From contig JAQGHF010000003.1 in NCBI GenBank assembly GCA_028288995.1, positions 186,001 through 250,000 on the forward strand: a DNA stretch of 64,000 nt, written 5' to 3'. Position numbers and translations under genes: made by a program. Under the pieces are notes generated by a model, which was not told the origin of the DNA, searched no databases, and saw only the letters and a list, made by a program, of their open reading frames with translations. Shown in pieces: positions 1 through 64,000 of this stretch. Each line of letters starts with the position of its first letter. The first letter of the stretch is position 1. The stretch comes from Candidatus Saccharimonadota bacterium (GTDB lineage: Bacteria > Patescibacteriota > Saccharimonadia > Saccharimonadales > Saccharimonadaceae).

Positions 1-548
1 CTGAAACGAACAAGCAGGAAGATGCCTGCCAGAATAACCCAGTGTCCAGCCAATGCGGTATGAGAGAACATGCGCTGTATGACAATCGGACTCATAGAGA
101 ACACGAGTGAACCAAGAATCGCAAACGGAACATTCTTCGTGAGTTGTCGTAGGATCAATCCTCCTATTCCGCCCATCATCGCATAGCTAAAGACGCCCCA
201 TAATCCAAAGTACTGGAAAGTACTGGGAAGAAGTGGCGATAACAGCTTGAAAGGAATAGCAAATAGAGGAATAGAGTCTGTGAATGTCAAAGCTAACCCA
301 TGGGGGTACGCAAGACTGCTAATAGATCCTAGAGTTGGAGACCAGGGTGAGTTCCTATAAAACAGCCATCCTATATAATGCTGGCTAAGGTCACCATTAT
401 CAGCTTGAATCCATTGAACATAAGTAGGATTAATAACGCCAACGCCAAATATAGCTATGAAAATAAGGGCGCCCAATGAGCCAGCGACAAAGAACACAAT
501 CAGCGGTGCTTTGTAGATTTTAAAGAAGTTTAGGATACTATTTTTCAC
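1..548 (-). CDS. DUF6311-like polytopic membrane protein (N-terminal part, cut by window start)
   Basis: The frame is open from a GTG at 546-548 down to base 1, so only about 182 N-terminal residues are present. An in-frame stop 18 nt upstream (567-569) leaves GTG as the only sensible start. The piece starts with a basic stretch and a hydrophobic helix (residues ~12-38), then an extracytoplasmic loop with DLSQHYIGW and YRNSPW, a segment with FTDSIPLFAIPFK and FQYFGLWG, and further helices. This order matches the DUF6311 family of large membrane proteins found beside surface-polysaccharide genes, thought to resemble GT-C glycosyltransferases; the reaction is unknown. It lies 36 nt beyond the stop of the neighbouring membrane-protein gene on the same strand, probably in one transcript. 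Confidence 0.75.
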   Translation of the reverse strand, partial: MKNSILNFFKIYKAPLIVFFVAGSLGALIFIAIFGVGVINPTYVQWIQADNGDLSQHYIGWLFYRNSPWSPTLGSISSLAYPHGLALTFTDSIPLFAIPFKLLSPLLPSTFQYFGLWGVFSYAMMGGIGGLILRQLTKNVPFAILGSLVFSMSPIVIQRMFSHTALAGHWVILAGIFLLVRF

Positions 549-584
549 GAAATATCTCGAATCATATCATGCATAAAGTAAAGG

Positions 585-2774
585 TCAAGAAGAACATCCA
601 AGATTGTTGAGTCTCAAATCATTACCGCTGGAATTGGTTAGTTTTAACGTGTCACCGGTCTTAGCCTGCAGCCGTATGGATGTATAATTTTCGTTTATAC
701 TTTGGGTCATCACCTCTTTATCACCAATCGTGATAGATAATTCAGTATCGGTCAATAGTCCCTTAACGTCAAAACAAATATCAACAGTGCGAGGCTCACT
801 TTTAGCTACAGAGTTAACCCCCAAAGTTCCTCCATTTGAAAGCTCGTATTCCATATTATCCGGTGACTTCAAAAGCGGGAGATTTATAACATTACCTGTA
901 TTTATCGTTAATACATTATCAGCTTTTGGACCATCCTTTATTTTAGCCAGGACTATGCTGCGATCATCACCTGGTCTTACAATCTGTAAAGAGAAGTTCT
1001 GTGAAGTACCCTGATCAATGATTTCAAGCCCAGGCAATGCATTTCGAATCTGATTGGGGTCTTCTCCGTGAATGACAACATACCCGATACCTAATGCCCT
1101 CAATACGGGGAGTGTTTGAGGATCGCTAAGGTCCTTGATTGAATTGTGTATTTTGTCACTCGCATTACCAATGGCAGCACTGTTAAGAATCTGTTTTCCG
1201 TGTACCGCCTGCATCGTAAGATAATAAACAATCGAATCATATTCCACACCGGTTCTATCAATAGGATATTCTGCAATTGTCTTTATACTGCTATCGTCTC
1301 TTATGTGCTTATACACTTCAGGTACATCACGAGAATAACTGAAAACGGGCGGATTAAACGGATGAGTCACTTGATACTCCGCTATAATCCCCAAAGCTAT
1401 CACAATGAATAAAATAGTTAGAAGAATCTTTTTGTTCTTAAAAGCCCGCGAAGTACTAAAGTATTTTAGAACTACTGCAAAAAGCACCACTAAGGCAACC
1501 TCCAAAACAAGATATTCACGGGCAAATATTCGCCAGGTTTCAGTTATTTTTAGAATGATCCCAGACGGAGTTATCATTCCGTTTATATATGGTGGTAGCC
1601 CTATAGCAAAAGCTGCAAGAACGACAAGAAGTACTCCGACAACTACATACCTGCTATCGTAACCTGATACTATCCCTAGTTTTATTTTTCGAGCACTCAG
1701 TCTTTCCCACAAGAGTACTATGCCACCAATAACGATTACAAAAAGCATTACTACGCTAATCGAAACATGGCTTTCGGCATAACCACACCAATTTCGAATA
1801 CTAATATTATTTGCTGTGTATTCAGGTCCAAATATCTTTTTTAGAAAAATGTTATTAGGGTCAGGCAATAAATAGTCGAGGGGCTTATTACTACACTGCA
1901 TCGCAGCTGCCTCTACACTGCCCCTAACCGACGCTACACTAGAGCTAATAAGGTTTGCATTAACAACCCTCACCACTAGAAGTGGCGAGACTACTACTGC
2001 GAATACTGCCAAGGACAGAAGAAATGGTCGCGCCCAGATAATAATTTTTTTAACACTCAAGGTCTTCTTTACCTTTTGGTGTTTAAGACTTATAAGCCCC
2101 CAAGCAACAATGACGGGTAGTATGATAGTTATTGCCAGCAATATAAAGTAAGGGTCAAAGTATGCACAAATTCCAAGAACAATCGCAAGAAGAACCGCAT
2201 GAAGCCTTTTTCGATACGAAATCAGATGAATCAAAAGCCAGAGTGCAGCAATCAGCAGCGATGCATAGCCGTAACTAGGATGATCACCAATTTTATTCTG
2301 TATATAGGGAGTAAATGCCGCAGTATAACCCGCCAAGAGCGCAATCCAACGGTTTTTTGTTAGATATAGAATAAAAGCAAACATAATCACAGATGTCGTA
2401 ATATAGCCAAAAATATTATGGAGATTGTATGAACAAACCGGTCCAACCACCCGAGAGGTTTCTTTCATAACTACGGACTGAACAAGCGAAGCATAACCCA
2501 CGGGTGAATACAGAGATTCTCCACTTGGATAGTTCGTCACATCTTCATAACCACCGAGCACCGGCTGTACTGGCATTAATGAATTACGCCATATCGGACC
2601 AGCCGTACTATCCCCAAAGCCATAAATTGAATCGCTACAATTATAAAAGGCGGGACCCATATAAAACGCCGTAAAGAAGATATATACAGCAACAGCAAAG
2701 CCAATGAACCAGTTCTTCCTCGCAAAACTTAAGAACCGCTTTAATCGCACCGGAGGGCTTATCATACCTTTCAT
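585..2774 (-). CDS. Large polytopic membrane protein, GT-C/YfhO-like, with extracytoplasmic tail
   Basis: A 729-residue protein. The first helix (residues ~23-43) is followed by a long outside loop rich in Asp, Tyr and Pro (~44-115), then about ten more hydrophobic helices up to residue ~465, and a soluble C-terminal part of about 250 residues. This layout (long first loop, many helices, beta-rich tail) is typical of GT-C glycosyltransferases and YfhO-like proteins, which use lipid-linked sugars on the outer face of the membrane. I see no named family motif, so the enzyme role is inferred from layout and glycan neighbours. The start ATG is at 2772-2774; another Met lies three codons downstream. 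It is divergent from the GT2 gene at 2816, only 41 bp away. Confidence 0.7.
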   Translation of the reverse strand: MKGMISPPVRLKRFLSFARKNWFIGFAVAVYIFFTAFYMGPAFYNCSDSIYGFGDSTAGPIWRNSLMPVQPVLGGYEDVTNYPSGESLYSPVGYASLVQSVVMKETSRVVGPVCSYNLHNIFGYITTSVIMFAFILYLTKNRWIALLAGYTAAFTPYIQNKIGDHPSYGYASLLIAALWLLIHLISYRKRLHAVLLAIVLGICAYFDPYFILLAITIILPVIVAWGLISLKHQKVKKTLSVKKIIIWARPFLLSLAVFAVVVSPLLVVRVVNANLISSSVASVRGSVEAAAMQCSNKPLDYLLPDPNNIFLKKIFGPEYTANNISIRNWCGYAESHVSISVVMLFVIVIGGIVLLWERLSARKIKLGIVSGYDSRYVVVGVLLVVLAAFAIGLPPYINGMITPSGIILKITETWRIFAREYLVLEVALVVLFAVVLKYFSTSRAFKNKKILLTILFIVIALGIIAEYQVTHPFNPPVFSYSRDVPEVYKHIRDDSSIKTIAEYPIDRTGVEYDSIVYYLTMQAVHGKQILNSAAIGNASDKIHNSIKDLSDPQTLPVLRALGIGYVVIHGEDPNQIRNALPGLEIIDQGTSQNFSLQIVRPGDDRSIVLAKIKDGPKADNVLTINTGNVINLPLLKSPDNMEYELSNGGTLGVNSVAKSEPRTVDICFDVKGLLTDTELSITIGDKEVMTQSINENYTSIRLQAKTGDTLKLTNSSGNDLRLNNLGCSS

Positions 2775-2801
2775 TTTACACTAAGCCGAGGCTTCTAATG
2801 T

Positions 2802-2807
2802 TATAAT
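2802..2807 (+). promoter_or_regulatory. -10 box TATAAT, leaderless promoter of the GT2 gene
   Basis: A perfect TATAAT ends 8 nt before the ATG at 2816. Transcription normally begins 6-8 nt after the -10, so the mRNA would begin at or next to the start codon. There is no room for a Shine-Dalgarno site. Confidence 0.6.
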
Positions 2808-2815
2808 ACGAACCA

Positions 2816-3643
2816 ATGTCACAACCGTTAGTATCCGTTATAGTTCCTACAAAAAACTCGAGCAGAACACTAGCCGATTGCCTTGCCTCTATAAAGGACC
2901 AATCGTATAAGCCTCTCGAGTTAATCGTCGTAGATAACTTCTCTAGCGACAACACTCCAGAGATAGCGAAAAAATACACCAAGCAATTCTATACACAGGG
3001 TCCCGAAAGAAGCCCGCAGAGAAACTTTGGAGTGAATCAAGCATCTGGCAAATACGTTATCATTATTGATAGCGATATGAATTTATCAAAGGACGTTATT
3101 AATGAATGCGTCGATTTAGTGGAATCAAACAATAGCATATCGGGCGTTATTATACCGGAAGAATCATTCGGTGAAGGCTTCTGGGCGCAATGCAAGAAAC
3201 TTGAGCGAAGCTTCTATGTTGGCGTTTCATATATGGAAGCAGCTCGATTCTTCAAAAGAAAAGACTACTTAAAGCTTAAAGGCTATAACGAAAGCCTCGT
3301 AAGTGGTGAGGATTGGGATCTATCACAAAGAATAGGTTCACTCGGCAAGATAGGGTCGATAAAAAGCTATATCTATCACGATGAAGGCAAAATATCCCTC
3401 TCTAGCACCATTCGAAAAAAGTTTTACTACGCAAAGAAGTTTAGCCAATATAAAGATCTAAGTAGTAATCAATCTTCCGTCTCTAAGCAGACTAGTATCA
3501 TTGGACGCTATCGACTATTCCTCCTACACCCTAGAAAGCTTTTCGCAAACCCTATAATAGGATTAGGTATGCTGTTTATGAAGACGTGTGAGTTTGGGTT
3601 TGGCGGAGCTGGCTATATAGTCGCAAGGATTCAGAACAAATGA
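2816..3643 (+). CDS. GT2 family glycosyltransferase
   Basis: A 275-residue inverting GT-A fold transferase, cytoplasmic face. It opens with VSVIVPTKNSSRTL and ELIVVDNFSSDNT (nucleotide-binding part), has the metal-binding DxD as IDSDMN around residue 88, and the catalytic acidic motif GEDWDL around residue 163. The C-terminal ~60 residues include a hydrophobic, basic stretch that may sit on the membrane. It probably adds one sugar to the lipid-linked surface glycan; donor and acceptor cannot be read from sequence. Its stop (TGA, 3641-3643) overlaps the flippase start by ATGA, so the two are translationally coupled. The start is supported by the leaderless -10 at 2802. Confidence 0.9.
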   Translation: MSQPLVSVIVPTKNSSRTLADCLASIKDQSYKPLELIVVDNFSSDNTPEIAKKYTKQFYTQGPERSPQRNFGVNQASGKYVIIIDSDMNLSKDVINECVDLVESNNSISGVIIPEESFGEGFWAQCKKLERSFYVGVSYMEAARFFKRKDYLKLKGYNESLVSGEDWDLSQRIGSLGKIGSIKSYIYHDEGKISLSSTIRKKFYYAKKFSQYKDLSSNQSSVSKQTSIIGRYRLFLLHPRKLFANPIIGLGMLFMKTCEFGFGGAGYIVARIQNK

Positions 3644-4884
3644 TAAAGAAATCATTACTTATTTTTGTCTCTCTTAGTGTCATAGCTTCAGGTCTAAATT
3701 ATCTCATATACCCCATATTTAGTCGCGTCCTAGTGCCGAATGAGTATATCAACATCACCGTTGCACTATCTTTATTCACTCAGGTATCTACATTCTTATC
3801 CTCAATCCTAGCAATAACTATTGGACTTTCCAAGGATACTAAGACCAAAGACTCACAAAGGGTAATCGAGCTTTTGCAAGCGTTCCTCTTTAAGCTCTTC
3901 CTGGTATTAGCTGTAATATTCTTGATTTTGTCACCAATAATAATGAAGGGTCTGCAAACTCCGGTTCTCTTCGCAATTCCTATCACAATTATGATGTTGC
4001 TTTCGATCCCCGTCCTCATCATTTCCGGTTACCTCAACGGTAAAAATCAAATGATAGGGCTTGGCGTAGTGACTGTCATATCTGCCACTAGCCAATTCGT
4101 AATAGGATTAGCCACCTCACTGCTTACGCATAACGGACTACTGACGATGTTTTCAATGGTAGTTGCTCAATTTATTACAATCGCTCTCGTCTATAGTATT
4201 TTTTCGAAGGATAAGCTTCCCAGAATTATAAATTCACTAAAGACACCTATCCGCGCCACCCACACAAAAGAAATGAATAGTTTAATATTTTATACAGCAG
4301 TGACATCTTTGGCTATTATGGCCATCAGCCTTGTTCAAGTTGTGGATCTATTCGTATCACAAAACCTCAGACAGGTTGATACTAAATTCTATGCCGATAT
4401 TTACGTCATCAGTCGCATAGTATTTTTTGCGGGCATGATATTTGTTTGGCCATTCCTTGGCGAGATCAGTACAGATCATCATCACCTTAACCGCAAACCT
4501 TTCTATAAACTTATGGGGTACTTTACCGTCATCACACTTGTCGCGGGTGTGGGGCTATATCTATTTGGTGATAAGTTAGCTCATGTACTATTCGGAGTGG
4601 ACTATAGCCTCATATCAGTTCAAAGTGTTGGTTTACTATCAATATCATATAAGTTCTTCTTGCTCATAATTACGGCGACAATCCTATACTTTGTTGTACT
4701 GAGAAGCCTCAAAGCGATATGGTTAGCGTTGGGAATCACCCTTGCTATTTTTTTATTTACGCAGCTCTTGGACAAGGATGCAAATATATCTACCGCACTA
4801 ATAGGTCTCAACGTCATTGCGGGAATTTCGGCAATTATTGCAAGCAGTCTGTTACTTACTAGTCGCCTTGCAAATAAGTCATAA
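3640..4884 (+). CDS. Wzx-like polysaccharide flippase (MOP superfamily)
   Basis: A 414-residue protein made almost wholly of hydrophobic helices (about 12), beginning with a helix at residues 5-25 containing SGLNYLIYPIFSRVL, the usual opening of Wzx/MATE-type exporters. Length matches the family (400-480). Such proteins flip undecaprenyl-linked oligosaccharides across the membrane. The 4-bp overlap with the GT2 gene ties it to glycan assembly. A Wzm/Wzt exporter is also encoded 11 kb downstream, so the region holds parts of both the flippase route and the ABC route. Confidence 0.85.
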   Translation: MIKKSLLIFVSLSVIASGLNYLIYPIFSRVLVPNEYINITVALSLFTQVSTFLSSILAITIGLSKDTKTKDSQRVIELLQAFLFKLFLVLAVIFLILSPIIMKGLQTPVLFAIPITIMMLLSIPVLIISGYLNGKNQMIGLGVVTVISATSQFVIGLATSLLTHNGLLTMFSMVVAQFITIALVYSIFSKDKLPRIINSLKTPIRATHTKEMNSLIFYTAVTSLAIMAISLVQVVDLFVSQNLRQVDTKFYADIYVISRIVFFAGMIFVWPFLGEISTDHHHLNRKPFYKLMGYFTVITLVAGVGLYLFGDKLAHVLFGVDYSLISVQSVGLLSISYKFFLLIITATILYFVVLRSLKAIWLALGITLAIFLFTQLLDKDANISTALIGLNVIAGISAIIASSLLLTSRLANKS

Positions 4885-4933
4885 TATCGAGGTTTTTATC
4901 CATGACCAGTTTTACTTTTTCTAAGGGGTACTA

Positions 4934-4939
4934 TATAAT
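4934..4939 (+). promoter_or_regulatory. -10 box TATAAT, leaderless promoter of the ColD-like gene
   Basis: TATAAT ends 8 nt before the ATG at 4948; TTTACT at 4911-4916 is a possible -35 with a 17-bp spacer. The short T-rich gap has no Shine-Dalgarno motif. Confidence 0.6.
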
Positions 4940-4947
4940 TTTTTAAG

Positions 4948-6123
4948 ATGATTAAATTGATTAAGTCGACTTTCTACAATGAAGCAGACACAAAACAAAA
5001 GCTAGTATCCTTTATTTCTAACGCTGAAATGCTCAGCTTCGGACCGCAATGCAGCGAGTTTGAGCAACGATTCGCAGCGTGGCAAGGGCGTAAATATTGC
5101 ATCTTTGTAAATAGCGGTAGCTCGGCAAATCTTGCTATTATTCAAGCTCTCCTTAATTTAGGAAGAATAAACAAGGGTGACAAAGTTGGGGTCTCAACTC
5201 TTACTTGGTCCACAAATATAATGCCTCTCATCCAACTTGGTCTACAGGTTGTGCCTATCGACGTAGAACTTGATACATTAAATGTTTCTAGTGCACAATT
5301 ACGTAAAAGTATTAAACAGCAAAAGCTTAAAATGCTCTTCCTCACTAATCTGTTGGGGTTCTGTGACGACATAGATATGATCCGCTCAATTTGCGAAGAA
5401 GAAGGTATTCTTTTAATTGAAGATAACTGCGAATCTCTTGGGACAGTCTATAAAGGCGAAAAACTTGGCAACTTCGGGCTTGCAAGTACTTTCTCATTCT
5501 ACGTTGGACACCATATGTCCACTATCGAAGGTGGTGCTATCTGTACTGATGACGAAGATGTTGCCAATATGCTCAGTCTTGTTCGTGCCCACGGCTGGGA
5601 TCGTAACCTTGCAGAGAAGTCCCAAGAAAAGATTCGCACTGAACACAATGTAAACAGTTCATTCTACTCACGCTACACATTCTACGATTTAGGCTACAAC
5701 CTCCGACCAACTGAAATCAACGGATTTATCGGAAACACACAAATTCCTTACCTTGATGAAATCGTAGAAACTCGAAAAAATACCTTCCTAGAGATTGCTG
5801 ATAAGATCTATTCACAACCTGACCGTTTTTACCCCGTTAGGTATGACCATATCGACCTGATTTCTAACTTCGCGTTCCCCGTTATCTGTAAAACAAAAGA
5901 GATTCGTGATGAATTAGTTGAAAAATGTAACGGCATACTAGAATTACGACCAATCGTTGGTGGTGATATGACAATGCAGCCGTTCTTTGGCAAGTACGAA
6001 AAAGGTGAATTCCTCAAAAATTCAAACGCCAGTCTTATTCATGAGCAAGGTCTATACTTTGGCAATAACCCTGAACTGACGGCAGACGAAAAGCGACAAA
6101 TTATTGCTATTTTTACTCAATAG
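4948..6123 (+). CDS. ColD/RfbH-type PLP/PMP-dependent sugar 3-dehydratase (DegT/DnrJ/EryC1 fold)
   Basis: A 391-residue fold-type I enzyme: cofactor-phosphate segment SGSSANLA (residues 56-63), acidic EDNCESLG (158-165), and the active-site segment TFSFYVGHHMSTIEGG (181-196). Aminotransferases of this family carry a catalytic Lys in the last segment; here it is His-His (residues 188-189). Replacement of Lys by His is the mark of the 3-dehydratases ColD (GDP-4-keto-6-deoxymannose 3-dehydratase) and E1/RfbH (CDP-sugar 3-dehydratase), which use PMP to remove the C3 hydroxyl instead of leaving an amino sugar. Because gmd and rmd are nearby, a GDP-mannose-derived substrate is the more likely. It is followed after 6 nt by a GT4 gene. 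Confidence 0.85.
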   Translation: MIKLIKSTFYNEADTKQKLVSFISNAEMLSFGPQCSEFEQRFAAWQGRKYCIFVNSGSSANLAIIQALLNLGRINKGDKVGVSTLTWSTNIMPLIQLGLQVVPIDVELDTLNVSSAQLRKSIKQQKLKMLFLTNLLGFCDDIDMIRSICEEEGILLIEDNCESLGTVYKGEKLGNFGLASTFSFYVGHHMSTIEGGAICTDDEDVANMLSLVRAHGWDRNLAEKSQEKIRTEHNVNSSFYSRYTFYDLGYNLRPTEINGFIGNTQIPYLDEIVETRKNTFLEIADKIYSQPDRFYPVRYDHIDLISNFAFPVICKTKEIRDELVEKCNGILELRPIVGGDMTMQPFFGKYEKGEFLKNSNASLIHEQGLYFGNNPELTADEKRQIIAIFTQ

Positions 6124-6129
6124 GTTTTT

Positions 6130-8448
6130 ATGAAAATTGGAATACTTATCGACAGGCTCAATGTAGGCGGAGTCGAGAAGATTGCTATCGAGCAAGTTCT
6201 GTCACTGCGACAGGCAGGTCAAGATGCATATCTTGTTGTATTGCGAAAGAAGGCAGTTGTAGCTAATGCATTTCCAGACTTGCTCAAAGACGTCCCGATA
6301 ATTTATTTAGACGAGAGACTACCAAAATTATTAAAGGGGTCTTTTACATTCCCAGGTTTTCACTTTTTTTCACTTTTCCACCTAACATATGCCCTCTTTC
6401 TGCCTTTTGTAATAAAAAGGCATGAATTCGAATATATCATTGCTCACGGAACGTACACATCTCTCTCAGCGGCCACAATAAGCTCTCGAAAGAAAATTCA
6501 ATTCTCATCGTTTATATGGGATCCCGCTTCCTATATCTTAAGCAGGGTTTATACAGGAAAATTCCTATCACCAATTCTCTCGTTACTCAAGAGAGTTGCA
6601 ACTGCTTTCGATACATACTTAATTAAGAAAATGGACCATGTGCTGGTGGGTGGAAAGGCACACAACGCCTTCATAGAGAGTGTAGTGCCGGGCAAATCAA
6701 TAGAAGTAATTTATCCATCTGTTCATCCCGCTAATAAGCAGTCGAGGAAAAAGGATTACATACTAATGGTTACTGCGTGGAAAGATGGGAAACACCCAGA
6801 ATATATCCTTGATATCGTACAACGTATCCCCAATGTACATATAAAAATGGTAGGAAAATGGATAGACCCACAATATAGAAAGGGCTTTGAAAGGCTTATC
6901 AAACAACATAAACTTGAAAAGCAAATAGACGTTGTTGGTGAGGTAAATGAAAAGCAACTATCTAAGTTTTATGCAGACGCCCGCGTGCTCCTACAAACAA
7001 ATGATGATCGCGGCTTCGGTATGCCTGCTATGGAGGCGGCGGCTCATGGAACAACTTTCGTCATCCCTAAAGGCCAGGGAGTTGGTGAATTATTTACCAA
7101 TGAAATCCATGGTTTTTACACAAAGGAAAACGATACAGAAAAAATAGTACAGCTCCTTGAAAAACTTATCAATGACAAGGAATTAGCGACCAACCTTGGA
7201 CAAAGTGCTATGGGGGTGGTAAAGGACAATTATTCCTGGCAAAAACACGCAGACAAGCTCATCTCTGTTATAAAAGAGAGTCTCGGACAACAAAACAAAA
7301 CGCTTCATGTCCTATTTACAGGTCTTGTCTCACCGACCATGTTAAGTGGTGGGGATCAATTGTTTCTTGATATAGCCCCTCGCCTTCCAAAGGACTTATA
7401 CATAACCATCATTACACCTCACTTCGCTAAAAGTCATTGGGATAAAATTGATCAATCAAATATCACCCTAAAATACCTTAGGAGAAACGTTTTTGAGTTT
7501 AGCGATAATCCACTATTCACCTTCTGTTCGTATGTCATACGCTCCCTACAGACTTATAAGATCTTAAGAAAAGAAAATATTCAGTCAATTTATTCTTGTT
7601 CAGATGTTGCCTACGCAGATGTTTGGCCGGCATATTTTGTTACAGGGAATAATCCGAATATTAAATGGCTCACGAGGATATACCACGTTTTGCTACCGCC
7701 AGATAGCCGTCAGGGAAATCATCTTGTAAACCTTATTGTTTTTAAACTCCAGAGACTTAGTTTTTGGATGATGAAGAGAAGAAGCTCAAGAATTCTCGCA
7801 CTAAATCAAAAGCTCTACGACGAAGTATTATTTCTGGGATTTCCTAAAGATAAGCTTGGAATATTGGGCGCTGGCATTGACTTTAAGGCAATAAATTCAT
7901 TTAAAGCAGAGAAGAAGTATCCATATGACGTTGCTGTTCTAGGAAGGATTGCACCAGTTAAAGGTATTTTTGACATGGTTAAGATATGGAAAAAAGTACA
8001 TGCCGAACTACCAGACGTACGACTTGCATGGATTGGTGGTGGTGGTGATACATACAAAAATCAATTAACCAGTATGCTTATCGAAAACAGTCTCACGGAT
8101 AGTTTTAGTCTTACGGGGTTTGTAGATAAAGATATCGCGTATAGTATACTCAAAAGTGCTGAGTTATTCTTGTGTCCAGATCATGAAAATGGCTGGGGAT
8201 TAGCTGTTTGCGAAGCGATGGCCTCTGGTCTGCCTGTTGTTTCATACGATCTCGATATATTCGGAAGTGTATACAAAAAAGGGTTCCGTACAGCCCCCCT
8301 TTACGATACCGAGGGTTTCGCTAATATCATTATTGAACTCCTAAAATCAGAGGGCAAACGCAAGCAACTGGCAAGTGAAGCAACAAAGCAAGCTGAACAG
8401 TTTGATCATCAACAAGTTATTACGGATTTAGTGGGTTATCTCTACTAA
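6130..8448 (+). CDS. Two GT4 glycosyltransferases fused in one chain
   Basis: A 772-residue protein with two complete GT-B modules. Module 1 (residues ~1-385) starts MKIGILIDRLNVGGVEKIA and has the donor-site motif RGFGMPAMEAAAHG near residue 295. Module 2 (~392-772) restarts with LHVLFTGLVSPTMLSGGDQ and has ENGWGLAVCEAMASG near residue 680. Both keep the E-x7-E type signature, so both may be active. Normal GT4 enzymes are 350-400 residues, so this is a true tandem fusion and might add two sugars in sequence. The gene follows the ColD-like gene by 6 nt, with no separate promoter visible. Confidence 0.9.
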   Translation: MKIGILIDRLNVGGVEKIAIEQVLSLRQAGQDAYLVVLRKKAVVANAFPDLLKDVPIIYLDERLPKLLKGSFTFPGFHFFSLFHLTYALFLPFVIKRHEFEYIIAHGTYTSLSAATISSRKKIQFSSFIWDPASYILSRVYTGKFLSPILSLLKRVATAFDTYLIKKMDHVLVGGKAHNAFIESVVPGKSIEVIYPSVHPANKQSRKKDYILMVTAWKDGKHPEYILDIVQRIPNVHIKMVGKWIDPQYRKGFERLIKQHKLEKQIDVVGEVNEKQLSKFYADARVLLQTNDDRGFGMPAMEAAAHGTTFVIPKGQGVGELFTNEIHGFYTKENDTEKIVQLLEKLINDKELATNLGQSAMGVVKDNYSWQKHADKLISVIKESLGQQNKTLHVLFTGLVSPTMLSGGDQLFLDIAPRLPKDLYITIITPHFAKSHWDKIDQSNITLKYLRRNVFEFSDNPLFTFCSYVIRSLQTYKILRKENIQSIYSCSDVAYADVWPAYFVTGNNPNIKWLTRIYHVLLPPDSRQGNHLVNLIVFKLQRLSFWMMKRRSSRILALNQKLYDEVLFLGFPKDKLGILGAGIDFKAINSFKAEKKYPYDVAVLGRIAPVKGIFDMVKIWKKVHAELPDVRLAWIGGGGDTYKNQLTSMLIENSLTDSFSLTGFVDKDIAYSILKSAELFLCPDHENGWGLAVCEAMASGLPVVSYDLDIFGSVYKKGFRTAPLYDTEGFANIIIELLKSEGKRKQLASEATKQAEQFDHQQVITDLVGYLY

Positions 8449-8500
8449 GGCAAAGACTAGTTTAAAATAACCCCATAAATTGATACAATAGCCTAAACTA

Positions 8501-9448
8501 ATGCGAACCAAGAAATCCCTTATAACCATAGTCATTCCAATCCACAACGAAACTGGAAGTATTAACTGGCACCATAAGAAGATCATCAAGCACGTTAATT
8601 CTCTTAGTTTAAATTATGAAATACTCTACATCGACGACGGGAGTACAGATAATTCGCTCGAACTTGTTAAATTACTAGCCTCTACAGATGATCGCGTAAA
8701 ATACATTTCATTCTCAAGAAATTTTGGTAAAGAAGCTGCTATCAGTGCAGGGCTTAAAAAAGCGCTAGGTGATGCAGTACTTATCATTGACGCAGACGGT
8801 CAACACCCCATCGAACTTATTGGTAAGTTTATAGAAAAATGGCACGAGGGGTTCGACATAGTTGTTGGCGTCCGCCGAAGCAATCAAGGTGAAGGTTTTA
8901 TTAAATCGGCTGGATCACGCTTGTTTTACTTCCTATTAAAATCAATCGACAACGGCTATGATGTTACGCCAGCTTCAACCGACTTTAGGCTAGTGGATCG
9001 ACTTGTCATTGATCAATATAATAAGCTGACTGAGCGAAACCGTATCTCTAGAAATCTCATGGATTGGCTCGGGTTTAAGAAAACAACCTTACCTTTTGAT
9101 GCACTAGCACGCCATGCCGGCAAAGCATCTTATTCATACTCAAAGCTCGTCAAACTAGCAATCGATGGAGCTATTAAACATTCTACGCGACCACTAAAGT
9201 TTATTGGTGTACTTGGATTATTAATATCTTTCGTAACCATTATTGCAATGATCTTCCTATTCGTAGAAAAGTACATTCTCCTTGATCCTCTGCACCTTGC
9301 AGTAACAGGGACCGCTCTGCTTGCACTATTCCTCAGCTTCTTAGTTGGAATCGTCCTTACCTGCCAAGGCCTTCTTGCTCTATATCTTGAGAATGTATTT
9401 TACGAGACACAAAACCGTCCGCTATACGTTGTACGTGAGGAAAAATAG
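8501..9448 (+). CDS. GtrB/DPM1-like GT2 with two C-terminal membrane helices
   Basis: A 315-residue protein. N-terminal GT-A domain: ITIVIPIHNETGSI, LYIDDGSTDNS, the DxD as IDADGQHP (around residue 97), and LMDWLGFKK near 186. Two hydrophobic helices follow at ~238-260 and ~272-298. This is the layout of polyprenyl-phosphate glycosyltransferases (GtrB, ArnC, DPM1) that load glucose, mannose or a similar sugar onto undecaprenyl phosphate for use outside the cell. A TACAAT at 8484-8489 ends 11 nt before the ATG, so the mRNA is nearly leaderless. A GT4 gene follows directly at the stop codon. Confidence 0.9.
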   Translation: MRTKKSLITIVIPIHNETGSINWHHKKIIKHVNSLSLNYEILYIDDGSTDNSLELVKLLASTDDRVKYISFSRNFGKEAAISAGLKKALGDAVLIIDADGQHPIELIGKFIEKWHEGFDIVVGVRRSNQGEGFIKSAGSRLFYFLLKSIDNGYDVTPASTDFRLVDRLVIDQYNKLTERNRISRNLMDWLGFKKTTLPFDALARHAGKASYSYSKLVKLAIDGAIKHSTRPLKFIGVLGLLISFVTIIAMIFLFVEKYILLDPLHLAVTGTALLALFLSFLVGIVLTCQGLLALYLENVFYETQNRPLYVVREEK

Positions 9449-10546
9449 TTGAAAATCCTCTGGCTCACCTGGAAGGACCGCGGCAACCCTGCTGCCGGGG
9501 GCGCCGAGACTGTTTCCGGCGAAATCATGGATCGGCTTATTCGTGATGGGCATAAAGTAAAAATAATTACTGCCAGATACCCTGGCGCGACTGGCTACGA
9601 ATTATGCGATGGTGCAGAATATTATCGAATCGGTAACCGATATACTGTGTACCTCAAAGCACGACAGTTATTTAAATCGAAACTCAAAAACTGGGCAGAT
9701 GTCATTATTGACGAGATGAATACGCTTCCTTTCGGAGTTGCCTACTACACCTCAACTCGAACAATACTGTTGAACTACCAGCTAGCGAGAGAGGTTTGGT
9801 TTTATCAAATGCCTTTCCCTATCTCACTCGTAGGCTATCTTTTCGAACCTTTTATGCTTCGATCAATGGCAAAGAAATATCCTTTGGTTGCAACGGAATC
9901 ACTCAGTACAAAGAAGGATTTGAATAAATATAGTTTCAAAGACGTGCGCACATTTCGTGTCGGTATAGCCCTGAATCCGTTGGAAGAGCTTCCTATAAAA
10001 TTAAACCCCTCTACTGTCCTCTCGCTCGGTGCAATACGCCCAATGAAGCGGACACTTGATGCTGTAAAGAGTTTTGAAGTGGCAAAAAGTAAAATGCCCG
10101 CTCTACAAATGATCATTGCAGGAAGCGATGGCGGTAAGTACGCAACAGAAGTAAAAAAGTATATAGCTCAATCACCATATTCTGATTCTATAATAGTTAT
10201 GGGTCGAGTTACCCCCGAAAAAAGAATTGAGCTTATGAAAGATGCCGCAGTGATACTGGTAACTTCAATAAAAGAAGGCTGGGGACTTATTGTCACAGAA
10301 GCAGCAAGTCAAGGAACGCCAGCAATCGTTTATGATACGGACGGTCTGCGCGATAGTGTGAGACATAATATTACAGGTATCGTTTCAAAAAATAATGATT
10401 ATAAAGTCATGGGGAACGAAATTTTCAACCTTCTCAAAGACAACACTAAGTATAACCTTATGCGACTAAATGGCTGGCAGTGGAGCAAAGAGTTTACTTT
10501 TGAAAACTCTTATGGTGATTTTCTGAAAGTTATCAATAATAAGTAA
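9449..10546 (+). CDS. GT4 family glycosyltransferase (TTG start)
   Basis: A 365-residue GT-B enzyme. It begins KILWLTWKDRGNPAAGGAE, an acceptor-domain start with the Gly-rich GGAE loop, and carries EGWGLIVTEAASQGTPAIVY near residue 275 as the donor-binding E-x7-E motif. The start codon is TTG at 9449, directly abutting the previous TAG stop at 9446-9448, with GTGAGG about 10 nt upstream as ribosome site inside the preceding gene. Zero spacing means translation is probably coupled to the GtrB-like gene. Acceptor and donor are unknown. Confidence 0.9.
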   Translation: MKILWLTWKDRGNPAAGGAETVSGEIMDRLIRDGHKVKIITARYPGATGYELCDGAEYYRIGNRYTVYLKARQLFKSKLKNWADVIIDEMNTLPFGVAYYTSTRTILLNYQLAREVWFYQMPFPISLVGYLFEPFMLRSMAKKYPLVATESLSTKKDLNKYSFKDVRTFRVGIALNPLEELPIKLNPSTVLSLGAIRPMKRTLDAVKSFEVAKSKMPALQMIIAGSDGGKYATEVKKYIAQSPYSDSIIVMGRVTPEKRIELMKDAAVILVTSIKEGWGLIVTEAASQGTPAIVYDTDGLRDSVRHNITGIVSKNNDYKVMGNEIFNLLKDNTKYNLMRLNGWQWSKEFTFENSYGDFLKVINNK

Positions 10547-10626
10547 TCAACCTCTTATGAGACCTTGGCAAATGATACCATTTATGGTTAAATTGGAGCA
10601 GAGCCTTAAGGTATTGGAATATCCAT

Positions 10627-11178
10627 ATGCAAATAAGAGTAAAAAACAAAAAAACTAGGAAAAAATTACTTCTCACGACATTGATTGTCGTTATTATTCT
10701 CGTGTTGGGGTATGGTGTTTTTGCCTCTCAAGCGAAAATCTGGCCATTCCTTTCAGCCAATACAGTTAATCTGAGTCCTGCATCTGATACAGAAAAGTCT
10801 ACCGGTGAGCAAATTAAATCTGACTCAGTAAACAGCAGCCCTCAACCCAGTAAACAGTCGCCAAGCAATGATGCGAATCCCTCGACCACGACTACTTCTG
10901 TTCTATTCTCTTCTACAACTCAAGACACGACGACCTATCATGTTCGAGTATTGATTGAATCAGTGCTTAATACCGGAACGTGTTCATTAACACTCGTAAA
11001 ATCAGGTCAACAAACATACACAGCAACCGCCGACATACAACCGGGACCAAGTAGCTCGACCTGTAAGGGATTTGACATTCCATTAAGTAGTATCGCCACC
11101 GGAAACTGGAATGCAACAGTAACAGTCACGAGCAGTGGCACTTCAGGTGCGGCATCTCAGGAGATTTTAGTTAAATGA
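10627..11178 (+). CDS. Membrane-anchored exported protein with Ser/Thr-rich stalk
   Basis: A 183-residue protein. After a very basic N-terminus (KNKKTRKK) comes one hydrophobic helix (residues ~15-34), then a low-complexity stalk rich in Ser, Thr, Pro and Gln (~45-105), then a small beta-rich domain of about 75 residues with two Cys (in GTCSLTLV and STCKGFD) that could form a disulfide. I recognise no family. Its stop overlaps the start of the bulb-lectin protein by 4 bp, so the two are made together and may form one surface complex. Confidence 0.75.
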   Translation: MQIRVKNKKTRKKLLLTTLIVVIILVLGYGVFASQAKIWPFLSANTVNLSPASDTEKSTGEQIKSDSVNSSPQPSKQSPSNDANPSTTTTSVLFSSTTQDTTTYHVRVLIESVLNTGTCSLTLVKSGQQTYTATADIQPGPSSSTCKGFDIPLSSIATGNWNATVTVTSSGTSGAASQEILVK

Positions 11179-13130
11179 AAATGATAAAGTTCGCACTGCC
11201 TCTTTTCATTTTCTTTGCAGTCGCTATCGGTCTGTTACATGCGCAACCAGCATCTGCTGCAGGATTTGAAGCTGGGAGAATTATTGACGACGGAGTATTC
11301 ACCGATGCGTCATCAATGGGAGTAGGTGATATTCAACAATTCTTAAATAGCAAGGTTCCTATTTGTGACACAAACGGGACTCAGACATCCGAATACGGTG
11401 GAGGCACACGGGCACAATGGGGACAAACCAACTATGGGCAAAGTACTTTTACCTGTCTTAAGGATTATAGCGAGAATGGACGAAGTTCAGCACAAATCAT
11501 CTACGATACAGCCCAGCAATATGGCATAAATCCAAAAGTAATATTAGTGCTTCTCCAGAAAGAACAGAGCCTTGTTACAGACACTTGGCCACTCAACATC
11601 CAGTATCGTTCAGCGACGGGCTATGGTTGCCCTGATACATCTGTTTGTGACTCGCAATATTATGGTTTAACAAATCAGGTTACTTGGGCGGCAAAAATGT
11701 TTCGGGCTATCATTAACGATAGCCCTACTTGGTACACACCTTACGTCCTAGGCGATAACTACATTCAATACAGTCCAGACGCATCTTGTGGTGGTAGTAC
11801 TGTCACAATAGTAAACCGCGCAACTCAAGCTCTATACAATTACACCCCCTACCAGCCGAACGCAGCGGCAATTGCAGCGGGATGGGGATCGGCACCGTGT
11901 GGAGCATACGGGAACAGAAATTTCTACCTCTACTACACGAATTGGTTTGGTAGTACGACTGCTACCCCCTCCTATGGTTATAGCGTCGTTTCAAGGAACA
12001 TCTATTCAGACTCGACATACCAGACAAAGATATCTGATACACCTACCGTAGAACCTAATAGCAGCTTTTATGTAAAATTAGTTATTAAGAACACAGGCAA
12101 CCAGGTTTGGTATAAGAATAGTCTCAATCTTGGTGGTGATGGACCACAGAACCGTGCGTCAGCGTTTGCTTCAAACACCTGGTTTAATGCAGCACGTCCA
12201 GCAACTATTAACGAAGCTAGCGTTGGGGAAGGTGGAACAGCAACCTTTAACTTCAAGATGACCGCTCCGACATATTTAGATACTTATTCGGAGCAATTTG
12301 GCGTACTTATTGAAGGGAATAGATGGCTCAGCGGAATCCTTACGATCCCCGTGACCGTTGCATCATCAAGTCCATATTATTCAATCAAACCAGTCTCATT
12401 TGACGCATATAGTGATGCAGCCCTTAAAACAAAGCTAAACCCGTCGGGAGTATCTAAATATACTGGAGATAAGATTTATATAAAAGCCGTTCTAAAAAAT
12501 ACCGGAAATCAAACATACCCAATAAGTCTTACAAAAATAGCACCTACAAATCCGCTTAACCGATCGAGTATATACGCGGACAGTTCCTGGGCCAATTCAA
12601 GTAGAGTTGTGGGAGCGCAGGAAGGTAATATCGCACCAGGCGAAAACGGTACATATGTATTCTCAATGACCGCCCCCAGCACACCTCAAACTATATCTCA
12701 GGAACAATTTGGAGTGGTAATTGAAGGTCAGCAATGGCTCACCGACAATATCGGCACGGTCTCAATCCAAACCGTGCAGCGACCGCCATCTGAGCTAAAC
12801 GAGAACCAAACACTACAAATAGGCGACTCACTCCTGTCTTATGACGAACGGTACTGGCTTGTCTTTCAGGGTGACGGTAACTTAGTGCTCTACTCACCCA
12901 ATCGTGCCGTATGGTCTACTCAGACACAAGGAAAAGGTGGCGTAAGAGTTGTGATGCAGAATGACGGCAACTTGGTTATGTACCGAGCAGACTGGACGGC
13001 GATCTGGAACAACAACTCGGCAGGAAAAGGTACTGGCTCAAGATTGATTCCACAGACAGATGGTAACCTGGTTACGTATACCTCAGCCATGAAGCCTACA
13101 TGGTGGTCAGGAACTAACGGTCAACAGTAG
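11175..13130 (+). CDS. Secreted lysozyme-like/Ig-like/bulb-lectin surface protein
   Basis: A 651-residue exported protein. A signal peptide (~1-28, ending near ASA) precedes an alpha-helical domain (~30-255) with IIYDTAQQYGINPKVILVLLQKEQSLV, which resembles a lysozyme/SLT-type helical pair with a possible catalytic Glu; activity is not proven. Two beta-sandwich repeats of about 120 residues (~268-395 and ~400-535) share the pattern KNTGNQ...W and EQFGVxIEGxxWL, like NBR1-type Ig domains. The C-terminus (~545-651) has three blocks, QGDGNLVLY, QNDGNLVMY and QTDGNLVTY, the mannose-binding QxDxNxVxY motif of bulb-type (GNA) lectins. It may bind or cut host or own surface glycan. Start ATG overlaps the preceding stop. 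Confidence 0.85.
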   Translation: MKMIKFALPLFIFFAVAIGLLHAQPASAAGFEAGRIIDDGVFTDASSMGVGDIQQFLNSKVPICDTNGTQTSEYGGGTRAQWGQTNYGQSTFTCLKDYSENGRSSAQIIYDTAQQYGINPKVILVLLQKEQSLVTDTWPLNIQYRSATGYGCPDTSVCDSQYYGLTNQVTWAAKMFRAIINDSPTWYTPYVLGDNYIQYSPDASCGGSTVTIVNRATQALYNYTPYQPNAAAIAAGWGSAPCGAYGNRNFYLYYTNWFGSTTATPSYGYSVVSRNIYSDSTYQTKISDTPTVEPNSSFYVKLVIKNTGNQVWYKNSLNLGGDGPQNRASAFASNTWFNAARPATINEASVGEGGTATFNFKMTAPTYLDTYSEQFGVLIEGNRWLSGILTIPVTVASSSPYYSIKPVSFDAYSDAALKTKLNPSGVSKYTGDKIYIKAVLKNTGNQTYPISLTKIAPTNPLNRSSIYADSSWANSSRVVGAQEGNIAPGENGTYVFSMTAPSTPQTISQEQFGVVIEGQQWLTDNIGTVSIQTVQRPPSELNENQTLQIGDSLLSYDERYWLVFQGDGNLVLYSPNRAVWSTQTQGKGGVRVVMQNDGNLVMYRADWTAIWNNNSAGKGTGSRLIPQTDGNLVTYTSAMKPTWWSGTNGQQ

Positions 13131-13170
13131 TTCTTAACCCTCCAAACTGATATAATAACCTTCAGTTGTT

Positions 13171-14328
13171 ATGAAAAAAGTTTATATTGAGGGCTTAGCG
13201 CTCGTTGAAACACATTTTAGCGGTATCGGCCAATACGTACTTGGCATACTAAAAGGACTCGATGATCTAATAGGTCTCGAGCAGTCAAGTAATCAAAAAA
13301 CTCCTATTATTAAGGTCATTATTCCTTACGACAAGGTAAAGAAGTTTAAATCATTTGGATTCAGACACATTGGCTACAAAACGATGCCACTATCACTTCG
13401 GTACTTCGCAGGTCTCGATCATAGAGGTAAATTATTCCCTATCGACTTATGGTGCGGGCGAGGCTTTTACGTCTTCACTCGTTTCGCCGCTATGCCCCTA
13501 GCATTCAGCAAATACACGGCAGTTATCTACGATATATCATTTGAACTTTTCAGTCAGTTCTCTGACGAATCAAATGCTAAGTTTCTTTCTCCTCGGACCA
13601 AATCGACAGTTGCATCCACGAATACTATTTTCACTATCTCACAGAATGCAAAAAAAGAAATTATCAACTTCTATAAAGTTGACCCGTCTTCGGTCATCGT
13701 TGCCACACCAGCATCGGATCAAAAATACCTATACCGTCGAAGTGAAGAAGAGATCGAAAGAGTAAAACAAAAATACGGCATCAAGGGTCGCTACATTCTT
13801 TCTCTTTCAAACCTCGAGCCCCGAAAGAACCTCGATGGACTTGTCGACGCGTACTGTGCACTTCCGGATTCAGTTACTAATGAGGTTAGCCTGCTACTTG
13901 TTGGCGTTAATGGCTGGAAAACTGAGGCACTTTTCCAAAAGATCATCGGTAAAGTTGATGAGGGGAAACGCATCATACGTCCTTCGGAATATATTGATGA
14001 CATAGACAAGCCCGCGATACTCTCAGGTGCTGAAATGCTTGTATACCCAAGCCACTACGAGGGGTTTGGTATGCCCCCACTTGAGGCTCTCGCTTGTGGC
14101 ACACCGGTTGTTACTGCAAACAATTCCTCATTACCAGAAGTAGTTGATGAAAATACGATCCAGGTAGACAGTAGGGATACAAAAGCCATAACTGCTGCCA
14201 TAATCGAGACAATGAACGACAAGACTCGACGCGAAATAGCTATTAAGTCGGGACCTGCACAAGCAGAGAAATTTAGCTGGTTAGAGTCGGCTAAAAAGTA
14301 TTATAACGTTATTATGGAGAATGTTTGA
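13171..14328 (+). CDS. GT4 family glycosyltransferase
   Basis: A 385-residue GT-B enzyme. The N-terminal half has FSGIGQYVLGIL, the glycine loop typical of mannosyl- and rhamnosyltransferases of this family. The donor half begins SLSNLEPRKNLDGLV (residue ~213) and holds HYEGFGMPPLEALACGTPVV (~295), with both acidic residues of the E-x7-E motif. A TATAAT at 13151-13156 lies 14 nt before the ATG, so the leader would be only about 7 nt. The stop codon shares one base with the next gene's ATG (TGATG), giving a coupled pair of related transferases. Confidence 0.9.
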   Translation: MKKVYIEGLALVETHFSGIGQYVLGILKGLDDLIGLEQSSNQKTPIIKVIIPYDKVKKFKSFGFRHIGYKTMPLSLRYFAGLDHRGKLFPIDLWCGRGFYVFTRFAAMPLAFSKYTAVIYDISFELFSQFSDESNAKFLSPRTKSTVASTNTIFTISQNAKKEIINFYKVDPSSVIVATPASDQKYLYRRSEEEIERVKQKYGIKGRYILSLSNLEPRKNLDGLVDAYCALPDSVTNEVSLLLVGVNGWKTEALFQKIIGKVDEGKRIIRPSEYIDDIDKPAILSGAEMLVYPSHYEGFGMPPLEALACGTPVVTANNSSLPEVVDENTIQVDSRDTKAITAAIIETMNDKTRREIAIKSGPAQAEKFSWLESAKKYYNVIMENV

Positions 14329-15617
14329 TGAATATAGGTATAGACCTGACACCACTACAGACACACCATAAATTCCGTGGTATTGGTGCAGTTATCATAA
14401 ACTTCATTAATAATCTTAGCGATGAAGACAAATCGACAAATCACTTCGTATTGTTTCTTTTCGAAAGATATGAAGACGAGGCTTTGAATCTTCTAAACTT
14501 TTCAGGAGTCTCCCACGAAATACGTTACACCAGGGAGCCAAAATACATCATGCTACCCGGCAGGCTAAGACTTCTGAGTAAGGTATTCTATAAATTAAGA
14601 GGATTATTTGAGTATGCGTTTGGTGATCCTCGGATTAAAGGCTCTCAGCTTAAGGGGGTCAACCGCTATATTCAGTTCGATCAAAACCAAAAACTTCCTC
14701 GTGGAGCAAAGAGGATCGCAGTCCTTTTCTTACACGACCTCATCCCGTACATACTCGAGAGCGACTATCTCAAGAAGTATTCGACCGCGCGCGCCGGTGG
14801 CGCTTCAAGAAAGTCAGCGCTCAAGTCAGCCGTTAAACGATACCAGTATTTTTATAAAGTTAAGATTAACACTATGCGTGCAAGGCATATGATCGCAAAC
14901 TCCGAATACACAAAAAAGGATTTTATCAAATATACACATGCTTCTGCGAAGAGAGTCTTTGTAGCCTATCTGGGCGTTACAGTATCTGAAGATAAGATAA
15001 CCTCAAACCCGGGTTTTACGGACCACCAGACAACACTTTGGGGCACAGTAAAGCGCCCGTTAGACCTCACTAGAAAACCTTTCATCCTTTATATAGGCGG
15101 GACAGACAGCCGACGAAGGATGGTTGACCTCATTGCTGCGTTTTATAATTTGCGAGCTCGCGGTGAAGAAATTTCACTTGTCATGGCGGGTGATGAGATG
15201 GCTGGCATCGCCTCAATTAAAAATCCCGAGCTGCAAAGCTACCTGAAGAATAATCCATCGTATTTAGATGACATGCACCAGCTTGGATTTGTAGACGAGA
15301 CACAGAAGAGATGGTTATATGAACACAGCCTAGCCTTTGTATTTCCGAGCTCTTACGAGGGCTTTGGACTACCAATCATAGAGGCTATGGCTTATGGATC
15401 TCCTGTTATAACGTATAAGAATACGGCCATCGAAGAAATCGCGAAAGATAAAGTACTTTATGCAAGAGATTTCCTCGGGATCTCACACGAAGTCGAGAGG
15501 CTCTTTAGTGATAGGAAACTGGCCAACGAGTTGTCGCGCGAAGGAATCCCTTATGCACGCAAGTTCACCTGGGACCAAACCGTTAAAGACGTATTTAAAG
15601 TCTTACATAAAAAATAG
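14328..15617 (+). CDS. GT4 family glycosyltransferase
   Basis: A 429-residue GT-B enzyme. It starts with NIGIDLTPLQTHHKFRGIGAV, has FILYIGGTDSRRRMVDLI at the start of the donor domain (~250) and YEGFGLPIIEAMAYGSPVI (~345) as the E-x7-E motif. The ATG at 14328 is preferred to the TTG one codon earlier because it overlaps the previous TGA in a TGATG coupling and has GGAGA upstream at 14316-14320. Length is slightly above family average because of an insert around residues 90-130. The last codons and the stop lie in the left arm of a bidirectional terminator. Confidence 0.9.
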   Translation: MNIGIDLTPLQTHHKFRGIGAVIINFINNLSDEDKSTNHFVLFLFERYEDEALNLLNFSGVSHEIRYTREPKYIMLPGRLRLLSKVFYKLRGLFEYAFGDPRIKGSQLKGVNRYIQFDQNQKLPRGAKRIAVLFLHDLIPYILESDYLKKYSTARAGGASRKSALKSAVKRYQYFYKVKINTMRARHMIANSEYTKKDFIKYTHASAKRVFVAYLGVTVSEDKITSNPGFTDHQTTLWGTVKRPLDLTRKPFILYIGGTDSRRRMVDLIAAFYNLRARGEEISLVMAGDEMAGIASIKNPELQSYLKNNPSYLDDMHQLGFVDETQKRWLYEHSLAFVFPSSYEGFGLPIIEAMAYGSPVITYKNTAIEEIAKDKVLYARDFLGISHEVERLFSDRKLANELSREGIPYARKFTWDQTVKDVFKVLHKK

Positions 15618-15641
15618 CTAAGTTAATTACTTAGCTATTTT
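15611..15641. terminator. Bidirectional terminator embedded in two converging coding ends
   Basis: A 13-bp perfect inverted repeat, AAAATAGCTAAGT (15611-15623) and ACTTAGCTATTTT (15629-15641), with a 5-nt loop. A-runs and T-runs flank it on both sides, so it can end transcription in either direction. It contains the stop of the GT4 gene (15615-15617) and the last codons and stop of the convergent wzt gene (from 15627). Confidence 0.85.
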
Positions 15642-16802
15642 TATTGAGAAGCCAGGGTCGGCTGGATATGGAAGCGATCTTTCTTTTTTTACCTTGAACA
15701 TAGATGCTTCGTCCCACCAGTCATATACATGTGAGTTTACATCAATAATAGAAGGGTCCAAGAAATATTCTCCATCCGAAAGTATGTTAGGGAAAGTCCA
15801 AGTAACTAGTCTGGTTACTCCCACATCCCACGTACCGGACTTGATGCCCTCGATTCGACTATTCGTACCCAACACCTCAGAACCGGAAGCCGAACGAACC
15901 CTTATTCCAATAATTGGATCCTCAACAACTTCGTTTGCCCTAATTGTTTGTTCAATTGTAATGAGTTTATCTGTAGTAGAAAGTTTCACAGATTTCGTTT
16001 GTATCTTTGTATCGCCCCAACGTTTACCTTGATGTGTGGCAATAGCGAGCTCTTCTTCGTTCAAAAAGAGTTGTGTATATGCCCGTGCAACCTCTTGTGT
16101 ATCACCAGAAGTCTTCACTTTCCCGTCATCAATAAGAACAACCCGGTCACAATACTCCCTGATCGCACCCATGTCGTGACTCACAAAAATGACCGTCTTC
16201 TTTTCTTTCTTTAACTTCTTAAAGTAGTTAAAACATTTCCTTTGGAAATCAGCATCGCCAACAGCAAGCACCTCATCGATTAAAAGAACGTCAGATTCTG
16301 CAAGGATTGTTGCGACCGAAAAAGCTAGTCGAACCTGCATACCTGATGAATAGTTTTTAAGCTTTTGATCCATGAAGCGTTCGAGTTCGGCAAAATCAAC
16401 AATCGCATCATACTTTGCTTTTATTTCATTATTAGAAAAGCCCATCAACGCACCGTTCAGGAATACGTTTTCGCGACCCGTTAACTCTGGGTTAAACCCG
16501 ACACCAAGTTCGATAAAAGGCACTAGTCGTCCATTTACGTGCACGCTACCCTCAGTCGGTTGATAGATACCCGCAATCAGCTTAAGAAGTGTGCTCTTTC
16601 CACTTCCGTTGCGCCCCACAATACCAAAAAACTCTCCCTTTTTGATCTCAAAGGAAATGTCCTCTAGCGCATGCTGAGTCTCGGCATTACCCCTCTTCTT
16701 AAAAGGGTGCGCAAATATACTTTTTACAGAATCTACCTTCTCATGTGGCAAACGAAAGTTCTTGTAAACATTCTTTACTGATACTGCTATCTCGTCATTC
16801 AT
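15627..16802 (-). CDS. wzt: Polysaccharide/teichoic acid ABC exporter ATPase with Wzt-type C-terminal domain
   Basis: A 391-residue protein. The ABC domain has Walker A GRNGSGKST (residues ~62-70), signature YSSGMQ, Walker B VLLIDEVLAVGD and the switch His in FVSHD. It is followed by a ~150-residue beta-rich C-terminal domain (from ~245), as in Wzt, where this domain recognises the finished glycan end. Shorter TagH-like ATPases lack it. With the permease directly upstream it forms the exporter that pulls undecaprenyl-linked polymer across the membrane. The permease stop lies 3 nt before this start, so they are one operon. Confidence 0.9.
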   Translation of the reverse strand: MNDEIAVSVKNVYKNFRLPHEKVDSVKSIFAHPFKKRGNAETQHALEDISFEIKKGEFFGIVGRNGSGKSTLLKLIAGIYQPTEGSVHVNGRLVPFIELGVGFNPELTGRENVFLNGALMGFSNNEIKAKYDAIVDFAELERFMDQKLKNYSSGMQVRLAFSVATILAESDVLLIDEVLAVGDADFQRKCFNYFKKLKKEKKTVIFVSHDMGAIREYCDRVVLIDDGKVKTSGDTQEVARAYTQLFLNEEELAIATHQGKRWGDTKIQTKSVKLSTTDKLITIEQTIRANEVVEDPIIGIRVRSASGSEVLGTNSRIEGIKSGTWDVGVTRLVTWTFPNILSDGEYFLDPSIIDVNSHVYDWWDEASMFKVKKERSLPYPADPGFSIKIAK

Positions 16803-16805
16803 AAT

Positions 16806-17639
16806 CTATATATCCTCCGCGAATCCGGCAGACTTTTTTCTGAAATACGTTATTGATACTACTGCTAATAAAACAACGACCGCAATAGGCACAAGATGTA
16901 TATATGGATTGCCAAATATTGAGGTTATGGTTGGTGTGCCAACGGGAACTATCGACGCACGAACATCCTGCATTATCTGAGCAGCCGGATTAAGGATCAT
17001 TAGTTTAGCGGCAGTTGGCGATGCTTTAATCACCAGTGCTATCGGATAAAGGATCGGCGTTGCATAGAATCCCGCTTGTAAGAGAAGCTCCCAAATATAG
17101 GTGACGTCCCTGAACTTCACATAGAGTGCGCTTAGTAGGAATGCTATTGAAAGTCCTAGAATAAATAATTCAACAATCAGCGGAATAATCCAAAAAATGC
17201 TCCATGACAAATCAACACCATTAAGAACGAGGAAGAAACCAACAACCACTAAATTGATTGCGAGATTAATGAGTGCTGAGAATGAGCCCGCAACAACTAT
17301 AACGTACCGTGGAAAAGATAGCTTCCTCATAAGATCGCCCTTACTAACAATGGCAGACAAACCGTTTGAAGTAACTTCTGTAAAGTAGTTCCATAGGACT
17401 ACACCGACTAATAGCAGTACCGCAGAATGGGGGGAATCAGCACCAAACTTTAAGAAATGTATGAACACAACGTAAAGAACAGCGAAGAGAGCAAGAGGCT
17501 TTAAGAGACTCCATACATAGCCAAGGACTGAGCCCTTATATCTAAGTTTGAAATCTGTTATTACAAGTTGTCTTAGGAGGATAATTGAGTAGCGATATCT
17601 ACTCATTGCTTTTGTAATGAAATTCACAATACTATCCAT
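16806..17639 (-). CDS. wzm: Polysaccharide ABC exporter permease (Wzm/TagG-like, ABC-2 type)
   Basis: About 277 residues with six hydrophobic helices. The N-terminus carries SIILLRQLVITDFKLRYKGSVLGYVWSLLKPL, an amphipathic entry plus the conserved RYKxSxLGxxWxLLxPL motif of Wzm/TagG permeases. I chose the ATG at 17637-17639; starting 19 codons earlier would add a hydrophobic run unlike the family and would run into the divergent rmd promoter. It pairs with the ATPase 3 nt downstream. Only 46 bp separate it from the divergent rmd gene, so the two transcription units share a control region. Confidence 0.85.
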   Translation of the reverse strand: MDSIVNFITKAMSRYRYSIILLRQLVITDFKLRYKGSVLGYVWSLLKPLALFAVLYVVFIHFLKFGADSPHSAVLLLVGVVLWNYFTEVTSNGLSAIVSKGDLMRKLSFPRYVIVVAGSFSALINLAINLVVVGFFLVLNGVDLSWSIFWIIPLIVELFILGLSIAFLLSALYVKFRDVTYIWELLLQAGFYATPILYPIALVIKASPTAAKLMILNPAAQIMQDVRASIVPVGTPTITSIFGNPYIHLVPIAVVVLLAVVSITYFRKKSAGFAEDI

Positions 17640-17669
17640 TATAGAGATCAGACTAGAGGTAAGCAATGA

Positions 17670-17675
17670 TATACT
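17670..17675 (+). promoter_or_regulatory. -10 box TATACT, near-leaderless promoter of rmd
   Basis: TATACT ends 10 nt before the ATG at 17686. A longer reading with an earlier ATG at 17617 would place this promoter inside the gene, so it supports the later start. Confidence 0.5.
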
Positions 17676-17685
17676 TGTAATAAGT

Positions 17686-18636
17686 ATGAGCAACACTGAG
17701 CATGAAATTGTAATTACCGGTATTAATGGTTTTGTTGGCGAGCATCTCGCAAGACAATTGAAGAATACCGGTCATACAGTACATGGTGTTGGACGCGAAC
17801 AAAAACCGAAAGAAACAGTTGCTCACCTCTTAGATAAATACACACAGTGCGATCTCATGGATCGTAAAGCCACTCGGTCCCTTTCGGTTCACAATACCTC
17901 TGCAATAATCCACCTCGCAGGATTAGCATCTGTCGCGGATTCATTTAAATTTCCTGATCGGTACAAAAAAGATAACAGTACAATGACAGACAACTTACTA
18001 TCATCAGCCAAAGAACAAGGGTTTACGGGAAGGACGGTCGTAATCAGCACTGGAGCTATTTACGACCCTAATCAGTCAATGCCTCTAAAAGAAGATGCCC
18101 TAAAAACCCAGGGGTCGCCTTACAGTGCAGGCAAGATTGCCGCAGAAGAGACCGCAAAGACCTACAAAGGAAAGGGGCTAGATATAGTAATAGCTCGTCC
18201 GTTTAATCACATCGGACCAGGTCAGGCGTCTGGTTTTCTTGTCTCAGATCTGTATGACCAAATACTTGGAACTAAAGACAGCCGTAACTCGGTTATCTCG
18301 GTAGGAAACATCAACACTCGTAGGGATTTCACTGATGTAAGGGATATCGTGAAGGCGTATGGTTTATTAGCAGATGCACCATCACTCCAATACGACACCT
18401 ATAATATATCTTCCGGAAATAGCTACTCTGGAAAAGATATATTAGACCAACTCAGTAAAGAAATGCGAATTGCTGTTACGGCAGAGATTGATCCCGCAAG
18501 AGTACGTCCAACGGATGCACCAGAAATCGTAGGTGATTCGACAAGAATTCGCGAAGAACTTCACTGGTCACCTTCTATATCACTCGAGCAAACGATCTCA
18601 GACTTTGTAACCTGGAAAAGGGACTCAGTTTCTTAA
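17686..18636 (+). CDS. rmd: GDP-4-keto-6-deoxy-D-mannose reductase (extended SDR)
   Basis: A 316-residue short-chain dehydrogenase. It has the NAD(P) loop TGINGFVG (residues ~10-17), the catalytic Ser/Tyr/Lys as VISTGAIY and YSAGK (YxxxK near residue 145), and the substrate-side blocks ARPFNHIGPGQ, RRDFTDVRDIV and RVRPTDAPEIVGD. These blocks are characteristic of Rmd, which reduces GDP-4-keto-6-deoxy-D-mannose to GDP-D-rhamnose. Its substrate is the product of gmd, 0.5 kb away on the other strand. The ATG at 17686 is chosen because the leaderless -10 and the family N-terminus agree; an earlier in-frame ATG at 17617 adds 23 residues. The 3' end overlaps the Nudix gene by 12 bp. Confidence 0.88.
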   Translation: MSNTEHEIVITGINGFVGEHLARQLKNTGHTVHGVGREQKPKETVAHLLDKYTQCDLMDRKATRSLSVHNTSAIIHLAGLASVADSFKFPDRYKKDNSTMTDNLLSSAKEQGFTGRTVVISTGAIYDPNQSMPLKEDALKTQGSPYSAGKIAAEETAKTYKGKGLDIVIARPFNHIGPGQASGFLVSDLYDQILGTKDSRNSVISVGNINTRRDFTDVRDIVKAYGLLADAPSLQYDTYNISSGNSYSGKDILDQLSKEMRIAVTAEIDPARVRPTDAPEIVGDSTRIREELHWSPSISLEQTISDFVTWKRDSVS

Positions 18637-19173
18637 AAATTTGGGGAGAGTTACTGCAAGTGCAGCAATGACATAGGTTGCATTAAATTCACCACCAAAA
18701 TCTGGCATGTCGGCAGATAGTAGGTTTACTTCACTAATAGACTCCGTCGCTTCATGAGAGACTTGCTGTATTTTTTTGGCGTTCTTTATGCGAACAATGT
18801 AAAGAACATGGTCAAGTTTTGAAGGATATTCGTACAATGTTTTAACTAATTCAACTTCATCCGAGGCATAGCCAGTTTCTTCAAGTAGCTCCTTTTTCGC
18901 TGCTTGAATTGGTGTTTCATTCTTCCCTACACCACCCGAAGGAAGATTCAGGATAACTTTATCGATTGCATATTTATATTCGAATTGAGTGATCAACTTG
19001 TTATCTGCATCAGTTGCCACAATAATTACTCCATTAGGGAGTGAAACAATACTATAATCATCAAAAATATCACCGGAGGGTAGCTGTATAGTATCTTGAT
19101 ATACCTTTAGGAACTTTGTATCAATTAGGTTTTCCCTAGAAATTCTACGCCATGGATCAGGTTTTTTTATCAT
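18625..19173 (-). CDS. Nudix hydrolase (ADP-ribose/GDP-sugar pyrophosphatase-like)
   Basis: A 182-residue protein. The Nudix box runs from residue ~82 (GGVGKNE) to KELLEETGY; the usual REUxEE is KE-LLEE, a conservative Arg-to-Lys change at the first position. The N-terminal WRRISRENLIDTKFLKVYQD region resembles ADP-ribose/GDP-mannose pyrophosphatases. It begins 3 nt after the gmd stop, in one operon, which suggests it trims or recycles nucleotide sugars in the same pathway. The exact substrate cannot be read from sequence. Confidence 0.85.
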   Translation of the reverse strand: MIKKPDPWRRISRENLIDTKFLKVYQDTIQLPSGDIFDDYSIVSLPNGVIIVATDADNKLITQFEYKYAIDKVILNLPSGGVGKNETPIQAAKKELLEETGYASDEVELVKTLYEYPSKLDHVLYIVRIKNAKKIQQVSHEATESISEVNLLSADMPDFGGEFNATYVIAALAVTLPKFLRN

Positions 19174-19176
19174 CTA

Positions 19177-20175
19177 TTACAGTTTTGTTGATTCGATAGC
19201 GAGATCGTGATCAACCATTAGTTTAACCAACCCAGGGAAGTCAACTTGTCGCTTCCAACCAAGTTCTTTTTCGGCTTTTGATGGATCACCGAGTAGCACG
19301 TCTACTTCAGCTGGGCGCATAAATGCAGGATTTTGCTTAACGTAAGGCTTCCAATCTTCGATACCAACATGTTTAAAGGCGATGTCTAGGAATTCTTCAA
19401 TTGAGTGAGTTTCACCTGTCGCAAGGACGTAGTCTTTTGGCTCGTCTTGCTGAAGCATACGCCACATACCTTCTACATAGTCACCAGCATAACCCCAGTC
19501 TCGCTTTGGCCATAAGTCACCAAGCTCAATGTGGTCTTGAAGACCAAGCTTGATTCGTGCAACTGCGTGAGTAATCTTTCGAGTCACAAATTCAACACCA
19601 CGTCGGTCACCTTCGTGGTTGAAAAGAATACCAGATACAGCAAACATCTTATAACTCTCTCGGTAGTTCTTTGTGATCCAGTAACCGTAGAGCTTCGCAA
19701 CACCGTATGGGCTGCGTGGATGGAAGGTGGAATCCTCTGTATAACCCTTTTCTGGGCGGTTATAATCAAGCCCACCGAACATTTCAGAGGTCGAAGCTTG
19801 GTAAAAACGAACTTTATTTTCAGTATCCGTTAAACGAATCGCTTCAAGCATATTCAATACACCCTTTGCGGTAACGTCGTTTGTTAACATTGGATCTTTA
19901 AATGAGTATCCAACGTGGCTAATTGCACCCAGGTTGTATACTTCATCGGGCTTTGCGGTTTGCATTGCACGGACTAAAGACGAAGCATCTGTGAGATCAG
20001 CCTCAACAAGTGTCACATAAGGGAACTCAGCTTCCATAGCTTCACGCTTGGGGTTGTGTTGACCCCTTATAATTCCAAAAACTTCGTATCCTTTTTCATT
20101 CAATAATTCAGCAAGGTGACCACCATCTTGTCCGGTGATTCCAGTAATTAAAGCACGTTTTTTAGCCTCGGCCAT
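19177..20175 (-). CDS. gmd: GDP-mannose 4,6-dehydratase
   Basis: A 332-residue extended SDR making GDP-4-keto-6-deoxy-D-mannose from GDP-mannose. It has the nucleotide loop TGITGQDG (residues 11-18), the catalytic triad region ASTSEMFG (127-134; Thr and Glu are the usual dehydratase residues), YGVAK (Tyr157, Lys161), and NHEGDRRG followed by FVTRKI, hallmark Gmd blocks. Length is slightly below the usual 340-370. The start is backed by a good ribosome site (GAGGG, about 9 nt upstream) and a TATAAT. The product feeds rmd and, by inference, the ColD-like enzyme at 4948. Confidence 0.95.
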   Translation of the reverse strand: MAEAKKRALITGITGQDGGHLAELLNEKGYEVFGIIRGQHNPKREAMEAEFPYVTLVEADLTDASSLVRAMQTAKPDEVYNLGAISHVGYSFKDPMLTNDVTAKGVLNMLEAIRLTDTENKVRFYQASTSEMFGGLDYNRPEKGYTEDSTFHPRSPYGVAKLYGYWITKNYRESYKMFAVSGILFNHEGDRRGVEFVTRKITHAVARIKLGLQDHIELGDLWPKRDWGYAGDYVEGMWRMLQQDEPKDYVLATGETHSIEEFLDIAFKHVGIEDWKPYVKQNPAFMRPAEVDVLLGDPSKAEKELGWKRQVDFPGLVKLMVDHDLAIESTKL

Positions 20176-20212
20176 TCAATTTCCCTCGTAGCATTATGTA
20201 GTTCGTTATTTT

Positions 20213-20220
20213 ATTATACA
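20213..20220 (-). promoter_or_regulatory. Extended -10 (TGTATAAT) of the gmd-nudix operon
   Basis: On the minus strand TGTATAAT lies 37 nt upstream of the gmd ATG, leaving a leader of about 30 nt with a GAGGG ribosome site. This is a conventional leadered promoter, unlike the divergent sucC promoter 20 bp away. Confidence 0.6.
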
Positions 20221-20239
20221 TGACGCTTCCCCGAGCTTA

Positions 20240-20245
20240 TATACT
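20240..20245 (+). promoter_or_regulatory. -10 box TATACT, leaderless promoter of sucCD
   Basis: TATACT ends 6 nt before the ATG at 20252. No Shine-Dalgarno motif can fit, so sucC is predicted to be translated from a leaderless mRNA. Confidence 0.6.
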
Positions 20246-20251
20246 ATAGAG

Positions 20252-21310
20252 ATGAAACTTCTCGAATACGAAGCCAAACGCCTCTTGGAATCAGCAGGCA
20301 TCCCCGTACCAACCTCTTTGCTCACAGAACCTAGTGACATCCTCCCGACGCCCCTTCTTCTGAAATCCCAAGTCCCTGCTGGCGGTCGAGGTAAAGCTGG
20401 TGGTATTATCGTCGTCAACACACCAGAAGAATTAAAACCTGCAATCGACAAGCTCTTAAACCTTGCGATCAAAGGCTTCACGCCAAAAACACTTCTTGCC
20501 GAAGAAAAACTCAACATTAAAAAAGAGTTCTACCTCTCCATCCTCATCGATCGTCAGTCAGCCGGGATAAAAATCTTTGCTCACAAAAATGGCGGCGTTG
20601 AAGTTGAAGAAAATACCAATTTTAAGTCTTGGTCTATCAACGACAAGAAACGGGCAGAACAGATCGGTCAAGAACTCGCCGATTACTATGAAGTTCCCGA
20701 CCAAACGTTTGTGTTACAGGACCTCATCGAAAATCTCTACGACTGTTTTATAAAAAACGATGCAACCTTAATAGAGATAAACCCCCTCATCCTCACCGAA
20801 GAAAACAATCTTATTGCTGGTGACTGCAAGATGACGCTCGATGATGCTGCGGCATTCCGTCATGACTGGAATTTCGAAGAGAAACCAGCCGAAGCAAACT
20901 TTGTCACGATAGACCCAGACGGAAACACAGCAACTATCGCAAACGGTGCAGGACTCGCCATGGCAACTGTTGATGCCGCCTATGAAGCAGGGCTAAAACC
21001 GGCAAACTTCCTTGATATCGGTGGTGGCGCAAACGAAGCAACGCTCCTAAAGGCATTTAAAAGAATTGTTGAATACAAAAATCTACAAGCGATCATCATC
21101 AATATCTTCGCCGGCATCACTAGGGCAGATGAAGTCGCAAAAGCAATCGTCTCAGCCAAAAAACAAATTAAAGATCTTCCCCCGCTATTTATCCGTTTAG
21201 CCGGTACAAACTACGAGGCTGCAGAAAAAATCCTGACCGAAAACAACGTCGCGCTCCTTCCAGACCTTGAAGCGACATTACTTGCAGCCAAGGAGGTCAT
21301 CCATGACTAA
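20252..21310 (+). CDS. sucC: Succinate-CoA ligase, beta subunit
   Basis: A 352-residue protein: an ATP-grasp domain starting KLLEYEAKRLLESAGIPVP, with SQVPAGGRGKAGG (nucleotide site, residues ~38-50), LIEINPL (Mg/ATP site), then the CoA-ligase domain with NGAGLAMATVD, NFLDIGGGA and IFAGITRADEVA. All expected blocks are present, though it is about 35 residues shorter than the usual 386-400. With SucD it interconverts succinyl-CoA and succinate plus a nucleoside triphosphate. It overlaps sucD by 8 nt. Confidence 0.93.
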   Translation: MKLLEYEAKRLLESAGIPVPTSLLTEPSDILPTPLLLKSQVPAGGRGKAGGIIVVNTPEELKPAIDKLLNLAIKGFTPKTLLAEEKLNIKKEFYLSILIDRQSAGIKIFAHKNGGVEVEENTNFKSWSINDKKRAEQIGQELADYYEVPDQTFVLQDLIENLYDCFIKNDATLIEINPLILTEENNLIAGDCKMTLDDAAAFRHDWNFEEKPAEANFVTIDPDGNTATIANGAGLAMATVDAAYEAGLKPANFLDIGGGANEATLLKAFKRIVEYKNLQAIIINIFAGITRADEVAKAIVSAKKQIKDLPPLFIRLAGTNYEAAEKILTENNVALLPDLEATLLAAKEVIHD

Positions 21311-22172
21311 TCTCTTCGAAGGCAAAAACGTCATCGTTCAAGGTATCACTGGCGCACACGGGAGATTCCAAACCAAGGCAATGCTCGCAGCAGGAACAAA
21401 CATCATTGCAGGCACTACTCCAGGCAAAGCAGGTCAAGAAGTTGAAGGTGTAAAAGTCTATGACTCAATTAAAGACATCCAAGAAACCCAGCAAATAGAA
21501 ATCTCTGTCATCTTTGTTCCCGCCCCCTATGCCAAAGGCGCGATCCTCGAAGCCATAGCAGCCAATGTACCGCTTATCATCTGTATTACCGAAGGTATTC
21601 CTATCCACGATATGCTCGTTGTTAATAACGCCCTAAAAGCCTCAAACAGCGTACTACTTGGACCAAATTCGCCTGGTGCACTCCTACCCGGTATCAATAA
21701 GCTTGGTATCATCCCCGCCAGCATGTCATTAAAGGGGAATGCCGCAATCGTCAGCCGTTCAGGGACGCTTACCTACGAAACAATGGCCGGATTAACAGAT
21801 AGAGGAATCGGTCAAAAGTATGTCATCGGTATCGGTGGTGATATTATCCACGGCATGGGCTACAAAGAATGCCTTGAACTCTTTGAAAACGATCCTGAAG
21901 TAAACCAAATTGTCCTCATAGGTGAAATCGGCGGCCAAGACGAAATCGAAGCTGCAGCCTACATCAAACAAAGCGTTACTACACCTGTTTACGCATATAT
22001 TACTGGTCACCATGCACCAGCTGGCGTCCAACTAGGACATGCCGGAGCAATCCTAGGAAATGATAATGAATCTGCTGCAGCAAAATCTCAAGCCCTCGGC
22101 GAAGCAGGCGCACATGTTGCCTCAACAATGAGCGAACTTGTTCAGATTGTTGCTAATACAACAACCCCCTAA
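21303..22172 (+). CDS. sucD: Succinate-CoA ligase, alpha subunit
   Basis: A 289-residue protein. The CoA-binding part has VIVQGITGAHGRFQT, GTTPGKAGQ and CITEGIPI; the ligase part has GPNSPGALLPG, SRSGTLTYE and IGGD. The phospho-histidine is in GHAGAI (His246, the same number as in E. coli). I chose ATG at 21303 because of a strong AAGGAGG site six bases upstream and because homologues begin MTNLFEGK-like; an earlier in-frame ATG lies inside sucC. No other citric-acid-cycle gene is in the window. Confidence 0.93.
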   Translation: MTNLFEGKNVIVQGITGAHGRFQTKAMLAAGTNIIAGTTPGKAGQEVEGVKVYDSIKDIQETQQIEISVIFVPAPYAKGAILEAIAANVPLIICITEGIPIHDMLVVNNALKASNSVLLGPNSPGALLPGINKLGIIPASMSLKGNAAIVSRSGTLTYETMAGLTDRGIGQKYVIGIGGDIIHGMGYKECLELFENDPEVNQIVLIGEIGGQDEIEAAAYIKQSVTTPVYAYITGHHAPAGVQLGHAGAILGNDNESAAAKSQALGEAGAHVASTMSELVQIVANTTTP

Positions 22173-22192
22173 GCAAATCTAAAGTTTTCCTA

Positions 22193-22265
22193 TATAATAA
22201 CGACAACGATTATGACAATCTTTCATCCTATACTTCAATCAATTATTATCCCCTTATTAACATGA
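22193..22265 (+). promoter_or_regulatory. TATAAT promoter and 17-codon upstream ORF overlapping gtrA
   Basis: TATAAT at 22193-22198 is followed by an ATG at 22212 that opens a 17-codon frame rich in Ile, Leu and Pro, ending TGA at 22263-22265. The stop overlaps the gtrA ATG (22262) as ATGA. It could be a leader peptide whose translation feeds the membrane-protein gene. Confidence 0.4.
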
Positions 22266-22660
22266 TTCAAAAACTTGCCCAGCACCAAATTATTCGTTAC
22301 TTATTTATTGGTGGACTTTCCTATGCCATCGAAATCTCGGTACTATTCAGCTTGAATCAAATACTTCACATCCAGCCAACCATCTCTGTTGCGATTAGTT
22401 TTTGGGTTGGATTTATTGTAGCGTACACATTACAAAAAATTATCACCTTTCAGAACAAAGAAAAGTCTCGACGTGCAATCGCCAAACAACTTATAGGCTA
22501 TAGTCTGTTAGTGCTATGGAACTATACATTTACTCTTTTGGTTGTTGAATTTTTTCACAACAACATACCCGTTGTTATACTACGGACAATGGTTATTATC
22601 ATAACGACACTCTGGAACTACGCACTCTACAAAGTATTATTTAAAGCGACCACAAAATGA
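22262..22660 (+). CDS. GtrA-family small membrane protein
   Basis: A 132-residue protein with four hydrophobic helices. It begins HQIIRYLFIGGLSYAIEI, continues with SFWVGFIVAYTLQKIITF and ends in a basic tail: the GtrA/DPMS family pattern (FxxVGxxxxxxxxxxxxLL then a helix with NKxxTF; here QKIITF). GtrA proteins help move polyprenyl-phosphate sugars across the membrane or stabilise GtrB. The ATG overlaps the stop of a short upstream frame, and its own stop overlaps the next gene by 4 bp. A second GtrA is encoded at 26179. Confidence 0.85.
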   Translation: MIQKLAQHQIIRYLFIGGLSYAIEISVLFSLNQILHIQPTISVAISFWVGFIVAYTLQKIITFQNKEKSRRAIAKQLIGYSLLVLWNYTFTLLVVEFFHNNIPVVILRTMVIIITTLWNYALYKVLFKATTK

Positions 22661-25221
22661 ATCGTAGAAAAAAAGTAATCCAGTTCATAAAGACGCCTCG
22701 CTTTGCAAAGTATTATTTTATTGGCGCAGTCATAATTCTCGCACTCAGCACACTCAGCTGGGCGATTGTTGGCTCTATTATTCAACTCGGAAATGCCGAC
22801 CAGCTCGTCAATGCTGCACTTTTGAAAGATCCTGCGACGTTCAACGGTGCTTTATTTCCAGATCAACACACATTTCTGCTTAAATTACCCTTCTTTTTGT
22901 TAATCCAGTTACTTCATGCAAGCCCATTCGCTTATGGGTTCGTCACCGTCCTTGCCGTTCTCATTACCGTTGGGGCACTGGCATTTATTCTCTATAAAAT
23001 AGATCGCCGCCCACTCTATAGCGGAACACTTTTCTTGATGCTTGCCGCTTGTTTGATCCTTATTCCAACCGAGCCCTACGCCGGATCGTTACTTCCAACA
23101 AGTTTCGCAATGATCACTACTCGTAATATCGAATATATTGTTTTCATCTTGGCGCTTGTTGGTATCATCCGAGCAAAAGGATTCAAGAGTTGGTACTTTA
23201 TCGGCGCCAGTCTTGTTATGATCCTACTAATTGCAAGTGATAAATTATTCCTTTCGCTGAGCATCGGTGGCGCAGTGCTTTCAGCCGCAACGTACTTCAT
23301 CGCAAAACGCCGTAATCTATTGTTAGTCTCACTCCGCTGGCTGCTTGCATCCATTCTTGGAGCGGTTGGGGCAACCATTCTCCTTTGGGCAATAACTGCG
23401 ATAGGGTTTATTCACACCAGTACAGCTAGTGGCACTGGTCCTTACGCTATCGTTCATAACGTTAAGGATTTCCTATTAGGAATAGTGTATGGAATTGCCG
23501 GCATCTTTACAAACTTTGGTGCTAACCCAGCCTATGACACGCGGCTTGCAAAAGATATGCCAGCCCAGTTAATTGTGGGTATATTTAGACCTGGCGGTAT
23601 TGGTTTCCTCGTCACAATCGCGGTTACAATCTACATCCTAACGGTTGTCTATAGATTGTTCATTAAAAGCATTACAACAAAAACGCTCATTCGAAAAAAC
23701 CACCTACAACGCCCACTACTACTGTCATTAATGCTCATCTGGACGTCGGTTGCGGCCATCGGTGTATTTGTCGCCAGTAACCACTATTACCCTGTCGATT
23801 CTCGCTACGAAACCATAGTATTGTTTGCGGGATTTGTATCACTAGCCACCTTCGTAAAGCAACAAAAAATAAACCTTCAAACCTTGATCATTACGGGTGG
23901 TCTTTGTCTGATTGCTATCCTTATCGCTCTCTTTTTCGTCGCCAATACGTTCTCTGCTCACAAGCAGGCGACGAATGATATCAGTACCCGAAATACATAC
24001 ATTACCCAGATACTGAAGCATCACTCCGTAGACACGTTAGTTGGGGATTATTGGAGAGTGCTTCCTATTGCCTCATCATCTGGCAACTCACTTCACGTGA
24101 CCCCTACAGGAGCATGTACGACCTTCCGAGATGTGCTATCAAGTAAGACCTGGCAACCTGATTTAAAAACGCATAGCTTCGCCTATCTTCTCACTTTTGA
24201 TGCAAGCGTGACGGGCTATCCTTCATGTTCACTTGATCAAATAACGTCGGTCTACGGGAAACCAAACGCCAGCACACTCATAAAGGGAACATTAAAAAAT
24301 CCAACCGAACTTTTGCTCTTTTATGATCACGGTACTAATATATCAATGCAGCAAACGATTCCGATCATACAAGATACGGTTATTCCGCGCTCTCTTTCTT
24401 CACTCCAAAATACAACCTGCCCAAAGACAATTATGAATTTTGTTGCCCACGAAGATGACGATATATTATTCATGAACCCAGACCTTATTCACACCATTCA
24501 GGCGGGTGATTGCGTCCGCACCGTCTTCCTCACCGCCGGTGACGCCGGTTTTGGCGAATCGTACTGGATTGATCGCCAACGGGGTGCCGAAGCAGCCTAC
24601 GATACGATGATGAATAAAACCGATCAGGTATGGGTGGAGCGAATTATCGAGATTAATAAAAATCAATTTGCTATTGTTGCAAATCCAAAAAGCAACAAGT
24701 CGGTTTCATTAGTATTCTTACATCTCCCTGATGGGAATGTAGACGGAAGTGGCTTTGCAGCCGATGGATATGAAAGTCTCAGTAAACTCGCGACAAATAG
24801 GATTAGTGCGATTCATGCGATTGACAAGAGCTCAAGCTACACCTCCAGCCAACTTATCGACGCATTGACGAATATCATGCATGTCTACCAGCCGACCGAC
24901 ATACGAACACAAAGCAGCTATCAAGGGGTTCGCTATGTAGATCATAGTGATCACACTGCTGTTTCATCATTTGTCACACGAAGTGACGAGCAGTACAAGG
25001 CGACGTACCCAGATCAACCCACGCCTTCTATGACGTACTATGTTGGATATCCTATTCACGCTATGCCCCCAAATGTTAGTGGCGCAGACCTTGATAAAAA
25101 AACTGCAACATTCCTCGCCTTTGGTAAATACGACGGCGCCGTCTGTCATTCAATATATGAATGTAATACACACGCCGTCTACGGCACCTATCTCACAAGA
25201 CAATACACATATTCTTACTAG
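22657..25221 (+). CDS. Polytopic membrane protein fused to a PIG-L-like deacetylase domain
   Basis: An 854-residue two-part protein. Residues ~20-440 hold about ten hydrophobic helices separated by short loops, GT-C-like in layout. An outside linker (~450-580) follows. From ~585 there is a PIG-L/LmbE-like domain: MNFVAHEDDDILF in place of the family's AHPDDE, FLTAGDAG, RGAEAAYDTM, and DHSDHTAV in place of HPDH. PIG-L enzymes remove acetyl groups from N-acetylglucosaminyl units; Asp/His metal ligands are mostly kept, but the Pro-to-Glu and Glu-to-Asp changes make activity uncertain. Membrane position suggests it acts on a lipid-linked or extracellular glycan. It starts by ATGA overlap with gtrA. 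Confidence 0.8.
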   Translation: MNRRKKVIQFIKTPRFAKYYFIGAVIILALSTLSWAIVGSIIQLGNADQLVNAALLKDPATFNGALFPDQHTFLLKLPFFLLIQLLHASPFAYGFVTVLAVLITVGALAFILYKIDRRPLYSGTLFLMLAACLILIPTEPYAGSLLPTSFAMITTRNIEYIVFILALVGIIRAKGFKSWYFIGASLVMILLIASDKLFLSLSIGGAVLSAATYFIAKRRNLLLVSLRWLLASILGAVGATILLWAITAIGFIHTSTASGTGPYAIVHNVKDFLLGIVYGIAGIFTNFGANPAYDTRLAKDMPAQLIVGIFRPGGIGFLVTIAVTIYILTVVYRLFIKSITTKTLIRKNHLQRPLLLSLMLIWTSVAAIGVFVASNHYYPVDSRYETIVLFAGFVSLATFVKQQKINLQTLIITGGLCLIAILIALFFVANTFSAHKQATNDISTRNTYITQILKHHSVDTLVGDYWRVLPIASSSGNSLHVTPTGACTTFRDVLSSKTWQPDLKTHSFAYLLTFDASVTGYPSCSLDQITSVYGKPNASTLIKGTLKNPTELLLFYDHGTNISMQQTIPIIQDTVIPRSLSSLQNTTCPKTIMNFVAHEDDDILFMNPDLIHTIQAGDCVRTVFLTAGDAGFGESYWIDRQRGAEAAYDTMMNKTDQVWVERIIEINKNQFAIVANPKSNKSVSLVFLHLPDGNVDGSGFAADGYESLSKLATNRISAIHAIDKSSSYTSSQLIDALTNIMHVYQPTDIRTQSSYQGVRYVDHSDHTAVSSFVTRSDEQYKATYPDQPTPSMTYYVGYPIHAMPPNVSGADLDKKTATFLAFGKYDGAVCHSIYECNTHAVYGTYLTRQYTYSY

Positions 25222-25243
25222 TACCGAACCCCTGTTAGCATGC

Positions 25244-25249
25244 TATACT
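25244..25249 (+). promoter_or_regulatory. -10 box TATACT fixing the start of the GtrB-like gene
   Basis: TATACT ends 7 nt before the ATG at 25257. An earlier in-frame ATG at 25251 is only 1 nt after the box and could not be in the transcript, so 25257 is the likely start. Confidence 0.6.
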
Positions 25250-25256
25250 GATGACA

Positions 25257-26204
25257 ATGAAAAAGATCAGTATTTTGATTCCCACATACAATGAACAGGC
25301 TGTACTTGAAAAGCTTTTTGCGCGCCTCACCACACTTGCAGACAGTGCAAAAGAGTACGAATTTGAATTCTTTTTTGTCAACGATGGCAGTCGCGACAAT
25401 ACACTCGAAATTATTAAAGATCATGCCGAAATAGATACCCGAGTGTCCTATCTCAATCTCTCTCGTAACTTTGGAAAAGAGATTGCGATGATAGCGGCGC
25501 TTGATCATGTATCCGGCGATGCAACGGTCATCATCGATGCCGATCTGCAAGATCCGCCAGAACTCATCCCCGAGATGATCATATGGTGGGAAAGGGGATA
25601 CGATGATGTATACGCACGTCGTAATGGTCGCCTTGGTGAATCATGGCTCAAGAAGTTCACTTCAAAAATGTTCTACAAAACCCTTCAGTCTGTCACTCGC
25701 ATTCCTATTCAAAAAGACACTGGTGACTTCCGTCTTCTCGACCGACGTGCTGTTGAAGCACTGAAACAAATTCGCGAAAGCCAGCGCTACACCAAGGGTT
25801 ATTTTAGTTGGATCGGGTTCAATAAAAAGGAAATTACTTACAAACGTGATGCCCGTGCTGCCGGTGAAACCCACTGGAACTATTTCAAACTCATCGATCT
25901 CGCTATTGAAGGCATCGTCTCGTTTAGTATCGCTCCGCTCCGGATTGCGACCGGTCTTGGGACTATCGTTGCAGTCGCAACCTTTATCTACCTGGTCGTC
26001 ATCGTTGTTAAAACGATTATCTTTGGTACCGACCTTGCAGGCTATCCATCGACGATGGCCGTCATCTTATTCCTAGGTGGAGCCCAGCTGCTTTCACTTG
26101 GTATTATTGGTGAATACGTCGGTAGAATCTTTAACGAGACGAAAAACCGACCACTGTATTTAATTGAGGAACTACACATTGGAACTCGCAAAAAAACACG
26201 CTGA
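25257..26204 (+). CDS. GtrB/DPM1-like GT2 with two C-terminal helices
   Basis: A 315-residue polyprenyl-phosphate glycosyltransferase: ISILIPTYNEQ, FFVNDGSRDNTL, FGKEIAMIAALDHV, the DxD as IDADLQDPPE (residue ~95), DTGDFRLLDR and YFSWIGF, then two hydrophobic helices at ~232-255 and ~265-290. It would load a sugar onto undecaprenyl phosphate at the cytoplasmic face. About 40% of its residues look shared by eye with the enzyme at 8501, but the two are distinct. It overlaps the GtrA gene at 26179, its likely membrane partner. The start two codons after the first ATG is set by the -10 position. Confidence 0.92.
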   Translation: MKKISILIPTYNEQAVLEKLFARLTTLADSAKEYEFEFFFVNDGSRDNTLEIIKDHAEIDTRVSYLNLSRNFGKEIAMIAALDHVSGDATVIIDADLQDPPELIPEMIIWWERGYDDVYARRNGRLGESWLKKFTSKMFYKTLQSVTRIPIQKDTGDFRLLDRRAVEALKQIRESQRYTKGYFSWIGFNKKEITYKRDARAAGETHWNYFKLIDLAIEGIVSFSIAPLRIATGLGTIVAVATFIYLVVIVVKTIIFGTDLAGYPSTMAVILFLGGAQLLSLGIIGEYVGRIFNETKNRPLYLIEELHIGTRKKTR

Positions 26205-26601
26205 AAAAATTAGATTCGGCATTGTGGGTATCGCCAACACCGCACTCGACTTTGCCATTCTTTTCCTCTTAGTTGCGCTTGGACTCGACAAGATTCCCGC
26301 TAATTATGTTTCTACTGGTATCGCTTTTATATTCAGCTTCTTCGTAAATAAATCTTTTACCTTTAAATCAAAGGGTGGCAATATCAAAAAACAGTTCCTT
26401 TATTTCATCGTCATTACGATTATTGGACTGTGGGTTATTCAACCTTTGATTATCGCTGGACTTACTAGCCTTCTTGCAGGTACAGGCTGGGCTTCTGGTA
26501 TCATCCTATTTGTCGCGAAGCTTATCGCGACCGTCGCCTCTCTCATTTGGAACTACATTTTCTACTCACGCATCGTATTCAAAAAGGAAGAGGACAGGTA
26601 G
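26179..26601 (+). CDS. GtrA-family small membrane protein (TTG start)
   Basis: About 140 residues with four hydrophobic helices: KIRFGIVGIANTALDFAILF, then FIFSFFVNKSFTFKSKGG, the GtrA motif NKxFTF. It overlaps the end of the GtrB-like gene. There is no ATG; I prefer TTG at 26179 because GAGGA sits 8 nt upstream (26166-26170), though TTG at 26164 would add five residues. The GtrB-GtrA overlap indicates a working pair that makes and flips a lipid-linked sugar. A GT4 gene follows after one base. Confidence 0.85.
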   Translation: MELAKKHAEKIRFGIVGIANTALDFAILFLLVALGLDKIPANYVSTGIAFIFSFFVNKSFTFKSKGGNIKKQFLYFIVITIIGLWVIQPLIIAGLTSLLAGTGWASGIILFVAKLIATVASLIWNYIFYSRIVFKKEEDR

Positions 26602-26602
26602 T

Positions 26603-27694
26603 ATGGCGCACGTAGCAATTGATGCCCGAATTATCAACTCAACGACCGGACGGTACATTGAGCGTCTCCTCACCTATCTACAAGAGATTGATCACACAAA
26701 CGTCTATTCAGTGCTCGTACGGGCAAAAGACGAAAACTTCTGGAAACCAACCGCACATAACTTCATGATAAAAGTTGCAGATTTTGATAACTACTCGATC
26801 GCCGAACAAATTGGTTTTAAGAGATTTTTAAAGAAACTAAGTCCTGATCTTATTCACTTCGCGATGCCGCAACAACCCGTTTTTTACAAAGGCAAAAAAG
26901 TAACGACGTTTCACGACTTAACACTGGTAAAAACGTATAACTCTGACAAAAACTGGTTGGTGTTTCATGCTAAACAGCTTGTCGGTAAATCTGTGTTTAA
27001 AAAAGTAGCAAAAGACAGCAACCACATCATCGCAATCAGTAAATTTACAAAAAAAGAACTGCTCGAATTCACCGAAGCAGAGGATAAAGATGTGACTGTT
27101 ATTTACGAATCAAGCGACGTGAATCTTGGTGCTTCAAAAGCTTATAAACTCCCTTATAAAAAATATCTTTTATATGTTGGCCAACAATCTGATTACAAGA
27201 ACATCAAGCGCCTTGGTGATGCACACCAAAAACTCTTAAAAACCTATCCTGACTTAGGACTCGTGTTAGTTGGTAAAAAGAACGCCAGCGCACTCGCAAA
27301 CGAAACCTATTTCACTAAAAAAGGATATAAAAATATCGTCTTCACGGACTTCGTCGAAGATACACAGCTAAACTGGTTATACGCACACGCAACTGCCTAT
27401 ATTTTTCCATCACTTATGGAAGGTTTTGGTCTCCCTGGACTTGAAGCAATGGGACATGGCACCCCAGTTGTTAGCAGCGACGCAACCTGCCTTCCTGAAA
27501 TCTATGGAAAAGCCGCGCATTACTTTGACCCAACCAATACAGATGATATAGCACGGGCAATCACCGAAGTATTAGGAAATGAAAAACTTCGTCAAAAACT
27601 ATCTATAGATGGGTACGAGCAAATCAAAAAATACTCTTGGAAAAAAATGGCCGAGCAAACACTCAAGGTATACGAAACAGCTCTCAAACAGTAG
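26603..27694 (+). CDS. GT4 family glycosyltransferase
   Basis: A 363-residue GT-B enzyme beginning HVAIDARIINSTTGRYIERLL, with YLLYVGQQSDYKNIKRL opening the donor half and LMEGFGLPGLEAMGHGTPVV as the E-x7-E motif (~275). I start it at 26603, one base after the gtrA stop, where a weak GAGGACAGG lies upstream; a longer frame from 26474 runs through gtrA in another frame and adds 43 residues unlike any GT4. It completes the gtrB-gtrA-GT4 operon. Confidence 0.9.
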   Translation: MAHVAIDARIINSTTGRYIERLLTYLQEIDHTNVYSVLVRAKDENFWKPTAHNFMIKVADFDNYSIAEQIGFKRFLKKLSPDLIHFAMPQQPVFYKGKKVTTFHDLTLVKTYNSDKNWLVFHAKQLVGKSVFKKVAKDSNHIIAISKFTKKELLEFTEAEDKDVTVIYESSDVNLGASKAYKLPYKKYLLYVGQQSDYKNIKRLGDAHQKLLKTYPDLGLVLVGKKNASALANETYFTKKGYKNIVFTDFVEDTQLNWLYAHATAYIFPSLMEGFGLPGLEAMGHGTPVVSSDATCLPEIYGKAAHYFDPTNTDDIARAITEVLGNEKLRQKLSIDGYEQIKKYSWKKMAEQTLKVYETALKQ

Positions 27695-27714
27695 TCAAAT
27701 ATACGTTAATTGAT

Positions 27715-27747
27715 TGACAATTTAATACTATTATGTTAATGTTAACA
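27715..27747 (+). promoter_or_regulatory. Strong promoter with operator-like palindrome before the acyltransferase gene
   Basis: TTGACA at 27715-27720, a 17-bp spacer, then extended -10 TG-T-TAATGT. A perfect 6-2-6 inverted repeat, TGTTAA-TG-TTAACA (27734-27747), covers the -10 and would let a dimeric repressor block it. The 5' part TTGACAATTT and the TTATGYTAAT block recur at the minus-strand promoter at 60239-60267. Confidence 0.6.
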
Positions 27748-27754
27748 AAATATC

Positions 27755-28624
27755 ATGCGTACAAATGAAGAGTTCGGTACCGGTATAAACCGCCAGACAC
27801 CACTGGCACTTCGTCGTGGCATTGATGCGCTTATTGCGATCTCAAAACCTATCAAATCTGTTTCTATAGAAGGTCAGTCAAATCTCATCGAAATACCACA
27901 AAATACCCCTGTTATTGTGGCGGTATCTCATGAGACTGGTTTTGATATTCCCCTATCAATCAAAGCGCTCGGCGAGCACCTTGACCTCGCCGTGACGGAC
28001 CAGTCAACTCATCACTCACTGCGTAGCGAACCTAACATGTTTCTTAGCCTCAAAATGAGTGGGGGAGAAAACTACATTCCTATCTCGTATGGTTGGGAGG
28101 ATGGGAAAAAGGTTCCTGGAATGTTCGATCCGAGCGACGCGCTTCCTATGATTGAAGCCTTCAATCATGGCAAAAGTATCATCGTCGCGTCACATAACCC
28201 TCTTACCGCCGACAGCGAAGGTGGAATTAAAAAGCCAAAACCTGGTTATAGTGCCGCGTATCTTGCGCTTCTCACTGGTGCGCCTATTCTCCCTGTAGCA
28301 ATCAGTATGCTCCCAACAGAAAAGATGGGTCGTTTTGATGCTATCGTAAATATCGGACATTCTTTTACGTTAGCCGAGCAGGTGGGTATTGAAAACATTC
28401 AACTACTCAGCGCAAAGCGAAAGAACGGTGAAAAACTCACTACTGATGAAGCGTCTGAACTCGGTCAACAACTCAAAGGGCTGCGTGGTGCAGGACAAGT
28501 CATTTTCAATGAGGTTATCAACCTAGAAGTCTCCCAGGGATCATTCCCGCAATACGACACAAAACAAAAAATGGGCAACGCTGCGATTAAAGTAGGCAAC
28601 TCATTTGTTGGACCGATTTGCTAA
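27755..28624 (+). CDS. PlsC-like 1-acylglycerol-phosphate acyltransferase family protein
   Basis: A 289-residue protein. The acyltransferase signature H-x4-D is HETGFD (residues ~63-68), followed about 60 residues on by GENYIPISYGWEDGKK and SIIVASHNPLT (the region where PlsC enzymes have the EGTRS block, here not canonical), then GAPILPVAISML, the usual hydrophobic last block. It probably transfers an acyl chain in phospholipid or glycolipid synthesis; the altered second block leaves the acceptor open. It abuts jag convergently with no spacer and has its own strong promoter with a palindrome over the -10. Confidence 0.75.
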   Translation: MRTNEEFGTGINRQTPLALRRGIDALIAISKPIKSVSIEGQSNLIEIPQNTPVIVAVSHETGFDIPLSIKALGEHLDLAVTDQSTHHSLRSEPNMFLSLKMSGGENYIPISYGWEDGKKVPGMFDPSDALPMIEAFNHGKSIIVASHNPLTADSEGGIKKPKPGYSAAYLALLTGAPILPVAISMLPTEKMGRFDAIVNIGHSFTLAEQVGIENIQLLSAKRKNGEKLTTDEASELGQQLKGLRGAGQVIFNEVINLEVSQGSFPQYDTKQKMGNAAIKVGNSFVGPIC

Positions 28625-29086
28625 CTAAGAACTCATCTGTGCGATAGTGATCGTACGCTCGAGGCCTTCACCTTCAGAAAACGTGCGAATATCTGCATAT
28701 TCAGTGGCCACTTGGTGCACGATACGACGATCAGCTGGGTTCAAGTGTGCAACGTGTGAGTTTCCGGTACGTTGAACTTCTTCAATCCACACTCGAGCTT
28801 CTTTTGCGACACGTTCAGCGCGTTGTTTCTTGTAATCAGCAATGTCAATATTCACACGCCATACAGCGGCATCTTGGTTACGAAGGACGGTTGAAACAAG
28901 GTATTGAAGGCTTCGGAGTGTTTCTGCATTACGACCAATTAAAAGACTGTTCAAATCCGTTGAAGGAACGGCAAGTTCAATAACGTCATCGTCTGTGGAA
29001 GCAACAACTTCAACATTCACCCCAAAAAAGGATAGTAGGTCTGCGAGATATTTTTGCGCGAATTCAGTCGACTGTTCTTTGTTCAT
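28625..29086 (-). CDS. jag: Jag/KhpB RNA-binding protein (KH + R3H)
   Basis: A 153-residue protein. The KH-like domain has VPSTDLNSLLIGRNAETLRSLQYL (GxxG-type loop as IGRN, residues ~52-56), then the R3H domain from ~95 with HLNPADRRIVHQVATEY and GEGLERTITI. The N-terminal Jag-N domain of longer homologues is missing, as is common in CPR. KhpB binds RNA and affects cell elongation and division. It follows yidC by 21 nt in the conserved rpmH-rnpA-yidC-jag order. Its stop directly abuts the convergent acyltransferase stop. Confidence 0.92.
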   Translation of the reverse strand: MNKEQSTEFAQKYLADLLSFFGVNVEVVASTDDDVIELAVPSTDLNSLLIGRNAETLRSLQYLVSTVLRNQDAAVWRVNIDIADYKKQRAERVAKEARVWIEEVQRTGNSHVAHLNPADRRIVHQVATEYADIRTFSEGEGLERTITIAQMSS

Positions 29087-29107
29087 GCGTTCTCCTTCTT
29101 ACCCCTC

Positions 29108-30049
29108 TTATTTATCCTTTGCGGTAATGCGAGTAATCTTAACCCCGGTTACTTTTGCTTCGCGAGCCTCTTTTTCTCGAGCCTTAGCGGTTGCTTTTTT
29201 ACCAGGCTTAGAGACAACTTCGCTGGCAATCTCATCCATCTCTTTCGCATCACGCTTCAAAATGTAGTGCTGCTGCACTGCAGCAAACAGGTTTGAGGTA
29301 GCGTAGTAGAGTGCTAATGCACCCGGAAGACCAAGCATAATAAAGAGCATAAAGAATGGAAGAATCTTCGTCATCTTACTCATCATGACGGCGTTGAGTT
29401 CAGATTGATCAGCTGGTTTACCTTCAGCAGCCTCTGCCATGACGTCGCGGAATCGCTTTGTACTTGTGTTCGGATTTGTTTGACGACTAATGAAGTATTG
29501 TGATCCGGCAGCCAGGATTGCAAGGAGAATAAGGAAGATATTAAATCCACTCGGACCACCGATAGCATGCGCCGTAAGGTCAATCGCACCGAGGAGTTTC
29601 TCGTGGAAATTCTCTGGGTGTGCAATCAATTCTTTAACAGGACCGACGCTTTTTAGGAAACCGTAGGTAAACTTATCGATTTGATCACGGTGAAGTGTGA
29701 ATATTTGAATCACTTGATAAAGAGCGATGAAGATAGGAAGCTGAATCAAAAGAGTTAGGATCGAACGAAATGGCTTCACATCATGTTCTTTATACAGTTC
29801 GAGCATTTGCATGCTTTCGAGCTGCTTGTTACCCTTGGTCGCTTTTTTAATTTGTGCAAGTTTTGGTTGCAGCTTTCGCATTTGTTTTACTTGGTGCAGC
29901 TGACGAACAACTAGTGGCCAGAGAGCAAAACGAACGATGATTGTAAAGATAATAAGGGCAACACCAAAGTCCGCACCTGGAATAATGCTATATAACCCAA
30001 TAAGAAGGTTAAAGATTGGTTGGACTATCAGTGTTTCAAAAATGTTCAT
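29108..30049 (-). CDS. yidC: YidC/Oxa1 membrane protein insertase
   Basis: A 313-residue insertase of the short Gram-positive type, without the large periplasmic domain. Hydrophobic helices are at ~5-45, ~105-125 and ~165-260. ALWPLVVRQLHQVKQMRKLQPKL marks the conserved first core helix with the cytosolic coiled loop, and GLPGALALYYATSNLF the last helix. A long Lys-rich tail (~270-313) would touch ribosomes. A TATAAT about 45 nt upstream with GAGAGG suggests a leadered transcript. Confidence 0.95.
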   Translation of the reverse strand: MNIFETLIVQPIFNLLIGLYSIIPGADFGVALIIFTIIVRFALWPLVVRQLHQVKQMRKLQPKLAQIKKATKGNKQLESMQMLELYKEHDVKPFRSILTLLIQLPIFIALYQVIQIFTLHRDQIDKFTYGFLKSVGPVKELIAHPENFHEKLLGAIDLTAHAIGGPSGFNIFLILLAILAAGSQYFISRQTNPNTSTKRFRDVMAEAAEGKPADQSELNAVMMSKMTKILPFFMLFIMLGLPGALALYYATSNLFAAVQQHYILKRDAKEMDEIASEVVSKPGKKATAKAREKEAREAKVTGVKITRITAKDK

Positions 30050-30103
30050 CTAAAGTAATGCCTCTCTGGCCTCTCTTGCTATATCTGTTGAATTATACCA
30101 TTT

Positions 30104-30457
30104 CTATGGTGTTTTATATACACCGGCTTTTTCAAGAAGGGCATCCATTTGCTCTGAAAGCTCGGTGTAAGGAATATCTTTTAGCTCTGGTGATGTTGTA
30201 ATAACGACAATATCATATACATCATTAAGACGATCAATATGGGTACGAATATATTCGTATATACGACGACGAATCCGGTTTCGACCAATTGCGCTTTTAA
30301 TAACCTTCTTACTGACGACGACTGAAATACGAGGTTTTGATCGGTGAGTGTTCTTTACCCATTTAATCGTCAGGGGCTGGGAGCGAACTGCCTTTCCGTT
30401 TGTATACACATAACGAAGACTGTTGTGACCATGAAAACGAAAGGGTGAGGGGATCAT
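30104..30457 (-). CDS. rnpA: Ribonuclease P protein component
   Basis: A 117-residue protein with FRFHGHNSLRYVYTNGKAVR at the start, PRISVVVSKKVIKSAIGRNRIRRRI (the RNR motif that binds RNase P RNA) and DIVVITTSPEL near the end. A longer frame would add 23 residues, but the ATG at 30455-30457 matches the family and is preceded, 9 nt upstream, by a TATACT on the same strand. It lies 80 nt downstream of rpmH, as in most bacteria. Confidence 0.93.
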   Translation of the reverse strand: MIPSPFRFHGHNSLRYVYTNGKAVRSQPLTIKWVKNTHRSKPRISVVVSKKVIKSAIGRNRIRRRIYEYIRTHIDRLNDVYDIVVITTSPELKDIPYTELSEQMDALLEKAGVYKTP

Positions 30458-30466
30458 ATGTATATA

Positions 30467-30472
30467 AGTATA
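30467..30472 (-). promoter_or_regulatory. -10 box TATACT, leaderless promoter of rnpA
   Basis: On the minus strand TATACT ends 9 nt before the rnpA ATG at 30457. It supports the short start and lets rnpA be expressed apart from rpmH. Confidence 0.55.
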
Positions 30473-30537
30473 AGGGAAAACTTTTTGACTGAAGCTATTC
30501 AATAAAAAAACCGCATCTTGCGACACGGTAATTCTTA

Positions 30538-30675
30538 CTAAACTGAGAGTCGAGCGCGACCCTTATTGCGGCGGCGCTTCAAAACCTCGATGCCACTCTT
30601 AGACGACATACGAGCACGGAATCCGTGTGTACGAGCGCGGTGGCGTGTGTGTGGTTGATGAGTTCGTTTTGGCAT
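30538..30675 (-). CDS. rpmH: 50S ribosomal protein L34
   Basis: A 45-residue basic protein, [20 protein letters not shown] followed by [20 protein letters not shown] and a short end. It keeps the L34 signature (KRT..P, HGFRARM, G..VL.RRR.KGR.RL). It binds 23S rRNA in the large subunit. It ends TAG at 30538-30540. The start lies 9 nt after a TAAAAT -10, so its mRNA is nearly leaderless. It is the first gene leftward from the origin. Confidence 0.97.
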
Positions 30676-30965
30676 ATCTGAACTATTTTAGCAAAATCAC
30701 CCCTATTATTCAAGCCTCGTATTTGATTTTTCGTCAAATAGTTATTTCATATATAAAACTTATCCCCTAGTTTTCGACAGTTATCCACATATTTACGGGG
30801 GTGGTATATGTCTGTGTATAAGTCGAACCTCTCTGCTCCCCTTTCTTACCTAAAGTATTCGTAAGTCATTTATGGTTGTGGAAAACTCTGTCTCTGACTT
30901 ATACTAAAGGGTAATAAAACAATTATTAATCGAGTGTTATATGAGAGTCTGGGGAACAACATAAT
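30676..30965. other. oriC: Chromosomal origin region (rpmH-dnaA intergenic, DnaA boxes)
   Basis: This 290-bp gap lies between divergent rpmH and dnaA, the classic oriC site. It has a perfect DnaA box TTATCCACA at 30781-30789, TGTGTATAA at 30813-30821 (reverse of TTATACACA), and TGTGGAAAA at 30878-30886 (one mismatch, reverse). An A/T-rich stretch at ~30719-30760 could be the unwinding element. The last box overlaps a -35-like TTGTGG (30876), with TATACT at 30900-30905, so DnaA may repress its own promoter. Confidence 0.8.
30685..30713 (-). promoter_or_regulatory. Promoter of rpmH (TTGAAT-17 bp-TAAAAT)
   Basis: On the minus strand TTGAAT (30708-30713) and TAAAAT (30685-30690) are 17 bp apart; the -10 ends 9 nt before the rpmH ATG. 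Both elements and spacing are good, and the leader would be only a few bases. Confidence 0.65.
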
Positions 30966-32348
30966 ATGAATGCGTTATGGCAAAGTGTATTAGGCGAAAT
31001 TGAGCTTTCAGTTTCTCATGCAACGTTTACGACCTGGTATAAAAACACTGAGCTTATTAGTCAAGACGAGGAAGAACTTGTCATCTCTGTCCCCAACATC
31101 TTTGCGAAGAAACAATTTGAAGTTAAGTTTAATGATCAAGTAAAAAAGGTATTGGCAAAGAATGGCGTTGAACCGAAACGCATTACCTACACTATTATCG
31201 TCGCTGGCAAAAAGACTCGTATTAATAGAGAAACTACTCTTAACAACAACGATAATGTCTCACAATTATTAGCTTCACAACCAAGCACTTCTCCACTCAC
31301 CCTTGGTCGCCCCACTTCTGGTCTTTCGGTAACGGGTAATCTTAATCCGCGCTACACCTTTGATAACTTTATTGTTGGTTCAAGTAATGACCTCGCCTAC
31401 ACCGCTAGCCAAGCCGTCGCTGCAAATCCAGGTATGAAATATAATCCCCTCTACTTTTATGGTGGTGTCGGGTTAGGTAAGACTCACCTTATGCAGGCAG
31501 TTGGTAATGAGATTATAAAGAATAATCCAAACGCCAAGGTTTTATATGTTAGTTCTGAAACTTTCGTTAACGAATTCCTTGATTACATTCGATTTAAGAA
31601 AAAGGGATTTTCTGATAAGTATCGTAATATTGATGTCCTCATTGTTGATGACATGCAGTTCATCGCGAATAAGGAAAAGACTCAGGAGGAATTCTTTCAT
31701 ACCTTTAATTTCCTTCACCAGAACAATAAACAAATTATTATCAGTAGTGATAAACCACCTCGGAGTATCCCAACCCTTACCGAACGTCTTCGTAGTCGAT
31801 TTGAAATGGGTATGTCTATTGATGTACAGATGCCAGATTTTGAAACTCGCTGCGCCATCCTGAGTGCCAAAGCCTCATTATCTGGTGTTGAACTAAATAC
31901 CGAGACGGTTGAATACCTTGCGACCAACATCAAGACAAATATTCGTGAGCTTGAAGGCGCATTGAATCAATTACTTGCCTACGCGGAACTTCATAATATT
32001 GAACCAGATATTACGACAGCAGAGGGTCTGCTTGGAAACGTTCGTCATTCTCGCCCACAACACCTGACGAGTAAACAAATTATCGATCGCACCGCAAAAC
32101 ACTTCCAACTTGCAACAGAAGAAATGTGTAGTGAAAAGAGAGACAAGCATATCGTCATCCCACGGCAGATCGCTATGTACCTTCTTCGATCAGAACTTCA
32201 CCTAAGTTTCCCAAAGATTGCTGGCGAGTTAGGTCGTAAAGATCACACGACAGCAATCCATTCTGTGGAGAAGATCGAAAAAGCGATCAAGTTAGATTTT
32301 GTTATTCGTGAACAAGTCGCATCTATACGAGAGAAGTTATATGCCTAA
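30966..32348 (+). CDS. dnaA: Chromosomal replication initiator DnaA
   Basis: A 460-residue protein with all four domains. Domain I: MNALWQSVLGEIELSVSHATFTTWYK-type start. Domain II: a short linker (~85-110). AAA+ domain III has Walker A GGVGLGKTHL (residues ~165-174) and Walker B VLIVDDMQF (~223). Domain IV has the DnaA-box reading motif GRKDHTTAIHS (~423). Length is normal (440-470). The leader is about 55 nt with GGGGAA before the start. It initiates replication at the DnaA boxes just upstream. Confidence 0.98.
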   Translation: MNALWQSVLGEIELSVSHATFTTWYKNTELISQDEEELVISVPNIFAKKQFEVKFNDQVKKVLAKNGVEPKRITYTIIVAGKKTRINRETTLNNNDNVSQLLASQPSTSPLTLGRPTSGLSVTGNLNPRYTFDNFIVGSSNDLAYTASQAVAANPGMKYNPLYFYGGVGLGKTHLMQAVGNEIIKNNPNAKVLYVSSETFVNEFLDYIRFKKKGFSDKYRNIDVLIVDDMQFIANKEKTQEEFFHTFNFLHQNNKQIIISSDKPPRSIPTLTERLRSRFEMGMSIDVQMPDFETRCAILSAKASLSGVELNTETVEYLATNIKTNIRELEGALNQLLAYAELHNIEPDITTAEGLLGNVRHSRPQHLTSKQIIDRTAKHFQLATEEMCSEKRDKHIVIPRQIAMYLLRSELHLSFPKIAGELGRKDHTTAIHSVEKIEKAIKLDFVIREQVASIREKLYA

Positions 32349-32648
32349 ATATCACATAATTTCTCTGTTGTTTGCGCCAGTGGATAACTGGATAAAAAAT
32401 GTGTACAGTCTGCGAACTAAGACAGGTACAACAAGCGATGAGTTACACACACCTAACCTATTCACTCACCAATTCACCTTCCCTACTGTCCATAACTCCC
32501 GACTTACCCCACTGTTTGTACAAGCTTTTGCCTCACCGTTTTACACAGCAAAAATCAGTCGATATCATCCGTTAGATAGACAGTTATACCCACAATCCAC
32601 ACCCCCTATTAATAAGAAGAAAAAGGAAAAATTGGAAAGGAATACATA
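32349..32648. other. dnaA-dnaN intergenic region with degenerate DnaA boxes
   Basis: A 300-bp non-coding gap. Near-consensus DnaA boxes are AGTGGATAA (32379-32387), TTACACACA (32443-32451) and TTTTACACA (32539-32547), each with one mismatch. The sequence is C/A-biased on this strand and has no clear hairpin terminator. It may be a second half of a bipartite origin. GAAAGGAATACATA before 32649 is the dnaN ribosome site. Confidence 0.5.
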
Positions 32649-33749
32649 ATGGAGCTTACAATCACACAAGAAAACTTCGCCAGAGCTTTGTCAGCTGTTG
32701 GTCGTGTCGCTAGTAGTAAGACAGGTCTTCCTATTCTCAGTAACATTCTTCTGAGGACAGATAATAATAGACTACTTGTTGCAGCAACAAACCTTGAAGT
32801 CGCAACCACACAATATATTGGTGCAAAGATTGCAAAGTCCGGTGCTATCACAGTCCCCGCCCGTCTTATCTCTGAATTTGTCAGTAGCCTACCAAAAGAT
32901 TCAATTGATCTAAAAGTAGTGAACAATAATATTCATATTTCTTCTGGTAAGTTTAAATCAATTATTAACGGTGTTATTGCTGATGAATTCCCTGAACTCC
33001 CAACCATTAATGAAGAATCCTCGATTAGTTACACAATTAACACTGATGATTTTAAACAAGCCGTCAGTCAAACAATTATTACGGCTAGTTCAGATTCAAC
33101 TCGTCCAGTACTTACTGGTGTCTATTGGCACTCACACGAAGGACAACTCTACCTTGCAGCAACTGATGGCTATCGTCTTTCCGAACGACGTCTCGTTGAA
33201 ACAAAAAGCGAAGTCTCAGCGATCATACCCGTACAAAGCCTTCAGGAAGTACTTCGTACTATTGTTGAAGATTCTGATACAGTTGATATTCTCTTTGATG
33301 AAACACAGGTGCGATTCCGTATTAATGAAGCCGAGATCATTAGTCGCCTTGTCGATGGAAACTTCCCCGACTACCGTCAACTTATCCCTGCAAAATCTGA
33401 TATTAGCGCAACCGTGAATAAGCAAGAATTTGTCCGTGTCACAAAGATTGCGGGACTCTTTGCTCGTGAATCTGGTGGAAGTGTAACACTCACTGTTGAT
33501 GCAGATACTAAATCGGTTTCACTTCACTCTATTGCCTCTGAATACGGCGAGAACACCTCCGAACTATCTGCCGAAGCAACTGGAAGTGGTCAAGTCACCC
33601 TAAACTCTCGCTACCTCGCAGAAGCATTGTCTGTTATCGAGGGTGATACGCTTGAATTTAGTTTCACCGGCAAACTGTCACCTTGTATTTTGAAGTCAGT
33701 AGTAAAAGACGTTAATTACTATCACGTCATTATGCCTCTAAAGAGTTAA
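32649..33749 (+). CDS. dnaN: DNA polymerase III sliding clamp (beta)
   Basis: A 366-residue three-domain clamp: MELTITQENFARALSAVGRVAS-type start, TGLPILSNILLR, ATDGYRLSERR in the middle domain, and the C-terminal PCILKSVVKDVNYYHVIMPLK block with the hydrophobic pocket end (MPL) that binds clamp partners. A clear GAAAGGA lies nine bases before the ATG. It follows dnaA in the standard order and precedes recF by 4 nt. Confidence 0.97.
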   Translation: MELTITQENFARALSAVGRVASSKTGLPILSNILLRTDNNRLLVAATNLEVATTQYIGAKIAKSGAITVPARLISEFVSSLPKDSIDLKVVNNNIHISSGKFKSIINGVIADEFPELPTINEESSISYTINTDDFKQAVSQTIITASSDSTRPVLTGVYWHSHEGQLYLAATDGYRLSERRLVETKSEVSAIIPVQSLQEVLRTIVEDSDTVDILFDETQVRFRINEAEIISRLVDGNFPDYRQLIPAKSDISATVNKQEFVRVTKIAGLFARESGGSVTLTVDADTKSVSLHSIASEYGENTSELSAEATGSGQVTLNSRYLAEALSVIEGDTLEFSFTGKLSPCILKSVVKDVNYYHVIMPLKS

Positions 33750-33753
33750 TTCT

Positions 33754-34797
33754 ATGGCTATCGTTAGTCGGGTTGCGGTTCAGAACGTTCGTTCACACGA
33801 GCTCTATGAAGTCGACCTTGTTCCTGGTGTGACAGTGATTACCGGTCCTAATGGAAGTGGGAAGACAACACTTCTTGAATCAATTTATATTGCCCTGCAA
33901 GGCACATCATTTAAAGGCAGTGATTCTGATGTACTGCGCGCCAAAGGCTTATGGTGGAAAATTGATCTATTACTGGACGGTCAAGATAAACGAACCGTAA
34001 AATTCGACCCTACAAAAGTCACCAGTCGAAAACAATTCGTCGTCGACGGAAAAACCTCAGCCCGATTGGCTCCAAAGAATAAATACCCTGTCGTATTATT
34101 TGAACCAGAAGACCTTCGCCTTCTTAATGGATCCCCTGCCCGCCGCCGCCAGTTCATTGATCGCTTTATTTCGCAGTTAAACCCGCTCTATGGCGCTTCA
34201 CTTCGTAAATACGAACGAGCACTCAGGCAGCGAAACAATCTTCTGAAACGCTTTAACACGTCGCCTGATGAGTTGTTCGCTTGGGATATTACATTAGCTG
34301 AACACGGTGCCTATTTAATTGAGCAACGTATTGCCTTTATTGAGAAAATTAATAGCCAACTAGATAGTGCCTATCACGATATCGCGACCTCGAACGATGA
34401 GGTTTCAGTGCACTATTCTCATACCTTCGTTGGTGATATTAAACAAAAAATTCTTGCTGAGTTACACGCACATGTCGAGAGAGATAAAATGCTTGGTAAT
34501 ACGTCAGTTGGTCCGCACCGTCACGACGTTATATTTGAACTCAACCACTCCCCCGCGCTGTCAAGTGCATCGCGCGGTGAAGTACGGACGATCGTCTTGG
34601 CATTAAAATTTCTTGAAGTCGATATTATTGAACAACTATCTGGGCTAAAACCACTTATCCTACTGGATGATGTCTTCTCCGAACTTGATCTGGCGCGTCA
34701 AAAAGCGCTCAGTGATCGAACACGTGAACACCAAATTGTGATGACGAGTACGCATGTTTTATCTGACAGTACGTTGTATCACCACGTCGCGCTCTAA
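33754..34797 (+). CDS. recF: DNA repair and recombination protein RecF
   Basis: A 347-residue SMC-like ATPase. Walker A is GPNGSGKTTLLES (residues ~28-40); FEPEDLRLLNGSPARRRQFID is the RecF-specific block; the signature and Walker B are SRGEVRTIVLALK and LILLDDVFSELD. It loads RecA at gapped DNA. Length is near the family value (350-370). It starts 4 nt after dnaN. Its stop overlaps, by 4 bp, the convergent stop of the T4SS-operon gene at 34794. Confidence 0.95.
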   Translation: MAIVSRVAVQNVRSHELYEVDLVPGVTVITGPNGSGKTTLLESIYIALQGTSFKGSDSDVLRAKGLWWKIDLLLDGQDKRTVKFDPTKVTSRKQFVVDGKTSARLAPKNKYPVVLFEPEDLRLLNGSPARRRQFIDRFISQLNPLYGASLRKYERALRQRNNLLKRFNTSPDELFAWDITLAEHGAYLIEQRIAFIEKINSQLDSAYHDIATSNDEVSVHYSHTFVGDIKQKILAELHAHVERDKMLGNTSVGPHRHDVIFELNHSPALSSASRGEVRTIVLALKFLEVDIIEQLSGLKPLILLDDVFSELDLARQKALSDRTREHQIVMTSTHVLSDSTLYHHVAL

Positions 34798-35429
34798 TGA
34801 CCGCCGTAATAATATGTAATACTATAATCTTCTGGTTTAAAGCCGAGCGATTTAATGTTTTCTAAAGCCTTAGTTTTACCTGTGCCCTCTTGGTCGTAAT
34901 AGATGATAGAAAGACCATTGTAATCATTTTTTTGAGTCGCAATAATATAATCAGGTGTATTTATTGGTAGTAAGGCCTGAAGGGTTGTCTTGGAATCTAA
35001 TGTATCTGACAAAGATAGGCATGCTACACCACCGCTATTACATACTATAGATATGTCGCCGTTTATATCACCATTGTCGAGGGTCTGCATAGATACTTTC
35101 CACGATATATCACTATCTGTAAGTTTAACGATGAAATTAGAAAACCAAGAATCCGGAGCATAGGTGTATGACTTATCGACAATAGTGGCGTGATACACAC
35201 CTTGGCTAGGTTTTTGTATAAAGCGGTATAAGTAATTACCCAGGGTTCCAAACGAATTCGACGAGATATGACCAGTGTAGTCAGAATAATTATCGATAAT
35301 AACCGTTTTAGTTGAGTCCTGAGTAGACGGAAGTCTTGGTGTAACCATGTAGTAAACAATTCCAGCGATGGAGCCGATAATAAAAACAATAATAGCAATA
35401 ATTAGTATTCGTTTTTTGCGTGTATCCAT
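34794..35429 (-). CDS. Single-helix exported protein at the end of the T4SS operon
   Basis: A 211-residue protein with basic start MDTRKKR, one helix (residues ~7-28) and a ~180-residue outside domain with mixed beta pattern, two Cys (in SIVCNSGGVACLSL) and a Tyr-rich end. I recognise no family. It starts 2 nt after the lysin gene ends, so it is the last gene of the secretion operon and may be a pseudopilin, lysin partner or VirB8-like piece. These are guesses from position only. Confidence 0.65.
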   Translation of the reverse strand: MDTRKKRILIIAIIVFIIGSIAGIVYYMVTPRLPSTQDSTKTVIIDNYSDYTGHISSNSFGTLGNYLYRFIQKPSQGVYHATIVDKSYTYAPDSWFSNFIVKLTDSDISWKVSMQTLDNGDINGDISIVCNSGGVACLSLSDTLDSKTTLQALLPINTPDYIIATQKNDYNGLSIIYYDQEGTGKTKALENIKSLGFKPEDYSITYYYGGH

Positions 35430-35431
35430 TA

Positions 35432-36799
35432 TTAGTTACCTCCTAATACAAATGATGCCATCTTTGTTGCCATTTGAGCTGCGGTCGCACTATCCTTCGG
35501 CGTTGCTGTTGCATTATAGACGTATCCATTATGGCTTTTTTTGAAAGCATCAAATGATGGATATTGGAAGACGGCAACCTTGTGGCCTCCAGTGCTAAGG
35601 TAGCTTTTAGTGGACGTAGCTGTTTTGCCACCCCAGTTCGTTTCAAGAGTTATGAGAGAACCATCTGAACCAACATTTACGATCGTTCCCGTGTGCCCTG
35701 GCTCGCCAGAAGCATCCCCTGCCCCAAACGACCATACCGAGAATGGCTGCAAGTTGGAGCCATCAGGGTTAGCCTTTGTATAAACACTAGACTCACCGGA
35801 AACTAGCGTGTTTGCGACATCAACACCATTCGGTATTCCTGGAACTTTCACGCCGTCTGGCGCTGTTGTCACCGCCATCCAGGCAGCGCCCGCAGTACAA
35901 TAGCCAGATTTCCAGTCACAGTAAAAATTACTTTTTATCGAACCACTTCCGCAGAATACGGCATTCCAACTGGATAATTTGTTCGCCGCAGTCACAGCTT
36001 GCTCCCATGTTAAACCGCCAGTACTCACTGAACAGTTACCGGTAGCGCTACCTCCACCGAACTGCGTAAGATATGCTTTTGCATTATCAATACGTACGGT
36101 CAATACACCACTACCAGAAACTCGATCAGCTTCGGTAGGTACGTCACCAGACCTTTCTACAAGTGCATGAAATACCATCGTTGATCCGTTTCCAGCTTGA
36201 GATTTGGCTAATTTTGAAGAAAATCCACTATGATAGCTGGCGATAGTTGTATCGCCTTCAACAGTCGTTTCGGCATTAACTTGCGCTTGCCACGTCATTG
36301 CATTGTACTCACCATCCCAGAGATAGTTCAATTCAAATAAAAGTGCCGAATCGTTATCCGCAAGGTTTACACCCGCTGCTGCAGCTGCGCTTTCTAGTTT
36401 TGTGCGCCTACTATCAGTCCACTGGATAATCCCTAATCCACCACCACTCGCCTCTTTTATTGATGCAGAGAAGCTACTCTCGGCTTTGATATTCCCCATA
36501 GCACCAGCTGCAGCAACTGGAGTAAGTCCTCTGGCTATAAAATAATTCCACGTTTTTGCTGCGTTATCAGCACCGGTGAGAGATGATGGTGCCGGTCCCG
36601 TGAGGCTACCACCACCTGCCCCACCTGAACAAGTTGTCGCACACGAACTATAGAAAAGGATATCGTTACTGCTGTAGAACTGTTGGTCACACGTCGGTGC
36701 AGACTGAGCATATGAAGTTGCCGCATTAAGAGGAATACTCACAATAACAAATGCGAGGATGGAGACGACTATCAAAAATCTTTGTGTAATTTTTCTCAT
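35432..36799 (-). CDS. Secreted T4SS peptidoglycan hydrolase (phage-lysozyme-like + CHAP)
   Basis: A 455-residue exported protein. Signal helix ~8-31. A lysozyme-like domain (~85-255) has AAGAMGNIKAESSF (catalytic Glu likely in KAES) and GLGIIQWT, as in Phage_lysozyme2/VirB1 enzymes. A CHAP-type domain (~265-410) has YCTAGAAWMA (Cys) and EPGHTGTIV (His), the amidase/endopeptidase pair. Cutting both glycan and peptide parts would open a hole for the secretion channel. It overlaps the 879-residue gene by 4 bp (ATGA). Confidence 0.82.
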   Translation of the reverse strand: MRKITQRFLIVVSILAFVIVSIPLNAATSYAQSAPTCDQQFYSSNDILFYSSCATTCSGGAGGGSLTGPAPSSLTGADNAAKTWNYFIARGLTPVAAAGAMGNIKAESSFSASIKEASGGGLGIIQWTDSRRTKLESAAAAAGVNLADNDSALLFELNYLWDGEYNAMTWQAQVNAETTVEGDTTIASYHSGFSSKLAKSQAGNGSTMVFHALVERSGDVPTEADRVSGSGVLTVRIDNAKAYLTQFGGGSATGNCSVSTGGLTWEQAVTAANKLSSWNAVFCGSGSIKSNFYCDWKSGYCTAGAAWMAVTTAPDGVKVPGIPNGVDVANTLVSGESSVYTKANPDGSNLQPFSVWSFGAGDASGEPGHTGTIVNVGSDGSLITLETNWGGKTATSTKSYLSTGGHKVAVFQYPSFDAFKKSHNGYVYNATATPKDSATAAQMATKMASFVLGGN

Positions 36800-39435
36800 A
36801 CGATGCCGTACGCTATCTTGTAACTCAGTGGTGTAACCGTCGAAGTTTTGTCTGAAATAAGGCAGTCGGTTGTTGTGAACTGAACCGCGAGTGCTTTCAT
36901 AGGAACTGCTGCAGCTACTGAAGGCGCATTCACGGCTGTGTACTGATTTTGTGACTGAGTATTAGCTGCAACGGATGTCGATGTGCCAGTTGGCGCATAA
37001 AACTCATATGCACTGGTTGTATTTTGTGCACTAGGGTCAGTACTGACGCCGTCCATACCATTTTGTACACGTTGGTCGACGGTAAATAGCGAGAACTCAG
37101 CTGTTTGTTGATTATTGATAATACATTCTGTTCCGGGGTTTTGATCAAAACTAGTACCGACATCACCGATTGGGGTAGTACGGTTTACACAGTTGTTAAG
37201 GTATGATGCGTAGGTACTTCCATCAACTGCCGCACCAGTATTTGCATCAATTTGTCCCGTACGTACTAAGTCATCAACAACAGTTTGCGGGTCGATGTTC
37301 ATGTATTGAGTGGGAACACCATAGATTGGGTTACACATAGGGTCGGTCGCGATACCCATTGATTTATAGTCGACGTCATTACAGCTGCTGTAGCTTTGGC
37401 GGAGATTTTCAGTTGAAAGTGCTGATGACTGTGGAATAAGTGAACCAAGAGATGAACCAACAAATGAACCGATGTTTGTGACGGATCCACCGATATTACC
37501 CAGGTTAAATGTGTACGGAAGTATTTTGCTAACCATTGATCCGAGAAATGTATTGCTATTTGTCGCATCGAGTGGATTTGCAGTCAACCTATCTTCTGCA
37601 GAATACTGTGCAACTGTTGCACTCTGCGCCTGACTATATGCAACCGCATCACTCACTGACATGAGCCCGTTGCCGCCGCCGGCCGAAAGATCGCTCATAA
37701 TTTTTCCACTACCACTCGCGATTGCATTACCCGCATCTTCACCAACGATACCGTTTAGTACGTTTCCAGCAACGATATCTTTTAAGAGACTTGGAAGGAG
37801 CGCGAGTCCTACTTGGACAGCAGCGCTGGCGAGTCCCTTTACTACATCCCCCACACTTACTGCGACGTTTACTCCAGGAATGAACATCAGTCCAATACCT
37901 GCAGCAATACTTCCAAATTGAACAGCGGGATTTTGGAGGTTTCTACAGACCGAGAGTGGTGAGTTACCAAGAATTGTATTAATGTAGTCGGTTACCGCAA
38001 TAAGATTTCCAGTCAGTCCACCACCAGCCATAAACTGAGTGACGTAACTATCTGATTTACCACCAGTTCCGTACATGGCGTACTGCATTCCGAATGAATC
38101 CATAGCGGCTTTTCGCTTTGCACCGCTGACGGCATCGTAGGTGACATTGGTTAATATACCGCCAAGATATGCCCCGTCCGCAGAGCTGAATGTGCCTGCT
38201 TTGATTTGATCGGCTGCGTTCAGAAAAACCAATGCATAATGAGCAAGCTGAACGGCTCGAACGGTTTTTGCTGCATATCCTAATGCGCGAACACTGCTAT
38301 ATGCAGTACATGCATCGTCTGCAACACCAGTAACCTTGATGAAGTTAGATACAGTCTTAACGGCACCACCTGCTGTTTCGCCAATTACTTTAGCTGCTTC
38401 GTTACCGGTTTCTTGTGCGGCCTGTTCGGCTGCGGCAGCTGCAGCAGCTTTTATGGCCTTTGCATTTTCAAGATCGGCACCAGTTAGTTTTTCGCCGTTT
38501 TTTGTACACCCCCCCTTATCATCACAGACGATTCCATCATCGGCTGGTATGGTGAGCTTTGACCCATTCTTTGTCTCATCTTGCAGGGCTTTCTCTTTCG
38601 CTGCAGTATCTCCTTCAGGGAGGGCTTTCGTTTTATTAATCCCCAACTTAGTAGCTACTTTTGTCCATACGCTATCGGTGAACCCACCAAACTTCGGGTT
38701 ATATCCATTTTTTAGCGCTGACCTAAATTCAGTATTCGAATTAAATTCACTATCAAAATTACTGGCGTCAATCTGTTTGCCCTTAAACTCCAAAGTATCG
38801 GGCTTTGCTCTACCCGTTATACCTGTTTGAGATGAATTGACCTTTATACCTGCCTTTTCGAAATTCTTTACCTGTGTATCGGACATCGTTGCATAGCGAC
38901 ACTTCACACTAATTGTCGATCCACAGATACCACTCGTAAGACTCTTTACTTTTAACCCAAGGAGCTTTGTCGTACGAGCATCCATACTCGTAAGTTGTGT
39001 ATTCATTCGGTTGACGAGCGTTTCTTTCATCTGTACAAGTAGTAGTCCAGGTGAGAATAGGGCTGTTCCAACAAGTCCCCCACCGAGTCCAAGAAGAGCG
39101 ATAAGTCCAAGTGGTCCACGCTTTTTTAAGATTGCGCGAACATTCATTGGTGTGACTGTGCGACCGCCTTTTGATTTATTTCCACCATAAACACTTTTCC
39201 AGTTTCCACCTTCGTCTTCGGCATCACGAATAGCAGCCGCAGAATCAGGCGGCTCGACACCAGAACTACCACCCGCCGATATAGGGTGATCATCAAGACC
39301 GTCATTCGAACGATTATAGCCGGGAATTGAATCGTGTTCACCGTTTAATTCGCGCGCATGCTGTTCGCCAGGATTGTAGGCACTATCTTGTGCTTCTTTT
39401 TCATCATTCGGCAGTGTTGAATTTGGAGACGCCAT
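36796..39435 (-). CDS. Large membrane protein of the T4SS operon, CPR-type
   Basis: An 879-residue protein. A polar acidic N-terminus (~1-105, rich in Asp, Glu, Asn, Gly) is followed by one strong helix GPLGLIALLGLGGGLVGTALF (~107-127 region), a long outside part with scattered Cys, an Ala-rich helical stretch (~325-350), a hydrophobic section (~505-545) with FIPGVNVAVSVGDVVKGL, and a Ser/Thr/Gln-rich tail. No known family recognised. Position between VirB4 and the lysin, with overlaps, suggests a channel or needle part. A TATAAT (39447-39452, minus strand) ends 11 nt before its ATG, so it has its own promoter inside the operon. Confidence 0.7.
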   Translation of the reverse strand: MASPNSTLPNDEKEAQDSAYNPGEQHARELNGEHDSIPGYNRSNDGLDDHPISAGGSSGVEPPDSAAAIRDAEDEGGNWKSVYGGNKSKGGRTVTPMNVRAILKKRGPLGLIALLGLGGGLVGTALFSPGLLLVQMKETLVNRMNTQLTSMDARTTKLLGLKVKSLTSGICGSTISVKCRYATMSDTQVKNFEKAGIKVNSSQTGITGRAKPDTLEFKGKQIDASNFDSEFNSNTEFRSALKNGYNPKFGGFTDSVWTKVATKLGINKTKALPEGDTAAKEKALQDETKNGSKLTIPADDGIVCDDKGGCTKNGEKLTGADLENAKAIKAAAAAAAEQAAQETGNEAAKVIGETAGGAVKTVSNFIKVTGVADDACTAYSSVRALGYAAKTVRAVQLAHYALVFLNAADQIKAGTFSSADGAYLGGILTNVTYDAVSGAKRKAAMDSFGMQYAMYGTGGKSDSYVTQFMAGGGLTGNLIAVTDYINTILGNSPLSVCRNLQNPAVQFGSIAAGIGLMFIPGVNVAVSVGDVVKGLASAAVQVGLALLPSLLKDIVAGNVLNGIVGEDAGNAIASGSGKIMSDLSAGGGNGLMSVSDAVAYSQAQSATVAQYSAEDRLTANPLDATNSNTFLGSMVSKILPYTFNLGNIGGSVTNIGSFVGSSLGSLIPQSSALSTENLRQSYSSCNDVDYKSMGIATDPMCNPIYGVPTQYMNIDPQTVVDDLVRTGQIDANTGAAVDGSTYASYLNNCVNRTTPIGDVGTSFDQNPGTECIINNQQTAEFSLFTVDQRVQNGMDGVSTDPSAQNTTSAYEFYAPTGTSTSVAANTQSQNQYTAVNAPSVAAAVPMKALAVQFTTTDCLISDKTSTVTPLSYKIAYGIV

Positions 39436-39454
39436 AACTGCTACCCATTATACC

Positions 39455-41311
39455 CTATTGACCAGGGGTTTGGGGGCTTCCACTTCCTGGTGTAGATTGC
39501 ACGGAAGCTTGCGGATTGGTGGTAATAAGCTGCTGTTCAGTTGGGCTTGCTTGAATATTAATATGCACATGGCTTTGCCCTGCAAAGAACAAACCTTGTC
39601 CAATTGGGAAGTTCGCAAGACGCTTCTTTTCTTCCTCGGTAAGTTTAAAGACGTCAGATAACACGTCGACCGCACTTGAAGATTGTTTGAGTAGTAATTG
39701 CATTGAGCTGTTGGCAACAATTGCACGACCCATTTTGCTTCCCATAAAGTCTTCCACGTCCTGTGTAATTGTTGTCAGTCCAAGGAAATATTTACGTGCG
39801 CGCTTTGCAAGGCTGAACAAAAAGTTCGCAGAGTCGTCATACTTCATTAATTGCCACGCTTCATCAACGATGAGCATGCGCTTTTTCTGATTCGTACGAA
39901 CGATGTTCCAAATGTGACTCAGAACAATATACATTGCAACTGGACGAAGCTCATCTTCGAGGTCACGGATATTAAAGACAACCATCGGGTTATTAATATC
40001 GATATTAGATTGTTGGCTGAAGATACCGGCAAATGTACCGGTCGTATATTTACGAAGACGTTGTGCAAGCTGTGGACCAGTGCCGCCCATGTGGAGTAAT
40101 GTGTCGTAAAGATCAGAAATGGTTGGTGGTGGTGAGTTGTGTGTTAAAGGATCACTTGTAATACCAACACGTGCATAGGTGTCGATAAGCGCTTGATCGA
40201 GGTCAGCTTCCTCGACTGGTGTAAGGGCTGACATTGCCGTTCCGTTGGCTGCAACCTGTGTTCCACCAAGCATGAGGCGGAATAGTCCATGTAACGTGAC
40301 AAGATTTGCACGGAGCGCATCCTCTGCTTCATCGCTATCAATCACACGCGGAAGGTCAAACGGATTAATACGTGTATTCGAGTTAAGGCTGAGGCGAACA
40401 TAACTACCACCAACTGCTTCTGCAAGTTTTTGGTACTCGTTTTCAGGGTCGATAATAATAATTTCAGCACCAAGCATCATACTGCGCAGTGCTTCAAGCT
40501 TCACAGTGAATGACTTACCTGCACCTGACTTTGCGAAGACAACCATGTTGGCGTTTTCTAGCTTGAAACGGTCAAAGATAACTAATCCATTATTGTGCAT
40601 ATTGATGCCATAGAGAATTCCAGTGTTATCGGTGAGGTCTGCACTTGTGAATGGGAAGCTGGTACTAATTGCACCTGTGTTCATATTGCGACGAATCTGT
40701 AACTGGTCTGACATCTGCGGAATCGTACTGTTAAGTCCCTGCTCTTGTTGTGAAGAAGCAACCTTACTAAAGACGAGTTGTTGTCCAAATAATGTTTCGA
40801 TCTTATTTTGAACAAAGTTTAGTTCGTCGAGGCTATCTGCCCAAAGTGTGACATAGAGACCAAAACGGAAGAAACGTTCAGCACCAAGCTGAATTTGGTC
40901 ACGAAGTTCCTCTGCATCATTAATAGCTGCTTCAAGCGCTGGATCACGAGTCTTTCCCTTTTCGTTGTTGATCGAGGTACTTGCTTCAAGTTGTGTCACC
41001 TTTTTACGAAGATTATTAAGGACAACTTGGCTATCAACTGGATAGACATACATACTGACATCAAGCACCTCGTCGATATTAATCAGTGAACTGAGCCACC
41101 CTGTGTAAATTTGTCGAGGATAGCCGTATACGTATAGCGTTCGACCATATTTTGTTCCAAGACGGAAATATGATGAATGAATCTCGATACTGCTTGGTGC
41201 AATAAGGTCGCGAAGTGTTGAGACTCCCTTTAAGAAAGCCTGTTCGACTTCTGCTTGCTCGCGAGCGCGTTGTTGCGCTGCAACGTCGACAGCAGTTTGT
41301 TGCTTAGCCAT
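39455..41311 (-). CDS. virB4: VirB4/TraC-family T4SS ATPase
   Basis: A 618-residue cytoplasmic ATPase. Walker A is FAKSGAGKSFTVK (residues ~256-268) with FIIDPENEY-like IIIDPENEYQKL after it; Walker B is MLIVDEAWQLM (~477-487) followed by RARKYFLGLTTITQDVEDFM, the VirB4 sensor block. Shorter than usual (about 800) because the N-terminal VirB4 domain is a separate gene directly upstream. It powers pilus assembly and substrate transfer. Its ATG shares one base with the stop of that gene (TAATG). The C-terminus is Pro/Gln-rich and likely disordered. Confidence 0.93.
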   Translation of the reverse strand: MAKQQTAVDVAAQQRAREQAEVEQAFLKGVSTLRDLIAPSSIEIHSSYFRLGTKYGRTLYVYGYPRQIYTGWLSSLINIDEVLDVSMYVYPVDSQVVLNNLRKKVTQLEASTSINNEKGKTRDPALEAAINDAEELRDQIQLGAERFFRFGLYVTLWADSLDELNFVQNKIETLFGQQLVFSKVASSQQEQGLNSTIPQMSDQLQIRRNMNTGAISTSFPFTSADLTDNTGILYGINMHNNGLVIFDRFKLENANMVVFAKSGAGKSFTVKLEALRSMMLGAEIIIIDPENEYQKLAEAVGGSYVRLSLNSNTRINPFDLPRVIDSDEAEDALRANLVTLHGLFRLMLGGTQVAANGTAMSALTPVEEADLDQALIDTYARVGITSDPLTHNSPPPTISDLYDTLLHMGGTGPQLAQRLRKYTTGTFAGIFSQQSNIDINNPMVVFNIRDLEDELRPVAMYIVLSHIWNIVRTNQKKRMLIVDEAWQLMKYDDSANFLFSLAKRARKYFLGLTTITQDVEDFMGSKMGRAIVANSSMQLLLKQSSSAVDVLSDVFKLTEEEKKRLANFPIGQGLFFAGQSHVHINIQASPTEQQLITTNPQASVQSTPGSGSPQTPGQ

Positions 41312-42222
41312 TATTGGGTGACTCCTGGCGTTGATGACTGTGCCTTCTTTGTGTAAATACCGGTCGAATTCTCAAAATCCCCGAGTGGCTGACGAACGGC
41401 AGTATCTGGGTTATAAAAATTGTAATACAACTCACCCAATGATTTCGTATCAAGCTGGACACTTTGTACGCCAATCTGGAACATACCGGCAATCACGTTA
41501 TCAACACGGTTTTTAATCTCGCTCTTCGCTTTTTCATACGTCGCTGTATCGATACGTGTAATAGTGTTCTTTGGTTTCGCAAACAATTTTCCGAAAAACC
41601 CCTTCCCTTGTTCGATAAGGTTCGCAGCGTCCCCATTCGGGAAGTACGGAACGACAATATAGAAAGTTTTCTCCATAATGTTTGCTTCTTGTGACAGGAC
41701 GTCGATGTAGTTGATATAGTCGTCCATAAGAACGCCCAGGAGCATGTTGTCTTGTGTTCGACGGCTTGCGACGAGCTTATCAAGATATTGGCTGATATCA
41801 ACACGTTGTGAACGGACAAGGATCTGTACTGGGAAGTTCAGTGAGTTAAGGAAGTTTTGGTAACTATACTCAACACCTTCACGTTCGCGATCACTCATGA
41901 GGTCGAAGTTGATCGATCGACAGGTCACCACTGCGCGCATCGAACCATCGATCATAATGACCATGTTGTCACGAACTTCAGAGAGCTGCAGCGTGCTTTG
42001 GGTAGAGTTCGGGTTCTTGATGGCTGAACGAGCTTGCTGTGCAGCACCAGAACCAAGGTTATTTGCCTGTTGGTTTACTGGTTCAGCGATCGGCGCAGCT
42101 TGGAGAGGCTGCGCAATCGGTGCAGGAGCGCTAGGAATAGACGCCTGAGGAAAAGGCGTAGGCGCTGGTACTCCATTGGAGCCAGGCTGATTTAAAAACG
42201 GATTACTATTTGATGGTGGCAT
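41311..42222 (-). CDS. Detached N-terminal VirB4/TraC-like domain protein
   Basis: A 303-residue protein. A Pro/Ala/Gln-rich, probably disordered N-terminus (~1-70) precedes a mixed domain with STLQLSEVRDNMVIMIDGSMRAV, DREREGVEYSYQNFLNSLNFP and IQILVRSQ-like pattern, then SQYLDKLVASRR. This is how the N-terminal half of TraC/VirB4 looks in one-gene versions. The next gene is the ATPase half, coupled by TAATG. I infer that the two act as one VirB4 unit. Confidence 0.75.
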   Translation of the reverse strand: MPPSNSNPFLNQPGSNGVPAPTPFPQASIPSAPAPIAQPLQAAPIAEPVNQQANNLGSGAAQQARSAIKNPNSTQSTLQLSEVRDNMVIMIDGSMRAVVTCRSINFDLMSDREREGVEYSYQNFLNSLNFPVQILVRSQRVDISQYLDKLVASRRTQDNMLLGVLMDDYINYIDVLSQEANIMEKTFYIVVPYFPNGDAANLIEQGKGFFGKLFAKPKNTITRIDTATYEKAKSEIKNRVDNVIAGMFQIGVQSVQLDTKSLGELYYNFYNPDTAVRQPLGDFENSTGIYTKKAQSSTPGVTQ

Positions 42223-42278
42223 TACCCTACTCGCTTATTCCTACCCGAAGCCCACTCGAAGCTTTGATTAGTACCGAG

Positions 42279-43214
42279 TTATCGTAACGAGATGACTACT
42301 TCTTCAGACATATCGTTTTCTTTCTCTTGAAGACGATGTGCTTCCCGAGCAATTGTCTCGATAGATAAATCGGGGTTATTTGCAAGGTTCATTATATCAG
42401 CTGATAGTGGTTTATCGCTAGTGGTTGGCGCAGTTTGTGGCATTGGAGTTTCGACAGGGGTCGGAGCTGGTTGTGTGGTTGAATGTGCCAAATCATCAAT
42501 CGGTTGAATAACAGTCTGTTGAATATTTGGATACGGATTATAGACTGGAGCCGCCTGTGGGGTTGCTTGCTGTGCGGGTACAGGGACGGGTGTGGGTGTT
42601 GAGGTCACGGTCGTTGGCGCCTGACGCATGCGGTCAATCGCTTCTTGGCGAACTCGGTCAGCTTCTTTTGTCATCATTGAATTAAAAGACTGCGCAACTG
42701 CATTGTTGCCATCAAGTACGTCTTCAGCACTCTGCGCTTCAAGAAAGATATCATTGTTGAGGGTTGTGCTTGGAGAAGCCTGTGCACCTGTACCGCGAAT
42801 CGCCCATCCACCAGAATCCACAATACCCGCAAGGTAGCTAAAACGTTGCTCGGCATCAGCCTGGGAGATGTTTTTTGAACGCTGTATCTCAACAACCTTT
42901 GGTACCGTAATCTCAATCAAAGACTCTACCCCGTCTGGATCCCAAAGACGTTTGTGGGGTTTCAAATAATACGAAATGATCGCCGCAAGGTAAATTTCCA
43001 TCGGCTGATCTTTACGAAGGGGTAATGCAAGCGCCCCGAACAAAAGAATAATTGGCAAAGGAATAATCGCTAAGCCAATAAATAACTGCGCTAACCCCCA
43101 TGCAAGCGCCCCGGAAAGCGCAACGATAATAAGGTAGATGAACTGTCGGAAACTAAACGGTCCGATTAACTTGTCATCCGCCTCGACATCTTGGGGAACT
43201 TTATATGTTGCCAT
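42279..43214 (-). CDS. PrgI-family T4SS inner-membrane protein (VirB3-like)
   Basis: A 311-residue protein. The PrgI domain is at the N-terminus: KVPQDVEADDKLIGPFSFRQ, then two close helices (~27-70) and DQPMEIYLAAIISYYLKPHKRLW. This family stands in for VirB3 in Gram-positive systems. The remaining ~200 residues are Pro/Gln/Thr-rich, likely disordered, with a helical end. The -10 TATACT at 43224-43229 (minus strand) ends 9 nt before its ATG. It precedes the two VirB4 genes as in other CPR loci. Confidence 0.85.
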   Translation of the reverse strand: MATYKVPQDVEADDKLIGPFSFRQFIYLIIVALSGALAWGLAQLFIGLAIIPLPIILLFGALALPLRKDQPMEIYLAAIISYYLKPHKRLWDPDGVESLIEITVPKVVEIQRSKNISQADAEQRFSYLAGIVDSGGWAIRGTGAQASPSTTLNNDIFLEAQSAEDVLDGNNAVAQSFNSMMTKEADRVRQEAIDRMRQAPTTVTSTPTPVPVPAQQATPQAAPVYNPYPNIQQTVIQPIDDLAHSTTQPAPTPVETPMPQTAPTTSDKPLSADIMNLANNPDLSIETIAREAHRLQEKENDMSEEVVISLR

Positions 43215-43223
43215 AGTGGTTAT

Positions 43224-43229
43224 AGTATA
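43224..43229 (-). promoter_or_regulatory. -10 box TATACT, leaderless promoter of the PrgI gene
   Basis: On the minus strand TATACT ends 9 nt before the ATG at 43214. It lies between the VirB6-like gene and the PrgI gene, so the operon has at least one internal start. Confidence 0.5.
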
Positions 43230-43255
43230 TCAGCTCTAGCTATTAACTACAGCGC

Positions 43256-46180
43256 TTAGTGAGGAACATCTAGACCGGGTGAGTTAGGTGTTTCGGGTGG
43301 CTTATTTGCTGGGCCGACAAACCCTACACCATTTGCAATGTTTTGAATGAAGTCTTTCTCGGCCTTACCTATGTTTGCAGAAACAACAGGACTGGCCAGT
43401 ATTTCTTTTGCTCGATCGGGGGTAAGTACACCCGCTTCCCAGGCGTGGTGAAGATTCTCTTCGGAGTGCGCCCCAAGTTCGGCATCACTAAGTCCTGCAT
43501 ATGTACCAGCATCTCTACTCGTTGCTGATAACCCCTGCCCGTTAAACGCCCATGTCGAGAGCGCATTGTTTTTCGCTTTTAAGCCAGCTTTATTAAGGGA
43601 GGTACGAACACTTTTTCCAACCTTTGAGTTCTGCGAACCTTCTGCGGCAAAGCTTGAACTCAATGTCGTTTGAAGTGCCTTTAGCCCTGCCCCACCGCTA
43701 TTCAACAGAATATTTTGGGCTGCGCGTGCCCCAACTGTGTCGTCCCTCTCTACTGCACTAGCAAGTGCTTTTTGGGATTCTCTAATAAGGTCCGTAGGGT
43801 TCTCGTGTTGTGTTCGCAGCAATGTCTCTGCTGCCTTAACTTCTTCAGCATCAGCGGCTTCCGACTTCTCTATGGCTGATTTGGTAAGGGAGCGGCGACC
43901 TGCACGGGTTGAAGGTGTAACTGCTACACCTTTTGCGAGGAAGCTGCTAAAGCCACCCCTTGCTACGCGTCCAGCAAAGTTTTGACTTCTCCTTGCCTCG
44001 GTACCAGCTTTTTTGTATGTATTTCCACGACCAACGAGACTTCCGTTGTACGATTCCCTAACTTTCTTGCCGAGGTTTCCATTCGCGCGCGACGCAAACT
44101 TGGAAGCCATCTGTCCGAGTACCGGAATACCATCAAGCGACTTCTTTAGTAATACAGGCACAACAAATAACGGTAAGACAAGTACTGCGGCTGCAATAAT
44201 TTGCCCGAACAAATCGCCACCATTTCCTGAAGCATCTTTATATGCTTCTGCACTCGATAGTACCTTCGAGGCAAGTTGTGAAGCACCGTAAACGAGTGCG
44301 ATAATTGGGAACAAAAGCAACATTGCTGTCAGCATTTTTCGCCACTGCGTAAAGAGTTTTTCAGTATTCGGTAAGAGAAATGCGACGAACGCTAATGGTG
44401 AAATAACGATGAGTAAAATAATAATTGCCTGACGTGCGATAAGGATAAATAGGATCATGATAAGTGCTATAACAGCGGCTAATAGAATCGGAATGAGTGT
44501 CGAAAGGAGTGCATAGGCAGCGCCACCTGCAACCACCAGTGCGATGACTTTCGCGGCAATTCCTGTTAAACCAGCCCCAGTATTGATTGCGTCCGAAGTC
44601 AAACTTGTGTTGGCTGTGGTGATTTGTGTCGTTATTCCATTAAAGAGATCTTTTATCGAGAATCCGAGAATGTTTGAAATATCTACTGCTAATTGACTAA
44701 CAAAGTACGACAAGTTAACGAGTATGGCGGCGATGATGAGCCGTGGCAACATTTTCTTCACACCATAATTTGAGACACCGAAGCTTGTTAGTTGCGAGAA
44801 TATAATAATAAGGAAAACAATAACAAAGACAACATTTGCAATCGTACGCATGGCTGACCAGGCTGTAAAGGTTCCGTTCGTTGCGCTCGTGTCTAAGACT
44901 TTTGGGTCAGTTCGTAGGAAGCTATTCGCGAGGAACCCAAACGATGCATCGGCGATACTAGCCATAAATGTAATGACTGGACAAATGATCCAACCGATAC
45001 CATCAATGGCACAGGTTGAAGTTGTATCATTCGGCGCCTGCTGTTTTATAGTGGTGGCTTGTTGTACTGCTTCTTTGGGGTTTTTCACAGCCCAGGCGAG
45101 ATATGCTTTGGCGTATTGATTAGCGCTATCACCCAGCGACCCACAGGCGGACTGTGTTCCAATAGCAGTCCCTGTTGCAAATATGTAGGGTTGACCCATG
45201 GCAACAGAGGTACCCCTCGGTCCTCCATCAATGCTAAGACTACCTGGTGTCCATGTGTGAATATTCGCCAGGTTTGTTATACCAACGCTATATCCTTCAC
45301 CCACTCCAACCGTTGACCATGAAGTACGAGAACTGGCCGCGCCATAGGTAAACCAGTGGTCTGCCAACTTGAAGGTACTTGCATCAGTTCCTTCGAGTGA
45401 TTGCATGGTTATACCAGTAGTACTACTCAGACTCGAGTCTGGTACAGTGTTGTTCTCAGTCGCCTTACAGAGCGCCATGAAGGTGCTTCTTACCAGAACG
45501 TACTTCGCAGCATCGGATAATGTAACAACCTTCGCGTTTTTTGTCGCCATAAACTTAGCATAAGTAGTATCACCTGAGTTATTTGTTCGATGCCAATCTC
45601 CATTTCCAGTCTTACAGCCGTCACCGCCATTTCTTTGAAAGCCGAAGTCACACAATAAGCCAAACACACTATCGGCATCACCCGACTTGACACTGTAGCC
45701 TAATTTCGTGAGGGCTTCTTGTATGAACGCAGGATTTCCGCATTCGGCCGCACCAGTCTTACTAACCGTTCCGGATCCGTAAGCACTATTGAGGACCGAA
45801 CCTGCTATAACATCCAGGGAGAATGCACTTCCAGGAGAAAACCACTCAAAGTCCAGAGCATGTCCTTCGTTGATTGCAGTACGATATGCAGGGATTAGGC
45901 TGGCGAATATGGGCGTGTCATCTTTTAGTGGGGCTGATTTAATGCAGGTAGCAAGCGCATTACGGTATAAATTCGCAATAATCTGGTTATCAAGTGAGGT
46001 TAAGGTTGCAGTTGATGCAGCTGATGAAGTCGAAGGCTGTAGGACCGTTGCGAGTGATGAGAAAACGATGACCAGTGCAATAAAAAAAAGTAAAGGAGCC
46101 TTCAATAGGCTGTATGAACTTTTGTGTAGTTTTATTGCTGTGGGTTTGTTGTTTTTCGCCCAGATGTTGAATCTTGACAT
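43256..46180 (-). CDS. VirB6/TrbL-like polytopic T4SS channel protein
   Basis: About 974 residues. After a basic start comes a signal-like helix (~28-50, ending STSSAAS), an extracellular domain of ~350 residues with paired Cys, then a cluster of hydrophobic helices (~405-690) including IANVVFVIVFLIIIFSQLTSFGVSNYGVKKMLPRLIIAAILVNLSYF-type sequence, the pattern of VirB6/TrbL proteins in CPR. The last ~290 residues are soluble, Ala/Lys/Arg-rich and helical, cytoplasmic. I chose ATG at 46178-46180; a TTG seven codons earlier is possible. It is the first gene of the operon that runs to 34794. Confidence 0.85.
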   Translation of the reverse strand: MSRFNIWAKNNKPTAIKLHKSSYSLLKAPLLFFIALVIVFSSLATVLQPSTSSAASTATLTSLDNQIIANLYRNALATCIKSAPLKDDTPIFASLIPAYRTAINEGHALDFEWFSPGSAFSLDVIAGSVLNSAYGSGTVSKTGAAECGNPAFIQEALTKLGYSVKSGDADSVFGLLCDFGFQRNGGDGCKTGNGDWHRTNNSGDTTYAKFMATKNAKVVTLSDAAKYVLVRSTFMALCKATENNTVPDSSLSSTTGITMQSLEGTDASTFKLADHWFTYGAASSRTSWSTVGVGEGYSVGITNLANIHTWTPGSLSIDGGPRGTSVAMGQPYIFATGTAIGTQSACGSLGDSANQYAKAYLAWAVKNPKEAVQQATTIKQQAPNDTTSTCAIDGIGWIICPVITFMASIADASFGFLANSFLRTDPKVLDTSATNGTFTAWSAMRTIANVVFVIVFLIIIFSQLTSFGVSNYGVKKMLPRLIIAAILVNLSYFVSQLAVDISNILGFSIKDLFNGITTQITTANTSLTSDAINTGAGLTGIAAKVIALVVAGGAAYALLSTLIPILLAAVIALIMILFILIARQAIIILLIVISPLAFVAFLLPNTEKLFTQWRKMLTAMLLLFPIIALVYGASQLASKVLSSAEAYKDASGNGGDLFGQIIAAAVLVLPLFVVPVLLKKSLDGIPVLGQMASKFASRANGNLGKKVRESYNGSLVGRGNTYKKAGTEARRSQNFAGRVARGGFSSFLAKGVAVTPSTRAGRRSLTKSAIEKSEAADAEEVKAAETLLRTQHENPTDLIRESQKALASAVERDDTVGARAAQNILLNSGGAGLKALQTTLSSSFAAEGSQNSKVGKSVRTSLNKAGLKAKNNALSTWAFNGQGLSATSRDAGTYAGLSDAELGAHSEENLHHAWEAGVLTPDRAKEILASPVVSANIGKAEKDFIQNIANGVGFVGPANKPPETPNSPGLDVPH

Positions 46181-46213
46181 AGCGAATCTATTTAACCACA
46201 AGCACTTATGAAT

Positions 46214-46245
46214 TTAAAGTGATGCTCTCTCGAACATCACTTTAA
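46214..46245. terminator. Perfect 11-bp hairpin between T4SS genes
   Basis: TTAAAGTGATG (46214-46224) and CATCACTTTAA (46235-46245) flank a 10-nt loop. It lies between the stop of the 288-residue gene (46271) and the start of the VirB6-like gene. There is no long T-run, so it may be a weak terminator or an mRNA-end stabiliser that separates the two expression levels. Confidence 0.6.
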
Positions 46246-46270
46246 GTAATACAATTGTATCTAACGTGTC

Positions 46271-47137
46271 TTACTCTGAGTAGTCAGACAACTTCCAGTT
46301 TCCATTGACGTTTGTCATAGTCATTCTAATTGTGTAAGGTGTTGTGTCTATAGCGACCCCCTCCGTATATTTGAGCACTGCGTTTTTATCGCTATTGTCG
46401 TATTCATGAACAGTGACGTCGGCAACAATTTTTGTACTATCCTCTGAGACGAACTGAATAGAATCTACAACCTCACCTCTTTTATAAGCTTCTTTGTTCT
46501 GACTGTTGTATTCACTGTTAGGGTCGTTTGGCGTAGTCAAAAAATTTAAGTTGGTGGTTGTCTTGTGTATGTTTTCTTTGTTAGGGACATATGTTGAAAG
46601 TGAGGGTATAGTCTGCCAATTATCTACAAGAAGCTGACTTTCAAATTGCGCATTACTTTTGGTCATTAAGTTAGTGAAGTATGCACCTGGGTCATCAGAG
46701 CTAGCCCAAGCTTTTGAGTTCGCTTCTGTTCCGCCAGCATTAATCCACTCATCAACCTCGCCAACAGATGCTTTCACGACTGCTTCTGGGGTAGTGTATT
46801 TCTCAGCGCTGATAGGAGTAGCTTGTACTTCTGTTGCTACTGGTGGTTTCGTGTTCTCTGGGCTCGGAGTTGCCTTACCGGTTGCAACAGGTTCGTTACC
46901 TGCAGGTACTTCGTGCTTATTGCTGAGATTAACACCAACAACAGCTCCCGTGACTATGACACCTGTGCCAACGACACTACCAATAACAGTCCATGCGATT
47001 TTCTTTAGACGACTAGACTTTTTTGGGTCATCGTTTTCAGGAGATGGGGTACCACCGGATGTAGCCGGTGCTTCAGGGGCGATCACAGTATTGATGTGAA
47101 AGTTGGGGTTGAAATGATTGTTGCTAGTTTCTGACAC
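46271..47137 (-). CDS. Single-helix exported protein upstream of the T4SS operon
   Basis: A 288-residue protein. A polar N-terminal tail (~1-43) ends in KKSSRLKK, then one helix (~47-69, IAWTVIGSVVGTGVIVTGAVVG), a Pro/Thr linker, and an outside domain (~105-288) with helical and beta parts and no Cys. The end, VNGNWKLSDYS, resembles NTF2-like folds and would fit VirB8-like or surface anchor proteins; this is a guess. Its promoter has TATAAT in an AT run at about 47167-47176 with GAAAGGA downstream. It is divergent from the pilin cluster, 174 bp away. Confidence 0.65.
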   Translation of the reverse strand: MSETSNNHFNPNFHINTVIAPEAPATSGGTPSPENDDPKKSSRLKKIAWTVIGSVVGTGVIVTGAVVGVNLSNKHEVPAGNEPVATGKATPSPENTKPPVATEVQATPISAEKYTTPEAVVKASVGEVDEWINAGGTEANSKAWASSDDPGAYFTNLMTKSNAQFESQLLVDNWQTIPSLSTYVPNKENIHKTTTNLNFLTTPNDPNSEYNSQNKEAYKRGEVVDSIQFVSEDSTKIVADVTVHEYDNSDKNAVLKYTEGVAIDTTPYTIRMTMTNVNGNWKLSDYSE

Positions 47138-47311
47138 TTTACGTGTTCCTTTCGCACTTGGCGACTATTATATATATCGACTTGGGCTTTGTTGCAACTT
47201 CAGTGCTTGCGCACTTTGTTAAAGTTAATATATCACAAAAACACTAAAAAGTAAATAGCTTATGTATCAAAACTTGCAAATTAGCAAGGAACGTCGTAAT
47301 TTATAGAGAGT

Positions 47312-47827
47312 ATGAAGATAAAACAAACAATAAAAACACTCGTTGTCAGCGCCTTGCTGCTTGTGTCGAGTTTTGCGCTTATCGCCCCAACCAACACATT
47401 TGCACAGTCTTGTGGTGGAGTGCAAACATCTATCATTTCCTGTGCCCAGTCTGGCTCTTGTCCAGACGGCGGCGATCCCTATGAAGGAACTAAACCAAGT
47501 ACCGATAAAGACAAAACCACCTATAAGGCGACTTACAATCACGATTATGGTTTTTGTAGCGATGGATCAATCCCTAGTAAAGCGGTCACGGATACGGGTG
47601 TATGGGGTATACTCCTCCTTGCTATCAACATCTTAACTGCTGGTGTTGGCATCGCTGCTATCGGTGGTATCGTCTACGGTGCGATTCTCTACACCTCCGC
47701 AGGAGGAAGTCCGGAACAGGTTAAAAAGGCTATGGGGATCATTACAAATGTTGTGATCGGTGTTATTGCCTATGCATTAATGTTCTCGGGACTGAATTTC
47801 CTTATTCCAGGAGGGTTATTCAACTAA
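47312..47827 (+). CDS. VirB2/TrbC-type T4SS pilin 1
   Basis: A 171-residue protein. Signal peptide (~1-31, ending NTFAQS), a Cys-rich outside piece (~32-95; Cys in QSCGG, ISCAQ, GSCPD, GFCSD) and two helices (~105-130 and ~145-168) joined by a short basic loop GGSPEQVKKAMG. This helix-loop-helix is the T4SS pilin core. It is the longest of the six and has a unique Cys-rich head, so it may be a tip or adhesive pilin. Its stop overlaps the next start by 1 base (TAATG). Confidence 0.85.
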   Translation: MKIKQTIKTLVVSALLLVSSFALIAPTNTFAQSCGGVQTSIISCAQSGSCPDGGDPYEGTKPSTDKDKTTYKATYNHDYGFCSDGSIPSKAVTDTGVWGILLLAINILTAGVGIAAIGGIVYGAILYTSAGGSPEQVKKAMGIITNVVIGVIAYALMFSGLNFLIPGGLFN

Positions 47828-48300
47828 TGAAATTGATCAGAAAAGCCGTCCTCCTTCTCTCTTTCGCGATTTTTGTCGCTGCGCCAGTTTTTAGTTTTGT
47901 CACTCCTGCGAACTCGTTTGCGGCTGGGGTGACTAATGCAAGTCAGTGTGAAAAGTCGTTCCTTGGTATACAACCCTGGTTCAGGGGTCTTGCAGTAGTA
48001 AATAATGGACAATGTTCTATCGCAAGTCCTGGACAATTGCTTGCTGATGGTAAGACAACACTTGATCTCACGGGCTTTATCTGGCGTATAGCATTAAATG
48101 TGATCGATATTGGTCTCGCTGTTGTCGGCTATATCGCCTTCTTCTTCGTATTGTACGGAGGCTTCCAGTTCTTAACGGGTGGTAATAATCCGAGCCAGAT
48201 TGAAAAAGCACGAAAGACGATTCTTAACGCTGTTGTTGGATTGGTTATATCACTGGGTGCGGTCGCAATTATTAACCTAGTATTTGGGATTATTGGATAA
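47827..48300 (+). CDS. VirB2/TrbC-type T4SS pilin 2
   Basis: A 157-residue protein with signal peptide (~1-34, ending NSFAAG), an outside piece with Cys in ASQCEKSF and NGQCSI, and two helices (~88-115, ~130-155) joined by GGNNPSQIEKARKTILNAVVG. Same fold as its neighbours. It starts in TAATG overlap with pilin 1 and is followed by pilin 3 after 3 nt. Confidence 0.85.
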   Translation: MKLIRKAVLLLSFAIFVAAPVFSFVTPANSFAAGVTNASQCEKSFLGIQPWFRGLAVVNNGQCSIASPGQLLADGKTTLDLTGFIWRIALNVIDIGLAVVGYIAFFFVLYGGFQFLTGGNNPSQIEKARKTILNAVVGLVISLGAVAIINLVFGIIG

Positions 48301-48303
48301 ACT

Positions 48304-48603
48304 ATGAATAATTTTCTATTAAAGCTGGCGGTAACATTGGTTGGTGACAATAAAACAACCGTAAACATTCCGAATTTAACCGGCGAACAAGTACTCCATA
48401 ATGGTCTGAACATCGCCTACTTCCTCGCCGGAACAATTGCAGTCATTGTTATCATCATTGGTGGCATCATGTACGTCACTGCTGCTGGTAACAGTGGAAA
48501 TATTACAAAGGCAAAGAATATGCTTCTCTACGCTGTCGTTGGTCTCGTTATTGTTATCGCGGCATATGCCATCACTAACTATGTTATCGTGGGGTTTAAT
48601 TAA
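48304..48603 (+). CDS. VirB2/TrbC-type T4SS pilin 3 (short, no clear signal peptide)
   Basis: A 99-residue protein. The N-terminus (NNFLLKLAVTLVGDNKTTVN) is only weakly hydrophobic and has no AxA-like cut site. Two helices (~38-60, ~75-97) flank AGNSGNITKAKNMLLYAVVG, the same motif as in the others. It overlaps pilin 4 by one base. It may be inserted without cleavage or may be a minor subunit. Confidence 0.8.
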   Translation: MNNFLLKLAVTLVGDNKTTVNIPNLTGEQVLHNGLNIAYFLAGTIAVIVIIIGGIMYVTAAGNSGNITKAKNMLLYAVVGLVIVIAAYAITNYVIVGFN

Positions 48604-48983
48604 TGAAAAAAATGAAGAATTTTGTACTCATCCTTGGGATTGCGATTGGCGTCGGACTTTTAGCGCCAGTTAGCGCGAACGCGGCGACCAGTGTTATCTC
48701 GGACCAATGTGTGGGTGTGACCAACTCTTCTGTCTGTAAGAATCAGAACGCAAAACCGTCTGACCTTATTAGCAAGATTGTGAACGTGCTGTTGTTTATT
48801 GTCGGTGCTCTATCGGTGGTCATGATCATTGTTGGTGGTATCTTGTACGCTACTTCCAACGGTGACTCGGGACGGGTAACGTTAGCAAAGAACACAATCA
48901 CCTATTCGGTTGTCGGACTGGTCGTTGCCTTCCTGGCATTTGCGGTAGTCCAGTTCGTTGTGACGAAGTTCACCACGCCGTAG
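48603..48983 (+). CDS. VirB2/TrbC-type T4SS pilin 4
   Basis: A 126-residue protein: signal peptide (~1-26, ending ANAAT), short head with Cys in SDQCVG and SSVCKN, and two helices (~55-80, ~98-122) joined by NGDSGRVTLAKNTITYSVVG. It starts in TAATG overlap with pilin 3. After it comes a 73-bp gap with a new promoter for pilin 5. Confidence 0.87.
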   Translation: MKKMKNFVLILGIAIGVGLLAPVSANAATSVISDQCVGVTNSSVCKNQNAKPSDLISKIVNVLLFIVGALSVVMIIVGGILYATSNGDSGRVTLAKNTITYSVVGLVVAFLAFAVVQFVVTKFTTP

Positions 48984-49056
48984 CTTACCCTTAACAAACG
49001 TCGCAATATCTGCTATAACAGTACGAAGAGATTCTATAAGAAAGGAATATCATCAA

Positions 49057-49446
49057 ATGAAAATTACAAAAAAAGCACTAGCTAGCTTCGCAGGTTCAAC
49101 TGCACTAGCCCTCGTAGCAGTATTTGTTCCGACAAGTGCGTTTGCTGCAACCGACCTACAGGGTGGAATTAACGCCGCTCAGCCTTCTGGCGCTGCTGGT
49201 ACCACTACACTATTCGGTGATGGATCAATCTTTAATACTATCGTTAACATCCTATTGTTCCTTATTGGTGCGATTTCAGTGATCATGTTGATCATTGGTG
49301 GTATTCGTTACACAATTTCAGCTGGTGACAGTGGAAACGTTACGGCTGCAAAGAACACGATTATGTATGCGATTATTGGTCTTATCATTGCCTTCCTTGC
49401 CTTCGCAATTGTGAACTGGGTACTCAAAGCACTTACAAACGGATAA
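49057..49446 (+). CDS. VirB2/TrbC-type T4SS pilin 5 (likely major pilin)
   Basis: A 129-residue protein with signal peptide (~1-31, ending SAFAATD), a short Cys-free head and two helices (~60-82, ~100-125) joined by AGDSGNVTAAKNTIMYAIIG. Unlike most genes here it has a leader with a good Shine-Dalgarno (AAAGGAAT, about 9 nt before ATG) and its own strong terminator at 49470, marks of high expression. That suggests the main pilus subunit. Confidence 0.88.
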   Translation: MKITKKALASFAGSTALALVAVFVPTSAFAATDLQGGINAAQPSGAAGTTTLFGDGSIFNTIVNILLFLIGAISVIMLIIGGIRYTISAGDSGNVTAAKNTIMYAIIGLIIAFLAFAIVNWVLKALTNG

Positions 49447-49469
49447 ATTAACCAATCCTTATAGAAATA

Positions 49470-49499
49470 AAATAAGCTCCTTTTTACGGGAGCTTATTT
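49470..49499. terminator. Bidirectional terminator between pilin 5 and hsp20
   Basis: An 11-bp perfect stem, AAATAAGCTCC (49470-49480) and GGAGCTTATTT (49489-49499), with an 8-nt loop. A-rich before and T-rich after, it serves both the plus-strand pilin and the convergent hsp20. Confidence 0.85.
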
Positions 49500-49525
49500 C
49501 ATAATCTATTAAGATTAATGAACTA

Positions 49526-49990
49526 TTATTGGACTTGGATCTTCTTTGCTTGCTCTGTCTTGATCTTTGAGAAGCTGATTGCCAGAACACCGTCCTTAAG
49601 GACTGCTTCTACTTCATCTTCCTTCACGTTGACAGGCAATGCGAGTGTTCGGCTGAACTCTCCCCAGTAACATTCCTGGATGTGCCAGTTTGTTGCGTTA
49701 CTGTCGTCACCGCTACTAAGTGTTCCGCTGATCGTCAAGATGCCGTCGCTAATGCTGACATCAAGCTCCTCTTTGTTTACACCTGCAGTACGAGCTTTCA
49801 CAACAAGCTTGTCTTCCGTTTCGTATACATCAACGGCTAATTGGCCAGGAAATTCTTCTTCACTGTCATCCCAAGTGTCGTCAGTCGCAGCTGGCGCTGG
49901 TGCGTCAGTTGATGAAAGGTCGTCGTCGCTCAAAAAAGCAGCAGCTAGTTCATCTTCAATTAATAGGTCTTCGTTTTGTTTGCGGGCCAT
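49526..49990 (-). CDS. hsp20: Small heat-shock protein Hsp20/IbpA family
   Basis: A 154-residue chaperone. An acidic, Asp/Ser-rich N-terminal arm (~1-60) precedes the alpha-crystallin domain: LAVDVYETEDKLVVKARTAGV, KEELDVSISDGILTISG, and GEFSRTLALPVNVKEDEVEA with the end motif GVLAISFSK. The start at 49988-49990 has a GGAGG ribosome site 5-6 nt upstream; an earlier in-frame ATG adds 35 unrelated residues. It binds unfolding proteins to keep them soluble. Confidence 0.93.
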   Translation of the reverse strand: MARKQNEDLLIEDELAAAFLSDDDLSSTDAPAPAATDDTWDDSEEEFPGQLAVDVYETEDKLVVKARTAGVNKEELDVSISDGILTISGTLSSGDDSNATNWHIQECYWGEFSRTLALPVNVKEDEVEAVLKDGVLAISFSKIKTEQAKKIQVQ

Positions 49991-50075
49991 GATATCCTCC
50001 ACTTTCTCTAGGCTCATTTGACAAATAGTCCTTCGTATTATAACGGGCACCTTCACTATAATCAACCAGTTACCC

Positions 50076-50759
50076 ATGCTAAACGTAAAAAACACAATAC
50101 TCGACAGCCTTCTTGCAGTGGTCGCACCACACCTCTGTTCTGGGTGTGGTCACATTGGGTCGACTTTTTGTGATAATTGTAAATATAACATCATCGAGGA
50201 ACCATTTTCGGGATGTATTTTATGTGAACGACCAAGTGTTCAAGGGGTCTGCGATGACCATAAAACGGCATTTAATCAAGCATGGACCGTGGGGGTACGA
50301 AGTGGTGCGCTACAGCGACTCATCGGTGGATTCAAGTTTCGGAATATGAAAGCATCCTCTATAGATCTTGCTGACTTGCTTCATAAACGGTTGCCGCAAC
50401 TTCCCCACTCGACCGTATTCGTTCCCATACCCACAACATCCGCTCATATACGAGAACGAGGCTATGATCATATGCTCCTCATTGCAAAAGAACTTGGTCG
50501 ATTGAGGCACACCCCCGTTGAGCAGCTACTTATACGAAATAACTCTCTTATTCAACACCATGCGAATCGTAAAGATAGAATTATACAGGCAGCGACAGCC
50601 TTTAGGGTCGAGGGTAACATTGATCCAAATGCTATCTATATTCTTCTTGATGACGTTGTGACAACAGGAGCTACTATTGAACAGGCTGCGTTGTTACTGA
50701 AGAACGCTGGTGCGGCGACTATTTGGGTGGCAGCAACTTCACGTCAGCCTCTCGACTGA
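50076..50759 (+). CDS. comF: ComF-family phosphoribosyltransferase-like protein
   Basis: A 227-residue protein. The N-terminal zinc finger has CSGCGHIGSTFCDNC plus later CILC (four Cys pairs). The C-terminal PRTase domain has VFVPIPTTSAHIRERGYDHM and the PRPP loop ILLDDVVTTGATIEQAA. In Gram-positive bacteria ComF helps competence and DNA uptake; the PRTase substrate is unknown. Being flanked by T4SS pilin genes fits a DNA-import role. TATAAT at 50057-50062 gives a leader of about 7 nt. Confidence 0.92.
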   Translation: MLNVKNTILDSLLAVVAPHLCSGCGHIGSTFCDNCKYNIIEEPFSGCILCERPSVQGVCDDHKTAFNQAWTVGVRSGALQRLIGGFKFRNMKASSIDLADLLHKRLPQLPHSTVFVPIPTTSAHIRERGYDHMLLIAKELGRLRHTPVEQLLIRNNSLIQHHANRKDRIIQAATAFRVEGNIDPNAIYILLDDVVTTGATIEQAALLLKNAGAATIWVAATSRQPLD

Positions 50760-50799
50760 TCGGTGCACATCTGTTAAAATAGCCAAAGTTCTTTCATCT

Positions 50800-50887
50800 G
50801 GAGGGGTCGCATAGTGGTTTAGTGCACCGGTCTTGAAAACCGGAGTGGGGCAACTCACCGAGAGTTCGAATCTCTCCCCCTCCGCCA
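50800..50887 (+). tRNA. tRNA-Ser (anticodon UGA)
   Basis: Acceptor GGAGGGG pairs with CCCCTCC, discriminator G, and CCA is encoded. Anticodon arm CCGGT-CTTGAAA-ACCGG reads UGA. The long variable arm (GTGGGG...CTCACC) is typical of serine tRNA. T-arm GAGAG-TTCGAAT-CTCTC. A TAAAAT lies 19 nt upstream. Confidence 0.97.
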
Positions 50888-50897
50888 GATTGAATAT

Positions 50898-50930
50898 AAA
50901 AAACGATCTTTCTACGAAGGTCGTTTTTGT
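50898..50930 (+). terminator. Terminator after tRNA-Ser(UGA)
   Basis: AAAAAACGATCTT (50898-50910) pairs with AAGGTCGTTTTT (50917-50928), one G-T pair, six-base loop, then T-rich GTTTT. Confidence 0.8.
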
Positions 50931-50943
50931 TTTATGAAACGGT

Positions 50944-51348
50944 TTAAACGTTAGTTCCGCCAGCTGTAGTGCCAGGCGCGAGGGAGTTTATGACGAAATT
51001 AATGGCCGCATACGCAAGGAACGCGATGACCAGTCCGACAATGGCATAAAGAACGGTGTTTTTTGCTGCTGTTACTGCCGTTGAGTTACCCGCTGAAACA
51101 ACGTAGCGAAGTCCACCAACGATCAACATGATGACACTGAGTCCGCCAACGATAAAAAGAAGAACGTTAGTGACGGTTGTAATGACCCCACCGCCACCAA
51201 AGAGCTCTGTCGGTTGACCATTACCCTTTGCGGCATTCACACCATCAAAAACAGTCAGGGCTGATGAGTCTTGGGTGATAAAGAGAGATGCGGCAAATAC
51301 GAGAATGGTTGCAATCAGCAACGGGGTAAGTTTTCGTAAAGTTTTCAT
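50944..51348 (-). CDS. VirB2/TrbC-type T4SS pilin 6, separate from the cluster
   Basis: A 134-residue protein: signal peptide (~1-30, ending SSALTV), short head, two helices (~55-80, ~98-120) joined by AGNSTAVTAAKNTVLYAIVG, then GLVIAFLAYAAINFVINSL. The nearest relative by eye is pilin 5 (49057). It is on the other strand between tRNA genes, with a strong ribosome site (AAAGGAG, about 7 nt upstream) and ATTATA box (51377-51382). A transposed or independently controlled major pilin is likely. Confidence 0.87.
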   Translation of the reverse strand: MKTLRKLTPLLIATILVFAASLFITQDSSALTVFDGVNAAKGNGQPTELFGGGGVITTVTNVLLFIVGGLSVIMLIVGGLRYVVSAGNSTAVTAAKNTVLYAIVGLVIAFLAYAAINFVINSLAPGTTAGGTNV

Positions 51349-51470
51349 TCCGCTTCTCCTTTCAGCATATTAAACAATTATATTTTAATTATAGCAAAAC
51401 CCATCTCAAAATCTAGTCGTCACATCTGTTTTATGCTACAATCGTTCAAGTCGTAAGCCTGTAAAAAAGG

Positions 51471-51485
51471 CCTCCGATATGGAGG
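51471..51485 (+). other. Hairpin joining the tRNA-Ser(GCU) leader to its 5' end
   Basis: CCTCC (51471-51475) can pair with GGAGG (51481-51485), the first bases of the tRNA. The leader could compete with the acceptor stem before RNase P cleavage. Confidence 0.4.
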
Positions 51486-51573
51486 AGTACCCAAGTGGCT
51501 GAAGGGGATGGTTTGCTAAATCATTAGTCTGGGGAAACCTGGAGCGAGAGTTCGAATCTCTCCTCCTCCGCCA
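51481..51573 (+). tRNA. tRNA-Ser (anticodon GCU)
   Basis: Acceptor GGAGGAG/CTCCTCC, G discriminator, encoded CCA. Anticodon loop TTGCTAA gives GCU. Long class II variable arm (CTGGGGAAACCTGGAG region). Extended -10 TGCTACAAT ends at 51442, leaving a leader of about 30 nt. Confidence 0.96.
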
Positions 51574-51581
51574 AATGAAAT

Positions 51582-51611
51582 GAGTCCTGCTGTATCAGGG
51601 CTCTTTTCTTT
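51582..51611 (+). terminator. Terminator after tRNA-Ser(GCU)
   Basis: GAGTCCTG (51582-51589) and CAGGGCTC (51596-51603) form an 8-bp stem with one G-T pair, followed by TTTTCTTT. Confidence 0.8.
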
Positions 51612-51668
51612 AGGCATGTCGTTAGTTTCACCTTAGTTTTTTACGCTCATGCTATACTGAAATCAACC

Positions 51669-52250
51669 ATGAATCCAGACGAAGAAAAGCAGAATTACTG
51701 GGAGAAACCCGAGGAAGAGCAAACCGATCAAGTTGCTCCAGAGGTACAAGCTCCCGAAGTAGAAGCTCCGGAAGCTTTAGCCCCCGTCGATACTCCCGTG
51801 ACCTGGACAGCACAAGAATACGTCCATATTGATAAAAGTCCCCTCTGGTTCGTTATTTTTGTGATTGTCGTCCTTGGTCTTATTTCGATCGACATCCTAT
51901 TCTTAAAGTCATATACATTCTCTGTTCTTGTTGTCGTTATGGCGGTTGCAGTGATTATCTATACCCGTCGTCCTCCACGCACACTCACCTATGCGCTGAG
52001 CATACAACAGGGGCTATATGTTGGTGAACACCTCTATCATCTTGAGGAGTTTAAAGCATTTGGGTTAATTAAAGACGGTGAACACAACTCAATCATGTTA
52101 ATTCCGAGAAAGCGATTCTCTCCAGGCGTGTCTGTCTACTTCCCAGAAGAAGCTGGCGAAGAAATTGTTGATATCTTAGGTAAACGCCTCCCAATGGAGA
52201 ACTTAAAACTCGACATTATCGATATCGTTGTCCGTAAACTACGACTCTAA
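51669..52250 (+). CDS. Two-helix membrane protein with acidic cytoplasmic head
   Basis: A 193-residue protein. The first ~45 residues are Glu/Pro/Gln-rich with short near-repeats (PEVQAPEVEAPEAL). Two helices follow (~60-80, ~84-102), then RRPPRTLTYALS and a ~90-residue cytoplasmic domain rich in mixed beta strands, resembling the small DUF PH-like modules of membrane proteins. I do not know its function. TATACT at 51653-51658 ends 10 nt before the ATG. Confidence 0.75.
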   Translation: MNPDEEKQNYWEKPEEEQTDQVAPEVQAPEVEAPEALAPVDTPVTWTAQEYVHIDKSPLWFVIFVIVVLGLISIDILFLKSYTFSVLVVVMAVAVIIYTRRPPRTLTYALSIQQGLYVGEHLYHLEEFKAFGLIKDGEHNSIMLIPRKRFSPGVSVYFPEEAGEEIVDILGKRLPMENLKLDIIDIVVRKLRL

Positions 52251-52299
52251 CCCCTGCCGAGACTAAGCTTGAGCATTAGCCTCATGAGGTTTCCTGTGG

Positions 52300-52389
52300 T
52301 ACAATACCCTTTGTCCTTCGGCGAAAGTCGTGGAAGCACCTTCTAGTTACAAAGATATAACTCGTTGTTCTTAAGACAACGAGTTATAT
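52300..52389 (+). ncRNA. Possible short RNA or leader ending in a perfect 14-bp hairpin
   Basis: Extended -10 TGGTACAAT (box 52300-52305) would start an RNA near 52312. About 40 nt later a perfect hairpin, ATATAACTCGTTGT (52355-52368) and ACAACGAGTTATAT (52376-52389), 7-nt loop, ends 4 nt before tRNA-Arg. It is either a ~75-nt terminated RNA or a structured 5' leader of the tRNA. Confidence 0.35.
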
Positions 52390-52393
52390 ATAT

Positions 52394-52470
52394 GCACCTG
52401 TAGCTCAGCTGGATAGAGCGCTGCCTTGCGGAGGCAGAGGTCGTAGGTTCGAATCCTGCCAGGTGTACCA
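52394..52470 (+). tRNA. tRNA-Arg (anticodon GCG)
   Basis: Acceptor GCACCTG pairs with CAGGTGT (one G-T), discriminator A, encoded CCA. D-arm GCTCAGCTGGATAGAGC. Anticodon arm CTGCC-TTGCGGA-GGCAG gives GCG. T-arm TTCGAAT loop. Short variable loop. G at position 34 instead of the usual A (inosine) for CGN codons. Confidence 0.95.
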
Positions 52471-52478
52471 AGATAAGG

Positions 52479-52506
52479 GAGTCAGAATATAACTGGCTCT
52501 TTTTTC
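52479..52506 (+). terminator. Terminator after tRNA-Arg
   Basis: GAGTCAG (52479-52485) and CTGGCTC (52493-52499), one G-T pair, then TTTTTTT. Confidence 0.75.
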
Positions 52507-52524
52507 TTGCATTGACCAATTTAA

Positions 52525-52554
52525 AATGAGAAACCCGCCCCTCTCAGGGCGGGC
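52525..52554 (-). terminator. GC-rich terminator of the small exported-protein gene
   Basis: On the minus strand CCCGCCC (52547-52553) and GGGCGGG (52534-52540) form a 7-bp stem with a 6-nt loop, followed by TTTCTCATTTT. It lies 19 nt after the stop at 52573. Confidence 0.85.
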
Positions 52555-52572
52555 ACTCTCACGATACCGTAC

Positions 52573-52923
52573 TTATGACGACGCAGGAGGCTCACGATTC
52601 TGTGATTCGTCATTCTTCACTTCCGTTTTACGGGAAAGCGAAACGATGAGCTGCCCGATCGAGGCAAACGCAATGATGACCAGTAGAACGGTCACAAATG
52701 CCAGTTGGATCTGGAGACCCTCGACCTCATGTTGGACGTCCCCGATCCGGTCGAGGACTGCAAACACACGATCGTCAGGGTTGATATATCCACAGGCCCC
52801 GTCATCCATAGTTGCTCCGGGAGAGTTGTTGCAGGTTGCGGCGATTGCCCCAGTAACAGGGAGAAAGATAAAGCTTAGGACTATCGCAAAAGTCCCCAAT
52901 AGAACTGTTATGATGCGTCGCAT
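52573..52923 (-). CDS. Small exported membrane protein (unknown)
   Basis: A 116-residue protein: signal helix (~1-24, ending AIAAT), a ~45-residue loop with two Cys (ATCNNSPG, GACGYIN), a heptad-like helix (FAVLDRIGDVQHEVEGLQIQL), a second hydrophobic helix (~75-97) and a polar end. I see no family. Start at 52921-52923, with AAAGGA 5-6 nt upstream; an earlier ATG adds 15 residues. The sequence is richer in G and C (GTC, GCC, CGC codons) than flanking genes, so acquisition from elsewhere is possible. Confidence 0.7.
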   Translation of the reverse strand: MRRIITVLLGTFAIVLSFIFLPVTGAIAATCNNSPGATMDDGACGYINPDDRVFAVLDRIGDVQHEVEGLQIQLAFVTVLLVIIAFASIGQLIVSLSRKTEVKNDESQNREPPASS

Positions 52924-53102
52924 CGATTTTCCTTTCGGTGTGAGAGTGTGCAAAGTCGAGAACGGCAAAACCCTACCCGCGTCTGCACATATTCGATCAA
53001 CTTCTTATACTATTATACTACTTTATAATAATATGGGTGTATTGTAAAATAACCTGTCTCAAACCTCATTAATAGCATAAGTAATGAGTGCGACCACTCT
53101 GT

Positions 53103-53108
53103 TACAAT
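53103..53108 (+). promoter_or_regulatory. -10 box TACAAT, promoter of tRNA-Ser(CGA)
   Basis: TACAAT ends 9 nt before the first base of the mature tRNA, so transcription should begin within a base or two of the mature 5' end. Confidence 0.5.
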
Positions 53109-53117
53109 AGAGCGATT

Positions 53118-53205
53118 GGAGAGGTGCAGGAGTGGTTGAACTGGCCGCTCTCGAAAAGCGGTGAACCGCAAGGTTCCGAGGGTTCGAATCCCTCTCTCTC
53201 CGCCA
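53118..53205 (+). tRNA. tRNA-Ser (anticodon CGA)
   Basis: Acceptor GGAGAGG/TCTCTCC (one G-T), G discriminator, encoded CCA. Anticodon arm CCGCT-CTCGAAA-AGCGG gives CGA. Long variable arm (TGAACCGCAAGGTTCCG region). The third serine tRNA within 2.4 kb. Confidence 0.96.
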
Positions 53206-53224
53206 AACATGAGCATTATTCATT

Positions 53225-53249
53225 AAAGTCCACGTCTGTGGGCTTTTTT
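53225..53249 (+). terminator. Terminator after tRNA-Ser(CGA)
   Basis: AAAGTCCAC (53225-53233) and GTGGGCTTT (53238-53246) with a 4-nt loop and one G-T pair, followed by TTT. Confidence 0.8.
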
Positions 53250-53359
53250 GATTCCTGGTCATGCTTGCAAGAAATGGGTGTTGCCTTCATAACTATTGGC
53301 AGTCACCGCAAATCGCGAGGGCCCCTGGGAACGGGGTTGACCCCGATTGGGGTGAAGCA

Positions 53360-53665
53360 ATGAACGACACAAAGCCGACCGACGACTCCGTTGTGGTCGA
53401 GGAGGATCTCTATCCCGCTGTAACGGCAATAACGAATCTTTTTACACTTCATAACCACCAAAGAGAGGTTGTTGCACAGCTGGTCAACCTCTCCGAAGAA
53501 GTGTTGGCCTACCGCCAGAACGTTGGAGATGAAGTGGTTGAGATGGTTATCGAATTACTCGATAGCCTCCCGAACATGGTCGACAACGCACATCACGTCA
53601 GGCGCGTTGCCCTCCGTAGAACGCTCAGCAGAAAGTTGGTTGATATCGACTGGGATAACGACTGA
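53360..53665 (+). CDS. Small acidic helical protein (unknown)
   Basis: A 101-residue soluble protein, mainly helical, beginning MNDTKPTDDSVVVEEDLYPA and ending RRTLSRKLVDIDWDND. No family recognised, no membrane segment. Start ATG at 53360 has GGGGTGAAG about 5 nt upstream; the leader before it holds short GC-rich inverted repeats (ACGGGGTTGACCCCG). Codon use is richer in G/C than in neighbours. A long GC hairpin lies just after it. With the gene at 52573 it looks like a small accessory island around tRNA-Ser. Confidence 0.6.
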   Translation: MNDTKPTDDSVVVEEDLYPAVTAITNLFTLHNHQREVVAQLVNLSEEVLAYRQNVGDEVVEMVIELLDSLPNMVDNAHHVRRVALRRTLSRKLVDIDWDND

Positions 53666-53680
53666 TTCACAGAAGCCCGA

Positions 53681-53723
53681 CATCTGGGCGGAGAAGCTCC
53701 CTGGGAGCCCTCCGCCCCAGATG
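53681..53723 (+). terminator. Long GC-rich hairpin after the small acidic gene
   Basis: Outer stem CATCTGGGCGGAG (53681-53693) with CTCCGCCCCAGATG (53710-53723), one bulged C; inner stem GCTCCC/GGGAGC. It has no T-run, so it may be a Rho-type stop, an mRNA-end stabiliser or a structured RNA. The bases from here to 53847 hold only the next promoter. Confidence 0.55.
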
Positions 53724-53847
53724 GCGGGCTAAAACAATGCCTTCATTCCAGTAGATCCTGAATTCGATCCCATACACTTTTGTTCCAACCCCGCGTCAGT
53801 AGAACCGCTATAGATTTATTTATAGGTAAGTGTTATAGTATATATAA

Positions 53848-54417
53848 ATGAGTGTGTTTCCAGAAGGCAGCATGTCGGGGGAATATCTCCCGACATTTAA
53901 TTTCCATGAAAATAGCGTGGATCCTCATAACGTGGTGATTGTAAACGCCTTTGGTTTTAGAGAAAATTCCGACGGAACTAAAATTCCAGGTCCGATGAAC
54001 GAAGCACTCGCTGCATTTACAGATGAACACTTTTCTGACCGTCCTATTCTTGTCAGTCCTGATATTGCTCCAGCACTTCAAACTGAGCCACGACGAGTAC
54101 TTGAACTGAATTCTACCTCTGGATCTTTAGATACACTGAAGGATCCTAAGAATACAGGTACTGCCGGTGAATTACTTCAAGCTCGAGCATTTATGCGAGA
54201 AGAAAACTACACGACAGCAATTATCATTGCCCATGCCTTTCATGTTGCACGAGTCGCACGTATGGCCCAAAAATTAGACATTGTGACCGCAATTCCCGAT
54301 GGTCTCCCTAAAGAATTTGATCCAGAGTCTGCTCAAGAATGGACGAGAAGCCGCGAAGAATGGGTGAAGCGTGAACGACTCACTATTGGCTACATGATCC
54401 TTCGAAGAATGATGTAA
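53848..54417 (+). CDS. YdcF/ElyC-like (DUF218) protein
   Basis: A 189-residue protein without signal peptide. VVIVNAFGFREN opens a Rossmann-like fold; NTGTAGELLQARAFM and TTAIIIAHAFHVARVARMAQ match the DUF218 blocks (the TxxEA..., HxxRA region) seen in SanA/YdcF/ElyC. Members are linked to cell-envelope upkeep, but the reaction is not settled. TATAGT at 53834-53839 ends 8 nt before the ATG. It is followed by the HIT gene after 35 nt. Confidence 0.7.
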   Translation: MSVFPEGSMSGEYLPTFNFHENSVDPHNVVIVNAFGFRENSDGTKIPGPMNEALAAFTDEHFSDRPILVSPDIAPALQTEPRRVLELNSTSGSLDTLKDPKNTGTAGELLQARAFMREENYTTAIIIAHAFHVARVARMAQKLDIVTAIPDGLPKEFDPESAQEWTRSREEWVKRERLTIGYMILRRMM

Positions 54418-54440
54418 CCTCAACGGGTTTTTATCTGCGC

Positions 54441-54446
54441 TACAAT
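54441..54446 (+). promoter_or_regulatory. -10 box TACAAT, leaderless promoter of the HIT gene
   Basis: TACAAT ends 6 nt before the ATG at 54453; no ribosome site. Confidence 0.5.
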
Positions 54447-54452
54447 AAAGCC

Positions 54453-54845
54453 ATGGAAGATTCTATTTTTACAAAGATCATTAAGGGTGAAATCCCTTCT
54501 CATAAGATTTACGAAGACGACGACGTTATCGCGTTTCTCGACATCCACCCTGTTATGCCCGGCCACACGTTAGTCGTCCCGAAAAAGCAGGTTGAGTTTA
54601 CTTGGGATCTTGACAACGAGACCTATGTAAAACTAACACTAGCTGCCAAGAAAATCGCACTTCATATCCGTGAAAAGCTCGATACTGAGTATGTTGGTGA
54701 GCAGATTATCGGTGTTGATGTGCCCCATGCGCATATTCACCTCATCCCTTTTACGCATGCGGTTGATTTTCATCGTGAAGCTGATCAATCGTTAGAGCCT
54801 GATCATGCTGCACTAGCAAGGATGGCTGAGTCACTTTCGTTCTGA
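54453..54845 (+). CDS. hit: HIT-family nucleotide hydrolase
   Basis: A 130-residue protein of the HinT type: SIFTKIIKGEIPSHKIYEDD start, FLDIHPVMPGHTLVVPKK, and the active-site triad HAHIHLIP (His92, His94, His96). HIT proteins cut nucleoside phosphoramidates or dinucleoside polyphosphates. The last 43 bp overlap the convergent gene at 54803. Confidence 0.95.
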   Translation: MEDSIFTKIIKGEIPSHKIYEDDDVIAFLDIHPVMPGHTLVVPKKQVEFTWDLDNETYVKLTLAAKKIALHIREKLDTEYVGEQIIGVDVPHAHIHLIPFTHAVDFHREADQSLEPDHAALARMAESLSF

Positions 54846-55330
54846 CGTACCTCTTGAATGCGGTGATACAGTCCGAGGTTGGCAGTTGTATCAAGAAGGC
54901 TTCGTTTAAAGTCGGCAATGACTAATTCGGATGTCGATCCGTTATCTGGAACGCCACGGCGACGTAAATTTGAAGTATATACCTTCGAGACACCGTTCGA
55001 AATCATAAGACTCTGACGAATAGCAGCATCACGATCATCGAAATCTCGGTGTTCGAGTGCAACTATTAACCCCCGTTTCATAATTGATAGGACGAGTCGA
55101 TCGTAAAGATGGTTAGTGTCATCTTCAAATTCCCAAAAAGCTTGAGATGCACTCTCGGAATCAGTAATCTTTTGTAAATGCAGATGAACAGCCGAGTTCC
55201 AAGTGTCGACATCTCCGTCTGTATCGAGAATAACATCGAAGAGGTTCTTGGCTTTTAAGGCGAGGGTACGTTCGTTTTCCGGGATGTTTATTGTTTGGAA
55301 TACATCCTGATAATGAAACTTATCAGTCAT
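54803..55330 (-). CDS. Hypothetical soluble protein, 3' end overlapping the HIT gene
   Basis: A 175-residue protein, mostly alpha-helical, with WNSAVHLHLQKI, FWEFEDDTNHLYDRLVLSIMKRGL and a basic YTSNLRRRG segment. No membrane helix and no known domain. TATTCT (55341-55346, minus strand) ends 10 nt before the ATG, giving a near-leaderless transcript. The 43-bp tail-to-tail overlap means the mRNAs of both genes are complementary at their ends. Confidence 0.65.
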   Translation of the reverse strand: MTDKFHYQDVFQTINIPENERTLALKAKNLFDVILDTDGDVDTWNSAVHLHLQKITDSESASQAFWEFEDDTNHLYDRLVLSIMKRGLIVALEHRDFDDRDAAIRQSLMISNGVSKVYTSNLRRRGVPDNGSTSELVIADFKRSLLDTTANLGLYHRIQEVRQNESDSAILASAA

Positions 55331-55384
55331 TGTTAATCTCAGAATAGCATTACCGTTTTAGAAATCAAGCCTTTTCTAACCTGT

Positions 55385-55390
55385 TAGAAT
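55385..55390 (+). promoter_or_regulatory. -10 box TAGAAT, leaderless promoter of rlmH
   Basis: TAGAAT ends 6 nt before the ATG at 55397. Confidence 0.5.
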
Positions 55391-55396
55391 AGCTAC

Positions 55397-55855
55397 ATGT
55401 CGTTACACATCCTCGCAGTTGGCAAAAAACACGAAGACTGGGTTTCTGAAGGAATCCTGCGCTATCAGAAGCGTCTAAAAACACCTTTTATTCCAGAATG
55501 GGTACTTATGGCTCATTCGTCGCTTGATGGGCTTGCAGCGCGTGAGGATGAGTCAGAGCGCATACTTTCGCGACTTACCGCTTATGATTTCATTATCCTT
55601 TTGGATGAACGAGGAAAAGCACTGGATTCCCCTACTTTTGCCGATGTGCTGAAGGAACAGCTGGATCACTCTCGAAAAGTGCTGATTATCATTGGTGGTG
55701 CATTTGGTGTCACTGATGAACTCAGGAATCGTGCCCACCTTGTTTGGTCACTGTCACCCCTAGTATTCCCTCACCAACTGGTTCGGCTGATCCTTACCGA
55801 ACAACTCTACCGCGCACAGCAGATTACGCTCGGCGGCTCATATCATCACGAATAA
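55397..55855 (+). CDS. rlmH: 23S rRNA pseudouridine-1915 N3-methyltransferase
   Basis: A 152-residue SPOUT methyltransferase. FIILLDERGKALDSPTFA, then the SAM knot LIIIGGAFGVTDELR and the end SLSPLVFPHQLVRLILTEQL plus YRAQQITLGGSYHH, all canonical RlmH blocks. It methylates Psi1915 in helix 69 of 23S rRNA. Length normal (150-160). Confidence 0.96.
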   Translation: MSLHILAVGKKHEDWVSEGILRYQKRLKTPFIPEWVLMAHSSLDGLAAREDESERILSRLTAYDFIILLDERGKALDSPTFADVLKEQLDHSRKVLIIIGGAFGVTDELRNRAHLVWSLSPLVFPHQLVRLILTEQLYRAQQITLGGSYHHE

Positions 55856-55892
55856 AGTACACCATCTGTACTACTAGATTGGCGACAAGTAG

Positions 55893-55921
55893 TTGACAAA
55901 ATGTAAAGCTTATGCTATCAT
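55893..55921 (+). promoter_or_regulatory. Strong promoter sharing a 16-bp block with 60239-60267
   Basis: TTGACA (55893-55898), 17-bp spacer, TATCAT (55916-55921) with extended -10 TG. The block TGTAAAGCTTATGCTA in the spacer and -10 is identical to that of the minus-strand promoter before the 80-residue gene. Confidence 0.7.
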
Positions 55922-55954
55922 TCTATCTGTTACCCATCAACAAAACAAAAACAT

Positions 55955-56278
55955 ATGCCACCAATCATAAACCCATTACCATTCGTATTTATCATCGCCA
56001 CCGCTTTTGGTGTGGTGATGCATGACACACAAGTTGATCACGCTGCCTCGGTCGCTATTGTGACCCCAGCTAACTTTTCAGATTTTGCGATTGCAGACGC
56101 AGCATCTAAATCAAACGAACACGTTCATGTTGAACGAGTATCCGTTAGTAATCAAGGTGATGCTACTCATCACGAAAATGTTCCCAAGACACAGCCACGT
56201 GACGATCATAACCGATATGTTCAAGTGAGGAAGACTGCCGTAAGCGGTGGTGATAATGGTCTATGGCCATCAATATAG
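55955..56278 (+). CDS. Small exported or membrane-anchored His-rich protein (unknown)
   Basis: A 107-residue protein. One N-terminal hydrophobic helix (~5-22, PLPFVFIIATAFGVVM) and then a polar outside part with many His (MHDT, DHAAS, NEHVHVE, THHEN, DDHNR). No family. His-rich exported proteins can bind metal; this is only a hint. It has a strong promoter with a ~27-nt leader rich in A and C and no clear ribosome site. The promoter is shared in sequence with that of the gene at 60203. Confidence 0.6.
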   Translation: MPPIINPLPFVFIIATAFGVVMHDTQVDHAASVAIVTPANFSDFAIADAASKSNEHVHVERVSVSNQGDATHHENVPKTQPRDDHNRYVQVRKTAVSGGDNGLWPSI

Positions 56279-56288
56279 AGCTATCAAT

Positions 56289-58871
56289 CTAAATTTTTAG
56301 TACTTCGAGTTCATGTTGAAGCCGTATAACAACGGCTTTTTTCTCTTCTAGCTGCTGCTTGGTTTCTGTAACGAGTTTTTCAGGAGCTTTTTCAACGTAG
56401 TTCGGATTAGAAAGACGACCCTCCAGCGCTTGAATATCAGCGTGTGTACGAGCAAGGCGCTCCTCAAGGTTTACCTGGTGCTCTGAAAGGGTTTCTTCAG
56501 AGACATCGAGCCAAGCATCGCGGCCACTGACGGCGAGTCGAAGACCTTTTGGCTGGTAAGTACTGACGACCCTATCTAATTTTGCGAGACGCTTAATGAG
56601 GCTCTTGTTGTCTTCGATGAGACTATCGTTTTCATAGAGCAACCCGTACTTTTCATTGCCCGGAAGAGAGGTTATGACAAAGCGAGCCTCAGTCACGAGT
56701 TGCTGGACACGGCTAAATTCAGCCGCTGCGATCTCGCTAAAGTCGATGATTTCAGGCCAGGTCTCGCTGATGAGGAGGCTATCGTGCCACTGCAGTGTTT
56801 GCCAGATGGTTTCTGTCACGAATGGAGCAAATGGATGAGCCAATGTAAGGCTGACATCGATGACCCATGCAAGAAGGTCTGGGTTGTCCTGGTCTTTTGA
56901 GGCCTCGATATACCAGTCAGCAACGCTGTCCCAGATAACGTGGTACATTGCATCGCTCGCTTCGGCATAACGGTAGTTATCAAGCGTGCGCTCGATGGTC
57001 TCTTTCGCTGTCTTTAGTTCGCTAATGATCCAGTGGTCGGCCAGTGATTTCGCAACTGGCGCAGCTGGTGTGTAGTCGTCCCCTAGTTTGTTCTCGATGA
57101 ACCGAGCAATATTCCAGAGCTTATTACAAAAGTTACGACCGGCGATAATGCGGTCAGGACCAAATGCTTGGTTTTGACCAGGGCTACGGCTGGCGATGAG
57201 TCCAAGACGCAGTGCGTCAGATCCGTAGGCAGCGATTGAATCCATCGGATTAATGACATTGCCCTTACTTTTGCTCATTTTTTGGCTATGCTCATCGAGG
57301 ACCATGCCGTGGAGGTAGACGTCTTTAAACGGAACCTTATCGGTAACGTAGAGGCCGAGCATGATCATACGTGCGATCCATCGGTCTAAGAGGTCGGTAC
57401 CGGTCTCCATAAGGCTGGTTGGGTAGAAACGAGAAAGATCGCCACCTTCGAGTGCCTCGGTTGTGATAAACGGCCATTGACCACTGCTAAACCAGGTATC
57501 GAAGGTGTCTTCCTCTCTGGCGTAGGTCTTGCCGTCTACTTCAATTGTTTCTTCGGTGACAAATTCGTCAAAGATCCAGTCATTTTCGTCGTCGACATTT
57601 TGGAACGCAGGGATTGGAATGCCCCAAGGGATTTGGCGAGAGAGGTTCCAGTCACGGATGTTTTGTAAGTACTGCTTGAGAATCTGCTTACGACTCGCTG
57701 GGTAAAAGGTAATTTCATCATTTTCTAGGGCTTCAAGGGCACGCTTGGCAAGCGGCTCCATCTTGAGGAACCATTGGTCTTTAATAAGGGGTTGAATAGG
57801 GAGGCCACTCTTGTAGTCGTAGCCAACGGTGTGTTCAATCGTTTCTTCTTTACGAATGAGATCTTTTGCTTTGAGAGCATTAAGGGTGGCTTTTCGGGCT
57901 TCAACAACCTCGAGACCTTTAAATTCCTCTGGAACGTTCATCATCGTGCCGTCAAAGTCGATAACCTGGATTCGCTCGAGGTCGTGGCGCTTCCCTACCT
58001 CAAAGTCATTAGGGTCGTGTGCCGGGGTAATTTTTACCGCACCAGTACCAAAGGCTGCATCAACGTAGTCATCGGCGATAATGGTAATTTCTCGGTCTGC
58101 GAGAGGGAGGCGGACTTTTTTCCCAATCAAATCTTTGTAACGTTCGTCGTTAGGATTAACGGCAACTGCTGTGTCACCAAAGAGCGTCTCTGGTCGAGTC
58201 GTGGCAATAATAATTTCACCGTCTCTATCGATGAGTGGGTAGGCAATGTGCCAGAGTGTTCCTTTTTCTTGCTTGTGGTCAACTTCAATGTCGGCATAGC
58301 TCGTCTGGAATTTTGTGCTGTAGTTAACAATACGCTCACCTCTGTAAACGAGGCCATCGTCCCATAGTTTTTTGAAGGTCGAGTAGACGGTTTTAATCAC
58401 CTTAGAATCAAGGGTGAAGACAAGCTTTTCCCAGTCGGCACTGACACCGATAGCACGAAGTTGGAGCTCCATGTTTCCGCGTTGCTGATCAACGAAATCC
58501 CAGACCTGACCGTACAGCTGTTCGCGGGTAAAGTCGAAGCGACTCTTGCCTTGTTTGCCTAGTTCCTTTTCGTAGACAACCCATGTTTCAAAACCGGCGT
58601 GGTCTGCGCCGGGAATGTAGACGGTATCGAAGCCGCGCATACGCTTATATCGGACGCTGATGTCCTTGAGACCCATATCAAGCGCGTGTCCGATATGAAG
58701 GTTCCCGTTGGCGTTAGGAGGCGGCATAACGGTACTAAACGGCTCACCTTTTCCAGAGGGTTTAAAGGCACCACTCTTTTCCCAGAGGGCGTAAATATTC
58801 GGTTCGTACTCGTTTGGCTCGTAAGCTTTTGCTAGCTTCACAGACTCTCCTGTTTTTTCTATAAAATCCAC
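56289..58871 (-). CDS. valS: Valyl-tRNA synthetase
   Basis: An 860-residue class I synthetase. The ATP site is LHIGH (residues 58-62, in PPPNANGNLHIGHALDMG) and KMSKSKGN (~529). The editing domain has TTRPETLFGDTAVAVNP and DPNDFEVGKRHDL; the C-terminus has the coiled coil (~795-860) that binds tRNA-Val. Start is GTG at 58869-58871, consistent with homologues. The GTG lies in the right arm of a hairpin in the mRNA leader. It charges tRNA-Val. Confidence 0.97.
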   Translation of the reverse strand: MDFIEKTGESVKLAKAYEPNEYEPNIYALWEKSGAFKPSGKGEPFSTVMPPPNANGNLHIGHALDMGLKDISVRYKRMRGFDTVYIPGADHAGFETWVVYEKELGKQGKSRFDFTREQLYGQVWDFVDQQRGNMELQLRAIGVSADWEKLVFTLDSKVIKTVYSTFKKLWDDGLVYRGERIVNYSTKFQTSYADIEVDHKQEKGTLWHIAYPLIDRDGEIIIATTRPETLFGDTAVAVNPNDERYKDLIGKKVRLPLADREITIIADDYVDAAFGTGAVKITPAHDPNDFEVGKRHDLERIQVIDFDGTMMNVPEEFKGLEVVEARKATLNALKAKDLIRKEETIEHTVGYDYKSGLPIQPLIKDQWFLKMEPLAKRALEALENDEITFYPASRKQILKQYLQNIRDWNLSRQIPWGIPIPAFQNVDDENDWIFDEFVTEETIEVDGKTYAREEDTFDTWFSSGQWPFITTEALEGGDLSRFYPTSLMETGTDLLDRWIARMIMLGLYVTDKVPFKDVYLHGMVLDEHSQKMSKSKGNVINPMDSIAAYGSDALRLGLIASRSPGQNQAFGPDRIIAGRNFCNKLWNIARFIENKLGDDYTPAAPVAKSLADHWIISELKTAKETIERTLDNYRYAEASDAMYHVIWDSVADWYIEASKDQDNPDLLAWVIDVSLTLAHPFAPFVTETIWQTLQWHDSLLISETWPEIIDFSEIAAAEFSRVQQLVTEARFVITSLPGNEKYGLLYENDSLIEDNKSLIKRLAKLDRVVSTYQPKGLRLAVSGRDAWLDVSEETLSEHQVNLEERLARTHADIQALEGRLSNPNYVEKAPEKLVTETKQQLEEKKAVVIRLQHELEVLKI

Positions 58872-58906
58872 GTGAAATAGTTAATTATTTTTTAATAATT
58901 CACGTG
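58869..58906 (-). promoter_or_regulatory. Inverted repeat over the valS start codon
   Basis: CACGTGAA (58869-58876) and TTCACGTG (58899-58906) are perfect inverted repeats, with an inner AATTATT/AATAATT pair. In the valS mRNA the GTG start is in the 3' arm. A -10 TATACT lies at 58922-58927 (minus strand), so the hairpin is transcribed. Confidence 0.55.
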
Positions 58907-58957
58907 AATGTATCTTGGACTCAGTATAACATAACCCCCGTTATATACGGGTCGTAG

Positions 58958-58963
58958 TATAAT
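58958..58963 (+). promoter_or_regulatory. -10 box TATAAT, leaderless promoter of the FemX-like gene
   Basis: TATAAT ends 6 nt before the ATG at 58970. Confidence 0.55.
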
Positions 58964-58969
58964 GGGAAA

Positions 58970-59953
58970 ATGATTGAGCTTCAGAAGTGTACAGATAAAG
59001 AGCAATGGGACGAATATGTACTAGAGCAAGGTGGGCATCCCCTACAACTTTGGGGTTGGGGACAGGTAAAAGCCGCACATGGTTGGACCGCTGAGCGTGT
59101 CTTCGCGTTTGATGACAGTGAAGACGATAAGATCGTGGGCGCAGCTCAGATTCTTATCCGAAAACTCCCCTTTCCTCTTCGTTCATTTGCCTATATCCCC
59201 CGCGGACCGATTGCCGAAGAATCGTTTCAAACTGAGTTCCTAGAGAAGCTTGCCGGGCTCGTAAAACGTGATTATCGATCCGTTGCACTGTCTGTTGAGC
59301 CAAATAGCTTTGAGTTTGAAGCGCCAACGGGTTGGAAGCGATCTGCAAATAGAATTCTCTCACCGGATACGATCCTATTGGATATTGCGAAAACCGAGAG
59401 CGATTTGCTTGCTGATATGGCAAAGAAGACTCGCCAATATATTCGTAAATCAGCCGCTGAGGGCATCACCATCAAGCAGGTTCATACCAGGGATGAATTA
59501 GAAGAATGCCTGTTTATTTATCGTCAAACTGCCGATCGAGCAAAGTTTAACCTTCACGCAGATCAGTATTATCTTGATGTCTTTAACCTTATGGGCGATC
59601 ACTCCCCTATTTTTGCTGCGTACCTTGAAGGAAAACCGATTGCATTCCTATGGATGGCTATCAGTGCTGACACTGCGTACGAACTGTACGGTGGTATGAA
59701 TGAAGACGGACAGCGATTACGGGCTAACTATGCATTGAAATGGTATGTTATTCGTAAGGTCAAAGAATGGGGTCTTTTGCAGTATGACTTCGGTGGACTT
59801 GTTGTTGGCGGAGTTTCTATCTTTAAGCAAGGCTGGGCAACTGAAGAAACGTCCTTTGCGGGGACATTCGATAAGGCACTCTCCCCTGCCTATACTCTTT
59901 GGAGTAAGGGATTACCCAAGGCTAAGGCGATTTTACAAAAAATCCGTCGCTAA
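58970..59953 (+). CDS. FemX/FemAB-like peptidyltransferase
   Basis: A 327-residue protein with two GNAT-like halves: HPLQLWGWGQVKAAHGW, FAYIPRGPI in the first; KKTRQYIRKSAAEGI, RAKFNLHADQYYLDVFNLMG, and YELYGGMNEDGQRLRANYALKWYVIRKV-type motif in the second. FemX enzymes add the first amino acid of the peptidoglycan cross-bridge from aminoacyl-tRNA. It lies back to back with valS, which would be natural if a charged tRNA is its donor (inference). Confidence 0.88.
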   Translation: MIELQKCTDKEQWDEYVLEQGGHPLQLWGWGQVKAAHGWTAERVFAFDDSEDDKIVGAAQILIRKLPFPLRSFAYIPRGPIAEESFQTEFLEKLAGLVKRDYRSVALSVEPNSFEFEAPTGWKRSANRILSPDTILLDIAKTESDLLADMAKKTRQYIRKSAAEGITIKQVHTRDELEECLFIYRQTADRAKFNLHADQYYLDVFNLMGDHSPIFAAYLEGKPIAFLWMAISADTAYELYGGMNEDGQRLRANYALKWYVIRKVKEWGLLQYDFGGLVVGGVSIFKQGWATEETSFAGTFDKALSPAYTLWSKGLPKAKAILQKIRR

Positions 59954-59960
59954 TTAGTTT

Positions 59961-60203
59961 CTAGCGAGAGATGGGCTTTTTATTGCCTGAATACTCTTGC
60001 ACTTTGTCTTGAAGAGCGAGATGTGCCAAGAGGTCAGCGGTGTCTAATTTCGCCAAGATTTCCATATCAGTAAGACCAGGAGCTTTCGCCTCTTCGCGGT
60101 ATCTCAGAGCATCCTTCGCGTTATTTCGAATGGCAGATTCTACTTCGTGAACTTGTATGGTCTGCGCAGCTTCTTGTGGTGCATATACTTCGATAGAGGT
60201 CAT
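59961..60203 (-). CDS. Small soluble protein (unknown), promoter paired with 55955
   Basis: An 80-residue helical protein beginning MTSIEVYAPQEAAQTIQVHE, with ILAKLDTADLLAHLALQDK and a basic end. No domain known. Leader of about 30 nt (from promoter at 60239-60267) with AGGAC about 8 nt before the ATG. Its stop is 7 nt from the convergent femX stop. The shared promoter block with 55955 suggests joint regulation. Confidence 0.6.
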   Translation of the reverse strand: MTSIEVYAPQEAAQTIQVHEVESAIRNNAKDALRYREEAKAPGLTDMEILAKLDTADLLAHLALQDKVQEYSGNKKPISR

Positions 60204-60238
60204 TTTTTGTCCTGTTTGTTTTGTAATGAACTATTTCT

Positions 60239-60267
60239 ATATTAGCATAAGCTTTACAAATTGTCAA
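60239..60267 (-). promoter_or_regulatory. Strong promoter sharing a 16-bp block with 55893-55921
   Basis: On the minus strand TTGACA (60262-60267), 17-bp spacer, TAATAT (60239-60244), with extended -10 TG. The block TGTAAAGCTTATGCTA is identical to that at 55893-55921. Confidence 0.7.
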
Positions 60268-60276
60268 TACGAGGAT

Positions 60277-61356
60277 CTATGCCCAGGCTGTTTTTGTCAT
60301 CGAAAGACTAGGAATAACCTCAAGGTCAATAGGGGCGGTTGGCTGTTTTTTCTGCGCATAGTAATACCCGAGGGTACCAATCATTGCGGCGTTGTCTGTG
60401 CAGAGACTCATTGGTGCATATTCGATAGGAAGAGGCAGCCGTTCAGATAGCTGACGACGGAGTTCGTGGTTTGCAGCAACACCTCCAGCAATGACGACAG
60501 AAGCGGGGGAGTGGGTTTTAAAGGCAGATTCAGCTTTGTCTACAAGGGTTTCAACTGCGATGCGTTGGAAACTAGCGGCAAAGTTTGCCTTCTGAGTGTC
60601 ACTGAGAAGCGCTGCAAGCTCACGCGAAGGAAAAGTCGTGTCGACGCCCACTTCGCGCTGAACGGCTCGTAGAACGGCTGTCTTTAGACCAGAAAAGCTG
60701 AAATCATAAGCACCTTGCATCTTCGCCTTTGGAAAAGTGTAAGCATAAGGGTTGCCATCAAGGGCCGCATTTGCGATTGAAGGACCACCAGGGTAGGGGA
60801 GTCCAAGGATTTTTGCGACTTTATCGAAGGCTTCTCCAACGGCATCATCTTGTGTTTGACCAAGTAGTTTGTAATCACCATGATCTTTAAAGAGAGCAAG
60901 TTGCGAGTGACCACCGCTGACTATGAGGGCGAGCATCGGGAAAGTCGGTTGTTTTGAAGGAAGCGTCAGATCGATTCCATTTTCTTGATCGGTAATGAAG
61001 TTCGCATAGACGTGCGCTTCAACGTGGTGAATAGGGTAGAGGGGTTTATTTTTCAGGGTTGCAAGCGTTCGAGCGGCAAGTGTGCCAACAAGAAGGGAAC
61101 CTATAAGACCAGGCGCATAGGTGACGGCGATGGCATCAATATCATCCCATGTAAGATTGGCATCTGTTAATGCCTGGTTGATGACAGGGTTAATGACCTC
61201 AATATGGCTTCGTGCGGCGACTTCTGGAACGACGCCGCCATACAGCGCGTGAATATCTATTTGCGAATGTATGACATTGGATAAAAGCCGGTGCCCATCT
61301 TCAACAATGGCTGCCGCGGTTTCGTCACAACTACTCTCAATTCCAAGAATTCTCAT
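60277..61356 (-). CDS. tsaD: tRNA N6-threonylcarbamoyladenosine transferase TsaD
   Basis: A 359-residue ASKHA-fold enzyme. GIESSCDETAAAIV start, the metal site HHVEAH (residues ~106-111), SGGHSQLALF, DDAVGEAFDKVAKILGLPYPGG and AGGVAANHELR in order. It moves threonylcarbamoyl to A37 of ANN-decoding tRNAs. TATAAT (61364-61369, minus strand) ends 7 nt before the ATG, so the mRNA is leaderless. Confidence 0.97.
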   Translation of the reverse strand: MRILGIESSCDETAAAIVEDGHRLLSNVIHSQIDIHALYGGVVPEVAARSHIEVINPVINQALTDANLTWDDIDAIAVTYAPGLIGSLLVGTLAARTLATLKNKPLYPIHHVEAHVYANFITDQENGIDLTLPSKQPTFPMLALIVSGGHSQLALFKDHGDYKLLGQTQDDAVGEAFDKVAKILGLPYPGGPSIANAALDGNPYAYTFPKAKMQGAYDFSFSGLKTAVLRAVQREVGVDTTFPSRELAALLSDTQKANFAASFQRIAVETLVDKAESAFKTHSPASVVIAGGVAANHELRRQLSERLPLPIEYAPMSLCTDNAAMIGTLGYYYAQKKQPTAPIDLEVIPSLSMTKTAWA

Positions 61357-61363
61357 CTGTTAC

Positions 61364-61369
61364 ATTATA
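61364..61369 (-). promoter_or_regulatory. -10 box TATAAT, leaderless promoter of tsaD
   Basis: On the minus strand TATAAT ends 7 nt before the ATG at 61356. Confidence 0.55.
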
Positions 61370-61461
61370 ACATGATGAACTTTTATATGGTCTCCCTTGC
61401 TCATTACTGAGAATAAACTTAGAGTAGATACAGGATGTGAGAAAAAACTTGGGGGGGTGGA

Positions 61462-64000
61462 ATGAAGGCGTTAGCTGTTGTTTTGGTGTTATTTTTTGTC
61501 GAGGTGGTCGGGCTTTACGCTTCATCCAATGTCGTCGCATTGGAGGGGTCATTGTGGACTGAAGGACCTGCCGTGATTACTAAGAGTAGCGTACTGGCGG
61601 CAAATCCCAACAGTAATTGTCCAACTTACAGACAAGATATATTTGTCACCGAGCTAGGTGCACCAAGAAACATATGTATGTACGGTGATGAGCGGTTAAG
61701 AATCGGCACTTTTACAGAAGGTGGACGAGATACCGCTGTGGTTGAATTTCCTTATAGCAATACGATGCATGTGCTTGAGGGTATATGTGCGAGTATCTGT
61801 CGCTATGCCGCTGGTACTGACACACTTGTGACCGGGCAGCAAATCAGCCAATACGGACGAGGATTAGTTGTATTTCAGCATGCCTCAAGTCGAATAAAAC
61901 GAGTCATCTCGTCCCCTTCAACGGTGAGTTATGTATTTGATACGTCAAACCCCGATTATGAGATGAAGAATGATGTCGGAAAGTATATCTGGACTTCTTC
62001 TTTCAGTGTCTCGAGCAATGGCAAATGGGTCGTCGCGGAACTGTATGATAGCGGGACTGCAACCCTTGATCTGGATACATTAACGGCGCGTCAAATAACA
62101 ACGAATGGGTATCTGTATGGTCGTGGAATGGATCCAACTGAAGAGCTGGCGATTTCAAATGACGGCAAAAGTGTGGCAGTCACTGGTCAAAACGCTGGAT
62201 TCCACGTGTTTGATGTGACAGATGAGTGTGGTCAAGAGCTTATTGGTAATTTAACACCTTTGTCTGCTACATCGCAGTGTCCATCGAGTGATCTTGGGAT
62301 TGGAGTATCATTTCCTAATTTTGCGTCGGCTCACCATCCCCGTTTTTTCGGAGATGGTCATCAATTAGAGCTTGTGGTGAATAGTTGGGTATCTGGTGCT
62401 CGACGGGTCACTCTTGTAACAAATGGGACGGCTACCGCGCATCAACTAAAGATTTTGTCTCTTGGGGACTCATTCGCCAGCGGAGAGGGGGAGACTGACG
62501 ATAGGTACTACGAACCAGGGACAAATCAGCTATTTGATACATGCCATGTAAGCACTCGCGCCTATCCTTCATTGATTGCAGGGAAGCTTGGCATTAGTGA
62601 CATCGATGCGAAGAATCTTGCTTGTTCGGGGGCGAAAATAAGTGACATCATTGGACGAGACGATGACTATTGGGGACAAGGCGATCGTTTAGGTGCTGCC
62701 GGGTTACATCTCTCAAAATCAGCAAAAGCGGCTGCAAAGGACAAAGCAGTAGATGATTTTCAGCCAGGAAGAGCGTTACAATCAAGCTTTATTGATCGTT
62801 ATAACCCTGAAATAGTAACGATTGGGGTTGGAGGGAATGATGCAGGTTTGATGGGGAAGCTGCGTACTTGCGCAATGCCGGGAACGTGCGAATGGGCTGA
62901 GGGGGTTGGCATTGAAGAAACAGCTGGGGAGATTAGGCGATTGTTTGATATACTCGGATCTTTTTTCTCTGTCCTAGCGGGTAAAGTGGAACCTTCGCGC
63001 GTATTTATCGTAGGATATCCCGATATTATTGATCCAGATGGGTTTTGTGATCCAGCAACGGTCTTCTTGATGGATCGTAGTGAGAGAATATTTATACAGA
63101 ACAGCGTGGGTTATCTTAATCAGGTGATTCATGCCGCGACTGATAAAGCAGGGTTTACCTACGTAGATGTGGAACATAGTTTTGATGGAACGAAATTATG
63201 TAGTGGCATGGCATCGACCTCGATGAATAGTGTGCGAATTGGCGATGATATTGCGGTAATTGATGTGTTGCCAATGCTAAAGATCATTGGTGCGGAAACA
63301 TTTCATCCGACACCAAACGGACATGACTTGATGGCGAACACAATACTCGCGAAGTACCCCGGAATGATGCGTGGTACTACAGAGACGGAAAGGAGAGATA
63401 TAGAACCCCCTCCTTACTGGAACGTTGAAGGTGTTGCCGCTGAACGATCCTCGTTCGCAGCAGATTTTGCTTATAGCGATGACACAGATTCTCGACAACT
63501 GACGATTCGGCTGCCAGATGGAACACTACAACCTCATTCGATTGTGACAGTTGAAGTTCGTTCTGAGCCAACACGGCTCGCAACGTTTGTCGTAGGCGAG
63601 CAAGGTGGAATACAGGGAACTGTTACTATTCCTGCTTCCCAAGATGAGGGATTCCATACGCTCCATCTATTAGGTGTTAACAGAGCCGGTATCGACATTG
63701 ATATGTATCAATTCATAACGACCGGAGAATTAGCAAATGTGCTTGCGCGTGGCGTCGGAGAAGGTGATACGGATAATTCGATAGACTCAGCAGGTATTTC
63801 TTCGCCGTCAGTAGAACGTGGACAGAGTGACTTTTTGTCGAGTCTCGCCAGTGTGTTGGGCACGCAGACGGTCAAAAATGTAGATTCGAAGCTTCAAGAA
63901 GTTTTATCTCCAGCTATTTCGTATATGAACAGTCGCGCATGGTCTATATGCTGGGTGTTGTTTGGGTTAGCGGTACTTATCATAGCGACCTTGTCGACAT
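61462..64000 (+). CDS. Large secreted SGNH hydrolase, cut by window end
   Basis: The frame is open from ATG 61462 to the window end (846 codons). Signal peptide (~1-23). Residues ~40-325 look like a beta-propeller (VSSNGKWVVAELYD, ISNDGKSVAVTG repeats). The SGNH hydrolase then has block I LSLGDSFASGEG (Ser, ~335), block III GVGGND (~455) and block V HPTPNGH (~615). A ~120-residue beta domain follows, then a helix near residue 830 (SICWVLFGLAVLIIATL), a likely anchor. Typical substrates are acylated glycans or lipids. A GGGGGGGTGG site lies just before the start. Confidence 0.88.
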   Translation, partial: MKALAVVLVLFFVEVVGLYASSNVVALEGSLWTEGPAVITKSSVLAANPNSNCPTYRQDIFVTELGAPRNICMYGDERLRIGTFTEGGRDTAVVEFPYSNTMHVLEGICASICRYAAGTDTLVTGQQISQYGRGLVVFQHASSRIKRVISSPSTVSYVFDTSNPDYEMKNDVGKYIWTSSFSVSSNGKWVVAELYDSGTATLDLDTLTARQITTNGYLYGRGMDPTEELAISNDGKSVAVTGQNAGFHVFDVTDECGQELIGNLTPLSATSQCPSSDLGIGVSFPNFASAHHPRFFGDGHQLELVVNSWVSGARRVTLVTNGTATAHQLKILSLGDSFASGEGETDDRYYEPGTNQLFDTCHVSTRAYPSLIAGKLGISDIDAKNLACSGAKISDIIGRDDDYWGQGDRLGAAGLHLSKSAKAAAKDKAVDDFQPGRALQSSFIDRYNPEIVTIGVGGNDAGLMGKLRTCAMPGTCEWAEGVGIEETAGEIRRLFDILGSFFSVLAGKVEPSRVFIVGYPDIIDPDGFCDPATVFLMDRSERIFIQNSVGYLNQVIHAATDKAGFTYVDVEHSFDGTKLCSGMASTSMNSVRIGDDIAVIDVLPMLKIIGAETFHPTPNGHDLMANTILAKYPGMMRGTTETERRDIEPPPYWNVEGVAAERSSFAADFAYSDDTDSRQLTIRLPDGTLQPHSIVTVEVRSEPTRLATFVVGEQGGIQGTVTIPASQDEGFHTLHLLGVNRAGIDIDMYQFITTGELANVLARGVGEGDTDNSIDSAGISSPSVERGQSDFLSSLASVLGTQTVKNVDSKLQEVLSPAISYMNSRAWSICWVLFGLAVLIIATLST

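Follow-up and report, generated by a model that had tools for sequence, protein, structure and literature searches.

We propose that a bacterium of the Saccharibacteria type draws two sugars from one nucleotide-linked intermediate. With a probability of roughly 0.6, a PMP/glutamate-dependent ColD-type 3-dehydratase works alongside a reductase, Rmd, that reduces both the shared intermediate and its 3-deoxy derivative, such that the cell would produce GDP-D-rhamnose together with a D-configured GDP-3,6-dideoxyhexose rather than L-colitose. The genes lie in a surface-polysaccharide cluster (Table 1) within a 64,000-nucleotide stretch of a Candidatus Saccharimonadota contig, hereafter the window. 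A branch from one intermediate to rhamnose and a 3,6-dideoxy sugar had been suggested in an initial annotation, and it is supported here in that it fits the small sugar-nucleotide enzyme set of the genome; the chemistry is predicted.

Table 1. Features of the surface-polysaccharide cluster, by position in the window
Feature	Position	Strand	Basis and occurrence
Membrane protein by reading, 729 aa	585..2774	-	No Pfam/NCBIfam match; in 4/5 ColD+ and 3/23 ColD- loci
GT2 glycosyltransferase	2816..3643	+	Pfam PF00535
Membrane protein, flippase-like by reading only	3640..4884	+	No Pfam/NCBIfam match; in 3/5 ColD+ and 1/23 ColD- loci
ColD-type GDP-4-keto-6-deoxymannose 3-dehydratase (predicted), DegT/aspartate-aminotransferase fold, 391 aa	4948..6123	+	PDB phmmer, tree, AF2 model
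His188-His189 codons, CACCAT	5509..5514	+	His188 at the place of the PLP-binding Lys of Lys-type relatives
Two-domain GT4-GT4 glycosyltransferase, directly after colD	6130..8448	+	Pfam glycosyltransferase group 1 domains
GT2, polyprenyl-phosphate sugar-transferase type (PgfS/ArnC-like)	8501..9448	+	NCBIfam NF047588 245 bits, under cut-off 500; relatives in 5/5 ColD+ and 7/23 ColD- loci
GT4 glycosyltransferase	9449..10546	+	Pfam; in 4/5 ColD+ and 2/23 ColD- loci
GT4 glycosyltransferase	13171..14328	+	Pfam; in 4/5 ColD+ and 18/23 ColD- loci
GT4 glycosyltransferase	14325..15617	+	Pfam
Wzt-type polysaccharide-export ABC ATPase carrying a Wzt_C domain	15627..16802	-	PF00005, PF14524
Wzm-type ABC permease, start codon uncertain	16806..17621	-	PF01061; Wzm/RfbD model 61 bits, under cut-off
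Rmd, GDP-4-keto-6-deoxy-D-mannose reductase (predicted)	17686..18636	+	2PK3 152 bits, 6X3B 134 bits
Nudix hydrolase, between rmd and gmd	18625..19173	-	PF00293
Gmd, GDP-mannose 4,6-dehydratase	19177..20175	-	1RPN 352 bits, PF16363 411 bits, TIGR01472 391.5 bits (slightly under its strict cut-off of 415)

A member of a ColD sister subfamily

The dehydratase gene has a clean translation from which the PLP-binding Lys of DegT sugar aminotransferases is absent, its place being taken by His188, the counterpart of ColD His188 in the alignment. The initial annotation had put a His-His pair at residues 188-189, and this proves exact from the translation and from the conservation of the first His, which all 96 related ORFs retain (94 distinct; at least 40% identical to the window protein, within the retrieved loci). 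The pair is thus not the product of chance or of an assembly slip. The second position differs in five of these ORFs (GHQ three times, GHN and GHI). Within a hand-picked 92-row alignment, the Lys/His column holds His in every row of the window subfamily (61/61), the ColD clade (18/18) and the E1 type (8/8), and Lys in all five Lys-type rows.

A phmmer search of the PDB ranked ColD first (216 bits), followed by E1 (142), 9WVY (115) and aminotransferases (at most 99). The 9WVY entry is itself named a 3-dehydratase. An AF2 model (pLDDT 95.7) aligned by VIA-align with ColD at Z 48.4-49.4, with E1 at 45.7 and with aminotransferases at 44.8 or less, where every row ranked under ColD and E1 carries the name of an aminotransferase or a synthase with this fold; likeness of fold shows no function. 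Our trees were quick searches on hand-picked rows (92 for ColD, E1 and Lys types, 98 for reductases and ColC, 40 for Rmd); the first joined the ColD clade to the 61-row window subfamily (SH-aLRT 96) and set the E1 clade (98) and the Lys types (99) apart. A placement among Lys aminotransferases is ruled out by this tree. Both the alignment and the tree against ColD, RfbH/E1 and aminotransferases, a comparison the initial annotation had called for, put the protein on the ColD side. For the window's ColD-type enzyme, Gmd and Rmd alike, none of the NCBIfam matches listed exceeded the cut-off of its family.

By sequence, tree and model, then, we class the protein as a sugar 3-dehydratase of the ColD type; it lies closest to ColD, less close to E1 and least close to the Lys aminotransferases. 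It resembles E. coli ColD of the colitose pathway (PDB 2GMS/3B8X) in its His188 for Lys, its fold (Z 49.4), its linkage to Gmd, its want of the FeS cysteine set that E1 and SpnQ have and the columns Trp87, Glu162, Arg253 and Glu332, which the subfamily shares with ColD and not with E1. It differs in its 35% identity, in its separate subfamily and in that no ColC was found in the window genome; judged from the sequences, the enzyme is a member of a ColD sister subfamily and not ColD itself. With E1/RfbH, the CDP-4-keto-6-deoxyglucose 3-dehydrase, it shares the fold and the His for Lys, but this identity is excluded because the FeS cysteines are missing: at three of the four E1 [2Fe-2S] positions none of the 61 subfamily rows has a Cys, and the fourth has Cys in every group except the Lys types. 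The phmmer and structure scores to E1 are lower as well, and no CDP-glucose dehydratase was found in the genome by the PF01370 search.

Rmd as the candidate finishing enzyme

The top solved matches of the 17686-18636 protein are both Rmd-type reductases, in agreement with its first naming as Rmd. It is an extended SDR with the Tyr-x3-Lys motif (YSAGK) and without Fcl Cys109 and His179, the pair of the epimerising reductases. This comparison points to an Rmd-type reductase, a class that here takes in rhamnose- and talose-forming enzymes alike.

Reductases were sought in the genome with PF01370, PF13561, PF01408 and an Fcl query, in an assembly that is 98% complete, so that about 2% may be missing. 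PF01370 returned Gmd, Rmd, one weak 206-aa protein and nothing else, and this 98%-complete genome yielded neither a PF13561-type SDR nor a Gfo/Idh protein (PF01408). No ColC or Fcl was found in the whole assembled genome, where the Fcl query matched only Rmd (2e-8). The same query, which was taken from genome G085, recovers Fcl in genomes G283 and G108 with E-values no higher than 1.5e-151. The earlier remark that the window holds no ColC-type enzyme is therefore upheld and extends to the assembled genome as searched. Rmd is the only keto-sugar reductase within the families searched, and because no epimerising ColC/Fcl was found, it most likely finishes the 3-deoxy intermediate. Since this rhamnose reductase is the only visible finishing enzyme, a D-form 3,6-dideoxy sugar may be made and not colitose, whose pathway relies on a ColC-type C5-epimerase/C4-reductase.

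It is unlikely that the cell follows the ordinary colitose route to GDP-L-colitose by means of an epimerase-reductase whose gene is missing from an assembly 98% and not 100% complete, or whose sequence has diverged too far to be recognised. This reading draws on the wider subfamily, in which a Cys109/His179 epimerising reductase is the commonest neighbor, within 3 kb in 38 of 80 loci (the best 80 of 551 relatives; a rougher alignment gave 37/80 within 2.5 kb). Such neighbors include Fcl types and true, E. coli-type ColC, the latter mostly in Elusimicrobia (98-row tree). Counted without the pair were two loci with Fcl-like proteins that have the His and Val for Cys (L026, L074), and the reductase of L011 has the Cys and not the His. 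Against the colitose route stand the contrast in Fcl query scores and the nearest clade: six ColD genomes of Saccharibacteria type (73-100% identity; G000, G328, G087, G090, G330 and G137) all carry Gmd and Rmd, and none has an SDR with Fcl or ColC as its best reference, although PF01370 does find their other SDRs.

We consider it quite unlikely that the dehydratase works while Rmd makes GDP-D-rhamnose only, the 4-keto-3,6-dideoxy sugar being left to a reductase with a different fold or reduced after transfer. Rmd is indeed widespread without ColD, in 46 of the 51 Rmd-positive genomes among 294 of the order (presence called at E-value limits of 1e-60 for ColD, 1e-40 for Rmd and Fcl and 1e-80 for Gmd, on which the counts depend). 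Rmd beside ColD is therefore not independent proof, and we rejected their co-occurrence as proof of a joint route. The 40-row tree likewise held no ColD-specific Rmd clade, the Rmds of ColD-positive genomes being scattered among the others, and so gives no sign of specialization; the genome search, moreover, covered only the three families and the Fcl query. Locus L257 has two copies of Rmd, at 14255-15184 and 15824-16759. Nevertheless, no further candidate appeared in those families, and known 3,6-dideoxyhexose pathways use SDR reductases. As described in PMC10680097, Campylobacter 6-deoxyheptose reductases also take 3,6-dideoxy substrates.

Gmd and the identity of the substrate

The assignment of Gmd is borne out, its best solved match being a Gmd (1RPN). 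It is the sole 4,6-dehydratase-like SDR found in the genome; the GDP-mannose supply genes ManC/PMM lie in the same region as the cluster, and the two NTP transferases found are of the ManC type and, by reading, the GalU type. All seven ColD-positive genomes of the order carry Gmd, which is present in 60 of the 294 (hypergeometric 1e-5, relatedness not corrected).

The subfamily is present in many CPR bacteria, and the named record nearest to the window protein, from a Candidatus Saccharibacteria bacterium, is 89% identical to it, in keeping with the initial call of a CPR-type genome. The 80 loci compared (52-89% identity) are the best of 551 and therefore lean to close kin; some recur in the genome set (L010 is G328, L012 is G137, L013 is G087, L014 is G330 and L015 is G090). 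Gmd adjoins subfamily members within 2.5 kb in 24 of these best 80 loci, gmd, rmd and colD are adjacent in L015, and a DPANN-type archaeal contig encodes an SDR-ColD-Gmd fusion (L077) as one polypeptide of 1060 aa. Because the subfamily so often stands beside Gmd and an epimerising reductase, and is once fused to Gmd and an SDR, the sequences indicate that the substrate is very probably GDP-4-keto-6-deoxymannose.

Another NDP-4-keto sugar (CDP, UDP, dTDP or GDP-heptose) is a very unlikely substrate: the nucleotide does not follow from the family by itself, and a Campylobacter C3-dehydratase acting on GDP-heptose is described in PMC10680097, but the lone Gmd, the two NTP transferases, the neighboring Gmd genes and the fusion all argue against it. 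Scarcely credible is a Lys-less aminotransferase or inactive paralogue, for although the fold is common to sugar aminotransferases, the tree sets the protein apart from the Lys types, His188 and the ColD-type columns are strictly kept over 61 rows, and 52-89% identical relatives occur in the 80 loci.

Proposed pathway and its locus

From protein sequences and families, the genome inventory and the gene clusters we infer a substrate, a product and a sugar transfer as follows. Gmd would supply GDP-4-keto-6-deoxy-D-mannose as the shared starting intermediate. By a mechanism borrowed from ColD, His188 would take the proton from PMP, and the hydroxyl at C3 would depart; hydrolysis would then yield GDP-4-keto-3,6-dideoxy-D-mannose, with PMP regenerated by glutamate. 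Rmd, already there for GDP-D-rhamnose, would reduce C4 of the 3-deoxy intermediate too without inverting C5, giving a D-configured GDP-3,6-dideoxyhexose, namely GDP-3,6-dideoxy-D-arabino-hexose (GDP-D-tyvelose) provided that Rmd favors the same face as usual. The CDP-tyvelose pathway, which runs through a 4,6-dehydratase, E1, paratose synthase and tyvelose 2-epimerase, would in that case arrive at the same sugar; here the carrier would be GDP instead of CDP and the 2-epimerase unnecessary.

A partial parallel is the GDP-3,6-dideoxy-heptose pathway of Campylobacter jejuni which, according to PMC10680097, employs a 4,6-dehydratase, a PLP/glutamate 3-dehydratase and a C4-reductase. The carrier and the order of enzyme types are alike, whereas the sugar is a heptose there and a hexose here, and a C5-epimerase acts first in the native pathway; some of the C4-reductases accept GDP-4-keto-3,6-dideoxy-heptose in vitro without it. 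The 3,6-dideoxy product of the manno-forming reductase is named lyxo in that source, and the C4 configuration here may therefore be either one.

Both here and in related genomes, gmd, rmd, wzm and wzt form one cluster, as in the GDP-D-rhamnose pathway with Wzm/Wzt export, from which the window differs by its ColD and extra glycosyltransferases. When five ColD-positive loci were compared with 23 ColD-negative ones (picked from 46 for long contigs and a high Rmd score), relatives of one or both halves of the GT4-GT4 protein occurred in 4/5 and 0/23 clusters, respectively; none was found in a phage collection at 1e-30. Judged by these comparisons, a conserved Gmd-Rmd-Wzm-Wzt locus looks to have been extended by ColD and a GT4 enzyme as a plug-in. 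The neighboring GT4-GT4 enzyme is probably the candidate transferase that would add the dideoxy sugar to the glycan of this Wzm/Wzt-exported, D-rhamnose-type locus.

Implications

Characterized 3,6-dideoxyhexoses are best known, according to a review, from Gram-negative O-antigens. The initial annotation had likewise called the route normally Gram-negative, but the pathway genes also occur on a Streptomyces plasmid, in many CPR bacteria and on the one DPANN-type archaeal contig. The literature searched contained no mention of GDP-tyvelose or GDP-D-tyvelose, no relevant publication joining colitose with Patescibacteria and, in its open part, no dedicated publication on ColD active-site mutants.

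More tentatively, at slightly less than even odds, the ColD sister subfamily as a whole may be a plug-in 3-dehydratase whose end sugar is set by the reductase it meets: in Saccharibacteria it would have joined a Gmd-Rmd-Wzm-Wzt locus already in place, and Rmd would give GDP-D-tyvelose or its C4 epimer, GDP-linked and without a C2 epimerase, and other non-epimerising reductases would act likewise elsewhere in the CPR and in the archaeon, there within the fusion.

If our preferred reading is correct, one intermediate and one reductase would give rise to two sugars from a very small nucleotide-sugar gene set, a prediction open to a cheap in-vitro test, and, as a general rule, the dideoxy sugar to be expected of a ColD-like gene could be read from the Cys and His of the partner reductase. 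Small, host-dependent CPR bacteria would then carry a 3,6-dideoxy sugar on their surface, and hosts or phages might recognize this sugar as an epitope.

A predicted ColD-type 3-dehydratase from a sister subfamily

The DegT-fold protein at 4948-6123 is a predicted ColD-type 3-dehydratase belonging to a sister subfamily of ColD. The initial annotation had read His-His at residues 188-189, and codons 5509-5514 are indeed CAC CAT. In a phmmer search of solved structures, ColD (2GMS, 216 bits) outscored E1 (3BCX, 142 bits), followed by 9WVY (115 bits), named as a putative NDP-4-keto-6-deoxyglucose 3-dehydratase, and by aminotransferases at no more than 99 bits; His188 aligned onto ColD His188. Identity to E. 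coli ColD is 35%, the Pfam family is DegT_DnrJ_EryC1, and no NCBIfam family scored above its cut-off. Among the top 1000 Foldseek chains, the AlphaFold2 model (mean pLDDT 95.7) was closer to ColD (Z 48.4-49.4) than to E1 (45.5-45.7) or aminotransferases (at most 44.8).

Quick maximum-likelihood analysis of 92 hand-picked rows placed the protein within a 61-row subfamily (SH-aLRT support 99). With the clade of E. coli ColD this subfamily forms a group of 79 rows (96), separate from the E1/RfbH clade (8 rows, 98) and the Lys-type proteins (5 rows, 99). The comparison proposed in the initial annotation thus sets the protein with ColD and not with aminotransferases. In the alignment of these rows, position 188 is His throughout the subfamily (61/61), the ColD clade (18/18) and the E1 type (8/8), and Lys in 5/5 Lys-type rows. 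At the Trp87, Glu162, Arg253 and Glu332 columns the subfamily agrees with ColD and not with E1, and three of the four E1 cysteine columns lack Cys in all 61 subfamily rows. According to the accessible part of a review (PMC8987622), the Lys-to-His change marks the ColD/E1/SpnQ group, a [2Fe-2S] cluster is present in E1 and SpnQ and absent from ColD, and PMP is restored via glutamate in ColD.

The subfamily in other genomes

Scanning genome contigs returned 551 relatives, the best 80 of which (52-89% identity) are spread over numerous CPR groups and Elusimicrobia, with a few from elsewhere and one in a record labelled Pacearchaeota. Members also occur on contigs from a viral collection and on an uncultured phage of 642 kb, and a Streptomyces plasmid carries gmd, the dehydratase and GDP-L-fucose synthase in that order. 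Among these best 80 of 551, Gmd lies in the fetched stretch of 31 loci, within 2.5 kb in 24. We scored neighbouring SDRs, including Rmds farther away, by Cys109 and His179 (E. coli Fcl numbering), which we take to be the epimerase-step residues of Fcl: 38 of the 80 loci have an SDR with both within 3 kb, 24 have only SDRs without the pair among those scanned, and 18 have no SDR among them. In an SDR tree, nine subfamily-adjacent reductases cluster with E. coli ColC and one Paracoccus ColC (support 100); all but one are in records labelled Elusimicrobia or Elusimicrobiota, and in six of the nine the ColC and dehydratase genes abut or overlap. Because ColC is the colitose-specific partner, its adjacency is strong indirect evidence that the subfamily shares ColD's substrate. 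Since the commonest neighbours are epimerising, colitose is probably the usual product outside the window lineage.

Non-epimerising arrangements were also seen. Four loci (L064, L083, L085, L086) have the order dehydratase, Gmd, SDR, the SDR carrying Ile/Ala and Gln for the two epimerase residues, and by sequence appear to be a separate non-epimerising dehydratase-reductase pairing. On a single metagenomic contig, the Pacearchaeota record (L077) encodes an SDR-dehydratase-Gmd fusion whose dehydratase part is 55% identical to the window's and whose SDR part lacks Cys109 and His179; it is a possible three-step GDP-dideoxysugar synthase.

Rmd as the only visible keto-sugar reductase

The window genome (836,540 bases, 5 contigs, rated 97.97% complete) encodes the Gmd (best match 1RPN, 352 bits) and Rmd (2PK3, 152 bits; 6X3B, 134 bits; two structures labelled GDP-6-deoxy-hexulose/mannose reductases) that had been called from sequence alone. 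The absence of a ColC-type epimerase-reductase, earlier noted for the window, extends to the assembled genome: PF01370 matches just three proteins, namely Gmd, Rmd and, weakly, an NAD(P)-binding protein of 206 aa, and an Fcl query derived from L004 matches only Rmd (2e-8), with about 2% of the genome unseen. Gfo/Idh and adh_short_C2 (PF13561) gave zero matches in this 97.97% complete assembly. Across PF01370, Gfo/Idh, PF13561 and the Fcl query, in the roughly 98% seen, Rmd is therefore the sole keto-sugar reductase in view. Neither Cys109 nor His179 is retained in this Rmd or in the five others aligned (L012-L015, L025). The NTP transferases found are ManC-type (Pfam/NCBIfam) and GalU-type (by reading). 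The former adjoins a PMM-type HAD protein (Pfam/NCBIfam) about 6-8 kb before colD, just outside the window, so GDP-mannose supply, Gmd, dehydratase and Rmd share one region.

Features of the window and of two related loci
Sequence	Position	Strand	Feature
Window	4948-6123	+	ColD-type dehydratase, 391 aa
Window	11175-13130		651 aa; N_BRCA1_IG domain, weak below-cut-off B_lectin match
Window	17686-18636		Rmd
Window	18625-19173		Nudix hydrolase, between rmd and gmd
Window	19177-20175		Gmd
Window	20252-22172		Succinyl-CoA ligase alpha and beta, adjoining gmd
Window	22262-22660		GtrA-family membrane protein (PF04138), near GT2 enzymes
Window	22657-25221		854 aa; hydrophobic N-terminal part (by reading), PIG-L-type deacetylase domain
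L077	9089-12268	+	SDR-dehydratase-Gmd fusion, one 1060-aa ORF
L257	14255-15184; 15824-16759		Tandem Rmd paralogues adjoining Gmd

We surveyed 294 genomes of the order, the window's included (limits 1e-60 dehydratase, 1e-40 Rmd, 1e-40 L004-type Fcl, 1e-80 Gmd), and found the dehydratase in 7, Rmd in 51, Fcl in 7 and Gmd in 60. Gmd is present in each of the seven that carry the dehydratase (hypergeometric 1e-5, without correction for relatedness). The window genome, G087, G090 and G137 (dehydratase identity 73-100%) have Rmd without Fcl; G085 and G283 (57%) have Fcl without Rmd; G108 (53%) has both. Further SDRs of G087, G090 and G137 appear to be of UXS, GalE, RmlB and RmlD types (by reading), one in G137 being unclassified, and none has Fcl or ColC as clear best reference. 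Two near-clade genomes found via their loci agree with the Rmd-without-Fcl four: at 1e-10, Gmd and Rmd are the sole hits in G328 (locus L010), and G330 (locus L014) combines Gmd with a tandem pair of Rmd genes. In G329 (locus L011; 79% identity, Levyibacteriota by its title) Gmd is accompanied by an Rmd-like protein (39% to L003 Rmd, 37% to window Rmd) and seven more, partly classified SDRs. Of the tandem paralogues in L257 (46-47% to window Rmd), from a ColD-positive genome, one may serve the 3-deoxy substrate. In a first survey, 0/16 listed same-genus and 0/44 same-family genomes had the dehydratase at 1e-20; a larger draw contributed a single positive from that family, G283, whose dehydratase is of the 57% type.

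A probable addition to a D-rhamnose locus

Rmd occurs without ColD in 46 of the 51 Rmd genomes, so the pairing alone proves little. We compared 23 of these 46 dehydratase-negative clusters, chosen for long contigs, with five positive ones, window excluded. Wzm, Wzt and Rmd are in 23/23 negative clusters and Gmd in 22/23 (the stretch of L261 ended before Gmd), with dehydratase and GT4-GT4 protein in 0/23; the positives have dehydratase in 5/5 and Wzm, Wzt and Rmd in 4/5, the genome of L010 holding these three on a separate contig (L256). A GT4-GT4 relative, whole or one half, is found in 4/5 positive versus 0/23 negative clusters (Fisher 2e-4, chosen loci). The 8501 GT2 (5/5 versus 7/23), 9449 GT4 (4/5 versus 2/23) and 585 membrane protein (4/5 versus 3/23) are less dehydratase-specific, and negative cluster L274 holds all three. 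The Rmds of dehydratase-positive genomes are not one clade, and in their tree some neighbours of the window Rmd come from relatives without the dehydratase (G001, G154). The simplest history suggested by these sequences is that a resident Gmd-Rmd-Wzm-Wzt locus later acquired the dehydratase and its glycosyltransferase.

Other genes accompany the locus. The N_BRCA1_IG protein, kept in 20/23 ColD-negative and 4/5 ColD-positive polysaccharide clusters, may bind the surface glycan. Both succinyl-CoA ligase genes or SucC occupy the same place in four related stretches (L256-L259). By analogy with E. coli GDP-mannose mannosyl hydrolase, which adjoins gmd, the Nudix hydrolase may act on GDP-sugars. 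The GtrA protein suggests polyprenyl-phosphate-linked glycan decoration.

Proposed product

Gene content, family and conserved residues fit a branched route. Gmd would form GDP-4-keto-6-deoxymannose, a portion of which Rmd would convert to GDP-D-rhamnose, while another portion would pass through the 3-dehydratase before reduction by Rmd, C5 keeping its configuration. Three observations weigh against this route: the wide occurrence of Rmd without ColD, the predominance of epimerising reductases beside the wider subfamily, and the roughly 2% of the genome that is unseen. If Rmd keeps its usual facial choice, the window sugar would be 3,6-dideoxy-D-arabino-hexose, which is tyvelose. In the accessible part of one study, Campylobacter C4-reductases from 6-deoxyheptose clusters reduced GDP-3,6-dideoxy-4-keto-heptose in vitro, giving products that, by its authors' account, have not been identified in the capsules (PMC10680097), so Rmd-type reduction of a 3-deoxy substrate would be chemically precedented. 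The manno-forming enzyme's product is there named lyxo (PMC10680097), so the window product may have either configuration at C4.

The literature searched, covering few subscription papers, contained no mention of GDP-tyvelose or GDP-D-tyvelose and, for colitose with Patescibacteria, one unrelated co-mention. The accessible part of a glycan-alphabet survey calls L-colitose missing from the TACK group (PMC7725333), implying wide prediction elsewhere. The kind of pathway is already known; what appears to be new is a ColD-type enzyme of a sister subfamily, coupled in the window lineage to a predicted non-epimerising reductase.
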